Assembly (NCBI RefSeq): GCF_003143755.1
Contig: NZ_QFRI01000001.1
Span: 1,758,051 to 1,822,050, forward strand
Direction: 5' to 3'
From: Algibacter marinivivus
Lineage (GTDB): Bacteria > Bacteroidota > Bacteroidia > Flavobacteriales > Flavobacteriaceae
Length of the DNA: 64,000 nucleotides
Shown one piece after another: positions 1 to 64,000 of the stretch (the first letter of the stretch is position 1; every line of letters starts with the position of its first letter). The notes beneath the pieces were generated by a model. It ran no database searches. It was not told the origin of the DNA and saw nothing but the letters and a program-made list of their open reading frames with translations. The translations under genes were made by a program, and so were the position numbers.

Positions 1-570
1 GGGTTATTATGTGCTGCAAGTATGGCACAATATTATATGGTAGAGCCATATAATCAACAACCACAGCCTAATATCGATATTCCGTTAACACCCCGAATAG
101 AAACCTTTAAGAATGAGATTTGGCACACCAACCTTTATGATTTAACTGCTACAACAAAATCAGAAGATAAAAACGGAGAGATTAATATATCTTCTTTAGT
201 GTCTTTAAAAAATCAAAAAAGAGAGGTTGTTATGGACACGGCATCTATATTTAGTTTAAACTATAAATGTACCAATGATAATGTAGAAATTAAAGTAGCT
301 TCAAATCAAAATATTTCTAATCCTACTGCATTTGTATTACCAATTGCTTCGCCAAATACAGAAAAAATTAAGATAGTTGGAAAAGGCGAAATCACAATTG
401 TTAAACCAAATGGTAAAGTACATATAAAAGCAAATGTAGCTTTAAAGATAAAAGAGGTTTCTGGAAATAGAACATTTAATATGGTACCAGGTATTGAGGC
501 TATTCCTATTGAAGCTTATTTTGATAAAAATCAGAAAGATGGAATTATAATAACCATTAAGGTTAGTTAA
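1..570 (+). CDS. Partial gene, C-terminal part of an unrecognised beta-rich protein
   Basis: The frame is open from the first base, so the 5' end probably lies outside the window. An ATG at 22 exists, but seven codons before it (reading G-L-L-C-A-A-S) continue in frame, so it need not be the real start. The visible part, about 190 residues, alternates short polar and hydrophobic stretches as in a beta-sandwich, and I recognise no catalytic motif. It could be the C-terminal beta-domain of a larger lyase or hydrolase. Alternatively G-L-L-C-A-A-S could be the end of a signal peptide, making this a small secreted protein. The next gene follows after about 110 bases without a visible terminator, so it may head the same transcript as the genes up to 8264. 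Function unknown. Confidence 0.6.
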   Translation, partial: GLLCAASMAQYYMVEPYNQQPQPNIDIPLTPRIETFKNEIWHTNLYDLTATTKSEDKNGEINISSLVSLKNQKREVVMDTASIFSLNYKCTNDNVEIKVASNQNISNPTAFVLPIASPNTEKIKIVGKGEITIVKPNGKVHIKANVALKIKEVSGNRTFNMVPGIEAIPIEAYFDKNQKDGIIITIKVS

Positions 571-680
571 AACTTTTAAATGTTGTATTTGAAAAATTCT
601 AATTATTCACATAGAAAATAGAAATGTTCTACACTTCAAAATGATTTATGAATGAGATGAGTAACATTAAATATAATTTT

Positions 681-1937
681 ATGAAATCAAGACAAATGAA
701 AACAAAACTATTACTTGTAATTCTATTAACAAGCATTAGTTTTTTATCAAACTCACAATCAATAAAATTAACAAACTCCATTATTGATGAAAATGTTGTT
801 TTTGAAGAAAAAGCAGGTCTTGTAGCTGTTGAAGCTGAATTCTTTTATCAACAAACCAAAACAGAAGTTAGACAATGGTATCGTTCTTCTAAGTTTGAAA
901 AACCTATTGTAGAGAGAGATGAAGATACATTACATGTTTATGGTTCCAGTAATAATGCTTATCTAGAGATTTTACCAGATACAAGAGTAACTCATGATGA
1001 TGAATTAATAAAAGGAGAAAATTTCAGTGATGTACCTGGTATTATGGCTACAGTGCATTATAAAATTAAATTTAATACTCCTGGGCGTTATTATGTTTGG
1101 GTAAGAGCCATGAGTACAGGAGGGGAAGATAATGGAATTCATGTAGGTATAAATGGAGAGTGGCCAGAGAGTGGTCAGCGTATGCAATGGTGTGAAGGTC
1201 GAACACACTGGACTTGGGCGAGTAAACAACGTACTAAAGAAATACATTGCGGTATACCTCATAATATTTATTTAGATATTAAAAAAGCGGGCGAACATGA
1301 TATTCAATTTAGCATGCGTGAAGACGGTTTTGAGTTTGATAAGTTTGTTTTAACAAAAGATAAATTTTATAAACCAAAAGGCAAAGGACCAAAAGTGAAT
1401 GCTATTGGTAATCTTCCAAAGCCATATCCTAGTGTTTCAGCTCCTATTATAAAAAAGAATTATTTCAAAACTATTGCGGAAGCTTTACCAGATAATAAAT
1501 GGATTTCTTCACAGCAATTTCCATCTGTTGGTACTGATTTTTATAAAAATGGTAAAAATTGGATGGCTATAAACCCTAAAACACATAAAAAAGCTATAGC
1601 TAGTACTGCATTTAAATTCGAAAGTGGGACTTATGATATTGTTTTTGTAGGGGTTGCTGAAAATGATGGTAGTTCTAAATTTCAAATTTTAATAAACGGA
1701 GAAGAAATTGGAATATATCAACCTCCTTTAACAGATAAAATGTTTGAAGAAGGTGAAAAATCTACAAAAGTTTGGAGAAGGATGAAGTTAAAAAAAGGCG
1801 ATAAAATTACCGTTAAAGCAGAAGTTGGAACCGATGGAAAAGAATTTACACGAGGGCGTTGGGCTGGTATTATATTTACTCCTGTTGGAAAAGGTGAAAA
1901 AATACTAAATGCCCCATCGTCTTATTCTCAAAATTAA
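681..1937 (+). CDS. Secreted carbohydrate-binding-like protein with two beta-sandwich domains
   Basis: Starts are possible at 648, 681 and 696. I chose 681 because it gives a basic n-region followed by a hydrophobic signal peptide ending near S-N-S-Q; the longer version only adds polar residues. The first half begins with a V-A-V-E-A-E-F segment and contains P-G-R-Y-Y-V-W-V-R and later F-E-F-D-K-F-V-L, which resembles the sugar-binding domain found at the C-terminus of GH115 enzymes and in CBM6/35-like modules. The second half (from about residue 260) looks like another jelly-roll, with an I-L-I-N-G-E strand. No catalytic residues are evident. It is 30 bases upstream of the nucleoside-hydrolase-like gene, so the two are probably co-transcribed. 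A glycan-binding role is inferred from fold resemblance only. Confidence 0.65.
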   Translation: MKSRQMKTKLLLVILLTSISFLSNSQSIKLTNSIIDENVVFEEKAGLVAVEAEFFYQQTKTEVRQWYRSSKFEKPIVERDEDTLHVYGSSNNAYLEILPDTRVTHDDELIKGENFSDVPGIMATVHYKIKFNTPGRYYVWVRAMSTGGEDNGIHVGINGEWPESGQRMQWCEGRTHWTWASKQRTKEIHCGIPHNIYLDIKKAGEHDIQFSMREDGFEFDKFVLTKDKFYKPKGKGPKVNAIGNLPKPYPSVSAPIIKKNYFKTIAEALPDNKWISSQQFPSVGTDFYKNGKNWMAINPKTHKKAIASTAFKFESGTYDIVFVGVAENDGSSKFQILINGEEIGIYQPPLTDKMFEEGEKSTKVWRRMKLKKGDKITVKAEVGTDGKEFTRGRWAGIIFTPVGKGEKILNAPSSYSQN

Positions 1938-1967
1938 TAAAGCTAATAACTAAATAAAAAGTAAAAA

Positions 1968-2840
1968 ATGTATAAAATAGTTTTTTTTATAATAGCGGTA
2001 TTATTAATAACAGAAACTACATTTTCACAAATAATTAATCCACCTTTAGGTCGTATAGCTGTAGTTGCTGATGGTAATTCTCCAGATCCAGATGATTTAG
2101 GAGGAACATCAGTTTCTCTTGCACTATTGCGTTCGGCAGGATTAGAAGATAGGTTGGTGCACTATTCACATAGTTGCGATATTGTGCCTTCTAATAGAAT
2201 TTCGAAAGCAGCAGAAAAAGAGCGTCACGCATTAATGCAAACCACTTGTGATGGTACAGCTAGACGTTGGGGAGGATTTGAGCATTTATCCTTTATTGAC
2301 GTTAAATGGAATTTAGATCAAGCTATTCAAGATTTAGCAAAAGCTATTAACCTTTCTTCAGCAAAAGACCCACTTTGGATTGTAGAAGCAGGAGAACCCG
2401 ATTTGATTGGATTAGCTCTGGATGCTTCTTTAAAGTCTAAGCACAAATTTGTAAAGGTTATTACGCATCATCCTGCAAACGACCAAACTGGAGAATTTTA
2501 CGAATGGGAAGAAATTTTAGAGTTTGGCATAGAAGAGGTACGCATCCCAGATCAAAATATCTTATTAAAAGTTGATGAAAAGCAATGGGATTGGGCAAAA
2601 AATCATTCAGATGATAGGTTAAACTGGGTTTGGTTAATGGGAAAAATAGCAGAGACAGATAATGTCGTTAAGTTCCAAAAAGGAAAATGGGACTGTTCAG
2701 ATGCTGGCATGATATATTATTGGATAACTGGAGCTAATATTAACAATGGTGAAATTCAACCTGCTGTATATCAGGTGAGAGAAATGTTATTAAAATATAT
2801 TGAAAATTCTTCTGAAGGAATAAATAAAACAAACCATTAA
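1968..2840 (+). CDS. Secreted nucleoside-hydrolase-fold protein
   Basis: A signal peptide of about 20 residues ends at T-F-S-Q. The mature protein starts with R-I-A-V-V-A-D-G-N-S-P-D-P-D-D-L-G-G. A beta-strand ending in an aspartate-rich loop is the calcium/ribose-binding signature of the inosine-uridine nucleoside hydrolase fold and of the related DUF1593 family. Later W-I-V-E-A-G-E-P-D-L-I-G fits the second beta-alpha unit of that fold. About 290 residues is a normal length for the family. In a polysaccharide locus it is more likely to act on a glycoside than on a nucleoside, but nothing here shows the substrate. The stop codon TAA directly abuts the ATG of the next gene, so translation of the two is probably coupled. 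Confidence 0.65.
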   Translation: MYKIVFFIIAVLLITETTFSQIINPPLGRIAVVADGNSPDPDDLGGTSVSLALLRSAGLEDRLVHYSHSCDIVPSNRISKAAEKERHALMQTTCDGTARRWGGFEHLSFIDVKWNLDQAIQDLAKAINLSSAKDPLWIVEAGEPDLIGLALDASLKSKHKFVKVITHHPANDQTGEFYEWEEILEFGIEEVRIPDQNILLKVDEKQWDWAKNHSDDRLNWVWLMGKIAETDNVVKFQKGKWDCSDAGMIYYWITGANINNGEIQPAVYQVREMLLKYIENSSEGINKTNH

Positions 2841-5675
2841 ATGGAAAACACAAATTGGGTACTTCAATTGTTAGGCCGTATGCATCCACTATTGGTGCAT
2901 TTTCCAATAGGCCTTTTAGTTATTGGATTTATATTAGAATTATTAACTATAAGAGGCAAGCGTAAAGGACTTAGAGAAGGTATAAATTTCATGGTTTATA
3001 TTGGTGCTGGATTTGCAGTGTTTTCAGCACTTTTTGGTTGGTTTTTAAAAACACAAGAAACGTATAGTGGCGATTTAGTAGATAATCATCAATACACAGG
3101 TATAGCAACAGCAGTATTGGCTATAATTACAGCTCTAATTTTAAAAAATAGTTTAAAAAAGCCCGTAGTAAATTTAAAACTATATCGGTTTATGCTTTTT
3201 GCAACAATAGTTTTACTTACCATAGCAGGACATTTGGGTGCTAAATTAACTCATGGCGAAGATTATTTAACTGCTGTTTTGCCAGGTAATAAAAACAAAT
3301 ATAACGACAAAGCAACAGGAGTTTTACTTTCTGAGCTCAAAGCATCAGATTCCTTATCAGAATTACAAAAAGACAAATTAAACTTAGAAGTAAGAGGCCT
3401 TTTTGCTCATAAATGCTACCAATGTCATAGTGAAAACAAACAAAAAGGTGAGTTAGTGCTTGAAACAAAACGAGGTGTTTTCAAAGGAGGGGAAAGTGGA
3501 TTAGCTGTTGTACCAGGCAAGCCGGAAGAAAGTGAAATTTACAGGCGTATTACACTTCCTGCCAATCATAAGGAAGTCATGCCAACCAAAGGTAAATTAC
3601 TGACTTCAGATGAGATTGCACTAGTAAAACTTTGGATTGCAGAAGGGGCACATTGGTCGGATAAAGCAGTGAAAGTTTTTCCTGAAGCAAAATTAGCTTT
3701 AGTAAAACCTGAGCTACCAAAAACCCAAGATATTACTCATCCCATCGATAAATTAATTGATGTTTATTTCGAAAAAAATAATATTGATTGGCAAGACGTT
3801 ATTGACGATAGAGCTTTTATAAGACGTGCCTATATGGATGCTGTTGGATTATTACCTGAACCAAGCGCAGTTAAAGATTTTATAAATGATAATAATCCAA
3901 ATAAAAGAGAAGAGTTAGTTGATAGTTTATTAAATGATAATCAAAATTACACACAGCATTGGTTAAGTTTTTGGAATGATTTGTTGCGAAATGATTATTA
4001 CAGCGTAGGTGGAAAAAAACAAATTACACATTGGCTGTATAGGTCTTTAATGAAAAATAAATCTTATGATCAAATCGTTACCGAGTTGGTAAACCCCGTA
4101 AGAGGTTCAGAAGGTTTCATACAGGGTGTAAAATGGCGCGGTGTTGTTAATGCAAGTCAAAGAACCGAGATGCAAGCGGCGCAAAACATCGGACAATCGC
4201 TTATGGGTGTTAATGTGAAGTGTGCGTCATGTCATAACAGTTTTATTAGTAATCTAACTTTAGACCAAGCCTATGGATTTGCAACTATATTCTCTGATTC
4301 CATATTGGAATTGAATCGATGCGATAAACCTATAGGTAAAATGGCGAAAGTTAATTTTTTGTATCCAGAACTAGGAAGTGTTGAAGGAGAAACAGTTAAG
4401 GATAGATTGTTAAAGCTTTCAGAGGTTATGGTACAGAGAGATAATGGTAGGCTGTATCGCACAGTTACCAATAGGTTTTGGGACAGACTGATGGGACGAG
4501 GTATTGTTGTACCCTTAGACGAAATGGATAATGCACCATGGGATGCTGAGGTACTCGATTGGTTATCGGCAGACTTTATCGATTCGGGTTCAGACTTAAA
4601 ACATTTAATTAGGCGCATCATGACCTCGAAAGTCTATCAACTACCCATGGTCAATTATAAAAAAGAGGAAGATTTAAAAACTAAATATGTCTTTAAGGGC
4701 CCAGTAACGCGTCGATTAAGTGCGGAGCAATTTTCGGATGGTGTAAGTCAAATTATTGCGCCTTTGTACCCACAAGTAGCCTTTAACCCCAATGGAGATA
4801 ATATTAAAGCCATACGCATATGGCACTTAGAAGAAGTGTTAGGTAGAGTAGTTTTACCTGAACCAGGTAAACGATATTTTAGAAAATCATTTAATATTTC
4901 AAAGGAAGCTATAAATAAAGCAGAAATTTTGATTTCGGTGGATAATTCGTATGTCCTTTACCTTAATGGGAAAAAAATATCGCAAAATAAAAATTGGAAG
5001 GAAGTAGATAAAATTGATGTTTCCGAACAATTGCATCCAGGAAAAAACACCATTGCAATTATAGGAGAAAATGGAGGTGCTATTGCAAACCCTGCAGGTA
5101 TATTATTTGCTTTTAAGATTGACTATGAATCTGGTAAAAGCACACTTTTAAAGTCTGATTTGTCTTGGGTGAGTTCTCACGACTTACCTGAAGGAGATTG
5201 GACTGCCGTGGAGTACGATGATAATTCGTGGAAGAAAGTTAGAAATTACAGTACCGGAAATTTTAAAAATTGGGGGCAACTTCTTGATTTTACTTTTAAA
5301 CCGCACAGCGAAAAATTTGCACGTGCTAGTTTGGTAAAACAACACCCATTTATGAAGGCTTTAGGAAGGCCCAGTAGAGAAATTGTTACCACTTCAAGAG
5401 AAGACCAAGCAACCTTATTGCAAGCTTTAGAACTCACAAATGGAGAGTTTTTAAACAGCGTTTTAGAAGAAGGAGCGCAGTCATGGTTAAAAAAATATGG
5501 TGAAGATAGTAGTGCTATTGTCGATAATTTATATGAAAAAGCTTTAAATAGAAAGCCCTCAAATGAAGAAAAAACGATTATGCTAAATGTTTTAGGAGAG
5601 GCACCAGAAGAAGAACAACTGCAAGATGTATTTTGGGCAGTTTTGATGTCGCCAGAATTTCAGTTTATCAATTAA
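2841..5675 (+). CDS. Membrane cytochrome c protein with DUF2231, DUF1549 and DUF1553 domains
   Basis: The N-terminus (residues 1-145) has four hydrophobic segments starting with H-P-L-L-V-H-F-P, typical of DUF2231 membrane domains. A C-Y-Q-C-H heme c motif follows at 192-196 with a K-G-E-L-x-L-E-T segment, as in the planctomycete-type cytochrome c domain. From about residue 295 comes DUF1549, which includes a second C-x-x-C-H (C-A-S-C-H, 461-465), and then DUF1553 from about 530 to the end. A sugar-binding-like jelly-roll is inserted at roughly 666-800 (Y-V-L-Y-L-N-G-K-K). This architecture is known mainly from Planctomycetes and Verrucomicrobia, usually beside a DUF1501 gene, as here. The biochemical role is not known; the hemes suggest periplasmic electron transfer or oxidation. 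It starts on the base after the previous stop codon. Confidence 0.85.
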   Translation: MENTNWVLQLLGRMHPLLVHFPIGLLVIGFILELLTIRGKRKGLREGINFMVYIGAGFAVFSALFGWFLKTQETYSGDLVDNHQYTGIATAVLAIITALILKNSLKKPVVNLKLYRFMLFATIVLLTIAGHLGAKLTHGEDYLTAVLPGNKNKYNDKATGVLLSELKASDSLSELQKDKLNLEVRGLFAHKCYQCHSENKQKGELVLETKRGVFKGGESGLAVVPGKPEESEIYRRITLPANHKEVMPTKGKLLTSDEIALVKLWIAEGAHWSDKAVKVFPEAKLALVKPELPKTQDITHPIDKLIDVYFEKNNIDWQDVIDDRAFIRRAYMDAVGLLPEPSAVKDFINDNNPNKREELVDSLLNDNQNYTQHWLSFWNDLLRNDYYSVGGKKQITHWLYRSLMKNKSYDQIVTELVNPVRGSEGFIQGVKWRGVVNASQRTEMQAAQNIGQSLMGVNVKCASCHNSFISNLTLDQAYGFATIFSDSILELNRCDKPIGKMAKVNFLYPELGSVEGETVKDRLLKLSEVMVQRDNGRLYRTVTNRFWDRLMGRGIVVPLDEMDNAPWDAEVLDWLSADFIDSGSDLKHLIRRIMTSKVYQLPMVNYKKEEDLKTKYVFKGPVTRRLSAEQFSDGVSQIIAPLYPQVAFNPNGDNIKAIRIWHLEEVLGRVVLPEPGKRYFRKSFNISKEAINKAEILISVDNSYVLYLNGKKISQNKNWKEVDKIDVSEQLHPGKNTIAIIGENGGAIANPAGILFAFKIDYESGKSTLLKSDLSWVSSHDLPEGDWTAVEYDDNSWKKVRNYSTGNFKNWGQLLDFTFKPHSEKFARASLVKQHPFMKALGRPSREIVTTSREDQATLLQALELTNGEFLNSVLEEGAQSWLKKYGEDSSAIVDNLYEKALNRKPSNEEKTIMLNVLGEAPEEEQLQDVFWAVLMSPEFQFIN

Positions 5676-5685
5676 AAGTAAAAAA

Positions 5686-7149
5686 ATGGATGTCAATAAA
5701 TCACGTAGAGATTTTTTAAAAAAAATGAGTGCTGCCAGTTTATCAGCAGCAGCAACTACAATTCCAGGATTTAGTTTTTTAAGTTCTTGTTCACCTGAGG
5801 TTCAAAAAATAGCATCTACCGCAGATACTGTTATTTTACTATGGATGGCTGGAGGTATGGCACATACTGAAACGTTTGATCCTAAAGCTTATGTGCCGTT
5901 TGAAAAAGGCGTAGAAAGCAAGCGAGTGTTAAGTACTTTTCCAAAGAAGCCGACTGTAGTTGATGATTTATATTTTTCTGAAGGACTAGAATCTATAGGT
6001 GGTGTAATGGATAAAGGCGCTATAATTCGTTCTTATAAATCGGCCGATTTAGGGCATATTTTACACACGCGTCATCAATACCATTGGCATACTTGCTATG
6101 AACCACCGCAATCGGTTCAAGCACCACATATAGGGTCGTGGATAGCTAAAGAGTTAGGACCTGCAAACCCTGTTATCCCACCATTTATTGCTATGGGACA
6201 ACGTTTTACAATGGGAGAATCAGAAGAACTTAAAGCATTTCACTCCGCTGGATTTTTAGGGACTGAATATGGTCCATTTTTAATTCCGGACCCGTCCAGT
6301 GGTTTAGAAAGTGTACGTCCGCCAAAAGGCATGTCGCTTAAACGTTTTGAAGCACGTTATAAATTATATAAAGAACTCGCCAATAAAAGTGAGGTTATGG
6401 AGCAGGCGAGTGATTATCAGCGCGAGTCTTTAATGCGTTCCATGGAGCAGTCCTATCGTTTATTGAATTCGCCAGAAGCCAAAGTGTTTGATTTATCAGA
6501 AGAGCCAAAAGACGTTTATGATACTTATAATACAGGTCGTTTTGGTTTAGGTTGTTTGTTGGCAAAACGTTTGGCTCAGAATGGTGGGCGTTTTATTAGT
6601 GTGTCTACAGAATACGAACCATTTTTAGGTTGGGATACGCATGAAAATGGACATACGAGACTTATTAAAATGAAACAATTAATAGATAAACCGATAGCTC
6701 AACTCGTTAATGATTTGGACGAATCAGGACATTTAGACAGAACATTAATAATTTTAGCAAGTGAATTTAGTCGTGATGCCATTATGGAAGGCAGACCGGG
6801 TAAAAAAGTGAAAAATCAAGTAAACCAACCTGATATTATTAGAAAAGAAAAACACTACGGCATGCACCGTCATTTCACAGACGGCAGTTCTATTTTGATG
6901 TGGGGTGGAGGCGTTAAAAAAGGCTTAGTGTATGGTAAAACGGCTGATGAAAGACCTTGTTCATCCATAGAAAATCCAGTTGTGATAGATCAAGTGCATC
7001 AATCCATTTATCATGCATTAGGAATTCATCCAGAAACCCATTACGAAATAGAAGGTAGACCATTTTATACCACACCCGATGGTAAAGGTCAACCAATATT
7101 AGATTTATTTGGTAATCCTATGAAATCTTCAAAAGAAAACATCGCTTAA
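5686..7149 (+). CDS. DUF1501 protein, Tat-exported
   Basis: The N-terminus has a twin-arginine motif (S-R-R-D-F-L-K-K, residues 6-13) and a hydrophobic run ending at Cys35 (L-S-S-C), so it may be a Tat-exported lipoprotein. The body matches DUF1501, a family in the alkaline phosphatase/sulfatase-like clan: V-I-L-L-W-M-A-G-G-M near the start, histidine-rich H-T-R-H-Q-Y-H-W, then L-A-S-E-F-S-R and H-Y-G-M-H-R-H. A length of 487 residues is usual. The family is almost always encoded next to DUF1549/DUF1553 cytochrome proteins, and here it follows one after 10 bases. A hydrolase or phosphatase-like activity is suggested by clan membership only. Tat export suggests folding with a cofactor, probably metal, before export. 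Confidence 0.85.
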   Translation: MDVNKSRRDFLKKMSAASLSAAATTIPGFSFLSSCSPEVQKIASTADTVILLWMAGGMAHTETFDPKAYVPFEKGVESKRVLSTFPKKPTVVDDLYFSEGLESIGGVMDKGAIIRSYKSADLGHILHTRHQYHWHTCYEPPQSVQAPHIGSWIAKELGPANPVIPPFIAMGQRFTMGESEELKAFHSAGFLGTEYGPFLIPDPSSGLESVRPPKGMSLKRFEARYKLYKELANKSEVMEQASDYQRESLMRSMEQSYRLLNSPEAKVFDLSEEPKDVYDTYNTGRFGLGCLLAKRLAQNGGRFISVSTEYEPFLGWDTHENGHTRLIKMKQLIDKPIAQLVNDLDESGHLDRTLIILASEFSRDAIMEGRPGKKVKNQVNQPDIIRKEKHYGMHRHFTDGSSILMWGGGVKKGLVYGKTADERPCSSIENPVVIDQVHQSIYHALGIHPETHYEIEGRPFYTTPDGKGQPILDLFGNPMKSSKENIA

Positions 7150-7163
7150 ACTTTAAATCAATA

Positions 7164-8264
7164 ATGACAAAGTCTAAAATTAATCGCAGGACATTTATAA
7201 ATACTACGGCAAAAGCAAGTTTGGGTTTGGCGATTGTTCCTCATTTCAACATATTAAAATCTAAACCAAAAATGTATGATAAAGTCATTGGTCATGGCGA
7301 CTTCAAGTATAAAGTGCATAAATCTTGGGGCGATTTAGATAGAACTATTACACCTGTAAAGAATTGCCATGAAATGGTAATGGATTCCAAAGGCCGGTTG
7401 ATTATGGTAGGCGACAATACCAAAAACAACATCTTAATTTATGATAAATCAGGAAAATTATTAGATTCTTGGGGTATTCGCTATAAAGGAGGTCATGGGT
7501 TATCTATTTGGAATGATGGTTCAGAAGATTTTTTATTCATTTGCGATGCCAAAGGCGAAAGCGTCATAAAAACCACAACAGACGGTAGGGAGCTAATGAT
7601 TCTAGGCCATCCGTCGCAATATGGAGCATACGATAAAAAAGATAAATTTAAACCAACAGAAAGCGCAATTGGTCCCAATGGCGATATTTACATTGCAGAT
7701 GGTTATGGCGCAAATTACATACTTCAATTTACCAAAAACGGCGAATTTATTAGAAAAATAGGCGAGGGTAGAGGCACAGGTCAAAATCAATTTCAAACCG
7801 CCCATGGCGTATGTATCGATTACAGAGGCAAAGGCGAACCTACTTTGTTAATTACGTCAAGAGCAGCAAATTGCTTTAAACGATTTACATTAGACGGTAA
7901 ATATATTGAACAAATTAACTTACCGGGAGCATTTGTATGTCGGCCTGTAATTCATAATGAAAATCTGTATTCTGGGGTATGTTGGTCATCAGATATAGAT
8001 TATATAGAAGGCGATAAGAATACACACCCCTATAATATCAACCCTAAATCAGGTTTTGTTACTATTTTAGATGACAAAGGAAAAGTAGTTTCCAATCCAG
8101 GAGGTACTAAGCCTAAATATAAGAAAGGGAAATTGCAGCGAATGGTGCAAGAGCAGCCCATTTTTCGTCATTGTCATGATGTATGTGTCGATGATGATGA
8201 AAATTTATACGTCTGTCAATGGAATGCCAATAAAGCCTATCCTATAAAATTAGAACGCTGTTAA
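7164..8264 (+). CDS. Tat-exported six-bladed beta-propeller (NHL-repeat-like) protein
   Basis: A Tat signal is visible (N-R-R-T-F-I-N, residues 7-13, followed by a hydrophobic stretch). The rest contains repeated blades with G-x-I-Y-I-A-D-G-Y, F-I-R-K-I-G-E-G-x-G and G-Q-N-Q-F elements, the usual NHL/peptidylglycine-lyase-like propeller pattern. Near the C-terminus a cluster H-C-H-D-V-C-V-D-D-D and a final Cys could bind metal or form a disulfide. It lies 14 bases after the DUF1501 gene and shares its unusual export route, so the two probably work together. The role is unknown; binding or lyase/lactonase-like chemistry are both possible for this fold. Confidence 0.75.
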   Translation: MTKSKINRRTFINTTAKASLGLAIVPHFNILKSKPKMYDKVIGHGDFKYKVHKSWGDLDRTITPVKNCHEMVMDSKGRLIMVGDNTKNNILIYDKSGKLLDSWGIRYKGGHGLSIWNDGSEDFLFICDAKGESVIKTTTDGRELMILGHPSQYGAYDKKDKFKPTESAIGPNGDIYIADGYGANYILQFTKNGEFIRKIGEGRGTGQNQFQTAHGVCIDYRGKGEPTLLITSRAANCFKRFTLDGKYIEQINLPGAFVCRPVIHNENLYSGVCWSSDIDYIEGDKNTHPYNINPKSGFVTILDDKGKVVSNPGGTKPKYKKGKLQRMVQEQPIFRHCHDVCVDDDENLYVCQWNANKAYPIKLERC

Positions 8265-8365
8265 CTCATTTTTTTTACAATTTAAGAGACTTGACAGGTT
8301 TTAAAAAATGTCAGATCTGATACTTCAATAGTTTTTTCTGTTAAAATGAACTCTACAATGTTAGT

Positions 8366-8410
8366 CAAGACAGTACAGGATACTTTTCGTTTGCAATACA
8401 CCTAATTTTA
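8366..8410 (+). promoter_or_regulatory. PUL box 1 with -7 element
   Basis: CAAGA-CAGTA-CAGGATA (8366-8382) is followed by CTTTT. The -7-like element TAATTTTA starts at 8403, exactly 27 bp after the start of CAGGATA. It serves the T9SS clan GH-A gene at 8422. Confidence 0.7.
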
Positions 8411-8421
8411 AACAAAAAAAC

Positions 8422-10185
8422 ATGCTGAAAAAACTACCTTATTTATATATAGCACTGCTAATTTCAGTATCCGTATTTGCTCAAGACTATCCTTTTAGTT
8501 TACCTGAAAATATGGAGGCAACTATTAACATAACATCTTCCTCAAGCGAAGAATTCAATAATTTATTACTCGGAACAAATACACATCATTTTACAACTTC
8601 AACAGAGAAGGCTCTAATAAACAAATTAAAGCCCATAACTATTAGGTTTCCTCATGGTTTATGGGCTAATTGGTACGATTGGCGACGTGATGTTACGCGC
8701 CTTTTTGGAACGGAAAGTTTCCAATATGAACAAGGCGTAAATAAAACTATCAGAACAAAAACAGTAGACCATTTAGCTAGTATAAACATATTTGACAATC
8801 TTAATATCAAAGTAGGAATAGAAGGCCTTACAAGTTTAAATGAAACCAGAAAATCCGAAACAGGAAAAGGGTTTGATATGATGTGGACGTTTAACATGAG
8901 TGCAGATGGTACCGATTTTAATAATGGATGCCCAGAAACCATAGCCCGATACGATGATTTAATTGCAAAAGGTTTTGAAGTAAAAGTTGTTGAAATGGGT
9001 AACGAGAATTTTTATCCAGGACAACGAAGCTCCATCATCCCAAATACTGAAGATTATATTGCCAGAGCAAAAGCCATGTCTGCTGCACTTAAAGCAAAAG
9101 ATCCAAATATAAAAGTATCCGTACCATTATTGCGAAGAGATAATTGGGCAAATCCTAATTGGAATCAAGATTTAACCCAAGATCTTACTTATTTTGATGC
9201 TGTTACTGTACACACCTATGTAGGTTCAGACCCAGATGATGCTAGCAATAGCGACGAAGCTTATGGTACAGCACTTACAGCACGTAAACACTTAGGGAAT
9301 TCTATTTATGATTATGCGCATCAAGTAGCACCCAATAAACCAATTTGGTTAACCGAGTGGGGTGTGAAATCTGGTGGCCCAAATGCGGTATCTGTTTTAG
9401 GAATGGCAGATTGTTATATTTTTATGAGTGAAAATCAAGATATTTTTGAACGTGCCAATTGGTTTAGTGTAAATGGAAAATTAAACTCACATTACGTATG
9501 GGAAACTTATATTTCACCAAGTGGAGTAGAGCGCCCAAGAATTAAGTACCCTTTAGAAAAAACACTGTTTGGGTCGGCATACGAAATTATACGTTTAGCA
9601 ATTGAAAATACTACATTAATTGAGAGTGATGTACAAGTTCCAAACCTTGTAGATGGTGTAAAAGCGGTTAACGCCAGAGCTGTAACTAAAGATGGAAAAA
9701 CCTCTGTTTTTGTTGTAAACCTTAGTAATCAGGATGTGCCATTTAATGTGAATATTGATGGTGATTTTTATACAGATAATGCTGTTCACAAGGCCATATC
9801 ATTTTCAACAATGGATGAGGAAAGAGCTATGGGGATTGATGTAGATCCGTTAACTCTAATTAGCGATGGCAGTGAAAGTATTACTTTACCTAAATTTTCA
9901 ATAAATATTATAGAATTATCTAATGCTTCATTATCCGCTTCAAAAATCGTTAAACAAAATGAGGTGAGTATATATCCAAATCCTAGTAATGGGACATTCA
10001 ATATAAAACTAAACCATGGAGAAGATACGCAGTATCGAATTTATTCGATTAATGGTGTAGAAATTCAAAAAGGTAATTTTGTATCAACAAAAGAGATTCG
10101 TTTTGAAAATCATCAAACAGGTATTTATATATTACAACTTGAGGGAAGTCAAGGTATTTCAACCCAGAAAATTGTGGTTAAATAA
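8422..10185 (+). CDS. Secreted clan GH-A glycoside hydrolase with T9SS sorting domain
   Basis: A signal peptide ends at S-V-F-A-Q. The catalytic domain is a (beta/alpha)8 barrel of clan GH-A: V-E-M-G-N-E-N places the acid/base at Glu195, and W-L-T-E-W-G places the nucleophile at Glu312. The N-terminal strand I-R-F-P-H-G-L-W-A-N-W resembles enzymes of the GH39/GH51/GH79/GH86 type, but I cannot assign a family. A beta-sandwich (about 395-500) follows, then a T9SS type A sorting domain beginning at I-Y-P-N-P-S-N-G-T-F and ending in K-I-V-V-K. It should therefore be exported and attached or released at the cell surface, fitting an enzyme that cuts the long polymer. It is a single-gene unit, with a box upstream and a terminator downstream. 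Confidence 0.8.
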   Translation: MLKKLPYLYIALLISVSVFAQDYPFSLPENMEATINITSSSSEEFNNLLLGTNTHHFTTSTEKALINKLKPITIRFPHGLWANWYDWRRDVTRLFGTESFQYEQGVNKTIRTKTVDHLASINIFDNLNIKVGIEGLTSLNETRKSETGKGFDMMWTFNMSADGTDFNNGCPETIARYDDLIAKGFEVKVVEMGNENFYPGQRSSIIPNTEDYIARAKAMSAALKAKDPNIKVSVPLLRRDNWANPNWNQDLTQDLTYFDAVTVHTYVGSDPDDASNSDEAYGTALTARKHLGNSIYDYAHQVAPNKPIWLTEWGVKSGGPNAVSVLGMADCYIFMSENQDIFERANWFSVNGKLNSHYVWETYISPSGVERPRIKYPLEKTLFGSAYEIIRLAIENTTLIESDVQVPNLVDGVKAVNARAVTKDGKTSVFVVNLSNQDVPFNVNIDGDFYTDNAVHKAISFSTMDEERAMGIDVDPLTLISDGSESITLPKFSINIIELSNASLSASKIVKQNEVSIYPNPSNGTFNIKLNHGEDTQYRIYSINGVEIQKGNFVSTKEIRFENHQTGIYILQLEGSQGISTQKIVVK

Positions 10186-10216
10186 ACTTTAAAATACTAA
10201 CCATAAGCATAATATA

Positions 10217-10253
10217 AAACGCTACCAAATCAATTTTATGGTAGCGTTTTTCG
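10217..10253 (+). terminator. Rho-independent terminator
   Basis: An inverted repeat with AACGCTACCA and TGGTAGCGTT arms is followed by a T-rich tract. It sits 32 bases after the stop codon of the gene ending at 10185. Confidence 0.85.
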
Positions 10254-10284
10254 TTTTGTTTAAATAATAAATATAAATCTTAAG

Positions 10285-10328
10285 CATGAGAGTACAGGAT
10301 AATAATAGTAGAAACGGTTTTATTTTAA
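10285..10328 (+). promoter_or_regulatory. PUL box 2 with -7 element
   Basis: CATGA-GAGTA-CAGGATA (10285-10301) precedes a -7-like TATTTTAA at 10321, 26 bp after the start of CAGGATA. It precedes the GH106 gene at 10363. Confidence 0.65.
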
Positions 10329-10362
10329 GAGTTATATATTTAATTCAAAAATTATTAATTCA

Positions 10363-13200
10363 ATGTATATAAGTAAGTTTTTTCCAGTTTTAGCTTTAGT
10401 TTTTCTTATGTCCTCATGTAATGAAAGTAAGTTGGAAAAAACTAACGCTCAAGATTTATTTAGCAAATTTCAGAAACCTCCAGCAGAAGCGCGCCCTTTT
10501 GTACGTTGGTGGTGGAATGGTAATAAAATTAAAACTTTAGAACTTGACAGACAATTAGAATCTCTAAAGAATGTTGGGTTTGGAGGTGTGGAAATAAACC
10601 CAATTGCTATGCCAGCTGCTTTTAACAAAAACGAAAAATCTTTAGTTTGGATGAGCGATGAATGGGTTGATATGGTAGTTCATGCGGCTAAAAAAACCAA
10701 AGATTTAGGCATGATTACAGACATAATTGCTGGCACAGGATGGCCGTTTGGTGGAGAATTTTTAAAGGACGAAGAGACGAGTCAACGGATGGTCACAGAC
10801 TTTATTGAATATAATTCTAATGAGGTTATTAAAGTTGATGAAGAGTATTTAATTAATTTGTACAAAAAAAAGTTTGGAAAAGCCAGAGCTCAAAGGCATA
10901 TAAGTAAAAGAACAACTTATGGGCTAGCTAATCTAGCTTTAATTCCCAAAGATTGTAATGATAAGAGTCAGATAATAAATCTTATAGGGCACTTAGATAA
11001 AAAAGGAAAACTAAACTATAAAATTGAAAGCTCAGAGAAATATTATTTAAGCTATTCGCTTATTCAACAAAATTTCAGAGATGTAACTCTTGGGGCTCCT
11101 GGAGGAGCAGGTCCGGTTATGGATCATTATAAAAAGGAAATGACCTTGGCATATTTGAATAGGTTAAAGAAAATATCAGAACGTTCAGGTATTCCACTAA
11201 ATCAATTAATTAGAGCCATTTTTTGTGATAGTATTGAGGTTTCTGGAGCTAATTGGACTGATGGTTTCGAAAATATTTTTTTTCGTACTTATGGTTACAA
11301 ACTAGATAAGTGGATGCCTTTTGTGTTTTATTCTGCCCGTGGGAATTATTCAAATGATAAATATTCCAACAACTTCTCGCTAGAATTTAAAGACAATTTA
11401 AAACGTGTTCGATACGATTACAATAAACTATTGGTAGAAGTATTTTTAAAAAACTTTACCCAAACTTATAAAGATTTTTGTGAAGCAAATGATGTGCTTT
11501 GCAGATATCAAGCCTATGGAACACCTTTTTTAATGGGGATGTTAGATGGGTATATGATACCAGATATTCCTGAAAGCAATAATTGGATTTATTCTGCAGA
11601 AATGAAAGATTCTTTATGGAAGTGGAACCAAAGTCATGGGTACATGACTTGGAATATGTACGCTTCTGCTGGAGGGCATTTAACAGGAAAAAAGATTGTA
11701 AGTTCTGAAGTTATGACTAATACTCAAGGACTATTTAAAACAACTTTAGAAGAAATAAAACAACATGATGATATGAATTTCATTACAGGTATTAATCATT
11801 CTATTCTACATGGTTACAATTACTCTCCACAAGAAGAGCCATTTCCGGGATGGATACGTTATGGTGCTTATTTTAGCGAACAAAATACTTGGTGGAAACA
11901 TCTTAATAATTGGGTAGATTATAATGCACGATTATCAGCGGTGTTTCAAAATTCTCAAGCCAATAAATCTATTGCTATTATTGGACCTACTGCCGATTTA
12001 TGGGGAGATAAAGGTTTAGCAAGAGAACCTTTTCATTTAGAACCAAGTTATTTATATAAGCTTTGGGAGCCTATAAGCCAGTTAGGATATTCTTGCGAGT
12101 ATATAAATCAAAATGTTTTGAGAAATGCAAACATAGAGGGCGGTGTTATTTCATATGGAAAAATGAGTTACAAGCTATTAATTTTAGCAAGTTTAAAATC
12201 CATCCATCCAGAAACGGCATTAACTATAAAAAAGTTTGTAGAATCTGGTGGTAAGGTTGTTGTAGTTGATGAGCTACCAACTAAGTCATTGCACTATGCG
12301 GATTTTTATAAAAATGATGAAGAGGTAAAAGCAATTATGGAAGGTCTTTTAGCAAGCCATACTAATTCATTCATCAGAATTAAACAACCAAAATTGATAG
12401 AAAAATTATTGAGTTGGACTAATGAATTTTTAAATAGATCTAAGATTGCACCAGATGTTCTAATAAGTAATCCAACTAAAAAAGTCTATCAAATACATCA
12501 ATATACAGAAGATAAAGATATTTATTTTTTCACAAATATTCATCGGTATAATGTTACGTCTTTTAATGCAAAATTCCCTGTAAAAGATAAATATCCATAC
12601 ATGTGGAACCCAGAAACAGGAGAAAGAATACCTTTTTACTACGCTAAAAACACAAATGAATTACAGATTTCTTTGAATCCTTTAGAATCTTTATTGTTAG
12701 TTTTTGAAGAAGAAAAACCAGATAATAAAGTAATAAAAGAGAGTGTCAAAATAAAAAATAGCAAAGAAATTAATGAAAATTGGATTGTAACGGGGTATCG
12801 AGTAGATAATAAGATATACAATTGGAATATGTCTGATTTAGTTGATTTCAGTGAATCGATTGATACAACAAAAAATTCATTTGCTGGAGAAATTATTTAT
12901 GAGACAACGATAAACAACACAGACGATTTTACACACATAGATCTAGGTGATGTAAATGAAGGAGTAACTGAACTATATGTTAATGGTAAAAAAGTAGGCA
13001 AACGTTGGTACGGAAAAGCAGTTTATTCTATAGAAAAATTTTTAAAGCAAGGTGATAATACTATAGAAGTACATTACACAACTGTTTTGGCTAACTATTG
13101 CAAATCACTTGATAATCCATTAACAAACGTTTGGACAAGACGGTATAAAAATTTGGTTCCAACAGGACTAGAAGGTCCTGTGAAATTGTTAAGTTATTAA
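10363..13200 (+). CDS. GH106 alpha-L-rhamnosidase-like lipoprotein
   Basis: The signal peptide ends in a lipobox with Cys19 (F-L-M-S-S-C). P-F-V-R-W-W-W-N-G (about 45-53), V-G-F-G-G-V-E-I-N-P and G-T-G-W-P-F-G-G (124-131) are the characteristic N-terminal barrel motifs of GH106. At the C-terminus a galactose-binding-like beta-sandwich has T-E-L-Y-V-N-G-K-K-V-G and ends in G-P-V-K-L, as usual in the family. Its 945 residues are within the family range. GH106 enzymes remove alpha-L-rhamnose from non-reducing ends, which fits the other rhamnosidases and the mutarotase in this window. It appears monocistronic, with a box on either side. The precise linkage cannot be read from sequence. Confidence 0.87.
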   Translation: MYISKFFPVLALVFLMSSCNESKLEKTNAQDLFSKFQKPPAEARPFVRWWWNGNKIKTLELDRQLESLKNVGFGGVEINPIAMPAAFNKNEKSLVWMSDEWVDMVVHAAKKTKDLGMITDIIAGTGWPFGGEFLKDEETSQRMVTDFIEYNSNEVIKVDEEYLINLYKKKFGKARAQRHISKRTTYGLANLALIPKDCNDKSQIINLIGHLDKKGKLNYKIESSEKYYLSYSLIQQNFRDVTLGAPGGAGPVMDHYKKEMTLAYLNRLKKISERSGIPLNQLIRAIFCDSIEVSGANWTDGFENIFFRTYGYKLDKWMPFVFYSARGNYSNDKYSNNFSLEFKDNLKRVRYDYNKLLVEVFLKNFTQTYKDFCEANDVLCRYQAYGTPFLMGMLDGYMIPDIPESNNWIYSAEMKDSLWKWNQSHGYMTWNMYASAGGHLTGKKIVSSEVMTNTQGLFKTTLEEIKQHDDMNFITGINHSILHGYNYSPQEEPFPGWIRYGAYFSEQNTWWKHLNNWVDYNARLSAVFQNSQANKSIAIIGPTADLWGDKGLAREPFHLEPSYLYKLWEPISQLGYSCEYINQNVLRNANIEGGVISYGKMSYKLLILASLKSIHPETALTIKKFVESGGKVVVVDELPTKSLHYADFYKNDEEVKAIMEGLLASHTNSFIRIKQPKLIEKLLSWTNEFLNRSKIAPDVLISNPTKKVYQIHQYTEDKDIYFFTNIHRYNVTSFNAKFPVKDKYPYMWNPETGERIPFYYAKNTNELQISLNPLESLLLVFEEEKPDNKVIKESVKIKNSKEINENWIVTGYRVDNKIYNWNMSDLVDFSESIDTTKNSFAGEIIYETTINNTDDFTHIDLGDVNEGVTELYVNGKKVGKRWYGKAVYSIEKFLKQGDNTIEVHYTTVLANYCKSLDNPLTNVWTRRYKNLVPTGLEGPVKLLSY

Positions 13201-13220
13201 TTATTAAAATGAATTTATTG

Positions 13221-13265
13221 CATGACGGAGCAGGATAATTTTTTTAATGCGTTGTAATATCTTTC
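13221..13265 (+). promoter_or_regulatory. PUL box 3 with -7 element
   Basis: CATGA-CGGAG-CAGGATA (13221-13237) is followed by a run of T. The -7-like TATCTTTC starts at 13258, 27 bp after the start of CAGGATA. It drives the GH78-GH43-esterase-sulfatase-DUF1080 operon. Confidence 0.7.
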
Positions 13266-13300
13266 AATTTTAATATAAGTATCAAATTAATAGTGTCATA

Positions 13301-16159
13301 ATGATAAAAAAACAAGCTCTATTTTCAATAGTTTTCTTAACTATTTTTTGCATATCCTGTAAGCAGGTTTCTACCTCAAGAACACCAATGTCTTTTGAGA
13401 AATTATCGATAAATCTTAAGTATAATCCTTCAGCAATAGAAAGCAAACAACCTTTGTTTTCCTGGATTATAGATGTAGAAGGGTATAATAAATCACAATC
13501 GGCTTATCATATTTTGGTAGCTTCATCCCAAGAAAAATTAAATGAAGATGATGCAGATCTATGGAATTCAGATAAAGTAAAAAGCGAGAAATCTACATTT
13601 GTAAAATACACAGGAAAATCTTTAAAAGCGCTCCAGAAATACTTTTGGAAAGTTAAAATCTGGGATGAACAAGGAACGGTTTCAAAATGGTCTGAGGTTC
13701 AAGAATTTGAAATGGGTTTGATGCATTCTGACAATTGGGGTGCTTCAAAATGGATTACGCTAAATAAAGATACTCGAACTTCAGAGCATCGTTTTAGAGG
13801 TTATAAAAGAGGTAACATGAAGAAATCGAAACCAGTTGAGGGTTTTTCAGCTAGTTATTTTAGAAATGAGATAGACCTTAGTAAAGATATCGAAAATGCG
13901 CAAGCATATATTTGCGGTTTAGGCTATTATGAGTTGTATTTAAATGGAACTAAAGTTGGAGACCATGTTTTAGATCCTGCACCATCAAATTACGATAAGC
14001 AAGCCTACTATGTGAATTATGATATTACAGAACAGTTGAAATCTGGTAAAAATGCCTTTGGAATTATATTAGGAAATGGCTTTTACGGACAAAATATTTC
14101 TTGGAGCAGAGATCCAGAATCAAATAAAAAAGGGGTGTCTTACGGTCCGCCAACAGTACGTTGTTTGGTGAAATTAAATTATAAAGATGGGACATCAGCA
14201 GATTTTTATACTGACGAAAACTGGAAAGAAGCTACAGGACCAATAGTATTTAATAATATTTATGGAGGAGACACCTATGATGCACGTTATGAATTAGGAA
14301 ATTGGAATACAGTTGGTTACAATGATACTAAATGGGGAAATGCAAAAGTAGTATCTCCGCAAGTAAAAAAAATAAGTGCAAGTCAAATTCCACCAATTAA
14401 AAAGCTAAAAGAATTTGAACCACAAAAGGTTTTTAAAGCACCAGATGGTAATTGGATTGTTGATTTTGGACAAAACATTGCTGGTTGGGTAAAATTAAAC
14501 GTTCAAGGAAATGAAGGGCAATTAATTGAAATTACAACTACCGAAGCATTATTAACTAACGGAAAAGATATTTTTCCGGGTTCAACAGGAGGTGGTGCAA
14601 ATGGAATGGCACAAATTTACAAGTACATCTGTAAAGGTGATGGTTTAGAATCTTGGGAACCTAAATTTAGTTATCACGGGTTTAGATATGCAAAAATAAA
14701 TGGTACTTCTAAAAAGCCAGATGCTGATATGATTAAAGCAGTTTTGGTAGCTACAGATATTCAAGAAACTGGAAGCTTTGCATCTTCAGATGAATTGCTA
14801 AACAAAATGCACAGCATTAGTAAATGGACGATTGTAGACAATATTCACGGTATTCCAGAAGATTGTCCACACCGCGAAAAATGTGGCTGGTTAGGCGATG
14901 CACATGCATTTTGTGAATATGCACTTTACAATTATGATATGTACGATTTCTATAAAAAATATATGGAAGACATCCGTACACAAATGCGACCAACAAAAGG
15001 GCATAACACCCCAGATATAAAATTTCAAGTGCCAACTATGATTGCTCCAGGAAAACGTACATCAACCTACGCAAAGATAGATTGGGGCGTAGCCACTATG
15101 TATTTGCCATGGTATAATTACAAGTTTTATGGTGATGATGCCATAGTAAAAGAATACTACCCAGAGATGAGAAACTTGACTAATTTTTATCTAAATTACA
15201 AAGGTGAAAATGGCATTATGCAAGATGGTATGGGCGATTGGTGCCCACCACGATGGGATAGACGTAAAAACCCTTCAGCTATGGAGTGCGACCCTATTAT
15301 TTCTGCAAATGCCTATTTCTATGATGTTTTAGGTATTATGGAAACCTTTGCAGAAATGAATAATGATGTAGCTTTCGCTCTAAAAATGAAACAAGAACAA
15401 CGTGAATTAAAAGACGCGTTCAACAAAGAATTTTTAGTTGAAATACCCAATACAAAACACAAATGGTATCAAAGTCAAACAGCAACTGTTCAAGCTTTAC
15501 AGTTTGGCTTAGCACCAGAAAACGATATTGAAAGTATTGTTAACGGTTTAGCATACGATATTGTTGAAGTTAAAGGAGGGCACCATTCCACGGGAATTCA
15601 TGGAAACAGATATATCTATACTGTTTTAACCGAAAATGGAAATGCAGATTTAGCACATCAAATTTTAACAACACCAGATTTTCCAAGTCAAACGTATGTC
15701 ATGAATTCAGGCTTTACCACATGGCCAGAACGCCAATTTGTTTGGGAAGAAATGGAAGGGCCAACAAATTCTTTAAATCACCCAATGCACTCTGGTTTTG
15801 CAGCTTATTTTTATGAAGCATTAGGTGGTATTAAATCTTCAGAAAATCAACCAGGTTATAAAGTATTTACTGTAAATCCTGAGTTTCCTACTATAATTAC
15901 AAACACGGAAGTAAAAGTGCCAACACCTTATGGCGATATTACCAATGATTGGACGATAAAAAATGATGTGTTAAGTATGAATCTTGAAGTACCGTTTAAT
16001 ACAAAAGCTAGGGTTTTAGTGACGCCTTCAGAGCTTGAAAGTTTAAAAATAAACGGTGCACCTATTACAGAATTTAAACAAAATAACCCTATTGAAATAG
16101 CAGACGGATTTGTAATTTTAGGCTCAGGAGATTACACAATAGCATATCCAAAAAACTAA
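13301..16159 (+). CDS. GH78 alpha-L-rhamnosidase, lipoprotein
   Basis: A lipoprotein signal ends at Cys20. The domain order is that of large GH78 enzymes: an N-terminal fibronectin-like domain (P-L-F-S-W, then Y-F-W-K-V-K-I-W-D), a sugar-binding jelly-roll (Y-E-L-Y-L-N-G-T-K-V-G-D), a second beta-domain (V-D-F-G-Q-N-I-A-G-W), the (alpha/alpha)6 barrel and a C-terminal beta-sandwich. The catalytic-region motif reads D-C-P-H-R-E-K-C-G-W-L-G-D (521-533). The two GH78 genes at 40577 and 43397 instead have [14 protein letters not shown], so this one belongs to a different subgroup. It heads an operon with GH43, an esterase, a sulfatase and DUF1080. The target is probably terminal alpha-L-rhamnose on imported oligosaccharides. 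Confidence 0.9.
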   Translation: MIKKQALFSIVFLTIFCISCKQVSTSRTPMSFEKLSINLKYNPSAIESKQPLFSWIIDVEGYNKSQSAYHILVASSQEKLNEDDADLWNSDKVKSEKSTFVKYTGKSLKALQKYFWKVKIWDEQGTVSKWSEVQEFEMGLMHSDNWGASKWITLNKDTRTSEHRFRGYKRGNMKKSKPVEGFSASYFRNEIDLSKDIENAQAYICGLGYYELYLNGTKVGDHVLDPAPSNYDKQAYYVNYDITEQLKSGKNAFGIILGNGFYGQNISWSRDPESNKKGVSYGPPTVRCLVKLNYKDGTSADFYTDENWKEATGPIVFNNIYGGDTYDARYELGNWNTVGYNDTKWGNAKVVSPQVKKISASQIPPIKKLKEFEPQKVFKAPDGNWIVDFGQNIAGWVKLNVQGNEGQLIEITTTEALLTNGKDIFPGSTGGGANGMAQIYKYICKGDGLESWEPKFSYHGFRYAKINGTSKKPDADMIKAVLVATDIQETGSFASSDELLNKMHSISKWTIVDNIHGIPEDCPHREKCGWLGDAHAFCEYALYNYDMYDFYKKYMEDIRTQMRPTKGHNTPDIKFQVPTMIAPGKRTSTYAKIDWGVATMYLPWYNYKFYGDDAIVKEYYPEMRNLTNFYLNYKGENGIMQDGMGDWCPPRWDRRKNPSAMECDPIISANAYFYDVLGIMETFAEMNNDVAFALKMKQEQRELKDAFNKEFLVEIPNTKHKWYQSQTATVQALQFGLAPENDIESIVNGLAYDIVEVKGGHHSTGIHGNRYIYTVLTENGNADLAHQILTTPDFPSQTYVMNSGFTTWPERQFVWEEMEGPTNSLNHPMHSGFAAYFYEALGGIKSSENQPGYKVFTVNPEFPTIITNTEVKVPTPYGDITNDWTIKNDVLSMNLEVPFNTKARVLVTPSELESLKINGAPITEFKQNNPIEIADGFVILGSGDYTIAYPKN

Positions 16160-16194
16160 GTTTACAAGACACTAAAATATCTAAAAGGCATACT

Positions 16195-17985
16195 ATGAAA
16201 CTAACATATAACACTGTTTTACAATCACTAATTATTATGCTATTAGTGTCATTTACCAGTTGTAATTCAAAACCAGAAAACAAAACAATAACATCATCAA
16301 AAGATTTGGCTCAAGCCCAAACGGGTAGCTTTGGAGACCAAGGTGATGGTACATACATCAATCCTATTTTAAATGCAGATTATCCAGATTCTGATATCGA
16401 GCAAGTAGGCGATACGTATTATATGATTACATCAAAGCAACACATGTCGCCAGGGATGCCAATTCTAGAATCTAAAGACATGGTGAACTGGACGAATGTG
16501 GGGCACGTGTTTAAAAGTTTATCTTGGGCGCCAGAATACAATTGGGATCGCATGAATGGCTATTCTTTTGGTACTTGGGCAGGCGATTTAGCATACCACA
16601 ATGGTACTTGGTATTGCTACCAAATAGATTATCAACATGGTTTAATGGTAGCAACGGCAAAGGATATAAAAGGCCCTTGGAGTAAACCTATTATGATGCT
16701 CCCAAAGGCTGAGGTGCTAGATGATCCGGGAGTGTTTTGGGATGAAGAAACACACAAAGCTTACGTAATAATTAATACAGCTGGCAAGCAAAAAGCAGCA
16801 ACTAATACAATTGAAGGTAACGAAAATAGAATTTACGAAATGAGTTGGGATGGTACAAAAATCCTAGGCGAAGGTAAATTAGTGTACACTGGTATGGGAG
16901 CCGAAGCTGCTAAAATCTATAAAATAAATGGCACTTGGTATATCTTTTTAGCACAATGGACCATGGGTGATACATCCACCAAACCAGGTGTGAAAAACCC
17001 AAAAAACGATAGAAAACAAATTGTACTACGCTCCAAAGAAAGTATTTACGGGCCTTACGAAGTAAAAACTGTATTAGAAAAGGGTACAGCCTTTAATGAT
17101 CGTAGTGCAAGTCAAGGCGCATTAATGCAAGCACCAGATAAATCGTGGTGGTATATGCATCAATTGATTCAGAATGATACCATTCCATTCCAAGGGCGTC
17201 CGCAATGTTTAGAACCTGTAAATTGGGTTGACGGATGGCCAATTATAGGTATAGACGAAGATAACGATGGCATTGGCGAACCCGTAAAACAACACAAAAA
17301 ACCTATAGACGGTTACCCAATTACTGCCCCAAGTTCAGACGATGATTTTTTATCATCTAAATTAGGGTTTCAGTGGGAGTGGAACCATAATCCAAGAAAC
17401 ACACATTGGTCTTTAACCGAGCACCCAGGGTGGTTACGCCTAAAAGCAAGCAAAATATTGCCAAACGAAAAAGGTTACGGACCAAACATAAACGAGTGGA
17501 CAAACAACGATGGTTCCGACTCAGATTTCTGGAGAGCTTCTAATACGTTAAGTCAGCGTATTATGGGCATCACCACTGGAACAGCTGTAGCTAAATTTGA
17601 TATTTCTGGTATGCAACCACACCAATTAGCAGGATTTGTAAGATATGGCGGCGTGTTCAATTTATTAGGTGTAGAGGTAGATGAAAACGGTGAAAAGTAT
17701 ATCATTTACATGGATACATTTGGTAAAAAAACAAAAGGCCCGAAAGTTGTTGGACCTGATTTTTATGTACGCACTGTCAACGATAGTAATCAAGCTAAAT
17801 ATGAATATAGTGTAGATGGTGAGTATTTCTCAGATTTTGGACCAACCTTTACTATTGCTTTTGGAAAGTGGACAGGCGATCGTTTAGGCTTCTTTTCATG
17901 GAATGAAAAAGAAGATGCAGGATATATTGATGTGGATTGGTTTACTTATGATTATGATGGGCCAAAAGCTGCAAAATCTGAATAA
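16195..17985 (+). CDS. GH43 glycoside hydrolase, lipoprotein
   Basis: A lipoprotein signal ends at Cys23 (F-T-S-C). The five-bladed propeller of GH43 is indicated by N-P-I-L-N-A-D-Y-P-D-S-D-I (likely base Asp65), L-D-D-P-G-V-F-W-D (pKa-modulating Asp177) and G-A-E-A-A-K-I-Y (acid Glu237). A C-terminal beta-sandwich from about residue 380 (D-D-D-F-L-S-S-K-L-G-F-Q-W-E-W-N) matches the accessory domain common in beta-xylosidase-type GH43. Family members act mostly on beta-xylosides or alpha-arabinosides. Ulvan contains xylose, so a beta-xylosidase role is plausible but inferred. The gene follows the GH78 by 35 bases. Confidence 0.9.
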   Translation: MKLTYNTVLQSLIIMLLVSFTSCNSKPENKTITSSKDLAQAQTGSFGDQGDGTYINPILNADYPDSDIEQVGDTYYMITSKQHMSPGMPILESKDMVNWTNVGHVFKSLSWAPEYNWDRMNGYSFGTWAGDLAYHNGTWYCYQIDYQHGLMVATAKDIKGPWSKPIMMLPKAEVLDDPGVFWDEETHKAYVIINTAGKQKAATNTIEGNENRIYEMSWDGTKILGEGKLVYTGMGAEAAKIYKINGTWYIFLAQWTMGDTSTKPGVKNPKNDRKQIVLRSKESIYGPYEVKTVLEKGTAFNDRSASQGALMQAPDKSWWYMHQLIQNDTIPFQGRPQCLEPVNWVDGWPIIGIDEDNDGIGEPVKQHKKPIDGYPITAPSSDDDFLSSKLGFQWEWNHNPRNTHWSLTEHPGWLRLKASKILPNEKGYGPNINEWTNNDGSDSDFWRASNTLSQRIMGITTGTAVAKFDISGMQPHQLAGFVRYGGVFNLLGVEVDENGEKYIIYMDTFGKKTKGPKVVGPDFYVRTVNDSNQAKYEYSVDGEYFSDFGPTFTIAFGKWTGDRLGFFSWNEKEDAGYIDVDWFTYDYDGPKAAKSE

Positions 17986-18068
17986 AATCATTTAAATTTT
18001 TAAAATCCACGAAAAATAAATAGAAGTTAAATCAATAAAAGGTATAGTAAATAGAGAAAATTAATAAT

Positions 18069-18875
18069 ATGAATGTCACTACTTCAAAGCCATTATTAAA
18101 ACAATTAGCATTTATTTTAATTATGTGCAATATGCTAGTTACTAATGCTCAAAATATTCAAGAAACCCTTGATGATATTAATTCGCGGTTTATAAACGTA
18201 GAAGTAAGTATATTAAATTGGCCTGATGATTTAAAACCCCATCTTGGTGATTTAAAAGAATCAGCATTTATTGCTTTGCCACTAAAAAAATCTACAGGAA
18301 AAATACCATTACTAATAACATTACACGGTGGCGGTGGAAAAGTATGGAGTATTGAAAAGCAACTTTCACGGTCGGCACTAGTAAAAGGACTTTCATTAGC
18401 TGAATTATCAGGAAAAGAATTAATGCTGCTTGAACCAAATTCTTTTAGTAGTTGGGATCCAAAAACGTTGAATATCATGCTAGATTATATATTAAAGCAA
18501 TATCCAGAAATTGATACAAACCGCATTTATGTTATGGGGCACAGTATGGGTGGTAGTGGTACATGGGCATGGATTCAAGATACGCCAGAACGTTTTGCAG
18601 CAGCATCGCCGTCGGGTTTTAGTAGTGTTAGAGATACGGATGATGTAAGTAAGTTAGTAGACTTACCTATTTGGGGAATGGTAGGCGGTAGCGATGTTAA
18701 GAACGTTGAACCAGTAAAAAAAATGGTACACCTACTAAAGGAAACAGGAAACCTCAATGTGCGATACACTGCGTTCCCAGAAGCTAATCATGCTCAAGGT
18801 AATGCAAAAGTATTTAGTGCTGTTGAATGTGTAGATTGGATGCTTTCTTTTTCTCTAAAAAAAGAGCATGATTGA
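18069..18875 (+). CDS. Secreted alpha/beta-hydrolase, carbohydrate-esterase-like
   Basis: The signal peptide ends at V-T-N-A-Q. The fold is alpha/beta hydrolase: an oxyanion strand P-L-L-I-T-L-H-G-G-G-G, nucleophile elbow G-H-S-M-G-G with Ser159, and a late histidine in E-A-N-H-A-Q. Its 268 residues and the E-x-D-T-N-R-I-Y-V-M-G-H sequence before the elbow are typical of feruloyl/acetyl-esterase-like and dienelactone-hydrolase-like proteins. In this operon (after GH43, overlapping a sulfatase by 8 bases) a role in removing an ester substituent from the glycan is reasonable but not shown. An 83-base AT-rich gap separates it from the GH43, with no box and no terminator. Confidence 0.8.
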   Translation: MNVTTSKPLLKQLAFILIMCNMLVTNAQNIQETLDDINSRFINVEVSILNWPDDLKPHLGDLKESAFIALPLKKSTGKIPLLITLHGGGGKVWSIEKQLSRSALVKGLSLAELSGKELMLLEPNSFSSWDPKTLNIMLDYILKQYPEIDTNRIYVMGHSMGGSGTWAWIQDTPERFAAASPSGFSSVRDTDDVSKLVDLPIWGMVGGSDVKNVEPVKKMVHLLKETGNLNVRYTAFPEANHAQGNAKVFSAVECVDWMLSFSLKKEHD

Positions 18876-20463
18876 TTTTAAATATTTTTTTCTACTATTT
18901 TCTTTTGTGATTTTTTTGGGTTGTAAAGGGAAAACATCTTCAAAACGAATAAATGTCAATAGGCCAAATATATTATTCATTCTAGTAGACGATTTAGGCT
19001 ATCACGATTTAGGTGTTACGGGCAGCACTTTTTACGAAACCCCAAACGTGGATAAATTAGCCAATGAAGGCATGATGTTTACCCAAGGCTATGCAGCAAG
19101 TAGAGTATGCAGTCCATCTCGCGCTAGTATTATGACGGGTAAGTTTACAGCACGACATGGCATTACCGATTGGATAGGAGCAAAAACAGGTGAAGCGTGG
19201 CGTACAAGAAATCGATATGATAAATTATTGCCAGCAGATTATGTAACGCAATTACCTAAAGCCGATATCACCATTGCAGAAGCTTTTAAAAATCACGGAT
19301 ACAAAACTTTTTTTGCAGGAAAATGGCATTTAGGAGGCAAAGGTTCACATCCCGAAAATCATGGTTTCGACATAAATATTGGTGGTATAGATGCAGGATC
19401 ACCTAGAGGTGGTTTCTTTTCACCTTGGAACAATCCAAAATTACCCAATAAGCAAAAAGGAGAAAATTTAACCTTGCGTTTAGCCAACGAAACTGCAGAT
19501 TTCATTTCAAAACATAAGGACACTTCGTTTTTTGCATTTTTATCCTTTTACGCAGTGCATGCACCTATTCAAACTACAGAATATAAATGGCAAAAATACC
19601 GTGATAAGGCTGATAGCTTAGGTGTTGCAGATTCAGGTTACAAGATGGAGCGTGTGCTGCCTATCCGTCAAGTGCAAGACAACCCTATTTATGCAGGATT
19701 AGTTGAAACTATGGACGATGCTGTTGGTATCGTTTTAAAAGCATTAAAAGATAATGGATTAGAAGAAAATACTATTGTAGTTTTTACTTCTGATAATGGT
19801 GGTGTAGCTTCTGGAGATCATTACGCTACCAGTAATTTACCGCTTAGAGGTGGAAAAGGGTATCAATGGGAAGGTGGTATTCGCGAGCCTTATTTTATTA
19901 AAGTACCATGGTTAAAAAATGATGGTACTACAACGGAATTTCCAGCAATAAACACCGATTTTTATCCAACGCTTTTAGATGTTGCAAATATACCGTTACA
20001 TCCAGAACAACATATAGACGGTATCAGTCTTAAACCATTATTAGAAGGAAAGCAATTAGAATTTTCCAGACCTTTATATTGGCATTATCCGCATTATGGC
20101 AATCAGGGTGGTGAGCCAGCTTCTATAATACAACAGGATGGCTGGAAGTTAATTCATTATTGGGAAGATGGTCGAGAAGAATTATTCAAATTACCTTCCG
20201 AAGAAAAAGACCAACAAAATTTACTGTCAAAACACCCTAAAATTGCTAAAAGCCTAAGTCATAATTTAATGTCTTGGTTAAATAATGTAGATGCTAAATA
20301 TCCTGTAAAAGACTCAGTTTATGATGCTGAAAAAGCCGAAATTAGATATTCAAATACTATAAATAAAAAATGGCCTTCGCTAGAAAAACAGCGTTTGGAG
20401 GTATTGTTAAAAGATTTTCAACCCAATAAAAATTGGTGGAAAAGTAAAGTAACCGTTGATTAA
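18868..20463 (+). CDS. Family S1 sulfatase, lipoprotein
   Basis: A lipoprotein signal ends at Cys19. N-I-L-F-I-L-V-D-D (Asp41 and Asp42 in the calcium site) and C-S-P-S-R-A-S-I-M-T-G (Cys81, converted to formylglycine) are the canonical S1 sulfatase signatures. Later T-S-D-N-G-G supplies further metal ligands, and the family G-K-W-H-L-G segment is present. Its 531 residues are standard. The ORF starts inside the last codons of the esterase gene, so the two are probably translationally coupled. It should release sulfate from oligosaccharides in the periplasm; the sulfated position cannot be inferred. Confidence 0.93.
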   Translation: MIDFKYFFLLFSFVIFLGCKGKTSSKRINVNRPNILFILVDDLGYHDLGVTGSTFYETPNVDKLANEGMMFTQGYAASRVCSPSRASIMTGKFTARHGITDWIGAKTGEAWRTRNRYDKLLPADYVTQLPKADITIAEAFKNHGYKTFFAGKWHLGGKGSHPENHGFDINIGGIDAGSPRGGFFSPWNNPKLPNKQKGENLTLRLANETADFISKHKDTSFFAFLSFYAVHAPIQTTEYKWQKYRDKADSLGVADSGYKMERVLPIRQVQDNPIYAGLVETMDDAVGIVLKALKDNGLEENTIVVFTSDNGGVASGDHYATSNLPLRGGKGYQWEGGIREPYFIKVPWLKNDGTTTEFPAINTDFYPTLLDVANIPLHPEQHIDGISLKPLLEGKQLEFSRPLYWHYPHYGNQGGEPASIIQQDGWKLIHYWEDGREELFKLPSEEKDQQNLLSKHPKIAKSLSHNLMSWLNNVDAKYPVKDSVYDAEKAEIRYSNTINKKWPSLEKQRLEVLLKDFQPNKNWWKSKVTVD

Positions 20464-20471
20464 GATATAAT

Positions 20472-21224
20472 ATGAGATTAAGAGCTATAAAATACCAATT
20501 CGTAATACTATTAGCCTTAAGTTTTTCATGTAAAAACGCTGCAAATAAAACAGAATTTAAATCCATTTTTAATGGAAAGGATTTAAAAGGATGGCAAGGA
20601 GATACAACCTATTGGCGTGTTGAGAATGGTGTTTTAACTGGCGAGGTAACACCAGAAACTATTTTAAAACGAAATTCTTTCATTATTTACAAAAAGGAAC
20701 AACCCGAAAATTTTGAGTTAAAACTAGAATATAAAATTACCAATTCAGGCAACAGTGGTGTAAATTACAGAAGTACACTTATAGAAAATATGCCGTTTGC
20801 CTTAAGGGGGTATCAATGTGATATTGACGGCAAGAATAAATATACTGGTCAGAATTATGAAGAGAAAAAGAGAACCACATTGGCTTATATGGGCGAAACT
20901 GTAGCTATTCCGCAGATGCCAGATAGTATACCAAAACAAAACATACGTAAAAATGTAAAACGAAACTGTTGGCAAACACGAGACGTTATTGCTACCAAAT
21001 TAAAATCAGAGTTAGTATCCACTATAAAACCTAGCGATTGGAACACGGTACATCTCATAGTAAAAGACAACAAAATACAACATTATGTAAATGGTGTGCT
21101 GTTTAGTGAGGTGACTGATTTAGATGAAATTAATAGATCAACAAAAGGCTTTATTGGTGTACAAGTGCACGTTGGACCACCAATGAAAGTTGAGTATAGA
21201 AATATTTTTCTAAAGCATATATAG
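20472..21224 (+). CDS. DUF1080 (3-keto-disaccharide hydrolase domain) lipoprotein
   Basis: A lipoprotein signal ends at Cys20. The body starts with F-K-S-I-F-N-G-K-D-L-K-G-W and contains N-S-G-V-N-Y-R-S, Y-Q-C-D-I-D and a terminal V-Q-V-H-V-G-P-P-M-K-V-E-Y-R-N-I segment, the standard DUF1080/PF06439 jelly-roll pattern. Members have been linked to hydrolysis of 3-keto-glycosides or to glycan binding. It closes the operon that starts at 13301, nine bases after the sulfatase. Pairing with an oxidative step (for example the cytochrome cassette at 2841-8264) is speculative. Confidence 0.87.
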   Translation: MRLRAIKYQFVILLALSFSCKNAANKTEFKSIFNGKDLKGWQGDTTYWRVENGVLTGEVTPETILKRNSFIIYKKEQPENFELKLEYKITNSGNSGVNYRSTLIENMPFALRGYQCDIDGKNKYTGQNYEEKKRTTLAYMGETVAIPQMPDSIPKQNIRKNVKRNCWQTRDVIATKLKSELVSTIKPSDWNTVHLIVKDNKIQHYVNGVLFSEVTDLDEINRSTKGFIGVQVHVGPPMKVEYRNIFLKHI

Positions 21225-21245
21225 AAAATTGTATTAGTTTTTAGT

Positions 21246-21290
21246 CATGACAGTACAGGTTTGTTTTCTCTATAAAAGATATTATTTTTG
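21246..21290 (+). promoter_or_regulatory. PUL box 4 with -7 element
   Basis: CATGA-CAGTA-CAGGTTT (21246-21262) is followed by a perfect TAnnTTTG element (TATTTTTG, 21283-21290), 27 bp after the start of CAGGTTT. It serves the GH39-like gene at 21316. Confidence 0.72.
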
Positions 21291-21315
21291 AAGTAATTGC
21301 TAGAATTAAAAAATT

Positions 21316-23013
21316 ATGAAAAGATTAAAAGCCCTAAGATTGTTTGTTTTGATGATACCGATTATATCATTTACACTTTTTTTTACATGTTCAAAAGATG
21401 AACAAATGGAGAAGGAGATTATAGAAAATCCAGAACCAGAAGAACCTGAGGAACCACAAGAACCACAAGAACCACAAGCCATAAATGAAGCAGATATTGA
21501 CCCTAGTAAAATAGCTACAATAAACACTGGTGCTGTAGTAGGGCAATTCCATAATTTTTGGTCTACACGACCGATGGTAAATCAATCGCGATTTAATACT
21601 ACAAATTTTAGAAACTCCTTACAGACAATAAAGGATTATGTAAAAAGTTACAATTTGGTTAGATCTATGGGAGGAAGAACAGATAACCTTAATATGTTTT
21701 ACAAAGGTGTTGATGGTTCAGGTAATATAATTACTGATTTTAGTGATTTGGTTTCTACTATGAGAAACTTTATGAGTACTGGATTCAAACCAAGAATTGT
21801 TTTAAGTAAAGTGCCTTGGGAAATGGTTGCTAATAAAGTGGTAAATACCTATGGAAATACAAGTCCTCCTGATAATTACGATTATTGGAGGCAATATGTA
21901 AATGCTTTTTTAACCACACTTGTTAATGAATTTGGTATGCAAGAGGTTAAAACTTGGCGATTTAGGGTGAGTACTGAACCTAATTATACGCCTAATCATT
22001 GGAACGGTACTATGCAAGAGTATTTTAAACATTACGATATAACTGTTGATGAAGTTTTAAAAGTGATTCCTGACGCTATTGTTGGTCCAGGAAATATGTT
22101 AACTGAAGATAGTGTTGCAACTTATACAACAGAATTAATTGATCATTGTGCCAATGGTACTAATTATGCAACGGGTGCAACAGGTACTAAAATGGATTTT
22201 TTTAGTATTTCATATTATGAAAAAATAGATCAAAACACTGTAGCTTTACCTGATAAGATTGAGCGCTACAGAAATAAATTGAATAGTTATCCTCAGTTTA
22301 GTAATATTCCATTAGATATACAAGAGTTTGGGATACTTCGAGATGAAAATCGCGTACGTGGCTCAAGTTTAGTTGATGCAACTGAACTGGGTGCAAGTTG
22401 GTATGCAACAGTCTGTGATATGGTACACGAATATAAAATAAATGAGATTTATGATTGGGGGCAAGAAATAGAAGGCAGTGATTTACCTCAAGGTAGAAAA
22501 AACGTAACGCGTATGTTTCAAAAGATGGAAGGTGGTAGTAAACTAGAAGCAATAGATAATTTTAGTGGTTACGCTGGAGTTATTCCAGTTGTTAAGGGCG
22601 ATGTGATATATCTATTAGTATATAACCATAATCCGTCAAGAACAAGTAATTCAAGTCGTACCATTTATCCTAAGTTAGAGGGTGGTCTTATTTCGAGTGG
22701 AAATAAATGGAAAATGAGCGAATGGACTGTAGATAAAAACAATGGTGTTATGATGCACGAGTTCTATAAAGATTTAAGAGCCGCGGGTGTATCTGAAAAC
22801 ACAAACGGACGTATATATGGTAACAGGACATCAGATAGGTTTGCTGATGGATGGCAAAACGTATTAAGTGCTAATTTGTCAAAATATCAAGGTTTAGCAA
22901 ACCTTCCAAAAACGGTATCAGATTCTTTGGTAATAAAAGGGAATGAAAGTCTTATCCTAAAAGTGGATTTAGAGCCACATGCTGTTAAACTTTATGAACT
23001 TGTGCCACAATAA
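21316..23013 (+). CDS. GH39-like glycoside hydrolase, surface or periplasmic lipoprotein
   Basis: A lipoprotein signal ends at Cys25, followed by a proline/glutamate-rich spacer (about 38-54) that should hold the enzyme away from the membrane. The catalytic barrel resembles GH39 and clan GH-A: W-R-F-R-V-S-T-E-P-N gives an acid/base at Glu221 and L-D-I-Q-E-F-G gives a nucleophile at Glu337. The W-R-F-R-V segment followed by a H-W motif is shared with the larger protein at 58682, so the two are homologous over the barrel. A beta-sandwich ends the protein. GH39 members act on beta-xylosides, iduronides and similar sugars. It is a single-gene unit with its own box and terminator. Confidence 0.78.
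   Translation: MKRLKALRLFVLMIPIISFTLFFTCSKDEQMEKEIIENPEPEEPEEPQEPQEPQAINEADIDPSKIATINTGAVVGQFHNFWSTRPMVNQSRFNTTNFRNSLQTIKDYVKSYNLVRSMGGRTDNLNMFYKGVDGSGNIITDFSDLVSTMRNFMSTGFKPRIVLSKVPWEMVANKVVNTYGNTSPPDNYDYWRQYVNAFLTTLVNEFGMQEVKTWRFRVSTEPNYTPNHWNGTMQEYFKHYDITVDEVLKVIPDAIVGPGNMLTEDSVATYTTELIDHCANGTNYATGATGTKMDFFSISYYEKIDQNTVALPDKIERYRNKLNSYPQFSNIPLDIQEFGILRDENRVRGSSLVDATELGASWYATVCDMVHEYKINEIYDWGQEIEGSDLPQGRKNVTRMFQKMEGGSKLEAIDNFSGYAGVIPVVKGDVIYLLVYNHNPSRTSNSSRTIYPKLEGGLISSGNKWKMSEWTVDKNNGVMMHEFYKDLRAAGVSENTNGRIYGNRTSDRFADGWQNVLSANLSKYQGLANLPKTVSDSLVIKGNESLILKVDLEPHAVKLYELVPQ
21433..21477 (+). repeat. Five 9-bp tandem repeats encoding an E-P-(E/Q) spacer
   Basis: The last three units are identical (GAACCACAA at 21451, 21460 and 21469), preceded by two degenerate units (GAACCAGAA, GAACCTGAG). 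They encode the spacer between the lipid anchor and the catalytic domain, and could vary in copy number by slippage. Confidence 0.85.
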
Positions 23014-23035
23014 ATATTACCTTTTTTACATTTTT

Positions 23036-23072
23036 AAAACCTCAGATTACATTTTAATTTGAGGTTTTTTTT
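23036..23072 (+). terminator. Rho-independent terminator
   Basis: Arms AAAACCTCA (23036-23044) and TGAGGTTTT (23060-23068) are followed by more T. The hairpin lies 22 bases after the stop of the GH39-like gene. Confidence 0.8.
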
Positions 23073-23123
23073 ATCTAAAAATAATTTTAGTAGTCTTTTA
23101 TTTACAATTTTGATAATATTTTA

Positions 23124-23188
23124 CAGGGAAGTACAGGATAGTAAGGGATAGGACAGGATAGTTTATAAATTTTTACATAATATTTTAG
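23124..23188 (+). promoter_or_regulatory. PUL box 5 (four-fold repeat) with -7 element, upstream of susC
   Basis: Four 7-bp units start at 10-bp steps: CAGGGAA (23124), CAGGATA (23134), AGGGATA (23144) and CAGGATA (23154). The -7-like TATTTTAG begins at 23181, 27 bp after the last unit starts. This is the longest array of the element in the window. Confidence 0.75.
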
Positions 23189-23217
23189 AATTCTATTAAC
23201 AAACAAACTAAAATTAT

Positions 23218-26200
23218 ATGAATTTAAAAACTACATTAGACATATGTTTAAGTTTTCGCAAAACTTGGATGTGTGTTGTTTTGGCATTATCATGTATGGC
23301 AATGTCAAATGCACAGACTGTAAACGGTACAGTCACTGCAGATGGGCAACCTCTTCCTGGTGCTACAGTACTAATTAAGGGGACTACAACAGGAACAAGC
23401 ACTGATTTTGATGGGAATTTCACTATCAATGCAGAAGCACTAAGCACGTTAGTTATTTCTTATGTTGGTTATTCAACAAAAGAAGTACTTGTTGGTAATC
23501 AGACTCAAATCAACGTCACTTTAGAGCAAGATAATAAACTTGACGAAGTTGTTATAATTGGTTATGGTTCTCAGAGAAAATCAGATTTAACTGGTTCGGT
23601 TTCCTCAGTTAGTGGTGAAGATCTTTCAACTTTGCCGGTTTCAAGGGTGGATCAGGCATTACAAGGTAGGGCAGCAGGTGTACAAGTAACACAAACTAGT
23701 GGGGCACCTGGAGCAGGTACATCCATTAGAGTAAGAGGAGGTAACTCTATTACTGGTAGTAATGAACCTCTTTGGGTTATTGATGGTATTATTGTTGGAA
23801 CAAATTTCAATTTAAATAACCTTAATGCCAATGATGTTAAATCTGTTGAGATATTAAAGGATGCATCTTCCATTGCAATTTATGGTTCAAGAGGAGCAAA
23901 TGGAGTTATTTTGGTAACTACTAAAAGTGGCGCTAGTATTGGTGGTGGAAAACCGCAAGTTAATGTGGGGATTTACACAAGTTCACAATTAGTGCCTGAA
24001 AGACCAGATTATCTAAGTCAAGCTCAACAAATTGAATACACCAATCAGGATGCAATTCTAAGAGGTGTAGTTGAGCCATTTCCAGGAAGTCCATCGGACT
24101 ATCCTAATAATGATTTTTTCGATCTGTTAGTAAATCCATCGCCTATTTATAACGCCGATGTTTCTATTGCAGGTACTTCAGAGAATGGTAGTGTAAATTA
24201 TTATAATTCTCTTAATTTTTTCGATCAAGATGGTATTGTTGAAAATTCAGGAATACAAAAGTATATATTTAGGTCTAACTTAGATTTTAAACTAAGTGAC
24301 AAACTGAAAGCAGGGGCACGGATTAATTATTCAAGAATAAAGCAGGATAATGGTGTAGTTGGTTATGGAAGTCTTTTAGGAATTTTACCAACCCAGCCCA
24401 TATACAATGCTGATGGTTCTTTTAATGGGGCTAATGAGGTAACTGGGAATCCATTTAATAACCCTGTAGCCACGTCAAGATTGGATATAGATGAGACTAC
24501 TTCTAGCAATTTGTTAGGAACGGTTTATTTAGAATATAGCCCTATTGAAAATTTAATTATACGTTCTACTTTTAATCCGAATATTATCAACTCTAAAAGG
24601 AACGAATTTACGTCTAGTCAAAGACCAGATTTACAATCGGGAGATAGTAATGCTAGGATAAGAACTACGTCAACTATCAATTGGAATAATGAAAATACGG
24701 TTCAATACTCTGGGGTAATAGGAGACAATCATAACTATACGATTCTAGGAGGTGCATCATTTCAGAAAGATGTTACAGAAACAGCTTCGGCTCAAGCCTT
24801 TGGTTTCACTACTGATGCGACAACATTCAATTCCTTAAGAACAGGATCAGATCCTTTAAGAAATTTGGTAGAATCTGGATATGGGCAAAGAACACTTGTT
24901 TCCTTTTTCGGAAGGCTTAATTATACTTATAAAGATAAGTACTTATTAACATTAGTGGGTAGAAGCGACGGAAGTTCTGTATTTGCTCCTGGAAATAAGT
25001 ATGAGTTTTATCCATCTATTGCAGGTGCATGGAAAATTACTGAAGAGCCTTTTATGCAAAATCAAAACACCTTTCAAGATTTAAAGTTAAGAGCAAGTTA
25101 TGGTAAGTCTGGAAACCAAGCTATCAACCCATATGAAACTTTACCTGTTTATGATGAAGGCAATACCTCTTTTAACGGTGTTGAGTTGCCTGGTGTTGTT
25201 TTAGGAAGATTTGCAAATCCGGATTTAATATGGGAAACCACAACATCTTTTGATATAGCTTTAGAAGCTTCATTGTTTGGAGGAAAAGTGTTTGCAGAAT
25301 TTAACTATTATTCTAAAAAGACTGAAAATTTACTATTAGAAGTAACTATTCCAAGACAAGCGGGAGATGATAATCAAATACAAAATGTAGGATCCTTACA
25401 GAATAGAGGATGGGAATTTTTAGTTAATTCTACTAATATTTCTAATTCTAATTTTAATTGGAATTCTACAGTAACACTTTCTTCTAACAAAAATAAAGTA
25501 TTAGATCTTGGCGGTCAAGAGTTTATAGATGTTATTACAGATCCAGTATTGGGGGCAGGAAACTTAAGACTTATTGTTGGAGAAACTGTTCCAGTATTTA
25601 CTGGGGCAGAGTATTTAGGAACTTGGAAAAGTCAAGCAGAAATTGATGCTTCAGGACAAGATCCAGCAGCAAATGCAGTTGGTGGTCCTAGATATAAAGA
25701 TACAGATGGAGATGGAACTATATCTGTCGAGGATTATGAAGTGCTAGGTAATCCATTTCCAGATTTAATTTACGGGTTTGAAAACAATTTTTCCTATAAA
25801 AATTTCGACTTAAGTATTTATATTCAAGGAACAGTTGGAAATGAGGTTTTTAATACAAGAACACGTACAAATTTTTTCATTCGTGGGGAGGTTCCAAAGT
25901 ATGCCGAAGTAGCTGATTATTGGTCACCTCAAAACCCAACTTCTGACATTCCTTCACCTGGATTTGTTGAAGGTGCTTATGTTCCTAATTCTTTCGATGT
26001 TGAAGACGGTTCGCATTTACGTCTAAAAAATGTAAGATTTACTTATCATTTACCAGTTGATAAGATGGGATTAAAAGGTGTAAAAGACATGTCAATTTAT
26101 GCATCAGGAACTAATTTGTTGTTGCTTTCCGATTTTAGATTAATCGATCCAGAGACAAGTCAGTATGGTAGATCTAATATCCGTCAAGGATTTGCTGGCG

Positions 26201-26253
26201 GAGAGTATCCTAATGCTAGAGTTTTAAGTTTAGGTCTTAACGTAACTTTTTAA
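23218..26253 (+). CDS. SusC-like TonB-dependent outer-membrane transporter
   Basis: After the signal peptide (M-A-M-S-N-A-Q) comes a carboxypeptidase-regulatory-like domain (V-N-G-T-V-T-A-D-G-Q-P-L-P-G-A-T-V), then D-E-V-V-I-I-G-Y-G, the classic SusC/RagA linker before the plug. The plug (about 120-235) carries V-R-G-G-N-S-I-T-G and G-S-R-G-A-N-G-V-I-L-V-T-T-K, and the rest forms a large beta-barrel ending in L-N-V-T-F. Its 1011 residues are normal. No N-terminal STN signalling domain is visible, so this transporter probably does not signal to an anti-sigma/ECF sigma pair. It imports oligosaccharides in partnership with the SusD encoded 10 bases downstream. Confidence 0.97.
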   Translation: MNLKTTLDICLSFRKTWMCVVLALSCMAMSNAQTVNGTVTADGQPLPGATVLIKGTTTGTSTDFDGNFTINAEALSTLVISYVGYSTKEVLVGNQTQINVTLEQDNKLDEVVIIGYGSQRKSDLTGSVSSVSGEDLSTLPVSRVDQALQGRAAGVQVTQTSGAPGAGTSIRVRGGNSITGSNEPLWVIDGIIVGTNFNLNNLNANDVKSVEILKDASSIAIYGSRGANGVILVTTKSGASIGGGKPQVNVGIYTSSQLVPERPDYLSQAQQIEYTNQDAILRGVVEPFPGSPSDYPNNDFFDLLVNPSPIYNADVSIAGTSENGSVNYYNSLNFFDQDGIVENSGIQKYIFRSNLDFKLSDKLKAGARINYSRIKQDNGVVGYGSLLGILPTQPIYNADGSFNGANEVTGNPFNNPVATSRLDIDETTSSNLLGTVYLEYSPIENLIIRSTFNPNIINSKRNEFTSSQRPDLQSGDSNARIRTTSTINWNNENTVQYSGVIGDNHNYTILGGASFQKDVTETASAQAFGFTTDATTFNSLRTGSDPLRNLVESGYGQRTLVSFFGRLNYTYKDKYLLTLVGRSDGSSVFAPGNKYEFYPSIAGAWKITEEPFMQNQNTFQDLKLRASYGKSGNQAINPYETLPVYDEGNTSFNGVELPGVVLGRFANPDLIWETTTSFDIALEASLFGGKVFAEFNYYSKKTENLLLEVTIPRQAGDDNQIQNVGSLQNRGWEFLVNSTNISNSNFNWNSTVTLSSNKNKVLDLGGQEFIDVITDPVLGAGNLRLIVGETVPVFTGAEYLGTWKSQAEIDASGQDPAANAVGGPRYKDTDGDGTISVEDYEVLGNPFPDLIYGFENNFSYKNFDLSIYIQGTVGNEVFNTRTRTNFFIRGEVPKYAEVADYWSPQNPTSDIPSPGFVEGAYVPNSFDVEDGSHLRLKNVRFTYHLPVDKMGLKGVKDMSIYASGTNLLLLSDFRLIDPETSQYGRSNIRQGFAGGEYPNARVLSLGLNVTF

Positions 26254-26263
26254 AAATATTACT

Positions 26264-27844
26264 ATGAAAACAAATAAATTATTTTTTTATATATCCTTAA
26301 TTATGGTCACATGTTTTAGTTGTGATTCATTTTTAGAGGAAGATCCACGAGATATTATATCTCCAGAAAATTTCTTTGCTAACGATTCGGATGCAAGACA
26401 ATCCATTACAGGTCTTTACGCTTTAATTAAAAACAATTCCATATACGGACAAGCAGGGTTGGATAACTGGTATGACAATGGAGTTGATATTATTGAGCCA
26501 AATCGTAGACATCCAATTTTTGAGGTGATGGGTAATTACACGTTAAGTGAGGTCACTGCCGACGCATCAAACCAAAAAATGAGCGTAACAGATACATGGC
26601 TAAATCTCTATAAAGTTATCTTAAATGCCAATGTTATTGTTGATAGGGTTACTGGAAATGGAGCCATTTCTGATGAGGTTCAGACCGATGTTATCGCGCA
26701 GGCAAGATTTATGCGCGCATTGGCTTATTGGCATATCACTAACCTTTGGGGTGATGCTCCTTTTTATACTGAAGTTCTAACCTTGGAAGAAGTTAGTTCG
26801 TTAGGGAGAACGGATAAAGATATTATACTTGCTAGTGTTTTGGATGATTTGGAGTTTGCGCAAAATAACTTACCATCAGTGTATCCAGATGAGGATAGAG
26901 GAAGAGCTACTAAATGGGCAGCAGCAATTATCGAAGCAAAAATACTTATGAAAGCTGAAAATTGGCAAGCTGGGTTAGATAAATGTTTGGAGATTATAAA
27001 CCAGTCTACTCACAGTATATTGCCTGTGTATGCAGACGTATTTAATCCAGCAAACGAATATAACAATGAGATTATTTGGTCTTTAGATTTTGCTAAGGAT
27101 ATAACTGGTCAATTTGAGCCAGCTTTCCCAGGGCGTTCTTTTGCGGGAAATAATTATTGGAGACCAAGTCTGTTTAATCCTCGTATTAGGGATGAGCCTG
27201 CTCCAGGTGAAGACCAAGATGCCTTAAGAGCTGCATTGGCTGCCAATGGACAAGAATTTAATGGCACTGGACTTCAGATAGCATCAAAAGACTTTGCTGA
27301 AAAGTTTCCAATGAATGATTTGAGACGACCATTAAATGTTATGGATAGTTACGAAGGTATTCAATTGAATCATACATACATGCCTAAGTTTATGAGTTTA
27401 AATTTTGAGACATCTCCACGTTTTAATCACGGCGATAATAGGCTGGTATTTAGGTTGGCAGATGTGGCTTTAATGGCTGCAGAATGTGAAAACGAGCGCC
27501 CTGGAGGTAATCCTAACACTGCTTTTGAGTACATAAGAGAAATAAGAGAGCGTGCTTTTGCGACTGTAGGAGAAGCTGAAGCTATTTTAGGTCTTAGCCA
27601 ACAAGCGTTTAGAGAGGCAATTTATGACGAGCGTAAATGGGAATTAGCAGCAGAAGCTACAAGAAGATACGATTTAGTAAGATGGGGTATTTATTTGGAT
27701 GTTGTTCGTAATGCGGAATTCAAAACGTATACTCCTAATCTAAACATACAAGATCGTCATGTTCTGTTACCAATTCCTTTAAATGAAATATTATTAAACC
27801 CTAATTTATTGGAGTCAGACCCAACAAACAATGGATATAGATAA
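26264..27844 (+). CDS. SusD-like oligosaccharide-binding lipoprotein
   Basis: A lipoprotein signal ends at Cys20, followed by D-S-F-L-E-E-D-P. The TPR-like helices of SusD are indicated by A-Q-A-R-F-M-R-A-L-A-Y-W and the C-terminal hallmark Y-D-E-R-K-W-E-L-A-A-E-A-T-R-R-Y-D-L-V-R-W. Its 526 residues are normal for RagB/SusD proteins. It should form the lid on the SusC transporter at the outer face of the outer membrane and bind the imported oligosaccharides. It is the only SusD in the window, so it probably serves the whole locus unless others lie outside. A strong terminator follows. Confidence 0.97.
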   Translation: MKTNKLFFYISLIMVTCFSCDSFLEEDPRDIISPENFFANDSDARQSITGLYALIKNNSIYGQAGLDNWYDNGVDIIEPNRRHPIFEVMGNYTLSEVTADASNQKMSVTDTWLNLYKVILNANVIVDRVTGNGAISDEVQTDVIAQARFMRALAYWHITNLWGDAPFYTEVLTLEEVSSLGRTDKDIILASVLDDLEFAQNNLPSVYPDEDRGRATKWAAAIIEAKILMKAENWQAGLDKCLEIINQSTHSILPVYADVFNPANEYNNEIIWSLDFAKDITGQFEPAFPGRSFAGNNYWRPSLFNPRIRDEPAPGEDQDALRAALAANGQEFNGTGLQIASKDFAEKFPMNDLRRPLNVMDSYEGIQLNHTYMPKFMSLNFETSPRFNHGDNRLVFRLADVALMAAECENERPGGNPNTAFEYIREIRERAFATVGEAEAILGLSQQAFREAIYDERKWELAAEATRRYDLVRWGIYLDVVRNAEFKTYTPNLNIQDRHVLLPIPLNEILLNPNLLESDPTNNGYR

Positions 27845-27870
27845 TAGTTAATTTGTGTTAGTTTTAGTTA

Positions 27871-27906
27871 AAAAGACCGAAATAATTTTATTTCGGTCTT
27901 TTTTTT
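27871..27906 (+). terminator. Rho-independent terminator after susCD
   Basis: The perfect stem AAGACCGAAAT / ATTTCGGTCTT with a short loop is followed by a T tract. It is the strongest hairpin in the window. Confidence 0.92.
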
Positions 27907-27953
27907 ATGCATTGCTATTATTGTATTCAATTTATTGATATGTTAAAATATTA

Positions 27954-27998
27954 CAGCACAGTACAGGTTACAAATTAAGTTTATGGAATTTATCTTGC
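27954..27998 (+). promoter_or_regulatory. PUL box 6 with -7 element
   Basis: CAGCACA (27954) and CAGGTTA (27964) stand 10 bp apart. The -7-like TATCTTGC begins at 27991, 27 bp after the start of CAGGTTA. It precedes the GH5-GH3 operon. Confidence 0.68.
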
Positions 27999-28020
27999 TT
28001 TATATTCTAAACAAATCGCA

Positions 28021-29415
28021 ATGAAGTTTCAGTTTATTTTCGGGATACTGTTTTTATTTTCTTTTATGTCTTTCGCTCAGATAAAGCATGGTTTAAGAGA
28101 TGAACAGGGGCGTCATATTATTCCAAGAGGTTTTGTAGTTAATACAAACGATCATGCAGGAGAAGTTTTCTTTAATAGCGATGATTATGCACGAATGGTG
28201 AGAATGGGTGCCAATTCTCAAGTCATTCGTTTAGAGCTAGGTAAACTAAGTAACTTTCCAGGAGGAAAACTTGAACCTAAATATTTAGCTAAATTAGATT
28301 CTTTAGTTGCTTTAGGTAAAAACCATGGCATTAAAACCATTTTTAAAATGACAGTTTATGGTGTAGATAAGTTTGTTTGGGAAGAATTCTGGCAAAATAA
28401 AAAGAACGAATATAAAACGTACATAGATGCATGGAAAGTCATTTGGAATAGATACTCAGAGGAATCCTCGGTTTTAGGATATGATGTAGTTAACGAACCT
28501 AGAAAGTTAACGATGGATATTTCTTATGAAAACTTAACAAATAAATACCTAATTCCATTATATCAAAAAATTATAGATGAAAGTCAAAAAATAAATGATG
28601 ATAAATTAATTCTATTTCAATCTATCTTCATGAATAAAGGCGAAAAAATAGATAATAATCAGTATTCAGAAATAACAGCACCAATAAATCGTAAGAACAT
28701 CATTTTTGCACCACATATATACCAAAATAATATAGATTATATAAAGCGTAATATGGACAGGTTTGATAAGGAGTCAGATATATTAAAAGCTCCAATTTTA
28801 ATTGGTGAATGGGGTTTCCCAACTTTTGCAACTACTGATACAATAATAGAAGGCAATCTCGGACAATTAAAATATAGAGAACTTTATATTCGAACTGCAG
28901 AAGTTTTTGATAAGATGGGTGTAGGCTCAATTAAAGCATGGTTTTTAGGTAATAGGACAATGCAACATTTTTTACCTGGTGGGCCTTCTACTTGGTCTAT
29001 ATTTAGTGATAGTACAGATGCAGGTACTGTAGAAAGAAAGTATATTACTGATGTTATTTCTAGACCTTTTCCTCAAGCCATTGCAGGAGATATTCAATCC
29101 TTTTTATTTAATCATGCAACCAGAAGCTTAGATGTTAAAATAAATCCAGATAATAATAAAGGCGCATCTAAAATATTTATTGGAGCTAATAGACATTATC
29201 CTGATGGTTTTTCGGTATTACTAGGTGAAGAATCAGTCTTATATTATAATCCTGTAAAAAATGTAGGTCTTGAAATTTATAAATTAGCTAATGGAATAGA
29301 CCCAACAAATTTTATTTGGGATTCTAATAGTCAAAAATTAATAGTATTAAAATGGCCTAAAACTAAAGGGGTATTGGATATAAAAATCGTTCCTGGAATA
29401 AGGAATTTTGATTAA
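28021..29415 (+). CDS. Secreted GH5-like glycoside hydrolase
   Basis: The signal peptide ends at M-S-F-A-Q. The barrel resembles GH5 endoglycosylceramidase-like enzymes: an opening D-E-Q-G-R-H-I-I-P-R-G-F, acid/base in D-V-V-N-E-P (Glu159) and nucleophile in L-I-G-E-W-G (Glu263). A C-terminal beta-sandwich of about 90 residues ends the protein, as in that subgroup. No lipobox and no T9SS domain are visible, so it is probably periplasmic. It overlaps the longest possible reading of the GH3 gene by 8 bases, indicating one transcript. The substrate is not evident; a beta-glycoside of glucuronic acid or xylose would fit the locus but is inference. Confidence 0.82.
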   Translation: MKFQFIFGILFLFSFMSFAQIKHGLRDEQGRHIIPRGFVVNTNDHAGEVFFNSDDYARMVRMGANSQVIRLELGKLSNFPGGKLEPKYLAKLDSLVALGKNHGIKTIFKMTVYGVDKFVWEEFWQNKKNEYKTYIDAWKVIWNRYSEESSVLGYDVVNEPRKLTMDISYENLTNKYLIPLYQKIIDESQKINDDKLILFQSIFMNKGEKIDNNQYSEITAPINRKNIIFAPHIYQNNIDYIKRNMDRFDKESDILKAPILIGEWGFPTFATTDTIIEGNLGQLKYRELYIRTAEVFDKMGVGSIKAWFLGNRTMQHFLPGGPSTWSIFSDSTDAGTVERKYITDVISRPFPQAIAGDIQSFLFNHATRSLDVKINPDNNKGASKIFIGANRHYPDGFSVLLGEESVLYYNPVKNVGLEIYKLANGIDPTNFIWDSNSQKLIVLKWPKTKGVLDIKIVPGIRNFD

Positions 29416-29446
29416 TTTAAATAAAGTAATTATTAAAAAAGAGTTT

Positions 29447-31621
29447 ATGAAGAAATTATTTGTTCTCGGATTTTTTACAGTCTTATTATTGAATTGCAAC
29501 TCAGAAAGTAAAGCAAATAAAACGATGTCTCAAGAAGATTCTGAGATTTCTGAAAAAGTAGAGCAGCTTTTAAGTGAAATGACGCTTGACGAGAAAATAG
29601 CAGAAATGACCCAAGATGCTCCAGCTAATGATCGTCTAGGTATTCCTTTTATGAAATATGGTGAGGCATTACATGGATTATGGCTCGTTTTGGATTATTA
29701 CGGTAATACTACTGTTTATCCACAGGCGGTAGCCTGTGCTTCAACTTGGGAACCAGAACTCATTAAAAAAATGGCTTCTCAAACCGCACTAGAAGCTCGG
29801 GCTTTAGGTGTTACACATTGTTATTCACCTAATTTAGATGTTTATGCAGGAGATGCGCGCTACGGTCGTGTTGAAGAATCGTATGGAGAAGACCCTTATT
29901 TGGTGTCGCGCATGGGTGTTGCATTTATTGAAGGTTTACAAGGTACAGGTGATGAGCAATTTGATGAAAATCATGTCATTGCAACGGCTAAGCATTTTGT
30001 AGGATACCCTGAAAACCGCCGTGGTATAAATGGAGGATTTAGCGATATGTCTGAACGTCGTTTACGTGAGGTTTACCTGCCATCGTTCGAGGCGGCAGTA
30101 AAAGAAGCTCAGGTAGGTTCTGTTATGCCAGGGCATCAAGATTATAACGGGGTGCCATGTCATATGAATACTTGGTTACTAAAGGATATTTTAAGAGATG
30201 AGTTAGGTTTTGACGGTTTTATTGTGTCTGATAATAACGATGTAGGGCGAATAGAAACTATGCATTTTATTTCTGAAACCAGAACTAAAGCAGCTATTTT
30301 AGGGTTAAAAGCGGGTGTTGATATGGACTTGGTAATTGGGAAAAACGTAGATCTAGCAACTTATCACACTAATGTTTTGAAGGATACAGTAATGCAAGAT
30401 CCTTCATTGATGCCGTATATAGATAAAGCTACATCACGTATTTTGACTGCAAAACATAAATTAGGTTTGTTTGATACAGAGCCAAAAGAAATTGATGAGG
30501 AAACAGTAAATGCGGGTCGTGAAGAACATCGTGAGTTTGCATTAGAAATAGCTGAAAAATCTATTATCATGTTAAAAAATGATAATAATTTCTTACCCAT
30601 TGATTTGTCAAAAATAAAATCCTTAGCTGTTATTGGTCCTAACGCTCACGAAGAAAAACCAAAAAAAGGAACATATAAACTATTGGGAGGTTATTCAGGA
30701 TTACCACCATATTATGTTTCAGTTCTGGATGGTTTAAAGAAAAAAGTAGGCGATAAAGTAAAAATAAACTACGCTAAAGGTTGCGATATTGATAGTTTTT
30801 CAAAAGCTGGATTTCCTGCGGCGATTTCAGCTGCAAAAAAATCAGATGCTGTTGTGCTAGTTGTGGGTAGCTCTCATAAAACTTGTGGTGAAGGCGGAGA
30901 CCGTTCTGATCTTGATTTATATGGCGTACAAAATGAGTTAGTAGAGTTAATCCATAAAACAGGAAAACCAGTAATTGTTGTTTTAATTAATGGACGTCCA
31001 TTAAGTATAAACTACATTGCCGAAAATATACCGTCCGTACTTGAAACTTGGTACGGTGGCATGAGAGCAGGTGATGCTGTAGCTAATGTAATTTTTGGAG
31101 ATGTAAATCCAGGAGGTAAACTAACCATGTCTTTTCCGCGCTCAGTTGGGCAAGTTCCTGTTACTTATCTGGAACGTCCTGATTTTATTGGATCTGGAAA
31201 AGGAAAGTACCGATTTAATGATAAATCACCATTATTCCCTTTTGGCTATGGGTTAAGTTATACGACTTTTGGATATAGCGCCCCAAAACTAGAGCAAAAT
31301 GTTATTTCTGCTGATGGTACTACAACTGTTTCAGTAGAAGTTACAAATACCGGTGATAGAATTGGAGATGAAGTAGTACAATTGTATGTTAGAGATGATT
31401 ATGCCTCAGTAGGGCGTTATCTTAAAATGTTAAAAGGTTTTAAACGTATTACTTTGAAGCCAAGTGAAACAAAAACCGTTTCGTTTAAATTAGGTTTTGA
31501 TGAACTGAATGTTTTAAATCAAGATATGATAAAGGTGGTTGAACCTGGAACGTTTACAATATCTGTAGGAGCATCATCCATGGAAAAAGATTTAAAAAAG
31601 GTAATTCTCACTTTAAAATAG
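29447..31621 (+). CDS. GH3 beta-glycosidase, lipoprotein
   Basis: The frame is open from an ATG at 29408, but the ATG at 29447 gives a clean lipoprotein signal (M-K-K-L-F-V-L-G, lipobox L-L-N-C), so I use it. The N-terminal barrel contains E-A-L-H-G-L-W, K-H-F-V-G-Y and G-F-I-V-S-D-N-N-D-V, where Asp262 (numbered from this start) is the likely nucleophile. The second alpha/beta domain has G-E-G-G-D-R-S-D-L-D-L, and a C-terminal fibronectin-like domain has D-E-V-V-Q-L-Y-V-R. This is the standard three-domain GH3 layout. Members act as beta-glucosidases, beta-xylosidases or related exo-enzymes. It is co-transcribed with the GH5-like gene. Confidence 0.92.
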   Translation: MKKLFVLGFFTVLLLNCNSESKANKTMSQEDSEISEKVEQLLSEMTLDEKIAEMTQDAPANDRLGIPFMKYGEALHGLWLVLDYYGNTTVYPQAVACASTWEPELIKKMASQTALEARALGVTHCYSPNLDVYAGDARYGRVEESYGEDPYLVSRMGVAFIEGLQGTGDEQFDENHVIATAKHFVGYPENRRGINGGFSDMSERRLREVYLPSFEAAVKEAQVGSVMPGHQDYNGVPCHMNTWLLKDILRDELGFDGFIVSDNNDVGRIETMHFISETRTKAAILGLKAGVDMDLVIGKNVDLATYHTNVLKDTVMQDPSLMPYIDKATSRILTAKHKLGLFDTEPKEIDEETVNAGREEHREFALEIAEKSIIMLKNDNNFLPIDLSKIKSLAVIGPNAHEEKPKKGTYKLLGGYSGLPPYYVSVLDGLKKKVGDKVKINYAKGCDIDSFSKAGFPAAISAAKKSDAVVLVVGSSHKTCGEGGDRSDLDLYGVQNELVELIHKTGKPVIVVLINGRPLSINYIAENIPSVLETWYGGMRAGDAVANVIFGDVNPGGKLTMSFPRSVGQVPVTYLERPDFIGSGKGKYRFNDKSPLFPFGYGLSYTTFGYSAPKLEQNVISADGTTTVSVEVTNTGDRIGDEVVQLYVRDDYASVGRYLKMLKGFKRITLKPSETKTVSFKLGFDELNVLNQDMIKVVEPGTFTISVGASSMEKDLKKVILTLK

Positions 31622-31746
31622 ATCTAACTTTAGTTTATATTACTTTGAAATTAATCTATTTTAAAGCATTTTTTTGTAAGAATTTATGGAATTTAAAAGA
31701 GATATATTGATTTTTTTTGTTAAAATTCTAAAAAAAACCCAGTTTA

Positions 31747-31781
31747 CAGGATAGTACATGATACTATCGAATGTATTTTTT
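31747..31781 (+). promoter_or_regulatory. PUL box 7 with -7 element and a perfect dyad
   Basis: CAGGATA (31747) and CATGATA (31757) are 10 bp apart. The -7-like TATTTTTT begins at 31774, 27 bp after the first copy. Here the second copy lies downstream, unlike most sites. GATAGTA (31750-31756) and TACTATC (31762-31768) also form a perfect inverted repeat around CATGA. Confidence 0.62.
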
Positions 31782-31819
31782 ATGATATTTAGTCAAAATT
31801 ATAATTAAAACTAAAACTT

Positions 31820-32686
31820 ATGAAAAAAATTACTTTAAAAATTAGTGCGTTTTTATTATTTGCAACATTCGCGCTTCAAGTACAAGGGCAAGCATGTCCT
31901 GAAATATACACGGCTGACGGTGTTTATAAGATTTCAACATGTGGTTTAACTCCAGAACTTTATATGACCATTAATGCTAGTTCAGGTCAGTTAGAGTGGG
32001 CTGCAGAAGAAACAGGAGCTCTTGAAGCAACACAAAATTGGACTATACAAGATCATGGACTCCCAGCCTCTGGTGGTTATATTCAAGTTACAGCAAACCT
32101 TACCCCTGGTCCTGGAGACTTTACTTTGATTGTAGATCAAACAACTTTAGATGCAACCGGATCAGATCCTGAAATTCAAATTAATGTTAGACCAGGTCTG
32201 CCAATTATTGATGCCGCAGATCCAAACTACGGTTGGGACCAATTTCAAAGAAGAAGAGAGAGTGGTTGGGGTGGACCTGGGAACAATGCATTGTTCGCTA
32301 AGCCATCACCAACATCAGGAGCATTACAAGGCAACTTAAGATATAGAGACGCTCCATCTGCAGCAGGTGATCCAGTACTATTTCAAAGCCCTGGTTCAAT
32401 TACTGCGATGCGTATGGTTCTTGTATCTTTATTAAGTACTGAAGACTTTGATACAAGTTCAATTTTTATATCTAACCCTGTGAATGATGAGTTAAGTATT
32501 AAAGGGCTTACTGCAAATGTTAAACAAGTATCAGTATATTCTTTATTAGGTAAAGAAGTAATATCTACAGAGGTAAATGATAAATCTGAGCTTAATATTG
32601 ATGTAAGTGCTTTATCAACTGGTATGTATCTTGTTAAAATGCAAGGTGAAAAAGGTTCTTATACTAAAAAAATTGTAAAACAATAA
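31820..32686 (+). CDS. Secreted lectin-like protein with T9SS sorting domain, orphan
   Basis: The signal peptide ends at V-Q-G-Q-A. The first half has D-G-V-Y-K-I-S, T-Q-N-W-T-I-Q-D and F-T-L-I-V-D-Q, a pattern resembling ricin-type beta-trefoil repeats, with a probable disulfide between the two early cysteines. The middle section (W-D-Q-F-Q-R-R-R-E-S-G-W-G-G-P-G-N-N-A-L-F) is unlike any family I recognise. The last about 75 residues are a T9SS type A sorting domain (I-F-I-S-N-P-V-N-D, G-K-E-V-I-S, ending K-K-I-V-K-Q). It has its own box and terminator, so it is a regulated single-gene unit. No catalytic motif is visible; a surface glycan-binding role is an inference. Confidence 0.7.
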   Translation: MKKITLKISAFLLFATFALQVQGQACPEIYTADGVYKISTCGLTPELYMTINASSGQLEWAAEETGALEATQNWTIQDHGLPASGGYIQVTANLTPGPGDFTLIVDQTTLDATGSDPEIQINVRPGLPIIDAADPNYGWDQFQRRRESGWGGPGNNALFAKPSPTSGALQGNLRYRDAPSAAGDPVLFQSPGSITAMRMVLVSLLSTEDFDTSSIFISNPVNDELSIKGLTANVKQVSVYSLLGKEVISTEVNDKSELNIDVSALSTGMYLVKMQGEKGSYTKKIVKQ

Positions 32687-32713
32687 TATAGATTTTACTC
32701 AATATAATTTTTT

Positions 32714-32752
32714 AAAACATTCTATCTTGATAAAAGATAGAATGTTTTTTTT
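32714..32752 (+). terminator. Rho-independent terminator
   Basis: Arms AACATTCTATCTT and AAGATAGAATGTT with a 6-base loop are followed by T9. Only about 27 bases separate it from the next start codon. Confidence 0.92.
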
Positions 32753-32778
32753 TGTGAAATAAAAAGTCATATTAGTAT

Positions 32779-34494
32779 ATGAATAAAGAATATGAATATT
32801 CTTTTGGTTATAAGGTAACATTAAGCTGTTGCCTTATACTGTTACTGACTATTTGTTTAAATCATTTATTGGTTTTATTAAGTTTTATTATTGGACATTA
32901 TTTTTTACCATGGGCATGTCCATTATCTATTATTCTGGCTGTTATTGTTCTTTTTATTTTAGGAAAGAAGTATGAAATTGATAAAAGAACAGTTAAGGTT
33001 TCGGTTGTGTTAAGTTTTTTTTTAATTGTATTGTCTTTATTGGTTTCAGCATTGTTCTGGGATTTATCTTGGGATGGACAATGGTATCATCAGTCTGCTA
33101 TTTATAATTTGGCCGAAGGGTGGAATCCTTTTTCAGAACCTATCCGAAAATTTAATAGAAGTAACGATTTATCAATTATTCATTTTCCTAAAGGGTCCTG
33201 GTATATGGCAGCATCTATATACAGTACTTTTGGTTTTATTGAAGCCGGAAAAGCACTTAATTTTATTATATTAATAGTTGCTAGCTTATTTTTTTATATA
33301 GTATCAAGAAAGTTTAGATTAAGTAAACGAAATAGTTTTATTGTTTCTAGTTTAATTATTTTAAATCCTGTAGTGTGGAGCGAAATTGTAACCTATTTAG
33401 TAGATGGTCTTCTTTTTTTGTATCTGAGTATTTACATAGCAGCTCTATTTTCTGTAATTCGTAAATATGATTTTTTACACCTCTTAATTGGTATAATGGC
33501 AATTGTTGGATTGCTCAATGTAAAGTTTACAGGTATAGTATTTTTAGTTGTTTTTTCAGGCTTTGGATTTATATATGTTCTTTTAAAAAATAAAGCTTTG
33601 ATTTTTAAATATATAGGGTTTCATACTTTAGCAATTGCATTAGGGCTAATTGTTTTTGGATTTAATCCTTATGTTTCAAACCTACAAAAAAGAGGAAATC
33701 CATTATACCCTATTTTAGGATCTAAAGGATATCCAAGTCAACTAGAACAAGGAAAAGATGGGAATGAAAAACATGAAACACCTTTAAATATGAAAGGTAA
33801 ATCATTACCGTTTCGTTTTTTTTATGCTCATTTTGGTAAACCAGGAAATGCCCCTTACGATAATCAAGATAATGCAGAATTAGCAATACCCTTTATATCT
33901 AGTATTTCAAGTTGGAGAGCCTACCGTTTTCATGAAACTAGAATTGCAGGTTTTGGCCCTTTTTTTAGCGGTATCTTAATTCTTTCAATACTCTACTTAT
34001 TTTATTTATTGAGGCATAATAAAAGCAAAAGACTTCTAGTGCTTATAGCATATAGTGCCATAATTAGTTCTTTGCTAATAAGTAAGCATTTTTGGTGGGC
34101 CCGTTTTGCTCCTCAAATATGGCTAATTCCTATTGTACCTATGTTTATTGGGTTATACTCTTTTAAAAAGAAAAGGATTTTTAATTACGGACTCATTTCT
34201 TTAACCGTTGCAAATGCATTGATTGTATTGTTTATACATATGCACTGGGAAGCTTTAGCCACTTTAAAAGTTAAAGAAGAACTTTCTTTAATAAAAAAAG
34301 AAAAGAAATCAATACAAATTAGCCCAAGGTGGTTTAAGAGATCAATTAAAGAGCGATTACTAATATATGGTATAGACCATGACATAATATCATATAAAGA
34401 AATGAAAAATATAGAAGACAAAAAGTATTTTTCAAATGTGCCAATGGGTTATCCTGGAGCAATACCTTATATTGAAACTGATAAAACTGAATAA
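32779..34494 (+). CDS. Polytopic membrane protein, GT-C glycosyltransferase-like
   Basis: About 11-12 hydrophobic segments span nearly the whole protein. An acidic residue follows the early membrane segments in W-D-L-S-W-D-G-Q-W-Y-H (Asp99), similar to the lumenal Asp/Glu motif of GT-C enzymes such as ArnT- or PMT-type transferases that use lipid-linked sugars. The C-terminal about 100 residues are soluble and basic (K-K-E-K-K-S), then acidic. It has no signal peptide. The gene starts 27 bases after a strong hairpin and ends three bases before the mutarotase gene, so its promoter is unclear; read-through from the upstream unit is possible. A transferase in a degradation locus is unusual. GT-C membership is a tentative call. 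Confidence 0.6.
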   Translation: MNKEYEYSFGYKVTLSCCLILLLTICLNHLLVLLSFIIGHYFLPWACPLSIILAVIVLFILGKKYEIDKRTVKVSVVLSFFLIVLSLLVSALFWDLSWDGQWYHQSAIYNLAEGWNPFSEPIRKFNRSNDLSIIHFPKGSWYMAASIYSTFGFIEAGKALNFIILIVASLFFYIVSRKFRLSKRNSFIVSSLIILNPVVWSEIVTYLVDGLLFLYLSIYIAALFSVIRKYDFLHLLIGIMAIVGLLNVKFTGIVFLVVFSGFGFIYVLLKNKALIFKYIGFHTLAIALGLIVFGFNPYVSNLQKRGNPLYPILGSKGYPSQLEQGKDGNEKHETPLNMKGKSLPFRFFYAHFGKPGNAPYDNQDNAELAIPFISSISSWRAYRFHETRIAGFGPFFSGILILSILYLFYLLRHNKSKRLLVLIAYSAIISSLLISKHFWWARFAPQIWLIPIVPMFIGLYSFKKKRIFNYGLISLTVANALIVLFIHMHWEALATLKVKEELSLIKKEKKSIQISPRWFKRSIKERLLIYGIDHDIISYKEMKNIEDKKYFSNVPMGYPGAIPYIETDKTE

Positions 34495-34497
34495 ATT

Positions 34498-34812
34498 ATG
34501 CAAAGACTTGCCTTTAAAATGAAATTAAACAAGGGTCAAAAAGAAGCCTATATTAAAAGGCATAATGAATTATGGCCCGAATTAAAAAAACTATTAAAAG
34601 ATAATGGGGTAAGTGAATATTCCATATTTTTTGATGAAGATACTCATACGCTTTTTGCGTTTCAGAAAGTATCAGGAGATGGAGGTTCTCAAGATTTAGC
34701 TGATAATCAAATTGTAAAAAAATGGTGGGATTTTATGGCAGATATCATGGAAACTAATCCTGATAATTCACCTGTTTCAATTCCTTTAGAAGAGGTCTTT
34801 TATATGGAATAA
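34498..34812 (+). CDS. rhaM: L-rhamnose mutarotase
   Basis: This 104-residue protein has no signal peptide and should be cytoplasmic. It interconverts alpha- and beta-L-rhamnose to feed rhamnose isomerase. Tyr18 and His22 in A-Y-I-K-R-H-N-E-L-W-P-E-L stand at the positions I recall for the active site of the E. coli enzyme, and the later W-W-D-F-M-A-D-I-M motif and the overall length match the family. It lies three bases after the membrane protein, so it is certainly in the same transcript. Its presence is the clearest sign that L-rhamnose is a product of this locus. No rhamnose isomerase, kinase or aldolase is in the window. Confidence 0.93.
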   Translation: MQRLAFKMKLNKGQKEAYIKRHNELWPELKKLLKDNGVSEYSIFFDEDTHTLFAFQKVSGDGGSQDLADNQIVKKWWDFMADIMETNPDNSPVSIPLEEVFYME

Positions 34813-34833
34813 GTTATTATATTAATAAATGAG

Positions 34834-34878
34834 CAGTAAAGAGCAGGATACTTTTTTTGCATAAAACAAATAAATTAG
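34834..34878 (+). promoter_or_regulatory. PUL box 8 with -7 element
   Basis: CAGTAAA (34834) and CAGGATA (34844) are 10 bp apart, followed by CTTTTTTT. The -7-like TAAATTAG begins at 34871, 27 bp after the start of CAGGATA. It precedes the first PL24-like lyase gene. Confidence 0.7.
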
Positions 34879-34917
34879 TGTGCTATATTTTTTTTAAGAA
34901 AAGAAGAGAAGAAAATT

Positions 34918-37110
34918 ATGAAAAAAATCTACTCAATTAAACAGATTTGCGTAAAACAATTGTTGCTACTTTTTGTTTTACTTTTTTCTGCTATAGGAAA
35001 TACTCAGGTTACCCTAGAAAACGAAATTAAAATTACCGATTTAGGTTTGCATTTTGACGGAAGTAAAGTCTCAAGTGGTACTTCAAACACTGGAGATAAT
35101 GCACCTTATGATTATTTTTTTGGTAGGAATATATCAGCACATGGTGATGCTATTAAAACCTATGGTAACTATGTTTTTATGACTTGGTATAGAGGCGGGA
35201 AGAATGATCGTCATGTCATGCTAACCAGATACAATATTAGTACAGGTACAATGGCAACAATTGAATTTCCTCACAGGCATACGGGTTATCAAAATCAATA
35301 CTGGATTGGAGAATCTCATAATACCATTGCGGTAGGGGTAAGTCCTTTAGATGGTACAATTCATTTGTTATACGATATGCATGCCTATAGCGCTTCTAGA
35401 CCCTCTAATGGAAGTTTAGCTAATGACTATTTTAGATATTCATATTCAGTTAAAAATGCTGCTTCCCTATCAGATGCAGATTTCACTTTAGATAAGTTTG
35501 TGCCAAATGGAACAGGAGGTTATAAGCATTTAAGAATGCCGGGAACTGCTGCACAATCAGAGTTCTTGTCATTAACTTATCCAAGATTTTTCCAAAATGA
35601 TGACGGAGAGCTTTTCATGCTCATGCGTGAAGGTGGAAATAATAATGGTATGTATAAGTTTGTAAAATACGATACCAATACTGGAGAATGGGGTAACTTC
35701 ATAGATTTTAATAGATTAAATGCAAGAAGCCAACCAGGTATTGATTATAACTGGGGACTTTACGGTGATATGAAATACGTAAACGGTAAGTTTCGAATTG
35801 GTTTTCAACGTAGATCTCAAAACAATGATGATAAATATCTTTATCAAAACGGGGTATATTATGCCTATTCAGATGATCAAACGGCTGCCTCAGGTTGGAA
35901 AAATCATAAAGGAGAATCTTTTAATCTTCCTTTATGGGATGCCGATTTTATAAAAGTGATGGAACCTGGAGATTACGTTGCTACAACACAAGCAAATCAA
36001 GTATATATAGTAGGTGGTTTTGACTGGACTGTAACTGCTAATGAGGATGTACATATTATAAGTCAAGTAAGAGATACTGAAAATAACGTAACCAAGAATT
36101 TACATACTTATCGACCATCAGGAAATACAGATTTTATTACTTCAGAAGATTTTTCAGGAGGTTCAGCAATTTATACATCTGGAGATAGTGTTTTTTTAAT
36201 TGGTTTAAATAGTAGTGGTCGCATATTTATTGAGAAAGCGCAAGGCGGAACCAATAATTTTACTAAGGTATATGAGGCTACAAGCGGTAGAACTTTTGAT
36301 CATGGTGTGGTGCATATAGAGAATGGCAAAGTTTATTATTACTTAATGGAAAATAAAACGGGTAATGCACAACCTTTATATCTACAAATTATTGATTTAG
36401 ATATCGTGCCTATAGATCCATTGGGTCCTAATAATTTTACTATTCAGACCAAAGGTGAGACCTGTTCAGGTACGAACAATGGCAAGTTAATAATTAGCGG
36501 TAATGCAGTGCATGATTACGTAGCCACTATAGATGGTGTTAACTACGATTTTACAAAAGATAAAACTATTGAAGGTTTAAGTCCCGGCACTTATGATTTG
36601 TGTATAGATGTTGTAGGGAAAGATTTTAGTCATTGCTATGAGGTAACTATACCGGCTGCAGAAGGTTTATCAGGTAAAATTAGTATCACTAAAAAAACAG
36701 CTGCAGTATCTGTTCAATCTGGAAAAGCACCTTACACAGTTATTAAAAATGGGGAACAATTATTTGAAACCTACCAGTCAAACTTTTCTGTAGATGTAAA
36801 TCATGGTGATAATATTCAAATAAAAAGTAAGGAAGCCTGTCAAGGTGAGATGGTAAAAACAGTTAACTTACTTCAAGAACTCAAGGCGTATCCAAACCCT
36901 ACAAACGGATTATTTGAGATGTATATTCCAAATGACATAAAAACAATAGATTTAGAAGTATACAACATGCAATCTCAATTAATTGTTTCTAAAACCTATA
37001 CAGTAAACGCTGGTAAAGTGCAATTGAATTTAGAGGATAAGCCAAATGGTATTTATTTTGTAAAAGTTAATTCTGAGCAACCAGTATTTGTTAAAGTAAT
37101 AAAGAAATAA
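34918..37110 (+). CDS. PL24-like ulvan lyase (BNR_4 beta-propeller) with T9SS sorting domain
   Basis: The signal peptide ends near G-N-T-Q. Residues about 30-495 form a seven-bladed BNR_4-type propeller. I-G-E-S-H-N-T (His134) and Y-D-M-H-A-Y (His155) give a histidine pair 21 residues apart, the spacing I recall for the catalytic pair of PL24 ulvan lyase. The segment R-H-T-G-Y lies just upstream. After the propeller come small beta-domains with two cysteine-containing repeats (about 510-640) and a T9SS sorting domain starting at A-Y-P-N-P-T-N-G. The enzyme should cleave rhamnose-uronic acid linkages by beta-elimination at the cell surface. A GH145/PL42 relative sharing the fold is the main alternative. 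The paralogue is at 37922. Confidence 0.78.
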   Translation: MKKIYSIKQICVKQLLLLFVLLFSAIGNTQVTLENEIKITDLGLHFDGSKVSSGTSNTGDNAPYDYFFGRNISAHGDAIKTYGNYVFMTWYRGGKNDRHVMLTRYNISTGTMATIEFPHRHTGYQNQYWIGESHNTIAVGVSPLDGTIHLLYDMHAYSASRPSNGSLANDYFRYSYSVKNAASLSDADFTLDKFVPNGTGGYKHLRMPGTAAQSEFLSLTYPRFFQNDDGELFMLMREGGNNNGMYKFVKYDTNTGEWGNFIDFNRLNARSQPGIDYNWGLYGDMKYVNGKFRIGFQRRSQNNDDKYLYQNGVYYAYSDDQTAASGWKNHKGESFNLPLWDADFIKVMEPGDYVATTQANQVYIVGGFDWTVTANEDVHIISQVRDTENNVTKNLHTYRPSGNTDFITSEDFSGGSAIYTSGDSVFLIGLNSSGRIFIEKAQGGTNNFTKVYEATSGRTFDHGVVHIENGKVYYYLMENKTGNAQPLYLQIIDLDIVPIDPLGPNNFTIQTKGETCSGTNNGKLIISGNAVHDYVATIDGVNYDFTKDKTIEGLSPGTYDLCIDVVGKDFSHCYEVTIPAAEGLSGKISITKKTAAVSVQSGKAPYTVIKNGEQLFETYQSNFSVDVNHGDNIQIKSKEACQGEMVKTVNLLQELKAYPNPTNGLFEMYIPNDIKTIDLEVYNMQSQLIVSKTYTVNAGKVQLNLEDKPNGIYFVKVNSEQPVFVKVIKK

Positions 37111-37111
37111 A

Positions 37112-37819
37112 ATGAAAAAGACATACTTATATTTAATTGTAGCTGTAGGATTGATTATGATGTCTTGCAGCGGCGGTGGAGATGATTCAAACGAGACGCA
37201 AATGCCAGAAGAAAATACTGCACCAACAGTACCAATCCAAGTTTATCCATTAAACAATACCATTTGTATTAATAACAATATTGTTTTTGAGTGGGAAGAG
37301 TCTACAGACACCGAGGGAAATAGAATAACATATACTGTGGAAGTTTCAGAGAATAATAGTTTTTCCCCTATATCAAAAATAGAAACTAGTGCTTCGTTAT
37401 CCAAATTGATTAGTTTGGAAAAAGGAAAAGCCTTCTATTGGCGTATAAAGGCAACCGATAATAAGTCCGCAGCAAGCGCATACTCACCAGCGATGCAATT
37501 TTTAACAGAAGGAGATGGAGTTAGTAATCATGTGCCATTTGCACCAAGTCTAATTGCACCTGCATTAAACTCAGAAGTAGACGGAACGAGTACGACTTTA
37601 ATTTGGTCAGCATCAGATGCTGATGGAGATCCTTTAACCTATGATGTTTATTTGGATACTAACTCAGATCCCTCAACAAAAGTTTCTGAAAACCAATCTG
37701 AGACGACTTATAATGCTACAGGTTTAAGTGCAGCATCTACGTATTACTTTAAAGTGGTCGTGAGAGATGATAAAGGAGGTGTAAGTATTGGGCAAATTTG
37801 GAGTTTTACTACGAAATAA
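37112..37819 (+). CDS. Surface lipoprotein with two fibronectin type III-like domains
   Basis: The lipoprotein signal ends at Cys19, followed by S-G-G-G-D-D-S, an acidic/glycine-rich stretch of the kind that directs Bacteroidota lipoproteins to the cell surface. Two Ig/FN3-like domains follow (about 38-135 and 140-235), each with an A-P-x-x-P/L start, a W-E-E-S or W-S-A-S-D core and a final Y-F-K-V-V-V-R-D or Y-W-R-I-K-A-T-D strand. There is no catalytic motif. It begins one base after the lyase stop codon and is thus co-transcribed with it. It may be a surface glycan-binding protein (SGBP-like), though no binding site can be named. Confidence 0.72.
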   Translation: MKKTYLYLIVAVGLIMMSCSGGGDDSNETQMPEENTAPTVPIQVYPLNNTICINNNIVFEWEESTDTEGNRITYTVEVSENNSFSPISKIETSASLSKLISLEKGKAFYWRIKATDNKSAASAYSPAMQFLTEGDGVSNHVPFAPSLIAPALNSEVDGTSTTLIWSASDADGDPLTYDVYLDTNSDPSTKVSENQSETTYNATGLSAASTYYFKVVVRDDKGGVSIGQIWSFTTK

Positions 37820-37842
37820 GGTTTATTCTTTGAAATTTTTTG

Positions 37843-37887
37843 CAGTATAGCGCAGGATAGTTTACCAGTAAAATAAACGTACCTTTA
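37843..37887 (+). promoter_or_regulatory. PUL box 9 with -7 element
   Basis: CAGTATA (37843) and CAGGATA (37853) are 10 bp apart. The -7-like TACCTTTA begins at 37880, 27 bp after the start of CAGGATA. It precedes the second PL24-like gene. Confidence 0.7.
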
Positions 37888-37921
37888 TAAACTAATCTGT
37901 TAACAGGTTAATAAAAAAGCT

Positions 37922-40381
37922 ATGAAAAAAAGTTGCTCTCATAATTATATGCTGTTATGCTTATTATTGATGTTTTCTTGTGTTTTAAGCAGTCAAGTTG
38001 TTTTAGAAAACGAAGTTAAAATCACCGATTTTGGTTTACACTTTGATGGAAGTAAAGTTGATATTAATGCTACTAATACTGGTGATAGTGCTTCTTATGA
38101 CTATTTTTTTGGTAGAAATATATCTGCCCATGGCGATTGTATTAAAACTTACGGTAATTATGTTTTTATGACCTGGTATCGTGGGGGTAAGGCAGACCGT
38201 CATGTCATGCTAACCCGTTATAATACAGTTACTGGTACCTCAGCAACAATTGAGTTTCCACATAGGCACACAGGGTATCATAATAAATATTGGATTGGAG
38301 AATCACATAATACCATTGCAGTTGCGGTAAGTCCAATAGATGGTACTATTCATCTGCTTTATGATATGCATGCGTATAGCAACACAAGACCTACTGATGG
38401 TAGTTTGAGTAATGATTATTTTAGATATTCCTATTCAATAGCAGGTGTTGCATCGGTTTCTGATGCCGAATTTACTTTAGATAAGTTTGTGGAAAAACCT
38501 TCTAATTCTGGTGTTTATAAACATTTGTCCTTAAATAGTGGAAGACCTGGGTACCCTAGTGAAGATTATAGTAATTTTTCTGCTCTAACCTATCCTCAAT
38601 TTTTCTTAAATGATGCAGGTGATGTTTTTATGTATATGCGTGAAGGCGGAAACAGTAATGGCGCTTATAAATTTTCAAAGTATGATGCAAATACTTCTAC
38701 TTGGTCTAATTTTACACACTTTAATGTTTTAAATGCCAAAAACCAATCAGGTGTAGACTATAACTGGGGACTTTATGGGAATATGAAATATGTAGATGGA
38801 AAAATTAGAATAGGTTTTCAACGTAGAGAAAATAAGGTAGATAAATATCAATATCAGAATGGCGTGTATTATGCCTACTCTGATGATCAAAGCGGCGCAT
38901 CTGGCTGGAAAAACCACCAAGGGCAAAGCTTTAATTTGCCACTTTATGATGCCGATTTTATAAAAGTGATGGAACCCGGTGATTATGTGCAAACAACTCA
39001 GACAGACCAAGTTCATATTGTTTCAGATTTTGATTGGACGGTAACTGAAAATGGAGATGTACATATTATAAGTAGGGTAAAGGATAATCAATATAACGTT
39101 ACCAAGTATTTACATACATACAAACCTGCTGGTGCCGCTGATTTTATTACTTCAGAAGATTTTGCAGGAGGAACTTCTATCTATACATCTGGAGAAAGTG
39201 TTTTCATCATAGGTTTGAAAAATAATCGGGTGTTTATTCAAAAAACAGAAGGTGGTACAAATAATTTTACAACAGTGTATCAACCTACGTCAGGAAGAAC
39301 TTTTGATCATGGTAGAGTGCATATAAAAGATGGTAAGTTGTATTATTATTTAATGGAAAATGCCTCAGGCAATGCACAGCCGCTTTATCTTCAAATTATT
39401 GATTTGGGCATAATTTTAGATCCATTCAGGGTATCCTTAACATCACCGTCTAATGGTGAAACTTATAATGTAGATGATACTGTTCAAATTTCCGCGGATG
39501 CGGTTGATGAAAATGGGAGTATATCTAAAGTAGAGTTTTGGATTAATGGTTCATATTTTGGTGAAGATAGTACTGAGCCTTATTCTATAGATTGGACACC
39601 AACTACCGAAGCTGATTATACACTACAAGCGGTAGCTTATAATGGCAATAACGAAACTGTAAATTCAAATGAAGCAACGGTTAATGTCGAAATTTTTGAT
39701 CCTAACGATTTAACGGGTGATGTTTATAGAATCAAGAATTTTGTAACTGGGAAATACTTGCATTCTGTAGGCGCAGATGTTGTTGAGAGTGATGAGGGTA
39801 CTAATGTAGTCTTTGGAGATAAAGAATGGGAATTTGTAAAGGCCGGTGATTTTTATAATATTGAAAGTAAAAGAACAGACAGAGGTATTTTAAGAGGAGC
39901 AGGAAACCCTCCAAACGATATTATAAGTACCGGTTTTGGGGCACCAAGAGAGGATGTAGATAAGCAATTTACTGTGATATATAACAGTTCTGATGGTACT
40001 TACCAATTTCAAAGAAGAAATCTGTCAAATTATATTTATCATAATGCCAACGGTATAATTGAACATATTAACAACTCAGACAATAGATCTAAATGGATAG
40101 TAGAATCTGTAACGCTTAGTATTCCAAAATTAGAATCTAATCCTTTTTCGGCAAAGATTTTTCCTAATCCTGCAACCAATAGTTTTACTGTTTTACTTAA
40201 TGATGCAAATAAGGCAAATATTATTATAAACGATATGCTTGGAAAAGTAATTTATCAAAACTCAATAAATTCTAATAGAATTGAAATTGAAAACAATGGC
40301 CGTTTTAAGTCTGGTCTTTATATCATTAAAGTAATTGATGATAATCAAAGGGTTTTCCATTCAAAACTTATAATTCGATAA
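37922..40381 (+). CDS. PL24-like ulvan lyase with Ig-like, beta-trefoil-like and T9SS domains
   Basis: It is a close paralogue of the lyase at 34918 across the propeller (shared blocks such as D-Y-F-F-G-R-N-I-S-A-H-G-D and D-A-D-F-I-K-V-M-E-P-G-D-Y). The histidine pair is His129 and His150, again 21 apart. Downstream modules differ: an Ig-like domain with L-T-S-P-S-N-G-E-T-Y and V-E-F-W-I-N-G (about 500-595), then a ricin/trefoil-like domain with Y-R-I-K-N-F-V-T-G-K-Y-L and Y-Q-F-Q-R-R (about 600-725), then a T9SS sorting domain (I-F-P-N-P-A-T-N-S). The trefoil probably binds glycan. It is monocistronic with its own box and a terminator. Confidence 0.78.
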   Translation: MKKSCSHNYMLLCLLLMFSCVLSSQVVLENEVKITDFGLHFDGSKVDINATNTGDSASYDYFFGRNISAHGDCIKTYGNYVFMTWYRGGKADRHVMLTRYNTVTGTSATIEFPHRHTGYHNKYWIGESHNTIAVAVSPIDGTIHLLYDMHAYSNTRPTDGSLSNDYFRYSYSIAGVASVSDAEFTLDKFVEKPSNSGVYKHLSLNSGRPGYPSEDYSNFSALTYPQFFLNDAGDVFMYMREGGNSNGAYKFSKYDANTSTWSNFTHFNVLNAKNQSGVDYNWGLYGNMKYVDGKIRIGFQRRENKVDKYQYQNGVYYAYSDDQSGASGWKNHQGQSFNLPLYDADFIKVMEPGDYVQTTQTDQVHIVSDFDWTVTENGDVHIISRVKDNQYNVTKYLHTYKPAGAADFITSEDFAGGTSIYTSGESVFIIGLKNNRVFIQKTEGGTNNFTTVYQPTSGRTFDHGRVHIKDGKLYYYLMENASGNAQPLYLQIIDLGIILDPFRVSLTSPSNGETYNVDDTVQISADAVDENGSISKVEFWINGSYFGEDSTEPYSIDWTPTTEADYTLQAVAYNGNNETVNSNEATVNVEIFDPNDLTGDVYRIKNFVTGKYLHSVGADVVESDEGTNVVFGDKEWEFVKAGDFYNIESKRTDRGILRGAGNPPNDIISTGFGAPREDVDKQFTVIYNSSDGTYQFQRRNLSNYIYHNANGIIEHINNSDNRSKWIVESVTLSIPKLESNPFSAKIFPNPATNSFTVLLNDANKANIIINDMLGKVIYQNSINSNRIEIENNGRFKSGLYIIKVIDDNQRVFHSKLIIR

Positions 40382-40405
40382 AGAATTAAATATTTTTTTG
40401 ATAAA

Positions 40406-40438
40406 GAAGCTAGAGGTTTTAAAATTTCTAGCTTTTTT
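40406..40438 (+). terminator. Rho-independent terminator
   Basis: The stem AAGCTAGA / TCTAGCTT encloses an AT-rich loop and is followed by a T tract. It lies 25 bases after the stop codon of the second PL24-like gene. Confidence 0.8.
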
Positions 40439-40488
40439 AGTTTACTAGGGTTACTTGATAAATGATTCTAGTTTAAATATTGAAATTT

Positions 40489-40532
40489 CGAGACAGTACA
40501 GGATAGTTTTTTTTGAAAAAAATTGGAATTTG
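40489..40532 (+). promoter_or_regulatory. PUL box 10, -7 element weak
   Basis: CGAGA-CAGTA-CAGGATA (40489-40505) is followed by GTTTTTTTT. The best -7 candidate is GGAATTTG (40525-40532), which keeps TTTG but lacks TA, at offset 26. It heads the 18 kb run ending at 58563. Confidence 0.62.
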
Positions 40533-40576
40533 GTAATTAATTTTTCAATCTAAAATTTAAAAACTGTAAAATACTA

Positions 40577-43393
40577 TTGTCTAACAGATTTAAAATAAAA
40601 TCAACAATAAAAACAATACCTTTAACTTTGCTTTTTTGCTGTATTGTGTCGTTTTTTGTTTGTGTGTCGTGCAATCAGGAAGAAATAAAAAGACCACAAT
40701 TTTTAAAGCTTTCTGAAGGTTTTAAAAATCCTATAGGGTTTTATAATGCTAACCCAACATTTTCATGGGAATTACCTATTTATGAGCAAATTAAAGCTCA
40801 ATCTGCTTACCAAGTAGTTGTTGCGTCTTCAAAAGAATTATTACCTAATAACGCCGATTTATGGAATTCTAAAAAGAGAAAAAGCACACAATCTACTTTT
40901 GTTAAATATCAAGGGAAAGCACTAGAATCAAGACAAAAAGTATATTGGCAAGTAAGGTATTGGAATCAAGACAAAAACGCTTCTGAATGGAGCGAAATCA
41001 ATTCTTTTGAATTAGGTCTATTAAACAATACCGATTGGCAAGCTAAGTGGACAGGATTAGATACATCAAAAGACAGTATTAAAGGTGTTCGAAATTTTTT
41101 AATGCACAGACCACAGTATTTAAGAAAAGGGTTTGAATTATCTTCTGATATTGCTTCCGCAAGACTATACATTACCGCAAAAGGAGTTTTTGATGTGCAT
41201 CTTAATGGAAAAGATGTTAGTGATGATGTAATGACTCCAGGTTGGACGCCATATAATCATCGCATAGAAACATTGACATATGATGTTACTGAGCTTTTAG
41301 AAACGGGTAAAAATGCCATTGCAGTAGAATTGGCTTCTGGTTGGCATTCAGGAAGAATTAGCAGACTAACTGCCCTTTATGATAATTTTTCATCACCCAA
41401 AATTCTATGTCAGTTAGAAGTTGTAATGAAAGATGGTTCAAAACAAACCATTATTTCAGACGAGTCTTGGAAAGGTACTACAAAAGGCCCTATACGTTTA
41501 GCGGGTATTTACGATGGCGAAGTTTATGATGCAAATTTTGAAATACAAAATTGGAATGCTGCTACTTTTGATGATTCAAATTGGGAATTGGTTGAAGTTG
41601 AATCAATTTCTAGCGAGGTTAAATTAGCTCCAAAAAGACATCAAACCGTAAAAAATCAACTTGTTTTAAAAGATGTAGAAATTGTTTCGGTTAAAGAAAA
41701 TTCAGCAGTTTTTAATCTAAAACAAAATATGGTAGGCGTGCCAAAAGTAAAAGTACAGATGAAAAAAGGCGATACTTTAAAAATACGTTTTTCTGAAATG
41801 TTGCTAAAAGATAACACCTTTTACACCAAGAATTATCGTTCTGCAAAATCAACCGATTATTACATCGCTGCTAAAAATGGAGTGATAGAGTATACGCCTA
41901 AATTTACATTTCACGGGTTTCAATTTTTGGAATTAAGTGGTTATGATAAAAATGCAAAACCAGACGCCTCTTGGGTACAAGGTATAGCACAACATTCAGA
42001 TTTTGAGAAAAACGGAACGTTTACATCATCTCACGATAAATTAAATCAATTACAAAGCAATATTACGTGGGGTTTACGAGATAACTTTTTTGATATTCCT
42101 ACAGACTGTCCTCAACGTGACGAGCGTTTGGGCTGGACAGGAGATGCTCAAGTCATTGCGCCGACATCGTTGTTTAACTATGACGTACACGCGTTTTGGA
42201 CAGCTTGGTTGCAAAGTTTAAGAGAAAATCAATTTGAACATAAAGACGGAATGGTGCCTTTTATTGTGCCAGATGTATTGCAAACCAAAAGTGGAAGTTC
42301 TGGTTGGGGAGATGCCGCTGTAATTATTCCTTGGGATATTTATAATGCAACAGGCGATATTACTGTGCTTGAAGAAAGTTATGAGTCGACAAAAAACTGG
42401 GTTGGCTACTATCAATCTAAAGTAAAAAAAGAACCTTATTTGCCAAAGATGCATTCGTTTTCAGATTGGTTACAACCTTATCCTTCTAAACCTGGTAAAT
42501 TGGGGAATAGAGGTGATACACCAAAAGACTTAATACATGCCGCTTTTTTTGCACATTCTGCACATTTAGTATCTAAAATTGCCAATGTTTTAGGAAAAAA
42601 GGATGACGTAAAAAAATATAAAGACTTATATGAATCTGTTGCTAATGCTTTTGAAAATGCTTTTTTTGAAGATGGAAAGTTTACAGGTGAAAAACAAACC
42701 CAAACCAGTTATTTGCTAGGTATATATTTTGATTTATTTAAACCAGAAACCAAACTAAAAGCCCAAAAATATTTATTGGAAGAAATTAAAAATACCGATT
42801 ATCATTTGGGAACAGGATTTCTAGGAACACCTATTTTACCTAAGGTTTTAGACGATATGGGCGAAATAGATTTGATGTATAAAATTCTGTTCAAAGAAAC
42901 CTATCCATCTTGGTTTTACTCCATAAATCAAGGGGCAACCACCATGTGGGAACGTTGGAATAGTTATAGTAAAGCCGATGGCTATAATCCACAGCCAATG
43001 AATAGCCTGAATCATTATGCCTATGGAGCTATTGGTCAATGGATGTACGAGCGTATCGCTGGTTTATCATCATTGGAACCAGGATACAAGAAAATCAGAA
43101 TTACACCTTTACCGAATACCGAGTTTTTGACATCGGCTTCTGTAAGTGTAAAAACGCCTTATGGAAAAGCATCATCATCTTGGAAAATAGAAAATAGTAC
43201 TTTTAACCTTGAAGTTGTTATTCCACCAAATACAACTGCTGAGATTCAAATTCCTTATGGAATACAAGATGATTTAATCGTAAACGGAAGTACTTTCAAA
43301 GAAACTTCAAATTTAAAATTAATCAGTTCTGATAGTGATTCAATCAAGATTTTAGCAGAACCAGGAACGTATAACTTTCAAACTAAACTTTAA
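40577..43393 (+). CDS. GH78 alpha-L-rhamnosidase, lipoprotein, TTG start
   Basis: The start is TTG at 40577. No ATG occurs in frame between the upstream stop at 40538 and a Met far inside the domain, and this start gives a proper lipoprotein signal ending at Cys32 (F-V-C-V-S-C). The domain order is N-terminal FN3-like (P-T-F-S-W), jelly-roll (G-V-F-D-V-H-L-N-G-K-D-V), second beta-domain (F-N-L-K-Q-N-M-V-G), (alpha/alpha)6 barrel with [14 protein letters not shown] (510-523), and a C-terminal beta-sandwich. This is canonical GH78. It is followed after three bases by a close paralogue, suggesting duplication. It probably trims terminal L-rhamnose from oligosaccharides. Confidence 0.92.
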   Translation: MSNRFKIKSTIKTIPLTLLFCCIVSFFVCVSCNQEEIKRPQFLKLSEGFKNPIGFYNANPTFSWELPIYEQIKAQSAYQVVVASSKELLPNNADLWNSKKRKSTQSTFVKYQGKALESRQKVYWQVRYWNQDKNASEWSEINSFELGLLNNTDWQAKWTGLDTSKDSIKGVRNFLMHRPQYLRKGFELSSDIASARLYITAKGVFDVHLNGKDVSDDVMTPGWTPYNHRIETLTYDVTELLETGKNAIAVELASGWHSGRISRLTALYDNFSSPKILCQLEVVMKDGSKQTIISDESWKGTTKGPIRLAGIYDGEVYDANFEIQNWNAATFDDSNWELVEVESISSEVKLAPKRHQTVKNQLVLKDVEIVSVKENSAVFNLKQNMVGVPKVKVQMKKGDTLKIRFSEMLLKDNTFYTKNYRSAKSTDYYIAAKNGVIEYTPKFTFHGFQFLELSGYDKNAKPDASWVQGIAQHSDFEKNGTFTSSHDKLNQLQSNITWGLRDNFFDIPTDCPQRDERLGWTGDAQVIAPTSLFNYDVHAFWTAWLQSLRENQFEHKDGMVPFIVPDVLQTKSGSSGWGDAAVIIPWDIYNATGDITVLEESYESTKNWVGYYQSKVKKEPYLPKMHSFSDWLQPYPSKPGKLGNRGDTPKDLIHAAFFAHSAHLVSKIANVLGKKDDVKKYKDLYESVANAFENAFFEDGKFTGEKQTQTSYLLGIYFDLFKPETKLKAQKYLLEEIKNTDYHLGTGFLGTPILPKVLDDMGEIDLMYKILFKETYPSWFYSINQGATTMWERWNSYSKADGYNPQPMNSLNHYAYGAIGQWMYERIAGLSSLEPGYKKIRITPLPNTEFLTSASVSVKTPYGKASSSWKIENSTFNLEVVIPPNTTAEIQIPYGIQDDLIVNGSTFKETSNLKLISSDSDSIKILAEPGTYNFQTKL

Positions 43394-43396
43394 ATC

Positions 43397-46168
43397 ATGT
43401 TTAAAAAATCAAATTTCAAATATTTAGTATACGCTTTTCTCTTTTTGAGTGTCATAATATCTTGTGACTCTAAAGGCTCATTAGAAAATGCGCAAGATTT
43501 AACGGTGTCAGAAGGTTTTGAAAACCCATTAGGCTTTTATGATGCTAACCCAACATTTTCTTGGAAATTACCTGTGTCAGAAAACAATATAAGTCAGTCT
43601 GCTTATCACATTGTGGTGGCAAGTAGCCCAGATTTGTTGCCTGGGAATGCCGATTTATGGGATTCAGAAAAACAAACTTCGGAGCAATCAATTTGGATTT
43701 CATATGGAGGAAAACCGCTTGAATCTCGCCAAAAAGTATATTGGCAAGTGAAATACTGGAACCAAGATAACGAAGCTTCAAAATGGAGTGAAACCAATCA
43801 TTTTGAATTGGGTTTATTAAACAATAGCGATTGGAAAGCCCAATGGGTTGGTTTAGATACCGCTAAGGACAGTATTCGTGGAAAAGGAAAAGTACTCATA
43901 CATAAAACACAATATTTAAGAAAAGGTTTTGAGTTATCTAGCGATGTAACATCAGCACGATTATACATTACTTCTAAAGGCGTGTTTGATGTGTCTATAA
44001 ACGGTGAAAACGTTTCAGACGATGCGATGTCACCTGGTTTTACAACTTACGATAAGCGAATTGAGACCTTGACTTATGATGTTACGAATTTAATAGAATC
44101 AGGACAAAATACCATTGGTGTTGAACTGGCTTCGGGTTGGCATTCTGGTCGTTTACTTTGGGGAACCACACCATGGGATAATACAATTTCACCAAAAGTT
44201 TTAGCACAATTAGAAATGACAATGAGTGACGGTTCTAAAGAAATTATTGTTTCTGATGATAGTTGGAAAGGAATGACCAACGGTCCACTTCAGTTCGCAG
44301 AAATCTACGATGGTGAAATTTATAATGCGAATATGGAAATGCCGGATTGGACGACTAATAATTTTGATGATAAAACTTGGACGAAAGTTGAAGTTGCAGC
44401 TATTGATACAAATGTGAAGTTAGAACCAAAACGTCATACTTCTGTAAAAGAAAAAGTTGAATTAGCGCCACAAAACATCACAAATAATGATGGAGCGGTT
44501 GTGTTCGATTTAAAACAAAATATGGTAGGTGTTCCTGTTGTAAATGTTCCAATGAAAAAAGGAGATACCCTTAAAATAAGGTTTGCCGAAATGCTATCAC
44601 CAGATGGTGCGTTTTACACTAAAAATTATAGAAGTGCGCATTCTACTGACTATTATATTGCTTCAAAAGATGGTGTTATTGAATACAAGCCTAAGTTTAC
44701 GTTTCATGGTTTTAGGTATGTAGAACTTAGCGGATTTGATACGTCGAATGAGCCTTCAAAAGATTGGGTTAAGGGTCTGGTTTTATATTCCGATTTTGAT
44801 GATAATGGTACGTTTACCTCTTCGCATGATAAATTGAACCAGCTACAAAGTAATATTGTTTGGGGCTTACGAGGTAATTTTTTAGATATCCCTACGGACT
44901 GTCCGCAACGCGATGAACGTTTAGGTTGGACAGGTGATGCGCAAGTATTCGGGCCAACATCGATGTTTAATGCTGATGTGTATAAATTTTGGGCGAGTTG
45001 GCTACAAAGTGTAAGGGAGGCACAATTAGAAGATGGTGCTATTCCTTGGACAGTTCCAGATTCCCGTGGCAATAAAATTGGAAGTTCAGGTTGGGGAGAT
45101 GTGTGTACTATTATTCCTTGGAAAATCTATATGCGTACAGGCGACACAAGTATTTTAGAAGAGAATTTTGATATGATGCAAAACTGGTTAAAATATCATG
45201 AGAAAAGGTCAAAAGATTACATCTCTAATATGATGTCCTTTTCGGATTGGTTGCAACCTTATCCTGAAAATGGTAATACTAGAGGAGATACCTCAAGCAA
45301 GTTAATTGGTACTGCTTTTTATGCACATTCAGCTAAATTAACAGCGAAAGTTGCTGAAGCTCTAGGTAAGACAAAAGAGCAGGCTAAATATGAGGAATTG
45401 TATGCTACTGTAGCAAAGGCTTTTGAGAATAAATTTTTCGATGAAACAGGAAAAGTTAAAGAAGTTGCTGAAACACAAACGTCTTATTTATTGGCTTTAG
45501 CCTTTGATTTACTTTCTGAGGATAAAAAAGCAAACGCAAAAAAATTCTTATTAGTAAAAATAGTAGAAGCTGATAACCATTTACGTACTGGTTTTTTAGG
45601 AACACCATTATTATCTGAGGTTCTAGATGAAACAGGCGAAATTGATTTAATGTATAAACTATTGTTCAATGAAACCTATCCGTCATGGTTTTATTCCATC
45701 AATCAAGGTGCTACAACCATTTGGGAGCGCTGGAATAGTTACAGTAAGGAAGAAGGTTTCAATCCAATGAACATGAATAGCTTAAATCATTATGCTTACG
45801 GAGCCATCGGACAATGGATGTACGAGCGTATTGCAGGTATTGCACCACTAGAAGCTGGATATAAAGTCATTAAAATAGCGCCTCAACCCAACGAGCCTTT
45901 AACATCGGCTTCGGCAAGTTTAAACACACCTTACGGAAAAGTATCGTCTTCATGGGAAATTAAGGATGGGGAGTTCGATTTGGAAGTAGTAATTCCACCA
46001 AATACAACAGCAAAAGTAACAATTCCAGTAAATAGATTAGGTGAGTTAATGCTAAACGGTAAATTATTTGAAGATACTAATCAAGTAAAATTACTTAGTA
46101 CAACTGAAGCTGGTTTTGAACTTTCAGCGAAACCAGGAATATATAAATTCACCTCAATACCTAAATAA
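43397..46168 (+). CDS. GH78 alpha-L-rhamnosidase, lipoprotein, tandem paralogue
   Basis: A lipoprotein signal ends at Cys23 (V-I-I-S-C). It is collinear with the preceding GH78 gene along its whole length, for example S-E-G-F-x-N-P-x-G-F-Y-x-A-N-P-T-F-S-W near the N-terminus and [14 protein letters not shown] at 501-514. Its 923 residues are close to the 938 of its neighbour. The conserved motifs are intact in both, so neither looks like a decaying copy; they may differ in linkage or sulfation tolerance. The start lies three bases after the upstream stop codon. It is probably a periplasmic exo-rhamnosidase. Confidence 0.93.
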
Positions 46169-46182
46169 AACAGGTTAAACGC

Positions 46183-47634
46183 ATGAAAATAAAAGTATTG
46201 TTCAAAGCAATTTTAATAATATTAACTACCTCATTAATTCATGGTCAACAAAACCAACCAAATGTATTAGTCTTTTACGTTGATGATTTAAGAGCTGAAT
46301 TAGGTTGCTATGGAAGCAAAACAGCCTTAACTCCTAATATAGATGAATTGGCAAAAGATGGTGTGATGTTCAATAAAGCTTACACGCAGCAAGCTATTTG
46401 TGCGCCCTCAAGAATGAGTACATTAACGGGTTTACGTCCTGAAACACTTGGTGTTTACAGTATTTTTACGCCGTTGCGCAGTGTGCATAAAGATGTGGTG
46501 TCTATACCACAATTATTTAATAAAAACGGTTATAAAACAGTAAGCATTGGTAAGGTATACCATCATGGGACTGATGATAAAAATGAATGGTCTGTATATT
46601 ATGGAAAAGAACCAAATACATACAATAATCCAAATAATATTGCCTTGATAGACCGACTTAAAAGTGAAGGTAAAAGACGCGTAAAAGGTCCCGCTTTTGA
46701 TTGTGCAGCTGTTGAAGATGAAGCCTATAAAGATGGAAGAGCCGCTAAATACGCTATTGAAACTTTAGAAAAATTAAAGGATGATAAATTTTTAATGTTT
46801 GTAGGTTTAAGTAAACCACATTTACCGTTTAACGCTCCAAAAAAATATTGGGATTTGTATGATAAAAACAAATTTAAAATTCCGTCTAGAGAAAAACCTA
46901 AGGGAGCATATAGATTAGCATTTACAAATTGGGGTGAATTAAAAGGATATTATGGCATCCCAAAGAAAGGAGATTTAGATGATGACTTAACGCGCGACTT
47001 AATTCATGGATATCATGCTTCTATAAGTTACATTGATGCTCAAATTGGAAAAGTAACTCAGGCTCTTGAAGATTTGGATTTACGAAAAAATACCTTGATA
47101 GTTTTTATGAGCGACCATGGTTATAAAATTGGAGAATATGGTGCGTGGTGTAAGCACTCTAATGAAGAAATTGATGTAAGAGTGCCTTTAATTATAAGCA
47201 GAGAAAGAAACTATAAAAAAAGAAAAACTGGCAAAATATCAGATGCTTTGGTAGAAAACGTAGACATTTTTCCAACTCTAGTTGATTTATGTGGTTTTGA
47301 AGGTCCAAAATTTGATGGTAAAAGCATTCTTTCAATTATAAATAAACCCAATAAAAAAGTAGATAAAGTAGCAACAAGTTTGTACGCAAGAGGAAAAAAA
47401 ATAATGGGCGTTACAGCTACTGATGGAAGATGGCGTTATACTGAGTGGAGAGATTCTAAAACACATGCAGTTTTAGACGCAGAGTTGTATGAACATAAAG
47501 ATGACTTGCTGTCTTTTGTAAATCTTTCTGGAAACAAAAAATATTTGAAAATAGAAGAACGAATGAAAGCACTTTTAGAAACTCAATTTCCCAGAAATAA
47601 AACTTTTCTACAAAACGATCAACCTAGAAAATAA
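46183..47634 (+). CDS. Family S1 sulfatase, iduronate-2-sulfatase-like
   Basis: A signal peptide ends at L-I-H-G-Q-Q; there is no lipobox, so it is periplasmic or secreted. [11 protein letters not shown] and [14 protein letters not shown] (formylglycine Cys73) are present. [21 protein letters not shown] and M-S-D-H-G-Y match the iduronate-2-sulfatase-like subgroup. Its 483 residues are standard. Preference for a sulfated rhamnose or uronate is plausible given the locus but cannot be read from sequence. It lies within the 40577-58563 run, 14 bases after the GH78. Confidence 0.93.
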
Positions 47635-47653
47635 TTAACTGAATTGTATTAAA

Positions 47654-50600
47654 ATGATTTTTACATCAAAAAATTTTTATTTGAAAATACTCCTATTTTT
47701 ATTGATTTCAATATCGTGTTTTTCACAACGTAAAGAAACCAACTTTAATAACAACTGGAACTTTATTTTAGAAGACAATCCATCGTTTTCAAAAGAAAGT
47801 ATTGATGATGCCGATTGGAAAAACCTAAACGTTCCACACGATTGGTCATTTGAAAAAGGCGTTCGAAAAGGAGGTGATCAAGGACAAGGTGGTGGTTATC
47901 ATGATGGCGGTATTGGTTGGTACAGAAAATACTTCAATATTAAAAAAGAAAGCCTATCAAAAATCACTTACATCAATTTTGATGGCGTGTATATGAATAG
48001 TGAAGTTTGGATAAACGGGAAGTACATTGCAAAAAGGCCTTACGGGTATATTAGTTTTAGATACGATATTTCAAAATACTTAAAAGAAGGAAAAAACACG
48101 ATTGCAGTAAGAGTAGATAATGCTTTAGAACCTTCTGCAAGATGGTATCACCCCTGTGGAATATACGCACCTGTAAAATTGATTGAGGTAAACAAAACCC
48201 ACATTCAGCCCAACAGCATTTTTATAAAAACACCTTCCATCAATAAAAATAAAGCACAAGTTGTGGTTGATGCTGCAATTAATGGAGAAATTAAAAAGTT
48301 GAAATATGAAGTAAAACTATTCTCTCCAGAAGGAAAAGAGTTGATCAATAATTGTAAAAAACTAGAAAATACAAATCCATCATATCAGTTTGAAATAGAG
48401 AATCCACAATTATGGAGTCCAGAAAGTCCAACGCTATACAAGGCAGTGACTCAAATTTTAGATGGTAAAAAAGTAATTGATGAAATAGAAACAAGGTTCG
48501 GATTCAAAACCGTAAAATGGGAAACCAAAACAGGTTTTTGGCTAAATGGAGAAAATATAAAACTAAAAGGCGTTTGCGAACATTGGGAAGGTGGACCTGT
48601 AGGTGGTGCTTGGACAAAACCAATGTTACGTTGGAAATTGCAGAATTTAAAAGATATGGGGATCAATGCTATTCGTCCTTCACATAACCCAACACCACCT
48701 ATGTTTTACGATATCTGTGATGAAATTGGGTTGTTGGTTATGGATGAAATTTTTGATGGTTGGCATAAAAAAGCACCTCAAGATTATGGAAAACAAGCTT
48801 TTGATGAATGGTGGAAACGCGATGTAAAAGAATGGATTACAAGAGATAGAAATCACGCCAGTATTTTTGTATGGAGTTTAGGTAACGAAACACATAGTGA
48901 TGTTGCCCCAGAAATGGTGGAATTTGGGAAAAATTTAGATCCAACACGATTGTTTACTTCAGGCGCAGGAAATCCAGAAGATATGGACATTCAAGGGGTA
49001 AACGGTGGTTCAGAAACCAAATCGTTTATTGAAGGTAAAACGTTAGAGAAACCGTTTATCTCAACTGAAGCACCTCATACTTGGCAAACTAGAGGGTATT
49101 ACAGGACCCAAACTTGGTGGCGCGATAACGAATTACCAGGAACTTACGAGTTGCCAAATTTAACCGAAAAAGAAATTTTCTTTTACGAAGGCATCAATCC
49201 TAAAAACTGGAGAAATAGAAAACAAAGTTTCAATTCGTCTTATGACAATGCAACTGTAAGAGTTTCTGCAAGAAAATATTGGGAAGTTGTTCGTGACAAT
49301 CCTTGGCATAGCGGAAATTTTAGATGGACAGGTTTTGATTATTATGGAGAAGCTGGTTTGGTACATGGCGGTTTACCTTTTAATTTATTTATGGGTGGCG
49401 CTTTAGATGTAGCTGGATTTAAAAAAGATTTATTCCATTTTTACAGAAGCCAATGGACTACAGAACCTATGATTCACATGTTGCCACATTGGTCGCATCC
49501 AAGAATGAAAAAAGGAACGGTTATTCCAGTTTGGGTATATTCTAATACCGATGAGGTAGAATTATTTTTAAACGGAAAATCTTTAGGAAAAGACAAACCA
49601 GGAACCGTTTGGAACGAAATGCAATGCGAATGGATGGTTCCTTACCAAGAAGGGAAGCTAGAAGCGATAGCGTATATTGATGGTAAGGAAGTAAAAAGAA
49701 CCTCGTTTTCTACAGCCAAACAGCCTTCAAAATTAAAGACAAGTTTGCAGAAATTAACAGGAGAAGGTAATTTCGAGGCAAGTTACATCATCACATCAGA
49801 AAGTTTAGATAGCAACAACAGTTTGTATCCTTACGGAGAAAATAAGGTATACTATAATATTCAAGGTGATGTAAATAAGGTTTCTATGGAAAATGGAAAT
49901 CCTATAGACCAAACTAGTAGAACAAAATCAGATTACAGAGCATTGTTTTTTGGAAAAACAAGATTGTTTTTAAGAGAACAACCAAATGCAAAAAATGCGA
50001 CTATTGTTACCGCATCAATTTTAGGAGATAAAGCACTATACATTTCAAATCTAATAAGTATTAATGCAGCTTCAGTTCAAGTTTTAGGCGAAAATAAATC
50101 TTCAAATTTAGAAATTCTATACACTTTAAACGGAGAAAACCCAGAAACAAATGGGCTAGAGTATAAAGGTGCTTTTGAAATTTCAGATGGTACAACTGTA
50201 AAAGCCATTGTAAAACAAAACGGAAAAGTGGTTTTACATATGGAAGAAACTTTTGGTAAAAATGAAGGCTTGTTTTGGGGAGATGAACATTCTAAAGACA
50301 TGTGGATTGGAAGAGGAGTAAATATTTCTGCCGAAGAGGGTATTCTTGAAGGTGATGCAAAAGTAAGCAACAAAGCGCGCCGTTATAAAGGTAGCGGTTT
50401 TGTGAGATTTGATGGAAAAGAAGGCTCAATAACATTTTATCAAGAAAACGATGGTGAAGAAGGTGATTACAGTATGCGTTTTAGATATATGCATAATAAT
50501 GAAGGGAAATTGCATACTATGAAATTGTATTTGAATGATGAATTTGTAAGGACTTTGGAATTCAAACCAACAGGAGGTTGGGAAAAAGAATGGAAGTTTG

Positions 50601-50698
50601 TGCCTGCTATATTAAGGCTTAAAGCTGGAGCGAATAATATTAGGATAGAAACAACGGGAGAAAGCGGACCTTATATTGATGAGCTGTTTATTGATTAA
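47654..50698 (+). CDS. GH2 family glycoside hydrolase
   Basis: A signal peptide ends at S-C-F-S-Q. The GH2 layout is visible: sugar-binding domain (V-P-H-D-W-S-F-E, then V-Y-M-N-S-E-V-W-I-N-G), immunoglobulin-like domain, and a barrel with A-I-R-P-S-H-N-P-T-P-P, acid/base in W-S-L-G-N-E-T-H (Glu412) and likely nucleophile in F-I-S-T-E-A-P-H (Glu472). Beta-domains of the DUF4982 type (V-E-L-F-L-N-G-K-S-L-G) and a final jelly-roll (from about residue 880, G-S-G-F-V-R-F-D-G-K-E-G) follow. The size, 1014 residues, and layout suit beta-galactosidase/beta-glucuronidase-type GH2. In a uronate-containing substrate a glucuronidase is attractive but unproven. Confidence 0.92.
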   Translation: MIFTSKNFYLKILLFLLISISCFSQRKETNFNNNWNFILEDNPSFSKESIDDADWKNLNVPHDWSFEKGVRKGGDQGQGGGYHDGGIGWYRKYFNIKKESLSKITYINFDGVYMNSEVWINGKYIAKRPYGYISFRYDISKYLKEGKNTIAVRVDNALEPSARWYHPCGIYAPVKLIEVNKTHIQPNSIFIKTPSINKNKAQVVVDAAINGEIKKLKYEVKLFSPEGKELINNCKKLENTNPSYQFEIENPQLWSPESPTLYKAVTQILDGKKVIDEIETRFGFKTVKWETKTGFWLNGENIKLKGVCEHWEGGPVGGAWTKPMLRWKLQNLKDMGINAIRPSHNPTPPMFYDICDEIGLLVMDEIFDGWHKKAPQDYGKQAFDEWWKRDVKEWITRDRNHASIFVWSLGNETHSDVAPEMVEFGKNLDPTRLFTSGAGNPEDMDIQGVNGGSETKSFIEGKTLEKPFISTEAPHTWQTRGYYRTQTWWRDNELPGTYELPNLTEKEIFFYEGINPKNWRNRKQSFNSSYDNATVRVSARKYWEVVRDNPWHSGNFRWTGFDYYGEAGLVHGGLPFNLFMGGALDVAGFKKDLFHFYRSQWTTEPMIHMLPHWSHPRMKKGTVIPVWVYSNTDEVELFLNGKSLGKDKPGTVWNEMQCEWMVPYQEGKLEAIAYIDGKEVKRTSFSTAKQPSKLKTSLQKLTGEGNFEASYIITSESLDSNNSLYPYGENKVYYNIQGDVNKVSMENGNPIDQTSRTKSDYRALFFGKTRLFLREQPNAKNATIVTASILGDKALYISNLISINAASVQVLGENKSSNLEILYTLNGENPETNGLEYKGAFEISDGTTVKAIVKQNGKVVLHMEETFGKNEGLFWGDEHSKDMWIGRGVNISAEEGILEGDAKVSNKARRYKGSGFVRFDGKEGSITFYQENDGEEGDYSMRFRYMHNNEGKLHTMKLYLNDEFVRTLEFKPTGGWEKEWKFVPAILRLKAGANNIRIETTGESGPYIDELFID

Positions 50699-50714
50699 AA
50701 TAGATGATATATCT

Positions 50715-53700
50715 ATGAAATTAATGTCCAAGAGTATTAAAAATTTGTTTATGACCAAGATTAAAGTTTTAATTTGTTTAAGTAGTTTTTTACTGATGGT
50801 AAATATTTGTCAAGGACAAACTTCTACTCAAAAGTTAAAAGAAAAAATTAATCTTGAAAGCGGTTTTCAAAATCCACCAAACCAAGCCAAAGCCAGAACT
50901 TGGTGGCATTGGATTAGTGGAAATGTTTCTAAATCTGGAATTACTAAAGATTTAGAAGCAATGAAATCTGTTGGTATTCAAGAGGCGCAATTATTCAACG
51001 TACATTTGGGTTTTCCAAAAGGCGGAATAACTTATTTAAGTGAAGAGTGGTTAGATTTATTTCACTTTGCAGCTTCAGAAGCAAAGCGTTTAGGTTTAGA
51101 ATTGGCTTTTCATAACAGCGCAGGTTGGTCTTCTTCTGGAGGTCCTTGGGTTACAGAACAAAACGCAATGCAAACCGTAGTTTTTAGCGAGCTTGTTGTT
51201 GAAGGTGGTAACGTGTTAAAAAAAGAACTCCCGAAGCCAAAAACCAAACTCAGTTATTATAAAGATATTGTTGTTTTGGCGTTTCCAAAACCTAAGAAGT
51301 CTGTAAAAATTGATGGATTAGATTATAAAATATTATCAGATAGAATCAGAAATCATTTACTGCCAGATGTCAAAGAAATTCCAAATGCAGCTATAGTAAA
51401 GAAAGAAAGTGTTATAGACATCACTTCTAAAATCAATAAAGAAGGAATTTTAGAATGGGAAGTACCAAAAGGCGAATGGGTTATTTTACGAATTGGACAT
51501 ACGCCTAATGGGGCAAAAAATAGACCTGCTGTTGATGGTGGTCACGGTTTAGAGGTAGATAAAATGTCTGCAGCTGCTTTAGATGATTATTGGAACAAAG
51601 GTGTACAGCCCATTTTAAACAAATTGGGGGATTTAGTTGGAGAAACTGTAAATAATTGTTTGATTGATAGTTACGAGGTAGGGTCTCAAAATTGGACCAC
51701 TGGTTTTGAGCATCAATTTAAAAAATTACGAGGTTATGATTTAACACCGTATTTACCAACTTTAGCAGGCTATTATGTAGAAAGTGGTGAGATTACAGAG
51801 CGTTTTCAATGGGATTTTAGGAGAACTATTGGCGATTTAATTACTGAAAATTACTATGGACACTTTGCAAAATTGTGTCATGAAAACAAACTGAATTTTT
51901 CAGTAGAACCGTATTGGGGACCTTTTGATAATATGCAAGTAGGTGCCAAAGGCGATATTGTAATGTGTGAGTTTTGGAGTGGTGGCTATCCGTTTTTTGA
52001 TTCCTCAAAATTTGTATCCTCAATAGCCCATTTAAATGGTAGTAACATTGTTGGTGCAGAATCCTTTACTGGTATTGGCGGTTGGGATAAACACCCAGCA
52101 ACCATAAAATCTATCGGAGATAAAGCATGGGCAGAAGGCATTACTCGTTTTATATTTCATACTTATGTGCATCAACCTTGGGATATTGCTCCAGGAATGG
52201 CATTAAGTTATCACGGTTTCGATTTTAACCGTTTGAATACTTGGTGGACACAAAGCAAATCGTATTTAGATTATATCTCCAAATCGCAATATTTATTACA
52301 ACAAGGTACTAATGTTGCAGATGTTTTGATGTTTACTGGAGATTCTTCTCCAAACACAGCTTTTTTATTACCAGAATTAAAGAAATCTGGTTACGATTAT
52401 GATTTAATTGGTGCTAATAAGCTCGGAGAATTATCCGTAGAAAACGGTAAAATTGTTACAAAATTTGGAGTAGCCTACGAAGTGTTGAGCTTACCAGAAA
52501 GCGATTGGATAACGCCTAAAACACTAAAAATAATAGAAGCTTTAGTTAAAAAAGGCGCAAAAATTATTGGTAGTAAACCTAAGCGTTCACCAAGTTTAAG
52601 CAATTACCCAGAAAGTGATACTTATATAAGAACAACTGCCAACGCACTTTGGGATAAAGGTTTGATAAAAGCTATTTCAATTGATGAGTTCTTAAAGAAA
52701 GAGCATATAACACCAGATTTTTCTATTGTTGAAGCAAATATGGAAGACATTGGTTTTATACACAGAAGAACAAAAGAAGCCGATATCTATTTTTTAGCCA
52801 ATGCAAAAAAGGAAAAAGTAGCATTTACGGGACGCTTTAAAGTTGCAAACAAATTGCCGGAAATTTGGAACGCTGAAACTGGAGACATTAAAAAAGTAGC
52901 AGTTTGGAAAAATAATGATGATGGTACTGTAAATATTCCTATTGCTTTAGATAGTGAACAAGCTGTATTTGTAGTGTTTAAAGAAAATTCAGTAGATAAA
53001 AATCACATTGTTGAAGCTGATGTAAAATTAGAAAAACCAACACCAAGACCACTATCTAACTTAAAAATCATAAAAGCAGAATATGGTAATTTTTTACAAG
53101 AAGGATTGGTCGATATTACGGATAAAGTAGCTGCAGAGGTAAATGGTGGGACATTAAATTTTCAAATGTCTAGAGCCTTTTGCGATTGCGACCCAGCTAT
53201 GGGCTATGTAAAAGAGTTTAGAATGGAATATGAAATTGGGGATAAAGTTGAACACATTCATGCTGAAGAACGAGAGTTTGTTAAAATAGATGCAGGTAAT
53301 CAACCCCTCAAAATAATTTCTGCGGTGTTTGGTAAATTTAAAGCAGAAACCAAAGGTGTGCCTAAAAACTTTGAAGCTTTTGATGTTACCGAGGACATCA
53401 AAAAACAAGTGGCTTCTGGAAACTTGAATATCAAAATATCAGATGATTTCGTAAATGGTAAAGTATTAAAAAACGCTAATAATTTTCTGAAAATTACGTT
53501 TGAAACCGATGGAAATTTAAGAACAACTATAATTCCAGAAGGTGAATTTTTAAACCTAAATAAGTCTGATCCTTCATCAGAAGTTTATAAAGTCAATGGG
53601 AATACCGTTTGGAAAACACCTTTTTCAGGAAGTTTGTCTTATACAAATGCCTCAGGAAAATCAAAAAGGGTAAAAGTAAAAGTTCCAAATCCAATGGTGC

Positions 53701-54254
53701 TATCTGAAAATTGGCAGGTCACATTTCCTTTAAAAAACGGTACAGCACAAAAGAAGCATTTTGAAACATTAAAATCTTGGTCTGATGCAACGGAAGACGA
53801 TATTCAATATTTTTCAGGAACTGCGATTTATGAAAAAGAATTCATCCTATCTAAAAAACAGTTATGTGAAGAAAATACTTTTAGATTGGATTTAGGGAGT
53901 GTGGCTATTGTTGCCGAAGTTTTTATAAATGATAAAAAAGTAAGCACATTATGGAAAGCGCCTTTTAGGGTTGCTATTGATAATTATGTGAAAGAAGGTC
54001 GTAATACAATAAAACTAAAAATCACCAATTTATGGGTAAATCGTTTAATTGGTGATGAAAAACAACTTTTGGATTACGAGCGTAAAGGTAATAAAACCAA
54101 GACACTTCCAGATTGGTTATCAAATCCAGAATCTCGCGATTCAAAAAGACAAACGTTCTCTTCTTGGAAACATTGGAAAAAAGATGATGAATTACAATTA
54201 TCAGGACTTTTAGGTCCTGTAAGTATTCAATTTTATAAAAAAGTAAAACTCTAG
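50715..54254 (+). CDS. GH106 alpha-L-rhamnosidase-like, long form
   Basis: The frame is open from 50676, which would overlap the GH2 stop codon. ATGs at 50715 and 50751 are better starts; from 50751 a compact signal peptide (M-T-K-I-K-V-L-I-C-L, ending C-Q-G-Q) is visible. A-R-T-W-W-H-W-I-S-G-N-V, D-L-E-A-M-K-S-V-G-I and H-N-S-A-G-W-S-S-S-G-G-P-W-V are textbook GH106 motifs. At about 1190 residues it is longer than the copy at 10363, owing to extra beta-rich segments between the barrel and the C-terminal galactose-binding domain (E-V-F-I-N-D-K-K-V-S-T-L-W, ending G-P-V-S-I). It probably removes terminal L-rhamnose. No lipobox is visible, unlike the other GH106. Confidence 0.9.
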   Translation: MKLMSKSIKNLFMTKIKVLICLSSFLLMVNICQGQTSTQKLKEKINLESGFQNPPNQAKARTWWHWISGNVSKSGITKDLEAMKSVGIQEAQLFNVHLGFPKGGITYLSEEWLDLFHFAASEAKRLGLELAFHNSAGWSSSGGPWVTEQNAMQTVVFSELVVEGGNVLKKELPKPKTKLSYYKDIVVLAFPKPKKSVKIDGLDYKILSDRIRNHLLPDVKEIPNAAIVKKESVIDITSKINKEGILEWEVPKGEWVILRIGHTPNGAKNRPAVDGGHGLEVDKMSAAALDDYWNKGVQPILNKLGDLVGETVNNCLIDSYEVGSQNWTTGFEHQFKKLRGYDLTPYLPTLAGYYVESGEITERFQWDFRRTIGDLITENYYGHFAKLCHENKLNFSVEPYWGPFDNMQVGAKGDIVMCEFWSGGYPFFDSSKFVSSIAHLNGSNIVGAESFTGIGGWDKHPATIKSIGDKAWAEGITRFIFHTYVHQPWDIAPGMALSYHGFDFNRLNTWWTQSKSYLDYISKSQYLLQQGTNVADVLMFTGDSSPNTAFLLPELKKSGYDYDLIGANKLGELSVENGKIVTKFGVAYEVLSLPESDWITPKTLKIIEALVKKGAKIIGSKPKRSPSLSNYPESDTYIRTTANALWDKGLIKAISIDEFLKKEHITPDFSIVEANMEDIGFIHRRTKEADIYFLANAKKEKVAFTGRFKVANKLPEIWNAETGDIKKVAVWKNNDDGTVNIPIALDSEQAVFVVFKENSVDKNHIVEADVKLEKPTPRPLSNLKIIKAEYGNFLQEGLVDITDKVAAEVNGGTLNFQMSRAFCDCDPAMGYVKEFRMEYEIGDKVEHIHAEEREFVKIDAGNQPLKIISAVFGKFKAETKGVPKNFEAFDVTEDIKKQVASGNLNIKISDDFVNGKVLKNANNFLKITFETDGNLRTTIIPEGEFLNLNKSDPSSEVYKVNGNTVWKTPFSGSLSYTNASGKSKRVKVKVPNPMVLSENWQVTFPLKNGTAQKKHFETLKSWSDATEDDIQYFSGTAIYEKEFILSKKQLCEENTFRLDLGSVAIVAEVFINDKKVSTLWKAPFRVAIDNYVKEGRNTIKLKITNLWVNRLIGDEKQLLDYERKGNKTKTLPDWLSNPESRDSKRQTFSSWKHWKKDDELQLSGLLGPVSIQFYKKVKL

Positions 54255-54261
54255 AATGATA

Positions 54262-55689
54262 ATGAACAAATACTTTTTTAAAATACTATTCATTTCTTTT
54301 TCCTTTTTGGGATGTGCATCAAAAACCAAAGAAGCCATAGTAACTACAAAAGAAAATGAATTGGTAGATTATTTTGCAGACAACGGTTTTGGAAATGCCG
54401 TCGCCATTGTACAACATCCAGCAGGAATTTACCATAAAGGCATTACTTATGTTGCTTATCAAGGTGCTTTAGAAGACCCTTATGTAGCATCTTACAATCA
54501 CACTACAAAAGAATGGAAAGGGCCTTTTAAAGCGGGAATAAGTGAAATGGGTAAAGACCCTAATCGAAAGAAAAAAATAGACAATCATGGTAAGCCTGCA
54601 ATTCTTATCGATGATGCAGGATATATTCATATTGCGTTTGGAGGTCATGGGGGAACACCCGATAATGGTGAAAACCCATTGGGTAATCATCATTATGGGA
54701 AAAATTTGCATGCGGTTTCTAAAAAACCTTTAAATATTTCTGAGTGGGAAACACTGGATAATATTTCGGTATTTGGTACATACAGTCAGTTTGTAAAAAT
54801 GGATAATGGTGATATGTATCTATTTTATCGCCACGGTGCCCATAGAAGTAATTGGGTATATCAAAAATCTACAGATAATGGACGCACTTTTGGGGAGCCG
54901 GTTTCATTTTTAAAACATAAACGCCAACAAAATATTGAAGCCGAAGATTCTTGGTATCCTTGGGTAAGCAAAGGTAATGGAGATGATATTATTGTAGCGT
55001 TCGATTACCATATCTGTAGAGACAACAAAAACGCTCAAGATACTCGAGGTCATATACCAGAAAGACACAACTTGTATTATATGGTGTTTAATACTAAAAC
55101 ATGCGTGTGGAAAAATGTTAAAAATGAACCTTTAGAAATGCCTTTAACCAAGGAAATGGCAGATAAAAAAACTTTGGTAAGAGAGATAGCTGAAGATTGG
55201 ACATTTCAAGGGGTAACGGATGTAGATCCAAATGGAAATCCGCAAGTCTGCATATTAGTAGGTCCAGATGTAGGAGAAAAAAGAAGCGGCCCCAAGCGCA
55301 TAAAACATTTTAGATGGGATGGAAAAAGGTGGCTAAAAAGTGAGAATAAAGATCTTCCCAGAGGTAATGGTGATTTAGAAGTAAAATCTGCCACAGAAGT
55401 AAGTATATATTTAGAACATGTAACTAGTGATGATGTTGGAGAAATAAGCCGATGGGATAGCTTTGATGGAGGAAAATCGTTTAAAAAGAGCACCGTTTTT
55501 TTAAGTCGAAAGAATTCCAGTTTTGTAATATCATCGCTTATCGATAATGCACATCCTGATGCTAGAATCATTGTTGCTCAAAAAGAGGATGGGACTGATT
55601 TCAGAAAAATGTATCTTATAGGAGATAATGGTCCAATACAACGTTTGAAAAAAGAATCAGAAATTTTAAATAAAAAAACAAACAATTAA
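54262..55689 (+). CDS. PL25-like ulvan lyase (BNR_4 beta-propeller), lipoprotein
   Basis: Two ATGs are possible (54256 and 54262); both give a lipoprotein signal ending at the Cys in F-L-G-C. The protein is a seven-bladed BNR_4 propeller. D-N-H-G-K-P and A-F-G-G-H-G-G provide two histidines 20 residues apart (111 and 131 from the first ATG). That is the spacing I recall for the catalytic pair of PL25 ulvan lyase, whose length of about 480 residues also fits. N-H-H-Y-G-K-N-L-H and L-F-Y-R-H-G-A-H follow. As a lipoprotein without T9SS tail it probably acts on imported oligosaccharides. GH145 or PL42 relatives share the fold and are the main alternative. Confidence 0.76.
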   Translation: MNKYFFKILFISFSFLGCASKTKEAIVTTKENELVDYFADNGFGNAVAIVQHPAGIYHKGITYVAYQGALEDPYVASYNHTTKEWKGPFKAGISEMGKDPNRKKKIDNHGKPAILIDDAGYIHIAFGGHGGTPDNGENPLGNHHYGKNLHAVSKKPLNISEWETLDNISVFGTYSQFVKMDNGDMYLFYRHGAHRSNWVYQKSTDNGRTFGEPVSFLKHKRQQNIEAEDSWYPWVSKGNGDDIIVAFDYHICRDNKNAQDTRGHIPERHNLYYMVFNTKTCVWKNVKNEPLEMPLTKEMADKKTLVREIAEDWTFQGVTDVDPNGNPQVCILVGPDVGEKRSGPKRIKHFRWDGKRWLKSENKDLPRGNGDLEVKSATEVSIYLEHVTSDDVGEISRWDSFDGGKSFKKSTVFLSRKNSSFVISSLIDNAHPDARIIVAQKEDGTDFRKMYLIGDNGPIQRLKKESEILNKKTNN

Positions 55690-55701
55690 AATCAACTAAA
55701 A

Positions 55702-57027
55702 ATGAAAATAATAAAACTACTACTCTTTAATACCTTAATTATAAGTTCGGTTTTATCTTGTGGGAATAAGACAAAAGAGAATACAATTAAAAATACAGTA
55801 GAAACTCAAACGCCACCAAATATTGTATTCATCTTATCAGATGACCAGTCGTGGACAGATTATAGTTTCATGGGAGATCAAAATATAGAAACTCCAAGGA
55901 TAGACAAATTTGCTTCAGAAAGTTTAACCTTCACAAAAGGCTATGTACCTACGCCTTTGTGTTCACCTTCATTAGCCACTATAATTACTGGTTTGTACCC
56001 TAAAGATCATGGAATTTTAGGGAATGATAAGGTCTATGAGCGTGGAAATATCCGTGGAAAAGAAAGAGCCGAAGCATATAAGCCTGTTATTTCGGCTTTT
56101 GAAAAGCAAACTACACTTCCAGATATGCTTAAAGAAAAAGGCTATTTGTCTTTTCAAACAGGAAAATGGTGGCATGGTAACCACAAAATTGGAGGTTTTG
56201 ATTATGGTATGACACATGGAGACCCGAAACGAGGTGGACGTCATGGGGATTACGGTTTAGAAATTGGTAGAAAAGGTTTAGATACAATTAGTAACTATGT
56301 AGACTTGGCACTAAAAGAAAAAAAGCCATTTTTCTTATGGTATGCACCATTTTTACCTCACAGACCTCATAACCCACCACAACATTTATTTGAAAAATAT
56401 AAAAAGAAAACAGACTCTGAGCATTTAGCAAAATATTGGGCAATGATAGAGTGGTTTGATGAGACTTGTGGCCAATTATTTGATTTAATTGAAGATAAAG
56501 GCTTAACAGAAAATACGTTATTTGTGTATGTATGTGATAATGGTTGGAGACAAAATCCTGATAAAAGTGGTTATATGTCAGACTCTAAACGTGCACCTTA
56601 TGATATGGGAATACGAACACCAATTATGTATAAATGGGCAGGTGAAATAAAACCTAAAATGGATACAAAAACCGTTGTAAGTAGTATAGATATGATACCG
56701 ACAGTTTTAGATGTTTTAGATATAGAAAAACCTGAAAACCTACCAGGAGTTAGTGTTTTAAATAAAGAAACTTTGGATAAACGAGAAGGAATTTTTGGAG
56801 AAGTATACGCGCATGATTTTGATACTGTAGAGAATAGCATGTTTTACAATATGGCTATTTTTCCTCCATATAAAATAATTGTTCCAGATCCGGTTAGAAA
56901 GGCAAAGGAGAAAATTCAATTATTCAATATTGATGAAGATCCTTTCGAAAAAAATAATTTGGCAGAAAGTCATCCTGAAATTGTTAAAGATTTACAAGGG
57001 AAAATTGCAGCATTTAGAGCTGAATAA
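55702..57027 (+). CDS. Family S1 sulfatase with CSPSL in place of CxPSR, lipoprotein
   Basis: A lipoprotein signal ends at Cys20. N-I-V-F-I-L-S-D-D-Q-S and C-D-N-G-W (metal ligands) support an S1 sulfatase, and G-K-W-W-H-G-N is the usual active-site lysine segment. The formylglycine site reads L-C-S-P-S-L-A-T-I-I-T-G-L-Y-P (Cys87 to Leu91): the arginine normally three residues after the cysteine-proline step is a leucine. I have seen similar C-x-P-S-L variants in planctomycete sulfatases, so this may define a subfamily rather than a dead enzyme. Its 441 residues are slightly short. It lies 12 bases after the PL25-like gene and before another sulfatase. Confidence 0.87.
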   Translation: MKIIKLLLFNTLIISSVLSCGNKTKENTIKNTVETQTPPNIVFILSDDQSWTDYSFMGDQNIETPRIDKFASESLTFTKGYVPTPLCSPSLATIITGLYPKDHGILGNDKVYERGNIRGKERAEAYKPVISAFEKQTTLPDMLKEKGYLSFQTGKWWHGNHKIGGFDYGMTHGDPKRGGRHGDYGLEIGRKGLDTISNYVDLALKEKKPFFLWYAPFLPHRPHNPPQHLFEKYKKKTDSEHLAKYWAMIEWFDETCGQLFDLIEDKGLTENTLFVYVCDNGWRQNPDKSGYMSDSKRAPYDMGIRTPIMYKWAGEIKPKMDTKTVVSSIDMIPTVLDVLDIEKPENLPGVSVLNKETLDKREGIFGEVYAHDFDTVENSMFYNMAIFPPYKIIVPDPVRKAKEKIQLFNIDEDPFEKNNLAESHPEIVKDLQGKIAAFRAE

Positions 57028-57039
57028 AAAGCACGTATT

Positions 57040-58563
57040 ATGAATAAAATACACTTGATATTATTGGTGGTATTGACATTTGTTTTTTCTTGTAATAATA
57101 AAAAAAAGAATGTAGTAAAAGATGAAACGCCAAAGCCAAATGTTTTATTTATAGCTGTTGATGACTTGAACACTATGATAGGGCCTATTGACAATTTTTC
57201 AAACGTAAAAACACCAAATTTTGATAGGTTGGCAAAAATGGGAGTTACTTTTACAAATGCCCATGTACAGGCGCCACTTTGTGGTCCTTCAAGAGCTTCA
57301 TTAATGACAGGTTTACGTCCATCTACTACTGGAATTTACGGAATGACCCCTGATAACGAAATTAGAAGAGAGGGAAATTCAGCAACTAAGGATATTACTT
57401 TTTTACCAGAATATTTTCAGCAAAATGGGTATCATACCATGGGAATTGGCAAGCTATTTCATATTCATGCACCAGACAGTGTGTTTAATGAATCAGGAGG
57501 ACGTGTAAAAGGTTTTGGGCCATATCCCAAAAAGCGATTTGTTTGGGATGGTTTTGGAAAAGGTATTAGAGGAACACATGGAAGAACAAGCACAGATTGG
57601 GGAGCTTTTCCAGAAAGCGATACCTTAATGCCAGATCATCAATCTGTAAATTGGGTTACAGAAAGATTGCAAAGAAATTACGATAAACCGTTTTTTATGG
57701 GACTTGGTTTTTTACGTGTACACGTGCCTTTGTATGTACCACAAAAATGGTTCGATATGTATCCTTTAAATAAAATAGAAACGCCTCCATACAAATCTGA
57801 TGATTTAAACGATATTCCAAATGTTGGTTTACAAATTAATGATTTACCGATGATGCCATCAACAGAATGGGCAAAGGAAAGTGGAGAGTGGAAAAAGATT
57901 GTACAAGCTTATTTGGCATGTATCAGTTATGTAGATTACGAATTAGGTCGTGTTTTAGATGCTTTAGAAAGTAGTAAGCATGCAGACAATACTATTATTG
58001 TTTTGTGGTCCGATCATGGTTATCGTTTAGGGGAAAAAGGCACTTTTGCAAAACACGCACTTTGGGAAACAGCTACTAAAGCACCGTTAATGTTCGCTGG
58101 TCCCAATTTGCCAAAAGGAAAGAAAATTACTGCACCTGTAGAAATGCTATCTATTTATCCAACCTTATTAGAATTGAGTGGATTGCCTGCTTATAAAAGA
58201 AATGAAGGGAAAAGTTTAGTAACGATGATGCAAAAAGATGAAGGAATTCAAGATGCTTATGCCTTAACTACTTTTGCGATGAATAACCATGCTATAAAAA
58301 AAGATGGGTTCAGGTACATACGCTATGAAGATGGTACAGAAGAGTTTTATGATCATAGTAAAGACCCGAATGAATGGACTAATGAAGCTAGTAATCCTAA
58401 GTACAAAAGTAAGTTAGCAACTTTAAAAGCGCTTTTACCAAAAGAGAATTCAAAATGGGATGAAAAATCAAATTACACGTTTCAACCATATTTTGTAGAA
58501 CAAAAAAACCGGGGTAATGTTACTGGATATGAACCTGTGAAAGTGATTGAGGTAGATAGATAG
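57040..58563 (+). CDS. Family S1 sulfatase, lipoprotein
   Basis: A lipoprotein signal ends at Cys18. [11 protein letters not shown] and C-G-P-S-R-A-S-L-M-T-G-L-R-P (formylglycine Cys81) are intact. G-K-L-F-H-I-H, L-R-V-H-V-P-L-Y-V-P and W-S-D-H-G-Y-R-L-G-E-K-G fit the iduronate-2-sulfatase-like subgroup. It differs clearly from the adjacent C-S-P-S-L sulfatase, so the two are not recent duplicates. It is the last gene of the run that starts at 40577; the next gene has its own box. Substrate position unknown. Confidence 0.93.
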   Translation: MNKIHLILLVVLTFVFSCNNKKKNVVKDETPKPNVLFIAVDDLNTMIGPIDNFSNVKTPNFDRLAKMGVTFTNAHVQAPLCGPSRASLMTGLRPSTTGIYGMTPDNEIRREGNSATKDITFLPEYFQQNGYHTMGIGKLFHIHAPDSVFNESGGRVKGFGPYPKKRFVWDGFGKGIRGTHGRTSTDWGAFPESDTLMPDHQSVNWVTERLQRNYDKPFFMGLGFLRVHVPLYVPQKWFDMYPLNKIETPPYKSDDLNDIPNVGLQINDLPMMPSTEWAKESGEWKKIVQAYLACISYVDYELGRVLDALESSKHADNTIIVLWSDHGYRLGEKGTFAKHALWETATKAPLMFAGPNLPKGKKITAPVEMLSIYPTLLELSGLPAYKRNEGKSLVTMMQKDEGIQDAYALTTFAMNNHAIKKDGFRYIRYEDGTEEFYDHSKDPNEWTNEASNPKYKSKLATLKALLPKENSKWDEKSNYTFQPYFVEQKNRGNVTGYEPVKVIEVDR

Positions 58564-58597
58564 TCTATTTTTATTCTTCAAAAACCAAATTTAGTTG

Positions 58598-58642
58598 CAG
58601 GACACTTCAGGACACTTTTGATTGTAAATACAATTATATTGC
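58598..58642 (+). promoter_or_regulatory. PUL box 11 with -7 element
   Basis: A perfect 10-bp direct repeat (CAGGACACTT twice, 58598-58617) is present. The -7-like TATATTGC begins at 58635, 27 bp after the start of the second copy. The GATA of other boxes is GACA here. Confidence 0.68.
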
Positions 58643-58681
58643 ATAATTATATCAAATAAGTTACAATTCAAAAATAAATAG

Positions 58682-61237
58682 ATGTTGTCTAGAGTAAATA
58701 TTAAAACAAGTTTAGTATTAATAGGTTTGCTTTTTGGCTTATTAAATATTGATGCACAAGTCACACTCTCTACTGATTTTACAGATAATACTAAGCAAAA
58801 TACGCCTTTACATAATATATGGTCTATTGCTAATCGTATTAGTCCAAAGAATGGTTCTAATATTCGTCCAGGAATAAAGATGAATATAGTTAGGATGATT
58901 GGTGGAATTAAAAAGACTGTAAATGGACAAAATGTTAAAGACTTAGATTTTGATACCTGTTTATATGATTCAATAAACAATATTTATGTGTATAGGTTTG
59001 AACGTCTTATTGATAGATTAGATAAGATTATAAATTCTCAAACAGAAATTCATCAAATTGTATTAGATCAACCACCTTGGGCTTTTCAACATGGTTACAC
59101 TTTTATACCTGAAGGAACAAGAGACAATATTAATTTTCGTGAAGACGAGCAAATATCTATTTATGGAAATTCTTTACCTCCAGCCAATAAGCAAGCGTAT
59201 CATGATTATATAAAAGCGTTAATGACCGAGTTGGTGAATACTTATGGTGAAGAAAAAGTATTATCATGGCGTTTTAGAGTGGGGTCGGAAATAGAAACTC
59301 CCGATCATTGGTTTGGAACCAAGCAAGATTTTATTGAGCATTTTGAAAATACCGAAAAAGCAGTAAGATCAGTGTTGCCAAATGCAGTTATTGGTTTACA
59401 TACAAGAGCTCCAGATTTTTTATATAAAAACGGGACCATATTAAATTATAAAGGAGAACCTTTTGCTTCTTTTGCTGAAGGATTGATAGAATACTGTTTC
59501 GATAATAATATAAGATATGATTTTTGGGGAGTGTCAGATTACGTGGTTTTAGGTAATGGAACTTTGCGTAATATGAGCATAAAATATGATAAACTTTTTG
59601 CAGATTTAATAAACCACCCAAAATGGAATGCAAATGCAATTATTGACTTAATGGAATATGCCACTGTTACAACTATGAATGGTGCTGATGACCAAGGACT
59701 TATTAATGCAGAAACAACACATTCTGAAATTGTTGAATTGTATTTTTCTAACATTTATTATAAAAATAAAGACAAAGGTTTAGATTTAATTTATAGATGG
59801 GGTAATAGAACAGGTTCTGAAGACCCTCCAGCTATTAGCATCTTAAACTCGATGAATACTAAAATTCATTATGATACCAATATTTCAGGTTCACCGGAAA
59901 CGACAACAAATGACATTGATGCTATTTTTGCAAAACAAGATAATAGTGATGCCTATGATGTTTTACTGTACAATTACAATAACAGCTCGTTAAACTATAG
60001 AGATAACGAGGAAGTAAGCGTATCTTTTAAGTTAGGTTTGCCAGAGGGGACAACGCTGTACTACAGAAGTATAGCTTACAGTAAAGACAATAACAAGCTT
60101 CAAAATTTTTTGATAGAAAATTCTAGTTTTGTAAAAAGTGGATTTGATGATAAAGGTAGTCCAGATAGAATTTTAACCGAAGAGGGATTTACAGCTTATG
60201 AAGCTTACCAAAACCCAAATCCACATAGCTATTCAGATTGGAAAAGCATTGAAACAACAGCCAGAACAGATGGTGAATCAGGGTCTGTAATTACTTTGAA
60301 TACAGAAATCCCTTCTTTTGCATTTGAAAAAATCGAATTTAGGACTAATACTAATTTAGTAACGGTACTAAATACGCCACAATATAAATGGACAACTAAC
60401 GATGATTTTCAACAGTTTTCTACATCTCAAATGTCAACTACAATAGCTGGAGATATAATTAATATGACTATTAGTGGTAATTTTCCAAACCTGATTTATG
60501 ACACATCACTTAATATTGATAATTTTGATAGGTTTAAGATTGATGTTAAAAACGTAACGGATAGTGATCTGTTTTGGTTTGTTTGGTATAAAGATGGTGT
60601 AAAAAATCAGCGTCGTTTTCGTCCAGGAATTAATGAAACTTCCTTTAATACCTATATTGTAGATTTGAGTGCAGATGCAGATTGGAATGGAACCATTGAT
60701 TCTTTTAATGTTGAGGTTGCTAACAGGTCAAGTTTGGGCGGTACTGTAGAAATTAGTAGTTTGGAGTTAGTACTTAAGGCAGGAATTGAAGAGCATACCA
60801 TAACTACTAATATTATTGAAGGTTCTGGTGTGGTTTCTCCTTCTGGCGGTACTGTTTTTACAGATGAGGAAGTTACGTTTAATGCTTATCCTGATGCGGG
60901 TTGGGTGTTTCAAGGTTGGTCTGGTGATATAGTTAGTACAGAAAATCCGTTAACAATAACAGTAAATTCAAACCTAAATATTACAGCAACATTTGCTCAA
61001 GATGGTTTGTCTGTGGATGATTTTCAACAAAGCAAAGCCTTTACTGTATATCCAAACCCAAGTAGAAGTGGTGTATTTACGTTAAAAAACCAGAACTCAG
61101 AAAACTGGGATGTTTATAATTTTACCGGAACCAAAGTATTATCTGGAAAAGGGGAAACTATAGATATTTCTAACTTTTCACATGGTATGTATATCATTAA
61201 AATTAATAATGCTTACAAAAAAATACTATTTAATTAA
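58682..61237 (+). CDS. GH39-like glycoside hydrolase with Ig-like and T9SS sorting domains
   Basis: A signal peptide ends at I-D-A-Q. The barrel shares S-W-R-F-R-V-G-S-E and a following D-H-W with the lipoprotein at 21316, placing the acid/base at Glu203; D-L-M-E-Y places the nucleophile at Glu325. After a beta-sandwich and a jelly-roll-like segment (about 560-690) comes a small domain with G-S-G-V-V-S-P-S-G-G and G-W-S-G-D-I (about 700-765), a repeat common in Bacteroidota surface proteins. A T9SS sorting domain follows (V-Y-P-N-P-S-R-S-G). It should act at the cell surface, in contrast to its lipoprotein relative. Family GH39 is my best assignment; the substrate is unknown. Confidence 0.78.
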   Translation: MLSRVNIKTSLVLIGLLFGLLNIDAQVTLSTDFTDNTKQNTPLHNIWSIANRISPKNGSNIRPGIKMNIVRMIGGIKKTVNGQNVKDLDFDTCLYDSINNIYVYRFERLIDRLDKIINSQTEIHQIVLDQPPWAFQHGYTFIPEGTRDNINFREDEQISIYGNSLPPANKQAYHDYIKALMTELVNTYGEEKVLSWRFRVGSEIETPDHWFGTKQDFIEHFENTEKAVRSVLPNAVIGLHTRAPDFLYKNGTILNYKGEPFASFAEGLIEYCFDNNIRYDFWGVSDYVVLGNGTLRNMSIKYDKLFADLINHPKWNANAIIDLMEYATVTTMNGADDQGLINAETTHSEIVELYFSNIYYKNKDKGLDLIYRWGNRTGSEDPPAISILNSMNTKIHYDTNISGSPETTTNDIDAIFAKQDNSDAYDVLLYNYNNSSLNYRDNEEVSVSFKLGLPEGTTLYYRSIAYSKDNNKLQNFLIENSSFVKSGFDDKGSPDRILTEEGFTAYEAYQNPNPHSYSDWKSIETTARTDGESGSVITLNTEIPSFAFEKIEFRTNTNLVTVLNTPQYKWTTNDDFQQFSTSQMSTTIAGDIINMTISGNFPNLIYDTSLNIDNFDRFKIDVKNVTDSDLFWFVWYKDGVKNQRRFRPGINETSFNTYIVDLSADADWNGTIDSFNVEVANRSSLGGTVEISSLELVLKAGIEEHTITTNIIEGSGVVSPSGGTVFTDEEVTFNAYPDAGWVFQGWSGDIVSTENPLTITVNSNLNITATFAQDGLSVDDFQQSKAFTVYPNPSRSGVFTLKNQNSENWDVYNFTGTKVLSGKGETIDISNFSHGMYIIKINNAYKKILFN

Positions 61238-61253
61238 TCCAAATTAAATTAGG

Positions 61254-62714
61254 ATGAAAGTTTTTTCAAAAATTTCAATATTCATATTGTTAGCTATTCT
61301 TTTTTTAAGTTGCAATACATCAACTTCACAAAAAAAAAAGGCTGGTGATAAAAAACCAAATCTAATTTTTTACTTAGCAGACGACCAAGATGTATATGAT
61401 TATGGTTGCTATGGTAATGAAAAAGTAAGTACTTCGGCAGTAGACCGTTTAGCAAAAGAAGGCATGCTTTTTAATAATGCTTTTACCGCTCAGGCTATTT
61501 GCGCCCCAAGTAGGTCTCAGCTTTTTACGGGTAATTATCCTTTAAAAAATGGCTGTTTTGCCAATCATACAGCTACTCGACCTGATATAAAAAGTGTAAC
61601 CACTCAAATGAAAAATTTGGGATATGAAGTGGTTTTAGCTGGCAAAAGCCATGTTAAACCTACAAGTGTGTATCAATGGGATAGAGAATGGGAGCCCGTT
61701 CCTAAAAAAGATGTACCTAGAGATTATATTCCTTTAGACAGTATAGAAGGTTATTTCAAAGCGACCAAAAAGCCATTTTGTATGTTTATTACGTCAAAAT
61801 ATCCTCATGGGAAGTATTTTGATGTTGAAAACCCAAATGCTGATGATATCAAGTTTTATCCTTTTAATGAACACAAAAAGAAGGATAAAGCATATGTAAA
61901 ATCTAAAGCAGGTTATTACCGAAGTATTGAGGAAGATAACACGCAAATAGAAAAGGTCTTAGAAATGGTTGATACGTATTTAGATGATAATACCTTATTT
62001 ATTTACAGTGCAGATCATGGGGTTTCGGGAAAATTCACGGTAAAAGACATTGGTTTAAAAGTGCCGTTTGTAGCACGTTGGCCAAAAGTGATTAAACCTG
62101 GGACGACTTCAAATCAGCTCATTCATTATACCGATGTTCTCCCAACATTTATGAACATAGCAGGAGGGAAGTCAACAGATGGTATGGATGGAAAAAGCTT
62201 TTTACCCATTTTACAAGGCGAAGATGTTGAGGTAAATCAATACGTTTATGGCGTAAGAACCAATCAAAATATTTTGAATTCTGAAGTGTTTCCTTCAAGA
62301 ATGGTTCGCAATCAACGTTACAAATACATTCGAAATTTTAATTCAATAGAAGTTGTTGAACAAAATTTAACAGGAAAACCTAATGTAGATTACTTCATAC
62401 AAAGAGGTGCTCAAGCATTTAAGAACGAACCATTCGAGGAATTATATGATTTAGAAAATGACCCTTTTGAGCAACAGAATTTGGCTAATAATTCAGAATT
62501 GAAAGCTGTAAAAGAAAGGTTGGTAAAAGACTTGTTTGTGTGGATGAATGAGCAAGGTGATATTTTAAATGAAGAACTTGGCAATATGCCAATTATCACA
62601 CCTAAAGGAAAAAAAGGATTTAAGCTAGATCAAGATACACCAAGACGACAAATACCAGATTCCATAAAAAACACACTTACTAAAGATGATTATATAGTTA
62701 TTCAACACTGGTAA
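61254..62714 (+). CDS. Family S1 sulfatase, sulfamidase/S1_8-like, lipoprotein
   Basis: A lipoprotein signal ends at Cys20 and is followed by a short lysine-rich linker. N-L-I-F-Y-L-A-D-D-Q and C-A-P-S-R-S-Q-L-F-T-G-N-Y-P (formylglycine Cys83) are intact, with A-G-K-S-H-V-K-P and Y-S-A-D-H-G-V-S-G. The segment T-S-K-Y-P-H-G and the short middle region resemble the heparan sulfamidase-like S1_8 group. It is co-transcribed with the GH39-like gene (16-base gap) and followed by another sulfatase. Substrate position cannot be read. Confidence 0.92.
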   Translation: MKVFSKISIFILLAILFLSCNTSTSQKKKAGDKKPNLIFYLADDQDVYDYGCYGNEKVSTSAVDRLAKEGMLFNNAFTAQAICAPSRSQLFTGNYPLKNGCFANHTATRPDIKSVTTQMKNLGYEVVLAGKSHVKPTSVYQWDREWEPVPKKDVPRDYIPLDSIEGYFKATKKPFCMFITSKYPHGKYFDVENPNADDIKFYPFNEHKKKDKAYVKSKAGYYRSIEEDNTQIEKVLEMVDTYLDDNTLFIYSADHGVSGKFTVKDIGLKVPFVARWPKVIKPGTTSNQLIHYTDVLPTFMNIAGGKSTDGMDGKSFLPILQGEDVEVNQYVYGVRTNQNILNSEVFPSRMVRNQRYKYIRNFNSIEVVEQNLTGKPNVDYFIQRGAQAFKNEPFEELYDLENDPFEQQNLANNSELKAVKERLVKDLFVWMNEQGDILNEELGNMPIITPKGKKGFKLDQDTPRRQIPDSIKNTLTKDDYIVIQHW

Positions 62715-62729
62715 AAAAATACTTTCAAA

Positions 62730-64000
62730 ATGAATAGATTTCTCAATCTCGCAATAGGTTTAGCAATTCTTTTTACTTCATGTAAAAATGAAAAAGAAAC
62801 AACCATAGCCACTAAAGAACAACAACCAATGAACATCTTGTTTATTGCCGTTGATGACTTACGCCCTGAACTTAATTTTTATGGTGCTAATCATATGCAA
62901 TCCCCAAATCTCGATAAGTTAGCTGATGAAAGTTTAGTCTTTGATAGGGCGTATTGTAACATACCTGTGTGTGGTGCGTCAAGAGCGAGTTTGCTTACGG
63001 GTTTACGTCCGACAAGACATCGTTTTATAAATTACAGTACAAGGGCAGATAAAGATGCACCTCAGGCAGTTTCATTACCTAATTTTTTCAAGCAAAATGG
63101 ATACACTACGATTTCTAACGGAAAGATATATCATAAAAGAAATGATGATAGTTTAGCTTGGGATAATATTTGGTTCCCAAAAGGAAATATTCGCGACTAT
63201 CAATTAGAAAAAAACAGAATTGAAAATGGAGATGCAAATTTAGCTGTTGCAGGAGCTGCTGCTTTTGAAATGGCAGAAGTTGATGATACCGCTTATTTTG
63301 ATGGTGAAATAGCTCAAAAAGGAATAGCAGATTTAAAAATGCTTGCAAATAAAAAACAACCCTTTTTTCTAGCCCTAGGTTTTATGAAACCGCATTTACC
63401 TTTTAATGCTCCAAAAAAATATTGGGATTTATACGATAGGGCAAAAATTGAACTACCTGAAAGTTATGTACAGCCCAAAAGCACACCTAAACAAGCCTTT
63501 CACAATTTTGGTGAGTTACGCAATTATGGTAATGTTCCAAAAAAAGGAAACCTTACGGAAGATTTATCTAAAGAATTGATTCATGGTTATTATGCTTGTG
63601 TCAGTTATGTAGATGCACAAATTGGTTTGGTTTTAGATGAATTAAAACGCTTAGAGTTAGAAGATGATACCATAGTTGTTTTATGGGGAGACCATGGTTG
63701 GAATTTGGGAGACCATAAATTATGGTCTAAGCATTCCACATTCGAGACCGCTTTAAAAACACCTTTAATAATCAAAGTGCCAGGTAAAACTAAAGGCCAA
63801 AAAACAAATGCCATAACTGAATACGTGGATATCTATCCAAGTTTAGTGGAACTTGCTGGTTTTGATGCACCAAAGAACCTTGAAGGCCAAAGCTTTATGC
63901 CAATTTTAAATGGAGAAATACCAGAAAAAGACTGGGCTGTTAGCAAATTTAAAGATGCTGTAACCTTGATTAAAGGCGACTTATTTTATACCGAATGGAC
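62730..64000 (+). CDS. Family S1 sulfatase with CGASR site, truncated by the window end
   Basis: The ATG at 62730 starts a frame that stays open to the last base, about 423 codons, so the C-terminus is outside. The lipoprotein signal ends at Cys18 (L-F-T-S-C). [11 protein letters not shown] is followed by [14 protein letters not shown] (Cys81), where alanine replaces the usual proline; C-x-A-x-R is an accepted formylglycine motif. [21 protein letters not shown] and [10 protein letters not shown] match the iduronate-2-sulfatase-like group, close to the gene at 46183. It lies 15 bases after the preceding sulfatase, in the same transcript. Confidence 0.92.

What the first reader, a model, noticed from the sequence alone, without database searches (positions are those of the whole stretch)
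8366..58642. Eleven promoters share a 10-bp-period direct repeat at a fixed distance from the -7 element
CAGGATA (or CAGGTTA, CAGGTTT, CAGGACA) starts at 8376, 10295, 13231, 21256, 23154, 27964, 31747, 34844, 37853, 40499 and 58608. In ten of these a related half-site (CATGA, CAGTA, CAGGA type) lies exactly 10 bp upstream; at 31747 the second copy is 10 bp downstream. A TAnnTTTG-like -7 element starts exactly 27 bp after the start of CAGGATA in nine cases and 26 bp in a tenth (10321); the eleventh (40525) keeps only TTTG. CAGGATA thus falls at about -41 to -35, where a class II activator with direct half-sites would overlap a poor -33 element. Half-sites one helical turn apart suit an AraC-type DNA-binding domain, such as that of a hybrid two-component regulator. 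The SusC here lacks an STN domain, which argues against ECF-sigma control.
Basis: partly seen in the sequence, partly recalled or inferred. Interest (0 to 1): 0.85.

Follow-up and report, generated by a model that had tools for sequence, protein, structure and literature searches.

The report
Rhamnose regulator's repeat-box promoter code
A marine bacterium appears to switch on its whole set of seaweed-sugar (ulvan) genes with one sugar-sensing protein that recognises a repeated 10-letter DNA word placed at a fixed distance in front of each gene, and related bacteria use the same layout.

Summary
All 11 boxes lie between genes and read towards the next gene; 10 of 11 have the 10-bp repeat upstream, 9 of 11 have TA exactly 27 bp downstream. 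The set extends beyond the window: about 25 promoters over C1:1,688,399-1,827,860, plus one distant match before another PL28 ulvan lyase. The motif is a tandem decamer, CAGGAYAGTA-CAGGATAGTT.

The AraC/hybrid two-component reading is not supported. The likely regulator is a GntR-LacI chimera (GntR plus Peripla_BP_3 domains) 4.2 kb past the window, divergent from a rhamnose operon. In 299 family genomes the box occurs in 55 of 60 with this orthologue and 25 of 239 without. In 80 named loci the box sits divergently upstream of the regulator in 63, and the -7 element starts at +27 in 61 of 93 sites. Recognition-helix residues vary with the half-site; some galactose-type paralogues keep the layout with another word.

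Best reading: a rhamnose-responsive, AraR-architecture regulator acting as class II activator on direct repeats. Binding, activation and effector are inferred, not shown.

The parts
8366..8385 (+). Tandem decamer box CAAGACAGTA-CAGGATACTT before gene 8422-10185 (Por_Secre_tail); -7-like TAATTTTA at 8403
8403..8410 (+). -7-like element TAATTTTA, offset +27
10285..10304 (+). Box CATGAGAGTA-CAGGATAATA before GH106-type gene 10363-13200; -7-like TATTTTAA at 10321 (offset +26)
13221..13240 (+). Box CATGACGGAG-CAGGATAATT before alpha-L-rhamnosidase gene 13301-16159; -7-like TATCTTTC at 13258
21246..21265 (+). Box CATGACAGTA-CAGGTTTGTT before GH39-type gene 21316-23013; -7 TATTTTTG at 21283
23124..23163 (+). 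Array of four in-phase decamers CAGGGAAGTA CAGGATAGTA AGGGATAGGA CAGGATAGTT before susC 23218-26253; -7-like TATTTTAG at 23181, +27 from the last decamer
27954..27973 (+). Box CAGCACAGTA-CAGGTTACAA before GH5-type gene 28021-29415; -7-like TATCTTGC at 27991
31747..31766 (+). Exceptional box CAGGATAGTA-CATGATACTA before gene 31820-32686 (Por_Secre_tail): -7-like TATTTTTT (31774) is +27 from the FIRST decamer
34834..34853 (+). Box CAGTAAAGAG-CAGGATACTT before BNR_4 gene 34918-37110; -7-like TAAATTAG at 34871
37843..37862 (+). Box CAGTATAGCG-CAGGATAGTT before ulvan-lyase-type gene 37922-40381 (BNR_4 + Beta-tre_PLH30); -7-like TACCTTTA at 37880
40489..40508 (+). Box CGAGACAGTA-CAGGATAGTT before alpha-L-rhamnosidase gene 40577-43393; no TA, only TTTG in the -7 region
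58598..58617 (+). Box CAGGACACTT-CAGGACACTT before gene 58682-61237 (GH39-type, Por_Secre_tail); -7-like TATATTGC at 58635
23218..26253 (+). SusC/TonB-dependent receptor (Plug, CarbopepD_reg_2; no STN hit), regulon member with the four-decamer promoter

Best explanation
The box is the operator of a cytoplasmic sugar-responsive regulator with a GntR winged-helix DNA-binding domain and a LacI/periplasmic-binding-type sensor domain (348 aa, C1:1,826,281-1,827,327 minus, 4.2 kb beyond the window), divergent from a rhamnose operon. Shown by computation: the tandem decamer, its fixed 27-bp distance to a sigma-A-type -7 element across many genera, its concentration in one ulvan/rhamnose locus, and its co-occurrence and covariation with this regulator. 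Inferred: each GntR domain reads one decamer in head-to-tail order; the liganded protein (ligand probably L-rhamnose or an early rhamnose metabolite) sits where the -33 element would be and recruits RNA polymerase as a class II activator; arrays of 3-6 in-phase decamers give a stronger response. One regulator would thereby switch on about 25 promoters of uptake, lyase, sulfatase, rhamnosidase, uronate and rhamnose genes.
For: (1) Enrichment: 26 PWM hits >19 bits vs 0.067 expected (PWM trained on these sites); in a genome-wide profile search nothing outside the locus was better than E 0.107 (150 of 8678 first-look candidates were scored). (2) Targets: PL28 lyases, Beta-tre_PLH30 lyases, rhamnosidases, susC, FGGY kinase, an operon holding uxaC, a RhaEW-like operon; the distant strong site precedes a PL28 lyase. 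(3) Fixed phase out of sample: the PWM spans only -10..+8, yet TAnnTTTG (>=5/6) starts at +27 in 45 of 58 sites of other genomes, best other offset 4, and in 61 of 93 sites of named genomes, best other offset 4 (the two sets share some species). (4) Co-occurrence: 55 of 60 genomes with the orthologue vs 25 of 239 without, Fisher p 2e-34; all 27 genomes with >=3 sites have it. The reversed pattern matched 22 times in the 299 genomes against 200 (counted from its table). (5) Controls: RhaI without the regulator 2 of 12, regulator without RhaI 3 of 3; neighbouring LacI without the regulator 2 of 27, regulator without LacI 33 of 38. (6) Position: box divergent within 700 bp of the regulator gene in 63 of 80 loci. 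(7) Covariation: recognition helix SRDT[VI]EK goes with CAGGA/CAGTA, also in L108 and L109, whose proteins are only 41 and 44% identical; SRDT[VI]V[RK] goes with CAGAA (L110, L111, L113, L114, L176, L178); SRDTV[LI]x (galactose type) with CT[AG]GTAGG. In the AlphaFold model residues 58-59 lie in helix 54-66.
Against: No binding, expression or effector data. Most GntR proteins bind palindromes (PMC5320631, passage), and AraR, the closest known architecture, is named a repressor in its PDB entries. 5 of 60 orthologue genomes lacked the strict pattern (one, G256, has a variant box beside the regulator; the other four were not resolved), and 7 of 80 named loci had no site above threshold. Only 17 of 25 own promoters pass >=5/6 TAnnTTTG at +27; 31747, 10295 and 40499 deviate. 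Genomes are related, so the Fisher p is not an independent-samples probability; its tables were copied by hand from the listings. Covariation groups are small and partly follow phylogeny; L175 (AEK with CATGA/CATAA) is mixed; two of the CAGAA cases (L111, L113) were read by eye. In the de novo test lag 10 is the commonest lag in all four groups by a modest margin (13 vs 9, 7 vs 4, 11 vs 6, 9 vs 5), and in the galactose group two shifted positions scored 12 (+5) and 11 (+20) against 11. The FCD-type GntR at C1:1,709,861 and the HTCS were not tested for co-occurrence.
Confidence: 0.78

Rival explanations
1. Same regulator and box, but it is a repressor: the unliganded protein covers the -33 region and rhamnose releases it, as AraR and NanR do.
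For: AraR (same domain architecture) is named a repressor in its PDB entries; NanR, a GntR protein on GGTATA repeats, represses (PMC8012715, passages). A box overlapping the core promoter could repress.
Against: A repressor needs no exact phase; here +27 dominates (45 of 58; 61 of 93) with no second favoured position, and galactose-type paralogues with another word have the same offset in 5 of 13 loci plus L180.
Confidence: 0.15
2. An AraC-type hybrid two-component regulator binds the half-sites.
For: Such systems control many PULs and their predicted motifs are direct repeats (PMC3878776, passages).
Against: No HTH_18 match in the 204-kb neighbourhood; published HTCS motifs have ~21-bp period; the box tracks the GntR gene and sits beside it in most loci. 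HTCS co-occurrence itself was not tested.
Confidence: 0.03
3. A DeoR-type rhamnose regulator, for which 10-11 bp direct repeats are published, binds the box.
For: Predicted DeoR-family RhaR motifs have this periodicity (PMC3870299, passages).
Against: No DeoRC (PF00455) match at E 0.001 in the own genome, while the search found it in 10 of 14 control genomes.
Confidence: 0.01
4. Another regulator of the locus (FCD-type GntR next to the upstream susC, or the LacI near the end) reads the box.
For: Both genes lie in the same region.
Against: LacI without the GntR/PBP gene: box in 2 of 27; GntR/PBP without LacI: 33 of 38. The box is adjacent to the GntR/PBP gene in 63 of 80 named loci. FCD-GntR was not tested.
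Confidence: 0.03

Closest known systems
AraR subfamily of GntR regulators (Bacillus subtilis AraR)
   Same: GntR winged-helix domain fused to a GalR/LacI-type sensor; controls sugar uptake and utilisation genes (PMC4494728, passages).
   Different: AraR is named a repressor of arabinose metabolism (PDB names) and, as I recall, binds palindromic operators; here direct 10-bp repeats, fixed class II-like position, rhamnose/ulvan genes.
Direct-repeat GntR regulators (FarR, NagQ, NanR; MocR type GabR, TauR, PdxR)
   Same: GntR domains reading direct repeats; the units of TauR (CTGGACYTAA) and FarR (TGTATTAWTT) are themselves 10 nt long; NanR dimers assemble side by side on (GGTATA)3; TauR, GabR and PdxR activate.
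   Different: They are placed in the FadR, HutC or MocR subfamilies with other C-terminal domains; no fixed 10-bp/27-bp promoter layout was seen in the passages read.
DeoR-family RhaR and AraC-family RhaR rhamnose regulons
   Same: Rhamnose catabolism under a direct-repeat operator; DeoR type has 10-11 bp period (PMC3870299, passages).
   Different: Different protein families; AraC type has 21-bp period; the terms GntR and Flavobacter do not occur in that text.
Bacteroides thetaiotaomicron ManR and FucR (GntR) and AraR (NrtR)
   Same: Monosaccharide regulators; ManR and AraR predicted to reach extracellular or SusCD genes (PMC3878776, passages).
   Different: Motifs there were searched as palindromes; FucR and RhaR regulons there are single operons; sequence relation of ManR/FucR to this protein was not tested.

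Membership tests
AraR subfamily (GntR DBD + LacI-type sensor) | N-terminal GntR domain and C-terminal LacI/periplasmic-binding domain | tested here: met
   Pfam GntR 17-80 and Peripla_BP_3 215-337; Foldseek of the AlphaFold model of a 91% identical orthologue ranks LacI-family structures first
AraR subfamily (GntR DBD + LacI-type sensor) | Palindromic operator (recalled) | tested here: not met
   Consensus is a tandem direct decamer
AraR subfamily (GntR DBD + LacI-type sensor) | Acts as repressor released by sugar | not testable with these tools
   needs expression data
HTCS / AraC regulator | HTH_18 protein encoded in or beside the PUL | tested here: not met
   none of 15 matches in C1:1,658,051-1,862,050
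HTCS / AraC regulator | Direct repeat with ~21-bp period | tested here: not met
   period is 10 bp; 21 bp from PMC3878776
DeoR-type RhaR | 10-11 bp direct-repeat motif | tested here: met
DeoR-type RhaR | DeoR sensor domain (PF00455) protein in the genome | tested here: not met
   0 matches
MocR-type GntR | C-terminal aminotransferase-like domain | tested here: not met
   Peripla_BP_3 instead
Class II-activated sigma-A promoter | Activator site at fixed phase at the -33 region of a TAnnTTTG promoter | tested here: met
   +27 in 45 of 58 and 61 of 93 sites; TAnnTTTG as sigma-A -7 box from PMC9723704 (passages)
Class II-activated sigma-A promoter | Mapped transcription start and activator dependence | not testable with these tools
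   needs RNA-seq and mutants

The most novel reading that the evidence does not exclude
AraR-architecture (GntR-LacI) proteins of this bacterial class (Bacteroidia, by inference from named relatives) form a class of head-to-tail activators that assemble side by side on in-phase 10-bp units (two usual, up to six found), with the last unit 27 bp before the -7 element. Two residues of the recognition helix (58-59) set the half-site word, so that rhamnose, galactose and further sugar regulons share one promoter grammar with interchangeable words.
Probability: 0.4. Interest if true: 0.8.

Novelty: new variant of a known kind. Interest (0 to 1): 0.7.

Why it matters
It would name the likely master regulator of flavobacterial ulvan degradation and show that one cytoplasmic monosaccharide-type sensor can run a ~140-kb PUL with about 25 promoters, where PULs are usually credited to oligosaccharide-sensing HTCS or sigma/anti-sigma systems (the latter recalled). 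The 10-bp/27-bp grammar lets regulons be read straight from sequence: it picked out a distant ulvan lyase gene. It also offers a natural data set for a GntR recognition code.

Tried and rejected
HTCS/AraC, DeoR and LacI as readers of the box: rejected or disfavoured as above. 'Poor -33 element' as evidence for activation: dropped. A palindromic reading (TAGTA-N5-TACTA at 31747, by eye) does not hold for the other sites. A reciprocal genome search with the CAGAA word was considered and not run. Correction to notebook entry 2: the reversed control is 22 matches against 200 (about one ninth), not 1/50.

Literature: searches listed, by title and start of abstract, no paper on this regulator or box in Flavobacteria; several listings were capped (for example 15 of 41, 12 of 25), and neither RegPrecise nor supplements could be searched. 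Passages of PMC8511951, PMC5698469 and PMC5507952 named no ulvan regulator. PMC12858550 was seen as outline and abstract only.

Rows dropped: sites 123134, 123144, 30349 and 87465 (other units of a listed promoter, or a second site near one); two further promoters (131757, 110295) were left out of the 22-sequence alignment A1 because their phase deviates. Two loci cut by contig ends (L163, L181) fell out. The group called 'class' mixes ranks: L180 is of the same family, L164 same order, L181 same phylum, the others same class. Four of 14 boxed genes outside the window were not given a function: 76549 had no Pfam hit, and the genes after boxes 64224, 87465 and 98595 (region coordinates) were not scanned.
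Full report
1. The observation. One search shows all eleven CAGGATA-type boxes at the stated positions. Ten of 11 have a related half-site exactly 10 bp upstream, nine of 11 have TA at +27, one at +26 (10295) and one only TTTG (40499). At 31747 the second copy is downstream. All 11 lie between ORFs and read towards the next one. The susC promoter has four in-phase decamers, 23124-23163.

2. Extent in the genome. The window is G000:C1:1,758,051-1,822,050. The pattern CAGGATA-N20-TAnnTT has 18 exact matches in the 3.34-Mb genome, 14 of them in C1:1,688,404-1,827,860; with up to one mismatch there are 148 matches, against 81 for the reversed pattern. Iterating a PWM over C1:1,658,051-1,862,050 gives the consensus CAGGAYAGTA-CAGGATAGTT and 29 intergenic hits above 10.5 bits; they read towards the next gene, including one on the minus strand before a minus-strand PL28 lyase. 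Merged, they are 25 promoters. PWM hits >19 bits: 26 real, 0.067 expected in shuffles. In a 47-position profile search the 22 hits with E <= 0.011 are the 22 training sites, nothing elsewhere is better than E 0.107, and the PL28 site scores only E 2.7; that search scored 150 of 8678 first-look candidates. With the two-decamer pattern the only own-genome match outside the locus (1 of 10; C4:577,700 minus) precedes a 298-aa PL28 ulvan lyase (Pfam E 1.9e-85), with TAAATT at +27.

3. What the boxes control. In the window: GH106- and GH78-type rhamnosidases, GH39- and GH5-type enzymes, BNR_4 and BNR_4/Beta-tre_PLH30 proteins, susC, and two Por_Secre_tail proteins without a clear catalytic domain. 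Outside: three PL28 lyases, a BNR_4/Beta-tre_PLH30 protein, a sulfatase-rhamnosidase fusion, a second susC, an FGGY kinase, a run of closely spaced genes from an SDR to uxaC, a Por_Secre_tail protein, one protein without Pfam hit, and a run starting with an Aldolase_II + short-chain-dehydrogenase protein (the RhaEW type described in PMC3870299), followed by an RhaI-like protein (my label; no Pfam hit) and an FGGY kinase. Three of the 14 boxed genes outside the window were not scanned. In other genomes, ten downstream proteins gave four SusC-type, one sulfatase, one GH2, one Beta-tre_PLH30, one GH88, one fasciclin and one ECF sigma factor (10 of the 16 stretches printed).

4. The regulator. No AraC-type (HTH_18) match lies in the 204 kb and no DeoRC match in the genome. 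Three transcription factors of the region were examined: a GntR + Peripla_BP_3 chimera at C1:1,826,281-1,827,327 (divergent from the RhaEW-like gene, whose promoter has a box), an FCD-type GntR and a LacI. In 299 family genomes (80 with the pattern, 200 sites, 22 for the reversed pattern) there is a gap between 60 genomes with an orthologue (best E <= 4.5e-121) and weaker relatives (best E >= 5e-83). Box present: 55 of 60 versus 25 of 239; sites 172 versus 28; all 27 genomes with three or more sites have the orthologue. Controls: RhaI 54 of 69 versus 26 of 230, but RhaI without the regulator 2 of 12 and the regulator without RhaI 3 of 3; LacI without the regulator 2 of 27, the regulator without LacI 33 of 38. 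Of 29 loci examined, boxes in orthologue genomes are intergenic in 20 of 23 with -7 at +27 in 15 of 23; in genomes without it 4 of 6 matches are inside ORFs and 0 of 6 have the -7 element. So most matches without the regulator look like chance; G064, which has a divergent regulator, is a likely true exception.

5. Fixed phase, out of sample. The PWM covers only -10 to +8. In 58 sites of other genomes TAnnTTTG (>=5/6) starts at +27 in 45, next best offset 4; in the own locus 17 of 25. In 80 named loci from a second collection (Algibacter, Polaribacter, Hyunsoonleella, Flavobacterium, Arenibacter, Maribacter, Zobellia and others) a box is found in 73, divergent and within 700 bp of the regulator in 63, and 61 of 93 distinct sites have -7 at +27, next best 4. 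Some species occur in both sets. Most sites have two units (24 of 25 own; 53 of 59; 76 of 83), a few have three to six. In the window's susC, L073 (SusC-type gene of G002, four units), L208 (four) and L251 (Maribacter MAG, six) the last unit is at +27; L059 (before a SusC-type gene) has six when its weaker last unit is counted, again +27. L058, L247 and L263 do not fit.

6. Covariation. Without using the word itself, 10-bp repeats were scored at -37/-27 before noncoding -7-like sites near regulators. Lag 10 was the commonest of lags 6-16 in all four groups, by a modest margin; in the galactose group two shifted positions scored as high or higher. The words differ by clade: CAGGA/CAGTA for rhamnose orthologues; C[AG]GAA for divergent rhamnose-type regulators (L110, L114 de novo; L111, L113 by eye); CT[AG]GTAGG for galactose-type paralogues, at exactly 27 bp in 5 of 13 loci (L117, L118, L120, L122, L126) and L180, at 28 in L127, at 24 in L115, not fitting in L124. 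'Galactose type' is my label from N-terminal sequences of neighbours that look like galK, galT and a symporter, not a family search. The recognition helix follows the word: SRDT[VI]EK with CAGGA, including L108 and L109 (41 and 44% identical overall); SRDT[VI]V[RK] with CAGAA in L110, L111, L113, L114, L176, L178; SRDTV[LI]x with the galactose word. L175 is mixed; L112 and several others gave no clear repeat. The AlphaFold2 model of the 91% identical Algibacter pectinivorans protein (pLDDT 82, pTM 0.65) puts 58-59 in helix 54-66.

7. Mechanism. Inferred chain: rhamnose released from ulvan enters the cell, binds the LacI-type domain, the dimer (or stacked dimers) reads decamers head to tail, touches RNA polymerase at the -33 position and starts transcription at a TAnnTTTG promoter. 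The sigma-A nature of TAnnTTTG is from PMC9723704 (passages). Activation rather than repression rests on the fixed phase; the effector rests on gene neighbourhood.

8. Known or new. GntR-LacI chimeras (AraR) and direct-repeat GntRs (NanR, FarR, NagQ, MocR, the last with activators such as TauR) are each known (PMC4494728, PMC5320631, PMC8012715: passages). Their combination, with a fixed class II-like position and a PUL-wide regulon, was not seen in the searches named under Tried and rejected. One paper calls monosaccharide-sensing control of polysaccharide catabolism uncommon (PMC12125979, passages), while ManR and AraR of B. thetaiotaomicron are predicted precedents (PMC3878776, passages). 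I rate it a new variant of a known kind.

Noticed in passing
C1:1,688,399-1,758,050 and 1,822,051-1,828,000 (L042-L046): The ulvan locus runs far beyond the window on both sides: three more PL28 lyases, a second susC, a gene run with uxaC, an FGGY kinase and the rhamnose operon, with the same box.
   Followed up: yes
C4:577,700 (L018): A PL28 ulvan lyase gene on another contig carries the same box.
   Followed up: yes
G044, G070, G132, G153, G163, G265: Two regulator genes stand in tandem (second copy 62-71% identical to the query) in these six genomes.
   Followed up: no
L117, L118, L120, L122, L126, L127, L115, L124: Galactose-type paralogues have their own direct repeat, e.g. CTAGTAGGGT-CTAGTAGGTT, 27 bp before TAnnTTTG in five loci, 28 in L127, 24 in L115, not fitting in L124.
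   Followed up: partly
L057 (G212:C14): A box precedes an ECF sigma factor gene, suggesting a second tier of control in that species.
   Followed up: no
window 2841-7149: Planctomycete-type PSCyt1/PSCyt2/PSD1 and DUF1501 proteins inside a flavobacterial ulvan locus.
   Followed up: no
L044:8894-12424 (C1:1,726,944): A single protein combines a sulfatase with a GH78-type rhamnosidase.
   Followed up: no
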